DNA from: Clostridiales bacterium
Lineage (GTDB): Bacteria; Bacillota; Clostridia; Lachnospirales; Lachnospiraceae
Direction: 5' to 3'
Assembly (NCBI GenBank): GCA_021203115.1
Contig: JAJQBV010000100.1
Location: forward strand, 1 to 19,138
Length of the DNA stretch: 19,138 bases
Shown: in pieces, positions 1 through 19,138 of the stretch
Position numbering within the stretch: the first letter of the stretch is position 1
Layout: each line of letters opens with the position of its first letter
Made by a program: the position numbers and the translations under genes
Notes under the pieces: generated by a model
The model's input: only the letters and a program-made list of their open reading frames with translations
The model's database searches: none
What the model was told of the DNA's origin: nothing

Positions 1-777
1 ATTGTGCAGATGTGTCCTGCAGAATTAGGCCCTGTTTTTGGCCTGGCAGCCGAGATGGTAGGATGTGATATTTTACGTACTCCTTCCATGCTGTGCCTGC
101 GGGGCGGAAATTCTCTGGAAGAGGAGTTAACATGTGGTTCTCTGACTATCAAGAAGTATCGCGAGTATACGAAGACAATCCATATCAATTACTACATGCC
201 TACCGCCTGCTATGCGGACAAGTCATTGGCAGTCAGATGGGGAGCAAACTGGGTGTTTTACGGAGCAGATTCCATGCTGCCGATGGGCATTACCAATGAT
301 ATGTTAAAATTCATGTCAGATAACTATGTACCTACTTACGGGCATATCGGTGCGATCTCCGGATGGCAGACCAATGCAACCGGTTATAAGAAAGTGGGCA
401 AGACAGCGGAAGATGCATTCCGGATTTTCAAATGGGGCTATGAGTATCAGGAGAATGGCATGGGCGGTATGACGATTGAGCTTACCCCGATGGAGGTTTC
501 TCAGGCGATTGCGGAAAAACTGAGAGTTCCGGTTGTATCGATTGCCGGTGGCGCGCCTTGCGATGGCTCGGAAATGGTGGATATGGATACCTTTGGCATG
601 ATGCCGAAACCGGCGTCCCATGCCGTTACTTATGCGGAACTGCTTCCGTTCCTCTGCGAAGCATATATGGGATGGCTTACCGATGTTAAGACAGGAGAAT
701 ATCCGAAGGATAATCATGGATATCACATGGATCCGGAGGAGTTGGAGAAGTTTAACGATATGATGGAGAAATTTTAA
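1..777 (+). CDS. PanB-like protein (ketopantoate hydroxymethyltransferase superfamily), 5' end cut by window
   Basis: The frame is open from base 1, and the first residues (IVQMCPAE) align with residue 43 of the second PanB-like protein at 6195-7085, so about 42 residues lie left of the window. The family fold is seen in the GHIG motif followed by GYKKVGKTAEDA, then ELTPMEV (the E matches the catalytic Glu of PanB), VPVVSIAGGAPCDG, and a C-terminal GYHMDPEELEKF tail. PanB transfers a hydroxymethyl group from 5,10-methylene-THF to a 2-oxoacid. Here the segments expected to hold the two metal-binding Asp residues read differently (HINYY where PanB has D-x-PF), and the position equal to PanB Glu114 appears to be Tyr (VFYGADS), so ordinary ketopantoate synthesis is unlikely. 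The next gene follows after 19 bases. Family assignment is firm; substrate is unknown. Confidence 0.75.
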   Translation: MVQMCPAELGPVFGLAAEMVGCDILRTPSMLCLRGGNSLEEELTCGSLTIKKYREYTKTIHINYYMPTACYADKSLAVRWGANWVFYGADSMLPMGITNDMLKFMSDNYVPTYGHIGAISGWQTNATGYKKVGKTAEDAFRIFKWGYEYQENGMGGMTIELTPMEVSQAIAEKLRVPVVSIAGGAPCDGSEMVDMDTFGMMPKPASHAVTYAELLPFLCEAYMGWLTDVKTGEYPKDNHGYHMDPEELEKFNDMMEKF

Positions 778-796
778 ATAGGAGGGGTAAACTTTT

Positions 797-1015
797 ATGG
801 CAATCAATTCCAACAGTAAACTGAGAGATGTTATTGCGGATGAGCGTGCAGTAGCGATTATTGATGAATATGTTCCCGGTTTCATGGATCAGACGGCAGC
901 GATGGGACCTTGCATGGGGATGAAGTTCAGTATGCTGATCAAATTCCCGCAGGCTGGAATCGCGCCTGAGGATCAGAAGAAGTTAGCGGAAAAACTGGAT
1001 GCACTCGATGCATAA
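797..1015 (+). CDS. Small acidic helical protein, 72 residues, unknown function
   Basis: A good ribosome binding site (GGAGGGG, 8-9 bases before ATG) and the short gap after the PanB-like gene mark this as a real gene in the same operon. The sequence begins NSKLRDVIADERAVAIIDEYVPGF, has a Met/Cys-rich middle (AAMGPCMGMKF) and ends with a charged helix (PEDQKKLAEKLDALDA). By eye it resembles the short helical domains (SKLxDVxxxPxAxxIxxxYxPG pattern) that occur as tails on some catabolic enzymes, so it may be a free-standing accessory domain or subunit of the PanB-like protein. There is no signal peptide or membrane segment. I cannot name a function. The second PanB-like gene has no such companion. 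Confidence 0.7.
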   Translation: MAINSNSKLRDVIADERAVAIIDEYVPGFMDQTAAMGPCMGMKFSMLIKFPQAGIAPEDQKKLAEKLDALDA

Positions 1016-1028
1016 GGTGTGATGTGAT

Positions 1029-1060
1029 AAGGCGCAGCGGTATGTCTGCGCCTTTTTGTT
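1029..1060 (+). terminator. Rho-independent terminator after the PanB-like operon
   Basis: Nine-base perfect stem AAGGCGCAG / CTGCGCCTT (1029-1037 with 1046-1054), 8-base loop, followed by a T run (TTTTTGTTT). It lies 13 bases after the stop of the 72-residue protein and before the SDR at 1131, so the SDR depends on read-through or on a promoter in 1061-1130, where I see no convincing one. Confidence 0.85.
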
Positions 1061-1130
1061 TCTAGTGCAGATAATTTTGAGACGTAAGCGACACCTTAAT
1101 TTGAAAAGAAAGAAGAGGAGGAATGAAGTG

Positions 1131-1946
1131 ATGAGTGGGCGTATGACAGGAAAAACGGCCGTTGTAACCGGAGCGGGATCCGGAATGGGGAAAGCAATTG
1201 CACTGGATTTTTTGAAAGAAGGAGCAAAAATCGTTGGCTTTGATATTGTGCCAACCCGGTTAGAAGAGCTGAAGCAGGAAGCTTCGGACATTGGTCTGGG
1301 AGAAAATGTTGTGACGATGACCGGGGATATCAGGAACCAGGAGGATTGTGAGGCGGCTGTGAAACTGTGTGTGGACACGTTTGGCTTTATGAATGTGCTG
1401 TCCCATAATGCGGGGGTGAGTGACAGTATGTATTTGGCTGCGGATATTCCGGATGAAGAATGGGATCGGGTTATTGGGATCAATCTGACGGGTTCCATGA
1501 AAATTACCAGGGCGGCTTTGAAGTATTTTAAGGCGAAAGCGGATGAGAATGATGGGGAGTACCAGGCATCGATAGTCATGATCACATCCAATGCGGCATT
1601 TGAATCGGCTACGGGAGGTCCCTCTTATTGCGCATCCAAAGCAGGCGCGAATGCTTTGATGAAGGCGATTGCGTTTGAGTATTATCGATATGGGATTCGC
1701 TGCAATTCTATCTGCCCGGGCCCCGTGCTTACCAATATTTCGACCGGTACAGATGATTTTGATAAAGAGGGCACAAAAATTCATTTGCAGACAGGATATA
1801 ATGCTTCTTCGTGGCAATGGACGGGCGGTATTATAGGAATGCCGGAGGAGATCTCTCCGTTGGCGGTTTATTTGGCCAGCGATGAGTCCAAATTTATGAA
1901 TGGTAATTCCTGTGTCATAGACAGCGGTGTTTGCCTGTCGCGATAA
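1131..1946 (+). CDS. Short-chain dehydrogenase/reductase (SDR), paralogue of the one at 8662-9456
   Basis: Classical SDR, 271 residues, expected to oxidise or reduce a hydroxyl/keto group with NAD(P)(H). The start at 1131 is chosen because AGGAGG lies at 1116-1121; the frame is open further upstream but without a better site. Visible motifs: TGAGSGMG cofactor loop near residue 14, HNAG in place of the usual NNAG, the ITSNAA serine, and SYCASKAG with the catalytic Tyr-x-x-x-Lys. The acidic residue after the second strand (GFDIVP) favours NAD over NADP (inference). It shares with the SDR at 8662-9456 an unusual region before the C-terminus (QTGYNASSWQW against GTGYNAHYSEW) and the ending IDSGVCL / IDGGVCL, so the two are close paralogues tied to the two PanB-like genes. 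The exact substrate is unknown. Confidence 0.9.
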   Translation: MSGRMTGKTAVVTGAGSGMGKAIALDFLKEGAKIVGFDIVPTRLEELKQEASDIGLGENVVTMTGDIRNQEDCEAAVKLCVDTFGFMNVLSHNAGVSDSMYLAADIPDEEWDRVIGINLTGSMKITRAALKYFKAKADENDGEYQASIVMITSNAAFESATGGPSYCASKAGANALMKAIAFEYYRYGIRCNSICPGPVLTNISTGTDDFDKEGTKIHLQTGYNASSWQWTGGIIGMPEEISPLAVYLASDESKFMNGNSCVIDSGVCLSR

Positions 1947-1965
1947 ATGATATATGTTTAGATGC

Positions 1966-2003
1966 GAAAGAATCCGATTCCTCCCACGGAACCGGATTCT
2001 TTC
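1966..2003. terminator. Hairpin between convergent SDR genes
   Basis: Eleven-base perfect arms GAAAGAATCCG (1966-1976) and CGGATTCTTTC (1993-2003) with a 16-base loop that can pair further (ATTCC with GGAAC). It sits exactly between two convergent genes (stops at 1946 and 2031), the expected place for a two-way terminator. T tracts after the stem are weak on both strands, so efficiency is uncertain. Confidence 0.65.
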
Positions 2004-2030
2004 ATTGTCAGTTATTTTGTGATTTTCTTG

Positions 2031-2804
2031 TCAGAAGCACAGCCACCCGCCATTGACCGGAAGAATCTGCCCGTTTACGTAGCTTGCCTCATCGCTTATG
2101 AGGAACAGGGCTGCTTCTGCTACCTCGGAAGCATTCCCCAGGCGTGTCATTGCGGGCGTATACAGTCCGGTTCTGGAAGAGCCGAACTCATCCGCTGCCG
2201 GCATATTGAAAAAGATGTCTGTGATTACACCGCCCGGTGCGATGGCATTGACGCGAATCCCATCCGCCTGATACATGAAGGCGGAGTGTTTCGTGATGGC
2301 TTCTACTGCCGCCTTGGCGGAGCAGTATACCACACCGGCACATGTGTGCTGTGCTCCGATGGAAGTGATATTGAGAATATTTCCCCTGTCTTTCTCTTCA
2401 TCACTTTCCTGTGTCAGAAACTGCTTTACGGCAGCCCGCATGCTGTACAATACGCCAAATGTATTGAGATTATAGATTTTTTCCAGATATTCGTCTTTAA
2501 AATCGCCTACCGCTGTTGTGTCGTCCATGATTCCGGCATTATTTACCAGGCTGTCCAGATGACCATATTTTTCGACAGCGGTTGCAATCTTTTTTTCGCA
2601 TACATCTTTTTGGGAGCAATCTCCAACGAATGCTTCAATGCTGCCTGGGTAATTGGCTGCTTCCTGACAGAGTTAAAGCAGAATGTCTTCTCTTCTGGCA
2701 ACCGCCAGAACCTTTGCACCTTCCCTGGCAAAAGTCAAAGCCATTTCCCGTCCCATACCGGCGGAGGCTCCCGTTACAATAACAACCTTGTTTTCTAAAC
2801 GCAT
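2031..2804 (-). pseudogene. SDR interrupted by one in-frame TAA
   Basis: Read from the ATG at 2804 (AGGGAGGA upstream), the product is a normal 257-position classical SDR: VTGASAGMG near residue 11, NNAGIMDD, ITSIGAQ serine, VYCSAKAA with Tyr-x-x-x-Lys, and VNGQILPVNGGW near the end. A single TAA at 2673-2675 (codon 44, after VARREDILL) splits it. The protein resumes in the same frame at once with LCQEAANYPG and shows no other damage, so this is one base substitution, not a frameshift. The gene is 110 bases downstream of the GroEL paralogue on the same strand. As read, only a 43-residue stub would be made. The sequence is not especially close to the other SDRs here. Confidence 0.85.
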
Positions 2805-2914
2805 AAATAAATCCTCCCTGTTATTTCTTTCACAATATATAAATATTTTACTGGAAAAACCGGGCATATGGAAATACTGAAAGTTCCGTAATTTGCGTTA
2901 GGGGCCAGCTGGTG

Positions 2915-4558
2915 TTATGATGCAATGTCAGGTGTTTTTTTGTCTGTTATGGCTGCTGTACCTGCTTCGGCAGTCAATATTGTAGAAGCGGCAGAGACTG
3001 CGCGTTGCAACGCTGTTTTGCTTACTTTCAGAGGGTCAATGATACCTGCCGCATACATATCCGTGTATTGTCCGTCCGCAACATTATAGCCGATGACAGG
3101 GGCACATTTTTTTAAAGATCCCAGCATCTCCCCGTCATCCAGGCCGGCGTTGCGAAGTATCTGTCTGGCGGGCATCTCAAGGGCGCGCATCAGTACCTGT
3201 ATGCCGGTTTTTACATCCCCCTCCCGGCGTTCGGCCAGTTTCTGTAAGGCGGGAAGAACGCCGAGATAAGCGCTTCCTCCTCCGGGTACGATGCCGGATT
3301 CCAGAGCGGCTCTCGCTGCGACGACGGCATCCTCCGCGCGGAAACGGAGTTCCCTGATCTCGGCTTCCGTAGTACCGCCGATGTCTATTTTTGCGACGCC
3401 GGAAACAAATTTTGCAAGGCGCTCCTGATATCGTTCGCGGTTAAAGTCATACTCTGTGTGATTCACAAGATAGCGCAGCTCCCGGACTCGGTTTTCCACC
3501 GCAGCAGGGTCTCCGCCCGCCCCGGTGATTACGGTCTGATGTTTGGTTACTTTCACATACTCCGCTGTTCCGAGCATTTCCAGAGTCGCTTTCCGTATAT
3601 CGATTCCAAAGTCCTTCGAAATATAAGAAGCACCTGTCTGTACAGCCATATCTTCCATCCGCCACTGACGGCCTTCTCCATAGAGAGGCGCGGATACGCA
3701 GACAATCTCCATATCGCCTTCTAATTTATTTTTCATGATCAGCCCCATTGCGTCGCCTTCCAGCCCGTTGCAGATGATCAGGCACCCCCTGCCGGTCTCT
3801 GCAATCTGGATTAATATGGGAATCAGATCCTGGGGATTTTCAAATTTGGTATCGGTAATCAGAATGTAGGGGTTGTGAAACTCCGCCATCGTCTGCGTTT
3901 CATCGGTGGCCATGAGCGGAGAAAAAAATCCTTTGTCAAATACAATCCCTTCCAGAATTTCCATGGTGGTTGTCGGCCTCCCGGAATCATCAATCTGAAT
4001 GACGCCTTCAAGCCCTATCGTCTGAAGGGCTTTTCCGATCATTTGGCCAACCTTCTCGTCCTGGCATGAGACGGTCGCAACCATGGATATATCATTTTCC
4101 GAGGAAACAGGCTTTGCCATGTGTTCCAACTCTGAGACGGCCAGATCGCAGGCGGCGTGCAGTCCTTTTCTGAGTAAGAGCGGGTGCGCTCCGGCTGCAA
4201 GATGCCGGTAACCTTCCTGGAGAATGGTCTGGACAAGGAGGACGGTAGTACTGGTTCCGTCGCCGGCTGCGTCGTTTGTCTTTTCCGCAGCGCCCCGCAT
4301 CAGTTCGACACCCATGTTTTCCACAGGATCCGGCAGCAGGATGGATTTCAGGATGGTTACGCCATCGTTGATAACCATCGTTGGCGTATCTTTGCGGGGA
4401 GCGTCGGAGTATTTTGCATCGTGCAGATTGGCTTTCTGATACATCAGCACGTTTCGCCCGACAGGCCCCATGGTTGCCTTGACAGCCTCCGCTGCCTTGG
4501 CGCATCCATCTATCATTTTTTTCTTGATTTCCATGGAATAAAAAAGATTTTTTGCCAT
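2915..4558 (-). CDS. Diverged GroEL-type (group I) chaperonin paralogue
   Basis: 547 residues, near the usual 540-548 of GroEL. The start at 4558 (MAKNLFYS) is preferred over an ATG 12 bases upstream, because GGAGGG overlaps that upstream codon. ATPase residues are kept: the GPVGRN loop, NDGVTI, DGTSTTVLL, and EDAVVAARAAL carrying the Asp that activates water, then IVPGGGSAYL. It is clearly not the housekeeping copy: there is an insertion of roughly 14 residues after GRNVL (MYQKANLHDAKYSDAPRK), the apical substrate-binding segment reads FDKGFFSPLM instead of the usual GYLSPYF, the C-terminal GGM repeat tail is missing (ends KKTPDIAS), and no groES is adjacent. It follows a trigger-factor arm gene by 37 bases. 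It is probably a dedicated chaperone for cluster enzymes (inference). Confidence 0.9.
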   Translation of the reverse strand: MAKNLFYSMEIKKKMIDGCAKAAEAVKATMGPVGRNVLMYQKANLHDAKYSDAPRKDTPTMVINDGVTILKSILLPDPVENMGVELMRGAAEKTNDAAGDGTSTTVLLVQTILQEGYRHLAAGAHPLLLRKGLHAACDLAVSELEHMAKPVSSENDISMVATVSCQDEKVGQMIGKALQTIGLEGVIQIDDSGRPTTTMEILEGIVFDKGFFSPLMATDETQTMAEFHNPYILITDTKFENPQDLIPILIQIAETGRGCLIICNGLEGDAMGLIMKNKLEGDMEIVCVSAPLYGEGRQWRMEDMAVQTGASYISKDFGIDIRKATLEMLGTAEYVKVTKHQTVITGAGGDPAAVENRVRELRYLVNHTEYDFNRERYQERLAKFVSGVAKIDIGGTTEAEIRELRFRAEDAVVAARAALESGIVPGGGSAYLGVLPALQKLAERREGDVKTGIQVLMRALEMPARQILRNAGLDDGEMLGSLKKCAPVIGYNVADGQYTDMYAAGIIDPLKVSKTALQRAVSAASTILTAEAGTAAITDKKTPDIAS

Positions 4559-4595
4559 GATTCCCTCCATTCTTTCTTCCTGCCGGATTACTGGC

Positions 4596-5024
4596 TTACG
4601 ATTCCGCCCGGTTGATTGCCCAGTCGATGGCTTTTTACTTTAAGAGGTCTGTTTTCAGCATGGACAGGTCATCGCCGAAAAACGTACGGATCATATCAGG
4701 GGATGCATCCAACCGCTTCGCCATGTCAGCTGCAGCGGTCTCCAATTCTTCCTGCGTTACAGAGAAGTCCTGCTCTTTCTGAATAGACTTGATTACCAGA
4801 TCGGACTTGGCTTCAAAAACAGCCTGCTCATGGATATCCAGATTTTGCAGCTCTAGAAGAGTATCTGAATCAGCGGCCGATTATTCGCCTGCCATAACCT
4901 GATATTTTATTCTGTGCCGAATATCCAAGGAGATAAAATTTTCCTCGTTTTCAATCAGTTCATCCGGGACATCAATGTCGTACTGTTTTACGTATTTCCT
5001 CCAGAGATCTTCTCTTGTATCCAT
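4596..5024 (-). pseudogene. Stand-alone trigger factor C-terminal (arm) domain with two in-frame TAA codons
   Basis: From the ATG at 5024 (GGGAGG six bases upstream) one frame of 143 codons runs to TAA at 4596. It matches the C-terminal chaperone arm of trigger factor: VKQYDIDVPDELIENE (compare VKANDIDVPAALIDSE in E. coli), EQAVFEAKSDLVIKSI, FSVTQEELETAAADMA, and a last helix KAIDWAINRA. The ribosome-binding and prolyl-isomerase domains are absent, so this would be a mini-chaperone of about 142 residues. Two TAA codons interrupt it, at 4881-4883 (codon 48) and 4635-4637 (codon 130), both with homology continuing in frame. It lies just upstream of the GroEL paralogue and is probably co-transcribed with it from the promoter at 5097-5125. 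Confidence 0.8.
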
Positions 5025-5096
5025 GCTGAGCCTCCCGCGTTTTGTGATATGATTTGTTCCCTGCCCCTCATAAGCGGTCATTTTCAAATTGTAAAA

Positions 5097-5125
5097 AGTA
5101 TAACAAAATGAAACAGAATTGTAAA
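5097..5125 (-). promoter_or_regulatory. Probable sigma-A promoter for the chaperone genes
   Basis: On the minus strand TTTACA (-35, 5120-5125) and TATACT (-10, 5097-5102) are separated by exactly 17 bases, about 73 bases before the start codon of the trigger-factor arm gene. No CIRCE heat-shock inverted repeat was seen nearby, so this chaperone pair is probably not under HrcA control. Confidence 0.65.
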
Positions 5126-5144
5126 TTGAAATGCCACATACTTA

Positions 5145-5176
5145 TTTTAAGATACTTAATATTTAGTATTTTAAAA
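5145..5176. repeat. AT-rich inverted repeat between SDR and chaperone genes
   Basis: Arms TTTTAAGATACT (5145-5156) and AGTATTTTAAAA (5165-5176) pair over 12 bases with one G-T mismatch and an 8-base centre. It lies 20 bases after the stop of the SDR at 5196 and about 20 bases upstream of the chaperone -35 box. It could be a weak terminator or a regulator site at the chaperone promoter; I cannot tell which. Confidence 0.5.
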
Positions 5177-5195
5177 GCAGCTCAGGTGCTCTCCA

Positions 5196-6014
5196 TTATT
5201 GCATCGCTTTCATCGCCGCAATGGTGCCTCCATCGTATAAAATATCCACGCCGGTCAGATAACTGGCATCGTCGCTGACGATAAATGCCATTATCTTTGC
5301 TATCTCCGCCGGATCGCCTACTCGCCCGAGGGCGCCCATCAGTGCATATTTGGCAGCGCCTTCTCCCTCCGCTTTGCCCAATGGGGTGTCGAATGTTCCG
5401 GGGGAGATTGAGACGACGCGAATTCCTTTTTTGCCAGCCTGCAGGGATATTTTTTCCGTATACCATTTTGCAAAATTTTTGGAAAGGGAATAAGCGAAAC
5501 CGGCAGCCTGCTCTGCGGGCAATTGCTCCAGCGTCTGCTTTGCGCCACTCATAAAAGCGGAGACGTCTGTCAGCGATAATTGATATAGTGCGGTAGGCAC
5601 GTGTGCGTCCGGGAGCATGTAGGCGGACATGGACGTAACATTCAGGATACAGCCGCCTTGTTCCATAATTGACAGAAACGCTTCATCCATAATGATGGTA
5701 CCGAGTGCATTGATTCTGAAAATACTAATTGCGTCCGTCATGTGAGGAGAGACCCCCGCCGCGTGGATTACAGTCTTTACCTGCCCGAGAGAGGCGGCGT
5801 AATTCGCAAGGTTTTTGACGGAGTCCCGATCACTGATATCTGCCGGATATGCTTCTGCGCTTAGGCCGCAGTCCCGCAGCTGCTCCAGGGCGTCGTCCAA
5901 TTTGGAAACGGTGCGTCCGACCAGGATGATGTGACTATCCTTTGCCATCAGTTTTGCGGTTTCCAGTCCCATGCCGCTCCCACCGCCGGTAATTACGATA
6001 ATATTCTTTTTCAT
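5196..6014 (-). CDS. SDR of the 3-alpha-hydroxysteroid dehydrogenase/carbonyl reductase shape
   Basis: 272 residues, intact. Motifs: ITGGGSGMG at the N-terminus, HAAG where NNAG is usual, NVTSMSA serine, and GFAYSLSKNFAKW with Tyr-x-x-x-Lys. Between Ser and Tyr there is an insertion of about 40 residues, as in Comamonas 3-alpha-HSDH, and the C-terminus (GRVGDPAEIAKIMAFIVSDD, then YDGGTIAAMKAMQ) also follows that protein's plan. The substrate could be a steroid-like or other bulky alcohol/ketone (inference from shape only). The start at 6014 (MKKNIIVITG) is chosen with AAAGGA upstream at a long spacing; an in-frame ATG at 6047 is possible but lacks a spaced ribosome site. A terminator at 6145-6176 separates it from the PanB-like gene, so it may be transcribed on its own. 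Confidence 0.85.
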   Translation of the reverse strand: MKKNIIVITGGGSGMGLETAKLMAKDSHIILVGRTVSKLDDALEQLRDCGLSAEAYPADISDRDSVKNLANYAASLGQVKTVIHAAGVSPHMTDAISIFRINALGTIIMDEAFLSIMEQGGCILNVTSMSAYMLPDAHVPTALYQLSLTDVSAFMSGAKQTLEQLPAEQAAGFAYSLSKNFAKWYTEKISLQAGKKGIRVVSISPGTFDTPLGKAEGEGAAKYALMGALGRVGDPAEIAKIMAFIVSDDASYLTGVDILYDGGTIAAMKAMQ

Positions 6015-6144
6015 ATCTGCCGATGTTCCTTTCTTTGTGGTATTCATCCTGTTTATAGTACTTCATGCGATATAGCTGTTTGTGTAAAGTGGGTCTTCTC
6101 TGGAAAGTTTGGTTCCGTGAGAAACCGTACTCTTTGTGTGATAT

Positions 6145-6176
6145 AGAAAAAGCGGAGCTGCTGCGCACAGCCCCGC
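6145..6176 (-). terminator. Rho-independent terminator after the second PanB-like gene
   Basis: On the minus strand GCGGGGCTG pairs with CAGCTCCGC (6168-6176 with 6152-6160, one G-U pair), with a 7-base loop and a following T run (TTTTTC). It lies 19 bases downstream of the PanB-like stop codon. Confidence 0.85.
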
Positions 6177-6194
6177 CCTTCTGCAGATAAATGA

Positions 6195-7085
6195 TCAGAA
6201 TTTTGCCAGTGCGTCCGTGAATTTCTCGAGTTCTGCCGCATCCATGTGATAGCCGTGTTTGTCTTCCGGATATGCCCCGGTGCGCACGTCGTTCGCCCAC
6301 GCAGAGTATGCGCCTACGGCGAATTTGAAGAAATCGCCGTAGGATTTCGCATGGGAAACCGGTGACGGCATCATGTTAAATGTGTCGAAGTCAACCATCT
6401 CACAGCCGTCCGCAGCTCCGCCGGCCGCAATGGAGATAACCGGTACACGAAGCTTCTTTGCGATTGCGTTGGTCACTTCAATCGGAGTCAGTTCGACCGT
6501 CATCGCTTTCATGCCATTCTCCTGATATTCATAAGCCATCTTAAATACGCGCATTGCGTCGTCCGCGGTTTTGCCCAGGCGTTTATAGCCGCCGGCGCCG
6601 TCTGTCTGCCAGCCGGAGAGGGCTCCCACATGTCCGAACACCACCAGATAGTTATCCGACATAAATTTCAGGGTTTCGTTGTTAATGCCCATAGGGAGGA
6701 GGGAGTTGGCGCCTTCTGCCATGTAGATGGAACCGTATTCCAACGCTTTTTCTTTGGACACATAGGTGGGTGTCTGCATAAAGAAGTTAATGTGGATGTA
6801 TTGCGCTGCTCCGCGGATTTCGCGCAGCCACCAGGGAGAGTGCTCAATCCTCATTTCAATATTTTCTCCCGGAACGGTGAGACGCAAAATGTCGCAGTCT
6901 GCCATATCCGCAGCCATTGCAAAGTATTTGTCTCTGTCTGCCGGGCACATCTGAACCAGTTTCTTGCCCTCATCCTTGCATTTCTGCAGATACTGAATGG
7001 ACTTGCGGCCTTTTTTCATCAAGGAGGATTTTACCTTTTTGTCTTCTGCATTTACTTCCACGTTGTTTGTTTTTTCTTCCGCCAT
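6195..7085 (-). CDS. PanB-like protein (ketopantoate hydroxymethyltransferase superfamily), complete
   Basis: 296 residues; start at 7085 (MAEEKTNN) with AAAGGAG six bases upstream. A lysine-rich leader of about 40 residues precedes the barrel. Superfamily landmarks: CDILRL near 64, HINFF near 98-102, YMAEGANS near 121-128, GHVGALSG at 151-158, GYKRLGKTADDA near 167, VELTPIEV with Glu199, VPVISIAAGGAADG near 214-227. True PanB binds Mg with Asp residues in V-G-D-S and D-x-P-F; these motifs are replaced here (VPGEN, HINFF), while Glu124 and Glu199 match catalytic acids. Function may be a THF-linked hydroxymethyl transfer or aldol cleavage on another 2-oxo compound (inference). It is close to the protein encoded at 1-777 along the whole length. 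It is 67 bases after the MFS gene in one operon. Confidence 0.8.
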   Translation of the reverse strand: MAEEKTNNVEVNAEDKKVKSSLMKKGRKSIQYLQKCKDEGKKLVQMCPADRDKYFAMAADMADCDILRLTVPGENIEMRIEHSPWWLREIRGAAQYIHINFFMQTPTYVSKEKALEYGSIYMAEGANSLLPMGINNETLKFMSDNYLVVFGHVGALSGWQTDGAGGYKRLGKTADDAMRVFKMAYEYQENGMKAMTVELTPIEVTNAIAKKLRVPVISIAAGGAADGCEMVDFDTFNMMPSPVSHAKSYGDFFKFAVGAYSAWANDVRTGAYPEDKHGYHMDAAELEKFTDALAKF

Positions 7086-7152
7086 AATTGACTCCTTTCT
7101 TTGATTTAAAAATATATTATTTACCCGCGATGCGGTGAAATACATATGCCGT

Positions 7153-8607
7153 TTATGCTCCCGCCTGTTCAGCGGCAGCGATTTCTTCCTTACTGAACCG
7201 GAAACCGATAATCGCGCAGATCAGACCGATCGTGGCGAACACAAAGCCGGTAGCGAATGCTCTGGTATAATCGTTGGAGGATCCCAATACTACGCCGACC
7301 ACGGAACCGAAAATAACGGAACCGCCCGTCGCTCCGAAGTTATAGAGCGCCGCTCCGGAGGGGACGTCCTCACGGGGTGTGTTGCTCTGCCAGAACGCAG
7401 AGAAAGTAGACTGCGCAACTACGGAGGTAAATCCGCCGATTGCTGTGGCGATGTAGATCACAATCATACCCAGCGGTATGGAGGGACCGATCACCACCAG
7501 ATCTCCGCCCGCAGCCGTTCCGGTGAATTTCAGGCAGTACAGGATGCCGGTTGCTGCCATGGCTGCAACCATGGAGAGAATGCCGAATACCCGGAAGCGT
7601 TTGACAAATTTTTTCCCGATATAGGCGCCCAGGAAGAATCCCAGGATCAGGATTACGATTTGTTGTGCCGTAGTCGCGGTTCCGTTGAACAGCGTGGTGG
7701 CGGGAAACTCTGAAAAGTTCATCCGTATCCACATCACACAGTAGGAACCGGAACAGGTAGAGTAGGCCGCAGCGACCAGAGAACCGATAAAGGCGAAGGT
7801 CAGCCGCTTGTTGCGGAACATTTTAATCGGAACCGCAGGGTTGCTGATAGAAAGCTCCCGGCGGATCATCCAGGCGATGCAGATGATTGTCACCGCCAGC
7901 AGCACCAGAGAGATGGCGCTGGCCCAGGCAAACATTTTGCCTCCCAGGTTCATCCAGAGAACCATGCAGGTCAGACCGACGACGGTCAGGATCAGACCGA
8001 GGAAATCAAACCCTTTCGATGCTCCCGGTGTTTTCGTGTTCGGGCAGTGGGGCAGTACCATCAAAAAGCCGATGATTGTCAGCGGTAAGTTGGCGATATA
8101 GGCCAATTTTCCCACAATCCCGCCTGCAGAGTACATTGCACTGATGAGAATCGGTCCGCAGATGGCGCCGATTGCGTTGGCTACCGCAATGTATCCGAAA
8201 AATTTGGCTCGTTCATGCGCCTGCACTGCCATCGGCATCAGTACATACGCGCAGGAAATATAAAATCCTCCGCCGATCGACTGCAGGAGATAGGCCAGAC
8301 CGTAAGGAACCCATGTCGCGGTGAACATCATCAGAATTCTTCCGACCAGCTGGATGATAATGCCGATTACGATCATGTTCCGCTGTCCGAGGATAGCGGT
8401 CAGCTTGCCGACGATCGGCAGGATCAGCAGCATTCCCAGCGTGCCGAATGCCGAGATCAGAACATAATATTGCATGGCGTCCATTTTTGTGACTTCGGCT
8501 GACAGGCAGACTGCGGTTCCGTAATTTGCGAATTGCATTCCTACGCAGAGAACCAGTACGCCGATGATAAAGACCCAGTTTTTCTTATTTGCCTCATCTT
8601 TTCCCAT
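7153..8607 (-). CDS. MFS permease, DHA2-like, about 14 membrane segments
   Basis: 484 residues, mostly hydrophobic. The first segment (WVFIIGVLVLCVGMQFANYG) begins after a 12-residue charged leader, with the usual MFS loop motif GKLTAILGQRNM after the second segment, and HERAKFFGYIAVANAIGAICGP in the fifth-segment region (GP motif). Length and spacing fit 14-segment drug:H+ antiporter-2 type proteins rather than 12-segment sugar porters. Start at 8607 has GGAGGAG upstream. It lies between an SDR (54 bases upstream) and the second PanB-like gene in the same direction, so it probably imports the cluster's substrate or exports its product. Such proteins in gut catabolic operons are often uptake systems for bulky aglycones or steroids; that role is inferred from context only. 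Confidence 0.88.
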   Translation of the reverse strand: MGKDEANKKNWVFIIGVLVLCVGMQFANYGTAVCLSAEVTKMDAMQYYVLISAFGTLGMLLILPIVGKLTAILGQRNMIVIGIIIQLVGRILMMFTATWVPYGLAYLLQSIGGGFYISCAYVLMPMAVQAHERAKFFGYIAVANAIGAICGPILISAMYSAGGIVGKLAYIANLPLTIIGFLMVLPHCPNTKTPGASKGFDFLGLILTVVGLTCMVLWMNLGGKMFAWASAISLVLLAVTIICIAWMIRRELSISNPAVPIKMFRNKRLTFAFIGSLVAAAYSTCSGSYCVMWIRMNFSEFPATTLFNGTATTAQQIVILILGFFLGAYIGKKFVKRFRVFGILSMVAAMAATGILYCLKFTGTAAGGDLVVIGPSIPLGMIVIYIATAIGGFTSVVAQSTFSAFWQSNTPREDVPSGAALYNFGATGGSVIFGSVVGVVLGSSNDYTRAFATGFVFATIGLICAIIGFRFSKEEIAAAEQAGA

Positions 8608-8661
8608 TACATTTTCTCCTCCTTCTTCCCATTTTTGTTGTCTCTTTATTGCCGGAATGAA

Positions 8662-9456
8662 TTATCCAAGGCAGACGCCGCCGTCGATCACGATACTTGC
8701 GCTGGTCACAAAGCTGGATTCATCGCTTCCCAGATAGACAGCCAACGGCGCAATCTGATCCGGCATAGCGTATCTCTGGATTGTCCATTCGGAATAGTGG
8801 GCATTGTACCCGGTCCCGTGGTGGACTGCTGTTCCCTTCGAGTCGCGGTCTCCGGCAGACTCCGTGATGTTCGTGACAATCGGTCCGGGGAGAATCGCGT
8901 TGCAGCGGATGCCCTGTCTGGCGTATTCATAGGAGATGCTCTTCATTAGGGCATTGGCTCCCGCCTTGGATGCCGTGTATGCTACACCGCCGGTGGAGCT
9001 CTCAATTGCTGCATTGGATGTGATCATTACGATTACGCCCTTGATTTCATTCTTCAGGAAATATTGTATTGCTGCGCGTGTCATATACATCGAGCCTGTG
9101 AGGTTCACATTGATCTGGCGCTGCCAGATATCGTCTGTCATGTCCTCCAGCATGGTCCAGTTATCCGTGATGCCCGCGTTATGGGAAAGCAGATTGCAGC
9201 TGCCAAACGCGTTCGCGCATGCAGCCACGGCTTTTTCACAATCTTCCGCGTTTGTTACATCACATCTCATGGTCTGAAGGCAATCTGATAATCCGATTGC
9301 CTCGACTTCCTGCTGCAGTTCCCCCAAACGCTCCGTATTCAGATCGCAGGCCAATACCTTTGCGTTCTCTTTCAGGTATGCCAGTGCGATCGCTTTCCCC
9401 ATGCCGGAAGCTGCTCCTGTTACCACAGCAATCTTTCCATCCATACGATTTGCCAT
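8662..9456 (-). CDS. Short-chain dehydrogenase/reductase, first gene of the PanB/MFS operon
   Basis: 264 residues, intact, start at 9456 with GGAGGAGG upstream. Motifs: VTGAASGMG near residue 13, CDLNTE after strand two (acidic, suggesting NAD), HNAGITD, MITSNAA serine, VAYTASKAG with Tyr-x-x-x-Lys, and IVIDGGVCLG at the end. It is the close paralogue of the SDR at 1131-1946, and both carry the GYNA segment about 60 residues from the C-terminus. It leads an operon SDR, MFS, PanB-like. A promoter (9543-9573) and a large inverted repeat (9487-9540) lie immediately upstream, so this operon is probably the regulated target of the LuxR-type protein next door. Confidence 0.92.
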   Translation of the reverse strand: MANRMDGKIAVVTGAASGMGKAIALAYLKENAKVLACDLNTERLGELQQEVEAIGLSDCLQTMRCDVTNAEDCEKAVAACANAFGSCNLLSHNAGITDNWTMLEDMTDDIWQRQINVNLTGSMYMTRAAIQYFLKNEIKGVIVMITSNAAIESSTGGVAYTASKAGANALMKSISYEYARQGIRCNAILPGPIVTNITESAGDRDSKGTAVHHGTGYNAHYSEWTIQRYAMPDQIAPLAVYLGSDESSFVTSASIVIDGGVCLG

Positions 9457-9486
9457 TACATTCCTCCTCCTTTTATGAAAAAATAT

Positions 9487-9540
9487 TTTTATACAAAAAG
9501 CCCAAAATAAAATTTGAAATTAAATACTTTTTGTATAAAA
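9487..9540. repeat. Perfect 14-base inverted repeat in the leader of the SDR/MFS/PanB operon
   Basis: TTTTATACAAAAAG (9487-9500) and CTTTTTGTATAAAA (9527-9540) are exact reverse complements, 26 bases apart. Each arm is itself nearly palindromic around its centre. The outer arm begins two bases downstream of the -10 box, so the repeat covers the probable transcription start and leader. It may be a paired operator for a regulator or an RNA stem-loop. Confidence 0.7.
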
Positions 9541-9542
9541 TT

Positions 9543-9573
9543 ATTATATGAGAATCGGGGTAAATACAGTCAA
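9543..9573 (-). promoter_or_regulatory. Probable promoter of the SDR/MFS/PanB operon
   Basis: Minus-strand TTGACT (-35, 9568-9573) and TATAAT (-10, 9543-9548). The boxes are near-perfect but the spacer is 19 bases, longer than the ideal 17, which fits a promoter that needs an activator. The leader to the ATG at 9456 is about 80 bases. Confidence 0.6.
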
Positions 9574-9620
9574 AATGAAGTATATTTTTGAGAAAACAGA
9601 CATGTTGCGAAAAATCAGAC

Positions 9621-9654
9621 AAAATAAGCTGCGGCTTTCAAAGCTGCAGCTTTT
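9621..9654. terminator. Terminator after the LuxR-type gene
   Basis: AAGCTGCGGCTTT (9626-9638) and AAAGCTGCAGCTT (9640-9652) pair over up to 13 bases with one mismatch, flanked by AAAAT on one side and TTTTAT on the other. It sits directly after the regulator stop codon (9656) and before the operon promoter at 9543-9573, so it insulates the two units. Confidence 0.7.
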
Positions 9655-9655
9655 A

Positions 9656-10417
9656 TCAGATGCGGGGATTTAAAATTTTTACCAGGAGTTCCTGCATGCC
9701 GGATACAGACAGCTTTTTGTATATATGGGACAGATGTTTGCGTATGGTTGTGGGAGAGATGACTAATCGCTTGCTGATTTCATCCGGCGATACCCCCTGA
9801 CAGAGCAGTCGTACGATCTTTCGTTCCTGCTGGGTCAGCCCGGCCACATCCAGAAGCATATCCCATTTGGCTGATTGTGTACCGGAGAGCGCTTTGTAAT
9901 AAAACATGCGGTGAAAATTGTTCAGATGCGGTAGAATAATGTCCAGAATCTCCCGTTCCTTTTCTCCGTAGGGTATGTTGCGGGTTCGGTCAAAAGCAAA
10001 GGTTACTCTTGCAATTTCATCATCATCCACAAGTGTAATATAAAAAGAATACTTTAGCTTGCGTGCCGGCAGTATGTAGTCGCGGGTAAATTCGCTGGCC
10101 TCAACCTTAGACCAATCCGTAAAAAAGAGAACGGAAGCAGTGGGTTTACCACCGTCTTTGGTTGTCTGCTTTTCTCGGCGCGCGACATCCAGGTGCTTGT
10201 AGTATTCGATATAAGCGCTGCTCCATTCTTTCCTGTAATTATAGAATTTTTGCAGGATTTGATTCCCTTGTGCGTCCATTACATAAGCCAGACCGTTGTC
10301 AAAGGGACAGAGCGAGTTCATATTATACAGTACAGCTTCCGTGAATTCTTCGACGCTGTGGCTGCTTTCACATTTTAGTAAGAAATGATGGATCTTTTTC
10401 TACTGCCGTTCTTCCAT
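9656..10417 (-). pseudogene. LuxR-type transcription regulator with an in-frame TAG at codon 6
   Basis: The C-terminal 60 residues are a GerE/LuxR helix-turn-helix: LTQQERKIVRLLCQGVSPDE, then ISKRLVISPTTIRKHLSHIY and KKLSVSGMQELLVKIL. The N-terminal 190 residues look like a GAF/PAS-type sensor; there is no receiver domain or membrane segment. The apparent ATG at 10321 has no good ribosome site. The same frame continues upstream as sensible protein (CESSHSVEEFTEAVLYN) to an ATG at 10417 with GGAGAGAGG before it, broken only by TAG at 10400-10402. With that codon restored the protein is 253 residues. Initiation at 10321 could still yield a shortened 221-residue product. It probably controls the adjacent SDR/MFS/PanB operon (inference from position). 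Confidence 0.8.
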
Positions 10418-10464
10418 ATAAAAATACCTCTCTCCCCACATTTAATATAGCACGATAAAGAAGA

Positions 10465-10509
10465 GAGTAATATACTCGAAATGTAGTAATTTTTGACTGG
10501 AAATTACTA
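10465..10509. promoter_or_regulatory. Two palindromes upstream of the LuxR-type gene
   Basis: GAGTA-ATA-TACTC (10465-10477) and TAGTAATTT-N8-AAATTACTA (10484-10509) are both perfect dyads in the gap between the divergent regulator and fhs genes. They are candidate operators for autoregulation. Neither resembles the repeat at 9487-9540. The rest of 10418-10601 is AT-rich with no gene seen. Confidence 0.45.
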
Positions 10510-10601
10510 ATAATTTGTGCGCTTGTGCCAGAAATAATTCTGCGGGTAAGATATGAAATAAGGATACTGCATAATAATTCTGAAAATTTTAAAGGCTAAT
10601 T

Positions 10602-10720
10602 GTTGAAAATCACAGTGGAATTGATAAGGCTGAGGGTGGATTACATCCCGCTAAAAGATAGACAGGAAGTTCATTCCGGCAGCAGTTGTCAACTCGGCCA
10701 CGGCAGGTGGGGAAAAGAAT
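10602..10720 (+). pseudogene. Decayed fragment of a formate-THF ligase N-terminus
   Basis: Translated in shifting frames, the stretch reads VENHSGIDKAE, then VDYIPLKDRQE, then N-S-ATAGGEK, which parallels [21 protein letters not shown] and N-P-TPAGEGK in the intact-looking fhs just downstream. At the DNA level GTGGATTAC is identical and the following AAAGAtAGaCAGGA is near-identical, and the P-loop region aligns (CCacGGCaGGtG GGGAAAaG). The spacing between the two blocks is 62 bases here against 76 in fhs, so there has been a deletion plus at least one frameshift. It is therefore a relic of a second fhs 5' end, from a partial duplication or replacement. Confidence 0.5.
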
Positions 10721-10735
10721 ACTGAATTTTGTGAA

Positions 10736-10764
10736 TTGTAAAAACGGAAGCGTATTTTTATGAT
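10736..10764 (+). promoter_or_regulatory. Candidate promoter for fhs and the folate operon
   Basis: TTGTAA (10736-10741) and TATGAT (10759-10764) with a 17-base spacer, giving a start near 10771 and a short leader before the ribosome site AAGGAGGAG at 10781-10789. The -35 box is imperfect. Confidence 0.45.
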
Positions 10765-10795
10765 ATCTACATCGGAAGAAAAGGAGGAGTTTACT

Positions 10796-12472
10796 ATGGA
10801 AATCAAGACAGATATCGAGATCGCACAGTCCTGTGAGATGAAAAAGATCACGGAAATCGCTGCAGTGGCGGGGGTAGAAGAAAAGTACCTGGAGCAGTAC
10901 GGCAATTACAAGGCCAAGGTGGATTACGCTCTGCTGAAAGACAGGCAGGAGAAACCGGACGGGAAGCTGATCCTGGTGACGGCCATCAATCCGACCCCGG
11001 CGGGCGAGGGAAAGACGACCACCACCGTGGGACTGGCCGATGGCCTGAGAAAGATCGGGAAGAATGCGGTGATGGCGCTGCGGGAGCCTTCCCTCGGACC
11101 GGTCTTCGGCGTGAAGGGAGGCGCAGCCGGAGGCGGTTACGCACAGGTAGTTCCGATGGAAGACATCAACCTGCATTTTACGGGTGATTTTCACGCGATC
11201 GGCGCCGCGAACAACCTGCTGGCGGCGATGCTGGACAACCATATTCAGCAGGGGAACGCGCTGGGGATCGACCCGAGAAAGATTACATGGAGGCGTGCGG
11301 TGGATATGAATGACCGCCAGCTGCGCAACATCGTAGACGGCCTGGGCGGCAAGCCGAACGGGACTCCCCGTGAGGATGGCTTCGATATCACGGTCGCCTC
11401 TGAGGTGATGGCAGTACTCTGCCTGGCCAGTGATATTAAAGATCTGAAAGAACGGCTGGCGCGGATCATTGTCGCCTATACCTATGACGATAAGCCGGTC
11501 ACCGCGGGCGAACTGAAGGCGCAGGGAGCCATGGCGGCTCTCTTAAAAGACGCCCTGAAGCCGAATCTGGTGCAGAGTCTGGAGAGGACGCCGGCCTTTA
11601 TCCACGGCGGTCCGTTTGCAAATATCGCGCATGGCTGCAACTCTGTGACAGCCACAAGGATGGCGATGAAGCTGGGCGGTTACGCCGTGACAGAAGCGGG
11701 CTTCGGCGCTGACCTGGGAGCGGAAAAGTTCCTGGACATCAAGTGCCGTATGGCGGGGCTGAGACCGTCCGCGGTTGTCATAGTAGCGACCGTGCGCGCG
11801 CTGAAGCACCACGGCGGCGTGGCGAAAGCAGATTTAAACGAAGAAAATCTGGAGGCGCTGGCGGCCGGTCTGCCGAATCTGCTGCGCCATGTGGAGAATG
11901 TGACGCAGGTATACAGGCTGCCGTGCGTGGTGGCGATCAATGCATTTCCCACGGATACGGCCGCAGAGTTAAAACTTGTGGAGGATAAGTGCAGGGAGCT
12001 TAGCGTCAATGTTGCGCTTTCTGAAGTGTGGGCAAAGGGCGGCGAGAGCGGAAAAGCCCTAGCCTAGCACTTAGTACGCCTCTGCGAACAGCCGAATGAG
12101 TTCCGATTTGCCTATGAGGCGGATGCCGGTATCATGGAGAAGCTGAACGCCATCGCGACGAAGATTTACCATGCGGACGGGGTGACGCTGGTGGGTAACG
12201 CGGTGAAACAGTTAAAGCAGCTGGAGAGTCTGGGATTCGGGAAACTGCCGATCTGTATGGCCAAGACACAGTACAGCTTTTCTGACGATGCGAAAAAGCT
12301 CGGGGCGCCGGAAGGATTTACCATCGCGGTCCGTAATCTGAAGGTGTCTGCCGGTGCCGGATTTATCGTGGCATTGACCGGTGATATCATGACGATGCCG
12401 GGATTACCGAAAGTTCCTGCGGCTGAGCGGATTGATGTGGATGAGGATGGAGTGATTTCGGGACTGTTTTGA
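10796..12472 (+). pseudogene. fhs: Formate-tetrahydrofolate ligase (fhs) with one in-frame TAG
   Basis: The product joins formate to THF with ATP to give 10-formyl-THF, and can run in reverse to yield ATP. Start at 10796 with AAGGAGGAG upstream; full frame 559 codons, the normal size. Motifs: [17 protein letters not shown] (P-loop, residues about 61-77), [46 protein letters not shown] and GGEx(S)GKALA. TAG at 12065-12067 (codon 424) interrupts [21 protein letters not shown] where the family usually has Glu (A-E-x-V-x-LCEQPN), so GAG to TAG is the simplest change. The C-terminal quarter ([21 protein letters not shown]) is intact in the same frame. As read the enzyme would lack residues 424-558, which include conserved folate-site sequence, and should be inactive. 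Confidence 0.92.
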
Positions 12473-12502
12473 GGAGAGACATGCATAAGTAACATTTTAT
12501 TG

Positions 12503-12595
12503 ACAGAGTAGGAGTTGGCGCGTTAAGTGTCGGAGAATGGGAGGTTGTCTCCGGACGAAACACGAGAGTGTGCGGTGCCGCTCCGCATCCGCTGC
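12503..12595 (+). promoter_or_regulatory. THF-I (tetrahydrofolate) riboswitch
   Basis: Conserved blocks appear in the right order: AGAGTAG, GGCGCGTTAAGTGT, GAATGGGAGGTTG, CGAAAC, CGAGAGTGTGCGGTGC, and GCATCCGCT closing the structure. These match the known folT riboswitch class. It lies between fhs and folT, so it can tune folate uptake and the downstream genes separately from fhs. Reduced folate binding would be expected to lower folT expression. Confidence 0.92.
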
Positions 12596-12624
12596 CACAT
12601 AAGGTGTGTAGTTCCTTTTGTGGC
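12594..12624 (+). promoter_or_regulatory. Hairpin directly after the riboswitch (expression platform candidate)
   Basis: GCCACATAAGG (12594-12604) and CCTTTTGTGGC (12614-12624) pair over 10 of 11 positions, with a 9-base loop. No T run follows, and the ribosome site AAAGGAG near 12636 lies outside the stem. It touches the last helix of the aptamer, so the two may compete. How it controls folT is not clear from sequence. Confidence 0.5.
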
Positions 12625-12647
12625 ATCAGACATGAAAGGAGATTACG

Positions 12648-13190
12648 ATGAAAAATACAAGACAGATGGCAATGGACGCTTTATTGGTGGCGCTGTGCGC
12701 AGTGCTGGGATATATTTCTCTGGATATGGGATTTATTAAGGTAACCTTTGAAAGCCTGCCGATTTTATTAGGAGGTCTGCTCTTCGGACCGATGGACGGA
12801 TTTATTATCGGTACGCTTGGAACATTGATTTATCAGGTTCTCCGCTATGGCGTCACGGCAACGACAGTGCTGTGGATGCTTCCCTATATGATATGTGGCG
12901 GAATTGTCGGCATTTACGCAAAATCACACAATTTTCGACTGAGAAGAAAACAGATTATGTTTTTGGTGATAGCCAATGAACTGTTGATTACCGCACTGAA
13001 TACGGGAGTCATTTTCATTGACAGCAAGATATATGGTTATTATTCGGTTGCCTATGTTTTCGGCTCACTGGCTCTGCGTTTGGTTGTGTGTGTGATAAAA
13101 GCAGTGGCGTTTGGTGTGGTTCTTCCCGGAATTGTGAAGGCGGTCCGCCATAGTTTGGGGTTGTGGAAAGGGACGGAGGAGGTTTCATGA
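12648..13190 (+). CDS. folT: FolT, folate-specific S component of an ECF transporter
   Basis: 180 residues with about five to six membrane segments and the S-component start MDALLVALCAVLGYISL. The segments FESLPILLGGLLFGPMDGFI and GTLGTLIYQVLRYG are typical of the ECF S-component (FolT-like) family. It binds folates at the membrane and works with a shared EcfA/EcfA'/EcfT module encoded elsewhere. Start at 12648 has AAAGGAG before it. The THF riboswitch upstream is the main support for folate rather than another vitamin. Its stop codon overlaps the next start by four bases (ATGA at 13187), so it is translationally coupled to folC. Confidence 0.9.
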   Translation: MKNTRQMAMDALLVALCAVLGYISLDMGFIKVTFESLPILLGGLLFGPMDGFIIGTLGTLIYQVLRYGVTATTVLWMLPYMICGGIVGIYAKSHNFRLRRKQIMFLVIANELLITALNTGVIFIDSKIYGYYSVAYVFGSLALRLVVCVIKAVAFGVVLPGIVKAVRHSLGLWKGTEEVS

Positions 13191-15004
13191 CAGCGGATGA
13201 GGCGATTCGTTATATAGAAGATTATTCGTGAAACCGAACGCGCCCCGGCCTGGAGCGGACGAGAGATTTGCTCCGGGCGTTGGGAAATCCGGAGAAACGA
13301 CTGCGGTTTATTCATGTGACCGGCAGTAATGGGAAGGGCAGCACCTGCGCGATGCTGGCTTCTGTTTTGGAACAGGCGGGTTATCGGACCGGATTATACA
13401 CATCGCCGTATCTGCAGGATTTCTGTGAGCGGATTCAGGTGAACCGAACGAATATTCCGAAGGAAAGGCTGGCGGATATTACAGGACTGGTTCGGAAGGT
13501 GGCCGACCGGATGGAAGACCATCCCAGCCAGTTCGAGCTGGTGACGGCCATCGCCATGCTGTTTTTTGCAGAAGAGAACTGTGATATCGTCGTGCTGGAG
13601 GTCGGCATGGGCGGCGCGCTGGACAGCACAAATGTTATTGATGCGCCAGAAGTAGCGGTAATCACCAATATTTGTCTGGAACATACAGAGTATCTGGGAA
13701 CCACGATCGCAGAGATTGCCCGTACAAAGGCCGGCATTGTGAAGCCCGGCTGCGACGCAGTGGTTTACAATAGCACCCCGGAAGCGGTGGAAGTGATAAG
13801 GGAGGTTTGCGCGGAAAGAAAGGTTCCGGTGCACATGGTGGATTTTTCAGCCGTAAGGCTGACCCGCCATGGCCTGACAGGGCAGGAATTTCTCTGGAAA
13901 GGACTTGCCATTCGTCTTCCTTTGTCAGACAGACTGCAGCTGCGCAATGCGGCGACTGCCCTGACGGTGATTGAGGTACTTCGGAAGCGGGGATACGCAG
14001 TCCGTGATCAGGATATCGTAAATGGGTTTGCCGGTGTTTTCTGGCCGACCCGTATGGAGGTTGTGCAGAAAGAGCCATTGTTCCTTTTGGACGGAGGACA
14101 TAATCCGCAGTGTGCGGACGCGATGACGGATTTTTTGTGTGAGTTTCTTCCGGACAGAAAAGTGGTATTTCTGATCGGATTTCTCCGTGACAAGGAAACA
14201 GAGGGAATACTGGAAAAACTGATTCCGTTTGCCGGAGAGTTTGTCTGTGTGGCGCCAGACAGTCCGCGTTCCCTCCCGGCGGAAATGCTGGCCGGGCAGA
14301 TAAAGCGGCTATGTGATGTCCCGGTTCAAACCTGCAAAAGTGTTCAAACCGGGATCGTCAGAAGCATTCATTCCGGATTCCCGGTGGTTTGTTTTGGTTC
14401 CCTGTACCTGGCCGGGGAGATCAGAAATCAACTTGTTCTGATTCGGAAGACTTTTCAGCGAAAACAATGTATGGATGCCAGAAGGAATCTTACTGAGCAG
14501 CAGCGCACGGAGTTTAGTGAGCAGATTTTTCGGAGGCTTATAGAACTTCCGGAAGTGCAGCAGGCAAACGTTATTTTTTCGTATGCAGCGACATATGACG
14601 AGGTGGATTTGACGGCCTTTCATTGCTGGGCAAAGGATGAGGGCAAGACCCTTGCATTTCCTGTTTCAGGAAAGGGCGGTGTGATGGAGGCGTATGAGCC
14701 GTGGAACGATGACAGCTGGGAGACCGGCAAATACGGGATTGTATCACCCATGCTATCTCGCTCGGACTATATTTGCCCGGAGAAGATTGATCTGATTCTG
14801 ATTCCCTGTGTGGGATGGGATGGTTATGGCGGCCGTCTGGGTCACGGAGCGGGGTACTATGATCGCTATCTATTGAAATGCGGAGGAGCTGCACAGGTTA
14901 TGGTTGCTTTTGATGTCCAAAAGCTGGAGAGGACTGCGCAGGAAGAGACGGATCAGGCGGTATCCTGTGTTGTGACAGACACCGGAGTGAAGCGGTTTCT
15001 CTGA
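13187..15004 (+). pseudogene. folC: FolC (folylpolyglutamate synthase) fused to 5-formyl-THF cyclo-ligase, with in-frame TGA at codon 15
   Basis: The ATG at 13187 follows GGAGGAGG and overlaps the folT stop, so it is the true start. The frame reads MTADEAIRYIEDYS, then TGA (13229-13231), then NRTRPGLERTRDLLRALG. FolC proteins often have Trp at this point, so TGG to TGA is likely. FolC part, residues 1 to about 415: P-loop VTGSNGKGS at 44-52, YTSPYLQDFCERIQVN, LEVGMGGALDSTN, ICLEHTEYLG, LLDGGHNP. It adds glutamates to folate to retain it in the cell. From about residue 418 follows a complete 5-formyl-THF cyclo-ligase domain: RRNLTEQQR, FSYAATYDEVD, and GGRLGHGAGYYDRYL near 548-562, which returns 5-formyl-THF to the active pool. 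No stop or start separates the two domains. A TTG at 13268 could only give a protein shortened at its N-terminus. Confidence 0.9.
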
Positions 15005-15032
15005 TTATAGGGAAACATGTAGTGAAGATATC

Positions 15033-15674
15033 ATGCGAGAAATAAATATGAAAGAGAAAAGTTGCAGAGAATTTGTGGAGCTCCTCGCCTCGAAATCTCC
15101 GGTTCCGGGCGGCGGAGGCGCCGCGGCCATGGCAGGAGCCCTGGGTACGGCTTTGGGTGAGATGGTGGGAAGCCTGACGGTTGGTAAGAAGAAATATGCG
15201 GATGTTCAGGATGATGTTCTCCGCCTGAAAAAGGAAGCGCAGAAGCTGGAAAGTGAGTTCCTGGATCTGGTAGAACGTGATGCGGAGGTGTTTGAGCCTC
15301 TTTCAAGAGCATATGGCCTCCCGAAGGATACAGAGGAGCAGAAGGCATATAAGGCAGAGGTGATGGAAGCAGCGCTGAAGGAGGCATGCACGGTTCCGGT
15401 TCGGATCATGGAGTGCTGTTGTAAGGCTATTGATCTGGTTCGCGAGATGGAAACGATCGGGACGGCTATAGCCATCAGTGATGCGGGATGTGCGGCGGCC
15501 TATCTGAGGGCTGCTCTGACCAGTGCATCGTTGAATGTGTATATTAATACAAAATCCATGAGAGATCGCAACTATGCGAGAAAGCAGGATCAATATGTGG
15601 CAAAGATGCTGGAAGAGTATGTTTCGATATGTGATGAAGTCTTTCAGAAGGTGCAGATGAGAGTAAGTGCGTGA
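15033..15674 (+). CDS. fchA: Methenyltetrahydrofolate cyclohydrolase, FchA type
   Basis: 213 residues of the cyclodeaminase/cyclohydrolase family. Motifs: KSPVPGGGGAAAMAGALGTAL near residues 20-40, MVGSLTVGKKKY, DAEVFEPLSRAYGLPK, and AISDAGCAAAYLRAALTSAS with NVYINTKSM. It interconverts 5,10-methenyl-THF and 10-formyl-THF, between Fhs and FolD. Two starts are possible, 15033 and 15048 (MKEKSCREF), neither with a strong ribosome site; the longer is given. Gap to the folC fusion is 28 bases and to folD 9 bases. Its presence fits the FolD next door, which has lost the residues needed for that step. Confidence 0.92.
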   Translation: MREINMKEKSCREFVELLASKSPVPGGGGAAAMAGALGTALGEMVGSLTVGKKKYADVQDDVLRLKKEAQKLESEFLDLVERDAEVFEPLSRAYGLPKDTEEQKAYKAEVMEAALKEACTVPVRIMECCCKAIDLVREMETIGTAIAISDAGCAAAYLRAALTSASLNVYINTKSMRDRNYARKQDQYVAKMLEEYVSICDEVFQKVQMRVSA

Positions 15675-15683
15675 GGTGATAAT

Positions 15684-16538
15684 ATGGCAAAGGTATTAAA
15701 AGGAAAGCCGGTTGCGGACAGGATTAATGAGGAAAGCATTGCACAGGTAGAGAAACTGCGGGAAAAAGGCATTCAACCGACACTGGCAATGCTGCGGGTC
15801 GGTGCGCGCGCGGACGATATCAGTTATGAGCGCGGAGCCATGAAGCGATGCGACGCTGTGGGTGTTGCAGTGAAAAATGTGGTTCTTTCGGAGAATATTT
15901 CTCAGGAAGTATTGATGGAGGAATTGGACAAATTGAATCGGGACAGTAAGGTTCACGGGATCCTGGTATTCCGTCCATTGCCGAAGCATATGGATGGAGA
16001 GGCAGTGAGGCTGGCGATGAATCCGGCGAAGGATGTGGATGGAATTACCGATGGCTCCCTGTCCGGTGTGTTTACCAATACGTCCGTGGGTTTCTGTCCC
16101 TGTACGGCGCAGGCTGCGGTTGAGATTCTGGATTATTATGGCATAGCGTGCAGTGGGAAGCGGGCCGCGGTCATCGGCAGGAGCCTGGTGGTGGGCAGAC
16201 CGGCGGCGATGTTGCTGATGCACAAAAATGCAACGGTTACCATTTGCCATACCAGAACAGAGGACATGCCGTCTGTGACAAAGGAGGCGGATATTATAAT
16301 TGTCTGTGCAGGGAAAATGGAGGCAATTGATGCGAAGTATTTCCGATCGGGACAGACGGTGATCGATGTGGGTATTGGCTTTAATGAGACAAAAGGAAAA
16401 CTATGCGGAGATGTGGATTACGATGCCGTGGAGCCAGTTGTGGACGCAATTACACCGGTGCCGGGTGGCGTGGGATCTGTGACGACTGCTGTATTAGTGA
16501 AGCATGTAGTGGAGGCCGCCGGGAGGGCAGCGCGATGA
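15684..16538 (+). CDS. folD: FolD-type methylenetetrahydrofolate dehydrogenase, probably lacking cyclohydrolase activity
   Basis: 284 residues, intact, GAGGTGATA before the ATG. It oxidises 5,10-methylene-THF to methenyl-THF with NAD(P). Motifs: ISYERGAMKR (46-55), GILVFRPLP (92-100), KDVDG (116-120), CPCTAQAAVEIL, GRSLVVGRPAAMLL (dinucleotide fold), and ITPVPGGVGSVTTAVL. In bifunctional FolD the first motif is Y-x-x-x-K with a catalytic Lys (Lys56 in human MTHFD1); here that position is Ala52 (Tyr48 kept). The VQLPL Gln (human Gln100) is Phe96. Asp119 is kept. Family studies link Lys56 to the cyclohydrolase step, so this is predicted to be a dehydrogenase only, with FchA supplying the hydrolase. 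The stop overlaps the next start by four bases. Confidence 0.93.
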   Translation: MAKVLKGKPVADRINEESIAQVEKLREKGIQPTLAMLRVGARADDISYERGAMKRCDAVGVAVKNVVLSENISQEVLMEELDKLNRDSKVHGILVFRPLPKHMDGEAVRLAMNPAKDVDGITDGSLSGVFTNTSVGFCPCTAQAAVEILDYYGIACSGKRAAVIGRSLVVGRPAAMLLMHKNATVTICHTRTEDMPSVTKEADIIIVCAGKMEAIDAKYFRSGQTVIDVGIGFNETKGKLCGDVDYDAVEPVVDAITPVPGGVGSVTTAVLVKHVVEAAGRAAR

Positions 16539-17152
16539 AAACTGCGAAGACATTTGTATCCGGCATCATGGGCGGCGCCTGCATTAGTTTCGGCGGCATT
16601 GCTTATCTGCCTCTGGAAGAGAAAGTACTGGGCGCCCTGTTTTTTACGGTGGGATTATTTACAATCTGTACGTTCGGGCTGAATCTTTTTACAGGAAAGG
16701 TATGTTATGTGTTTGAACAGGACAGATTTTACGCACTGCAGATTCCGGTCATCTGGTTGGGAAATCTGACCGGGACGTGGCTGGTTGCTCAGATGGTGAA
16801 GCTCAGCCGTTTGAGCACACTGGCAGAAAAAGCAGATAGCATATGTCAGGTAAAACTGGAGGATGGATATCTGAGCCTCTTTCTTCTCGGAATTCTGTGT
16901 AATATTTTTATTTACATAGCAGTAGAAGGATTTAAAAACAACTTGCATGAGTTGGGAAAATATCTTTCCCTTTTTTTTGGCGTGATGGTGTTTATTCTCT
17001 GCGGATTTGAGCATTGTGTGGCAGATATGTTTTATTTTTCTGTGGCGGGGGTGTGGAGCGGACAGGCTGTCTTACGTTTGCTGGTAATCAGTGCGGGAAA
17101 TGCAGTGGGAGCTGTGATTTTTCCGTTGGTGCGCAAGTGGCTTCAGGCATAG
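16535..17152 (+). CDS. Short formate/nitrite transporter (FNT) family channel
   Basis: 205 residues, shorter than the usual 250-285 because it begins almost at the first membrane segment (TFVSGIMGGACISFGGIAYL). FNT landmarks: GLNLFTGK at 48-55, NLTGTW, LLGILCNIFIYIAV at 117-130, and GFEHCVADMFYF at 157-168, which contains the pore histidine (His160). About six membrane segments. It is translationally coupled to folD (ATGA overlap) and ends the operon before the terminator at 17219-17270. Given its place beside Fhs, FchA and FolD, formate is the likely ion, imported for C1 synthesis or exported as an end product; other small anions (nitrite, hydrosulfide) are less likely from context. Confidence 0.88.
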   Translation: MKTAKTFVSGIMGGACISFGGIAYLPLEEKVLGALFFTVGLFTICTFGLNLFTGKVCYVFEQDRFYALQIPVIWLGNLTGTWLVAQMVKLSRLSTLAEKADSICQVKLEDGYLSLFLLGILCNIFIYIAVEGFKNNLHELGKYLSLFFGVMVFILCGFEHCVADMFYFSVAGVWSGQAVLRLLVISAGNAVGAVIFPLVRKWLQA

Positions 17153-17218
17153 GTAGTGAATCAGGCTTTTAAGCAGTAATCATAAAAAGAATAAAACGGC
17201 CGTAGTTTTATATTACAT

Positions 17219-17270
17219 AGCGCATTTGGTGAATTCCATAGATGGATAGCCAGATGCGCTTTTGTTATTT
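17219..17270 (+). terminator. Rho-independent terminator of the folate operon
   Basis: AGCGCATTTGG (17219-17229) pairs with CCAGATGCGCT (17250-17260) with one G-U pair, 20-base loop, followed by TTTGTTATTT. A smaller hairpin, TAAAAC-N7-GTTTTA, lies just before it at 17192-17210. Confidence 0.85.
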
Positions 17271-17282
17271 CATAATGAAATT

Positions 17283-17354
17283 ATCGTCCATCTGCTTGCC
17301 ATTTCGTCCAAAACGAGGTACAATTTGGACGAAAGGAACATGCGGCTGGACGAA
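17283..17354 (+). promoter_or_regulatory. Fic promoter covered by four ordered operator half-sites
   Basis: TTGCCA (17296-17301) and TACAAT (17319-17324), 17 bases apart, form a likely promoter 60 bases before the Fic ATG. Half-sites (T/A)TCGTCCA occur at 17283-17290 (ATCGTCCA) and 17303-17310, and their reverse complement TGGACGAA at 17326-17333 and 17347-17354. The inner pair forms a perfect 10-base inverted repeat. The outer pair is symmetric about the same centre (near 17318), with 20-21 bases between neighbouring sites, about two helical turns. One site lies between -35 and -10 and another just after -10, so binding should repress. Confidence 0.75.
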
Positions 17355-17383
17355 AAGAAAAAATAACTCAGCTCAGGTGATAT

Positions 17384-18476
17384 ATGAGAAATTTTGATTA
17401 TTCTAAACTTGCGCAAATAACATGGGATATGGAAATAATTAATTATCTGTCAAAAATATACGAATGCAAAGGCTGGCAAAATTTATTTATTCGGCAAAAA
17501 CCGGTTGAGTTAACCCGCATGGTGGAAATCGCGAAGATTCAGAGCACTGAGGCATCGAATAAGATAGAAGGAATTGTGACGACCAACACGAGGATGCGGC
17601 AGCTGGTGGAAGAGAAAACAACACCCAGGAAATCGTGATGAAAGCGAAATTATGGGATACAGAGATGTTCTGAACACAATCCACGAAAGCCATGATTTCA
17701 TCCCGGTGAGGCCAACTTATATATTACAGCTATACAGGGATCTGATGAAACGCGCAGGATTATCCTACGGAGGGCATTTTAAGAATGTACAGAATTACAT
17801 TAATGAAACACGGCCGGACGGAACACAGGTGACACGTTTTACACCAGTTGCTCCTTATGAAACAGAGGCTGCAGTCGAGGCAATCTGCGATAACTATAAA
17901 AGGACGCTGGCGATGGAAACCGTTGATCCTCTTATTCTGATCTCTGCATTTATTTGTGATTTTCTGTGCATTCATCCTTTTAATGATGGAAATGGAAGAA
18001 TGAGCCGGTTACTGACGCTCCTTCTGCTCTATCAGAATGGCTACGAGGTTGGAAAATATGTCAGCATCGAAAAAAAGATTGAAAATACAAAGGACATTTA
18101 CTATGACGCACTCGAGAGAGCAGATTACGGCTGGCATGAAGAGAAAAATGACCCAACTCCGTTCATCCGCTATATGCTGAAGGTTATCCTGGCTTGTTAC
18201 ATAGAATTTGAAGAGCGGGTTGGGATTGTTGAAAAAACCGGAGTCAGAAGTTCGGCCTATGATGTGGTCAAGGCATATATTTCCGGAAAGGTTGGAAAGT
18301 TTACGAGTGCGGAAGTAATCGCCTCCTGTCCAAGTATCGGGCGTTCAGCAGCTTTGTCAGCCATAAAACGTCTTGTAGAGGAAAAAGAGATAATAAAAAT
18401 GGGTACAGGAAGATCTACCTGCTATGTCAGGATGGATGCCGCTAATAATGATTCTCTAATTTATTTCAATGAATGA
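17384..18476 (+). pseudogene. Fic family protein with N-terminal inhibitory motif and C-terminal winged helix, frameshifted
   Basis: Fic proteins usually transfer AMP to target hydroxyls. The N-terminal part has the inhibitory helix motif S-N-K-I-E-G (S-x-x-x-E-G), then NTRMRQLVEE. The reading frame breaks at a run of three A at 17630-17632. Removing one A turns PRKS-stop into PRNRDESEIMGYRDVLNTIH, the expected family sequence, and joins the two open frames. The downstream part holds HPFNDGNGRMSRL, a complete catalytic loop with His and the GNGR anion site, and ends in a winged-helix DNA-binding segment (FTSAEVIASCPSIGRSAALS, then AIKRLVEEKEII). That domain may bind the dyad array upstream to control itself (inference). 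As read only 84 residues would be made from the first start. A start at 17652 could give the Fic core without its inhibitory helix. Confidence 0.88.
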
Positions 18477-18496
18477 GCGCAGAATCGGAGGTATTT

Positions 18497-19042
18497 ATGG
18501 ACAAGGTAAAAATCCGAGATGCTCAGCTTTCTGATGCAGACCGCATTCTGGAAATATACAGATACTATGTAGAAAAAACAGCGATTTCTTTTGAATATGA
18601 TGTGCCATCACCGGAGTCTTTTCAGAATCGGATGAAGAAGACAATGGAAAAATACCCGTATCTTGTCATTGAAAGGGATGGCTTTATTCTGGGGTACGCA
18701 TATGCAGGTGCATTTGTCGGACGCGCAGCATACGACTGGTGCAGTGAGCTGACCATTTATCTGGATCGCAATTTACAGAAATGCGGGCTGGGGAGAAGGC
18801 TCTATGAAGAACTGGAAAAACGGCTTCGGAAAATGGGTATCCTCAACTTGTATGCCTGCATCGGCTATACAGAGAATGAGGATGAATATCTGACAAATAA
18901 CAGCGCACGGTTCCATGCGCATATGGGATTTCAACAGGTTGGTTATTTTCAAAAATGCGGATATAAATTCGGCCGATGGTATGACATGATATGGATGGAA
19001 AAGATTATCGGCGAGCATAAAGAAAACGGGGGAACAGAATGA
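18497..19042 (+). CDS. GNAT N-acetyltransferase, phosphinothricin/methionine-sulfone acetyltransferase type
   Basis: 181 residues from the ATG at 18497, chosen for GGAGG six bases upstream; an earlier in-frame ATG at 18473 overlaps the Fic stop. It follows the family pattern: KIRDAQLSDADRILEIYRYYV at the N-terminus, TAISFEYDVPS, GYAYAGAFVGRAAYDWCSEL, the acetyl-CoA loop QKCGLGRRLYEEL (R/Q-x-x-G-x-G), then NNSARFHAHMGF and GRWYDMIWMEK at the end. Members acetylate the amino group of phosphinothricin, methionine sulfone/sulfoximine or similar small amines. The exact substrate here is not known, and resistance should not be assumed. The next gene overlaps it by four bases. Confidence 0.88.
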   Translation: MDKVKIRDAQLSDADRILEIYRYYVEKTAISFEYDVPSPESFQNRMKKTMEKYPYLVIERDGFILGYAYAGAFVGRAAYDWCSELTIYLDRNLQKCGLGRRLYEELEKRLRKMGILNLYACIGYTENEDEYLTNNSARFHAHMGFQQVGYFQKCGYKFGRWYDMIWMEKIIGEHKENGGTE

Positions 19043-19138
19043 TGGATTATGAAATCAGACAATTAGACAGCCGGACATGGGCGATTGAGAATCAGCATGT
19101 AAGATTTTTTCTGTTGACAGGTACACAAAGTAGTGTTA
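19039..19138 (+). CDS. Start of a probable metallo-beta-lactamase-fold hydrolase, cut by window end
   Basis: Thirty-three residues are visible, beginning MMDYEIRQLD and continuing TWAIENQHVRFFLLTGTQSS. This pattern (W-x-I-E-x-x-x-V-R-F-F-L-L-x-G-T) is the usual opening strand of small MBL-fold metallohydrolases, just before the LIDTG segment; the metal-binding HxHxDH motif would lie beyond the window. The start overlaps the acetyltransferase stop (ATGATG, with GGGGGAA upstream), so the two are coupled. Confidence 0.55.
   Translation, partial: MMDYEIRQLDSRTWAIENQHVRFFLLTGTQSSV

Follow-up and report, generated by a model that had tools for sequence, protein, structure and literature searches.

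A contig from a metagenome-assembled genome raises the question of why six neighbouring genes, all of them still recognisable, should be interrupted: the genes may be decaying, the stop codons may be read as amino acids, or letters of the assembly may be wrong. The window, by which we mean the whole stretch analysed (contig C167, 19,138 nucleotides), belongs to a draft genome, G000, of 1,690,974 bases in 242 contigs that is 79.75% complete. Its best-named protein relatives are draft genomes of Clostridiales and Lachnospiraceae, and the folC neighbourhood has many DNA relatives among draft genomes from rumen or gut. G001 and G002 served as sister genomes, and same-genus controls for the scans described below were taken from G001 (196 kb), G010 (70 kb) and G014 (139 kb). 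Very close relatives, at 98% protein identity, are available for leuS (P0003 and P0004) and fhs (P0128), and for the remaining stop-bearing genes the relatives are more distant (68-89% DNA identity or 85% protein identity). The interrupted genes of the window are as follows.

2031..2867, minus strand: short-chain dehydrogenase (SDR) frame, TAA at 2673-2675
4596..5087, minus strand: trigger factor C-terminal-arm-like gene, TAA at 4881-4883 and 4635-4637
9656..10417, minus strand: LuxR-type regulator, TAG at 10400-10402, near the N terminus
10760..12472, plus strand: fhs, formate-tetrahydrofolate ligase, TAG at 12065-12067, adjoining further odd residues
13187..15004, plus strand: folC fused to 5-formyl-THF cyclo-ligase, TGA at 13229-13231, near the N terminus
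17384..18476, plus strand: Fic-family gene in two frames, putative one-base insertion near 17630

A sequence-only reading of the window had proposed seven lesions. Its six in-frame stops were all recovered at the positions and in the frames that it gave, and for every one of the six sites one relative or more carries a sense codon. Comparison with the sister genomes gave sense codons at the SDR and fhs sites in both G001 and G002, and at both trigger-factor-arm sites in G002, where the corresponding frames are open (262 codons for the SDR, 149 codons for the trigger-factor arm). In Pfam searches the SDR pieces match adh_short_C2/adh_short (2031-2528) and adh_short 1-35 (2676-2867). The trigger-factor-arm piece at 4638-4880 corresponds to Trigger_C 86-152, the piece at 4884-5087 had zero Pfam matches, and the homologue in G001 (152 aa) carries a Trigger_C match. 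The LuxR piece at 9656-10321 matches GerE, and position 10400 is Trp in P0002, the sole relative found (253 aa, 85% identity, without a stop). The fhs pieces on either side of the stop match FTHFS 1-420 and 423-556, and all 12 loci aligned at 12065 have a sense codon. For the folC fusion, Mur_ligase_M, Mur_ligase_C and 5-FTHF_cyc-lig are matched by the piece at 13268-15004; among 13 loci tried, the five that align across the stop all have Trp there, and residues downstream of the stop, compared by eye, also differ from these five relatives. The seventh lesion, a frameshift in fic, is plausible from the sequence: the second piece matches Fic (PF02661), and the first (84 aa) matched no family when the pieces were searched separately against Pfam.

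In-frame stops across the genome

Counting in-frame stops beyond the window, as the sequence-only reading had also suggested, yielded seven more in a sample that comprises the window and 40 further contigs (293 kb, 18% of the genome).

L125:11619: leuS, TAG; sense codon in both sisters
L125:12444: lgt; sense codon in both sisters
L137:5482: dapF; sense codon in both sisters
L109:370: pyruvate carboxylase gene; sense codon in both sisters
L100:306: aspartate aminotransferase gene; sense codon in both sisters
L116:1703: acyl-CoA dehydratase activase-like gene; sense codon in both sisters
L099:780: unnamed gene; without a sister alignment and unsupported, still included in the total of 13

For dapF, lgt, pyruvate carboxylase and aspartate aminotransferase, the pieces flanking the stop are consecutive parts of one family. 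No full-length leuS other than the one with the TAG was found in this roughly 80% complete genome, so that the lesions are not confined to dispensable genes, and a sense codon occupies the site in 18 of 18 further genomes aligned there. Of two leuS comparisons, one gives a TAG in the match of G010 that is absent from the other, and the latter shows one stop each in G028 and G030.

Two scans compared this genome with its relatives. The looser one, which collects in-frame stops flanked on both sides by coding signal, gave 27 candidates in 293 kb here and 4, 3 and 1 in G001, G010 and G014. The gene-model scan, whose settings were tuned on simulated stops because the first settings detected little, has a recall of 47 of 94 and gave 17 candidates here against 3, 1 and 1 in the same controls (5 in 405 kb). 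Many candidates are natural gene boundaries. By eye, six of the 17 gene-model hits resemble broken genes, compared with one of the five control hits (binomial tail 0.024); when two hits from the looser scan are added, the comparison becomes eight against one (binomial tail 0.005). This sorting was done by eye and not blind: the other hits of the 27 and 17 were taken as gene boundaries or wrong-strand frames and not individually checked, and among the control hits L143:9182 was counted and L139:658 excluded. The gene-model scan detects only one of the six window stops (12065), and by that yardstick the window is in line with its own genome. The stops exceed chance when compared with related genomes but are a feature common to the rest of this genome.

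A count of stops in the frames of partner genomes gave nine for G000 against G001 and nine against G002, compared with two and three for the sisters, on contigs mostly picked because stops were present in them. The mutual comparison of the sisters gave five in G001 and four in G002. Of the stops listed, we set aside window position 2414 (a frameshift of G001 itself), position 3245 (a frame on the wrong strand) and, in L226, a crowded group of five G001 stops that was taken as a frame mismatch. Open reading frame length statistics did not separate this genome from its relatives. Family searches found no stop in rpoB of this genome and none in the three G000 matches listed for ABC_tran. A further candidate, L137:2580, was dropped as a private stop since G001 has the same one; it has coding signal on both sides.

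Close relatives and residues around the stops

Both leuS (P0003, P0004) and fhs (P0128) are intact in relatives at 98% identity. Counting the stop (residue 436), 14 residues separate the window fhs from P0128; 12 of these lie in residues 276-442, six in 430-442 and none past 442. The earlier statement that nothing else is damaged around the stops therefore fails for fhs. Between leuS and P0003 there are 15 differences, with four in residues 728-741, the last of which is the stop. When eight stops are pooled, 17 of 128 residues within eight codons of a stop are private to this genome, compared with 290 of 4705 at greater distances within those genes (p = 0.003). Further odd residues near the stop are clear for fhs and leuS, and pyruvate carboxylase, lgt, the aminotransferase and dapF have no clear cluster of private residues at the stop. 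At the DNA level, the private changes in fhs residues 425-445 fall mostly on third positions (4, 0 and 7 at codon positions 1, 2 and 3).

A wider load of altered residues was not evident. Private changes at near-invariant sites number 4 in rpoB, 1 in rpoC and 0 in leuS, compared with 0-10, 0-5 and 0-1 in other genomes of the genus, which gives no clear missense excess in these three genes. True divergence dominates the codon-position counts made against the two sisters. Frameshift calls, at 5.5 per 100 kb, are likewise no higher than usual (3.1, 7.1 and 5.0 in the comparison genomes). Relative to both sisters there are 17 insertions whose length is not a multiple of three, coding and noncoding DNA taken together. 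A one-base insertion relative to both sisters is also seen at L116:1162, inside the open frame that ends at stop 1703, and may be an alignment effect.

Four of the 45 fhs copies compared, the window's included and seven shorter matches left out, carry an in-frame stop, so that stops of this kind are no rarity among draft genomes. The fhs of sister G002 (L015:157-1857) is interrupted close to the N terminus by a stop. Each sister has at least two related fhs copies (C47 and C184 in G001, C301 and C58 in G002), and in G000 we found one close copy and one distant copy (L137:8845).

Origin of the stops

In our view the in-frame stops are, with good probability, wrong bases that entered the consensus of this draft metagenome assembly as substitutions. 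We observe directly the stops themselves, the sense codons of relatives, the spread over the genome up to and including leuS, a random-like spectrum of stop types and the odd residues near some of the stops. The 13 sites (six in the window and seven outside) comprise seven TAG, five TAA and one TGA. If codons of this genome were substituted at random, 54-59% TAG, 23-28% TAA and 18% TGA would be expected, and the stop types match this expectation. The stops strike genes regardless of importance, including leuS, dapF, lgt, pyruvate carboxylase and the aminotransferase. Errors of this kind probably arose where coverage was thin and the letters came from one or a few poor reads, coverage and read quality being what we presume here. 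Most wrong bases would then alter a residue or nothing, a small share would yield a stop, and other wrong bases would sometimes fall close to one. Several observations count against this reading: rpoB, rpoC and leuS give no clear missense excess, frameshift calls lie in the usual range, four of the stops come without a cluster of private residues, the private DNA changes around the fhs stop still fall mainly on third positions, and the scan hits were sorted by eye.

The sequence-only reading had left the choice between base errors and a very recent, broad inactivation of genes. Our data favour the former and disfavour the latter, and we regard it as improbable that these are real nonsense mutations in a lineage that is losing genes. 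Some of the genes may indeed be dispensable, as the absence of the folC part of the fusion from the sisters and the split SDR of G001 suggest; the genome has a second, distant fhs, and several stops stand alone, without other odd residues. However, leuS and dapF are essential genes, and gene decay usually brings frameshifts, for which the calls in this genome are not raised. Because leuS (in its only full-length copy found) and dapF are struck, together with lgt and pyruvate carboxylase, and because leuS and fhs are intact in the 98% relatives, real decay is the less likely reading.

Interrupted genes have been traced to faulty sequence before. In Mycobacterium smegmatis, 28 of 73 re-sequenced interrupted coding sequences were sequencing errors (PMC1852416), and the IDEEL approach, applied to rumen genomes, gauges assembly error from truncated proteins (PMC6785717). 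The M. smegmatis cases resemble ours in that stops or frameshifts lie in genes intact in relatives (PMC1852416), and IDEEL likewise reads premature stops and short proteins as consensus error (PMC6785717). They differ in that M. smegmatis was an isolate that could be re-sequenced (PMC1852416), whereas here there are only the consensus letters of a draft metagenome assembly, and in that IDEEL deals with indels of long reads (PMC6785717), whereas we see substitutions. Like bacterial pseudogenes, the genes described here have nonsense codons within a still recognisable sequence; unlike in pseudogenes, leuS and dapF are among those struck, and some stops adjoin other odd residues. The broken genes of the window are most likely not a real biological feature. 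Where stops cluster in a draft metagenome genome, essential genes and very close relatives should be checked before decay or recoding is inferred.

We consider it very unlikely that the stops are real but tolerated, through a nonsense suppressor or frequent readthrough. A single ochre suppressor tRNA can read both TAA and TAG, to which 12 of the 13 stops belong, and the stops come without a clear accompanying missense excess. It has been argued that bacteria tolerate in-frame stops on a wide scale (PMC7918605). However, random substitution would also yield mostly TAA and TAG, and terminator usage is normal (TGA 40%, TAA 39%, TAG 22%), similar to that of four relatives, in which TAG makes up 15-19%. 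Moreover, the residues that relatives carry at the stop sites are mixed, including Glu, Tyr, Trp, Gln and Leu, and none of the 11 tRNA genes found, a clearly incomplete set, has a suppressor anticodon. Slightly less probable still is the full version of this idea, in which efficient suppression makes random TAA and TAG nonsense tolerable genome-wide, even in leuS and dapF, so that stops accumulate near-neutrally while both codons still terminate genes. Stops that were both real and tolerated would mean a gut-type bacterium that suppresses nonsense codons throughout its genome, and this would be a notable exception.

Reassignment of one stop codon to one amino acid, with which seven TAG sites in a single genome would agree, is ruled out for practical purposes, as the earlier reading had held, since TAA, TAG and TGA are each found within genes as well as terminating them at a normal rate, and since the replaced residues are mixed.

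Gene neighbourhood and repeats

The first part of the window (1-10417) forms a cluster with two ketopantoate hydroxymethyltransferase-like genes, four SDRs, an MFS transporter and the LuxR regulator. The same cluster contains a Cpn60/TCP1-family chaperonin gene (2915-4570) and the small gene that consists only of a trigger-factor C-terminal arm. This pairing recurs in G001 and G002 and looks unusual within a metabolic cluster. The folC/cyclo-ligase fusion is matched across nearly its whole length by many relatives, and at this locus G001 and G002 have the cyclo-ligase part only. The SDR of G001 that is split into two frames lies at L013:14414-15188. Outside the window, a dispersed repeat some 200 bases long lies at L137:4879-5103, and both sisters contain many partial copies of it.
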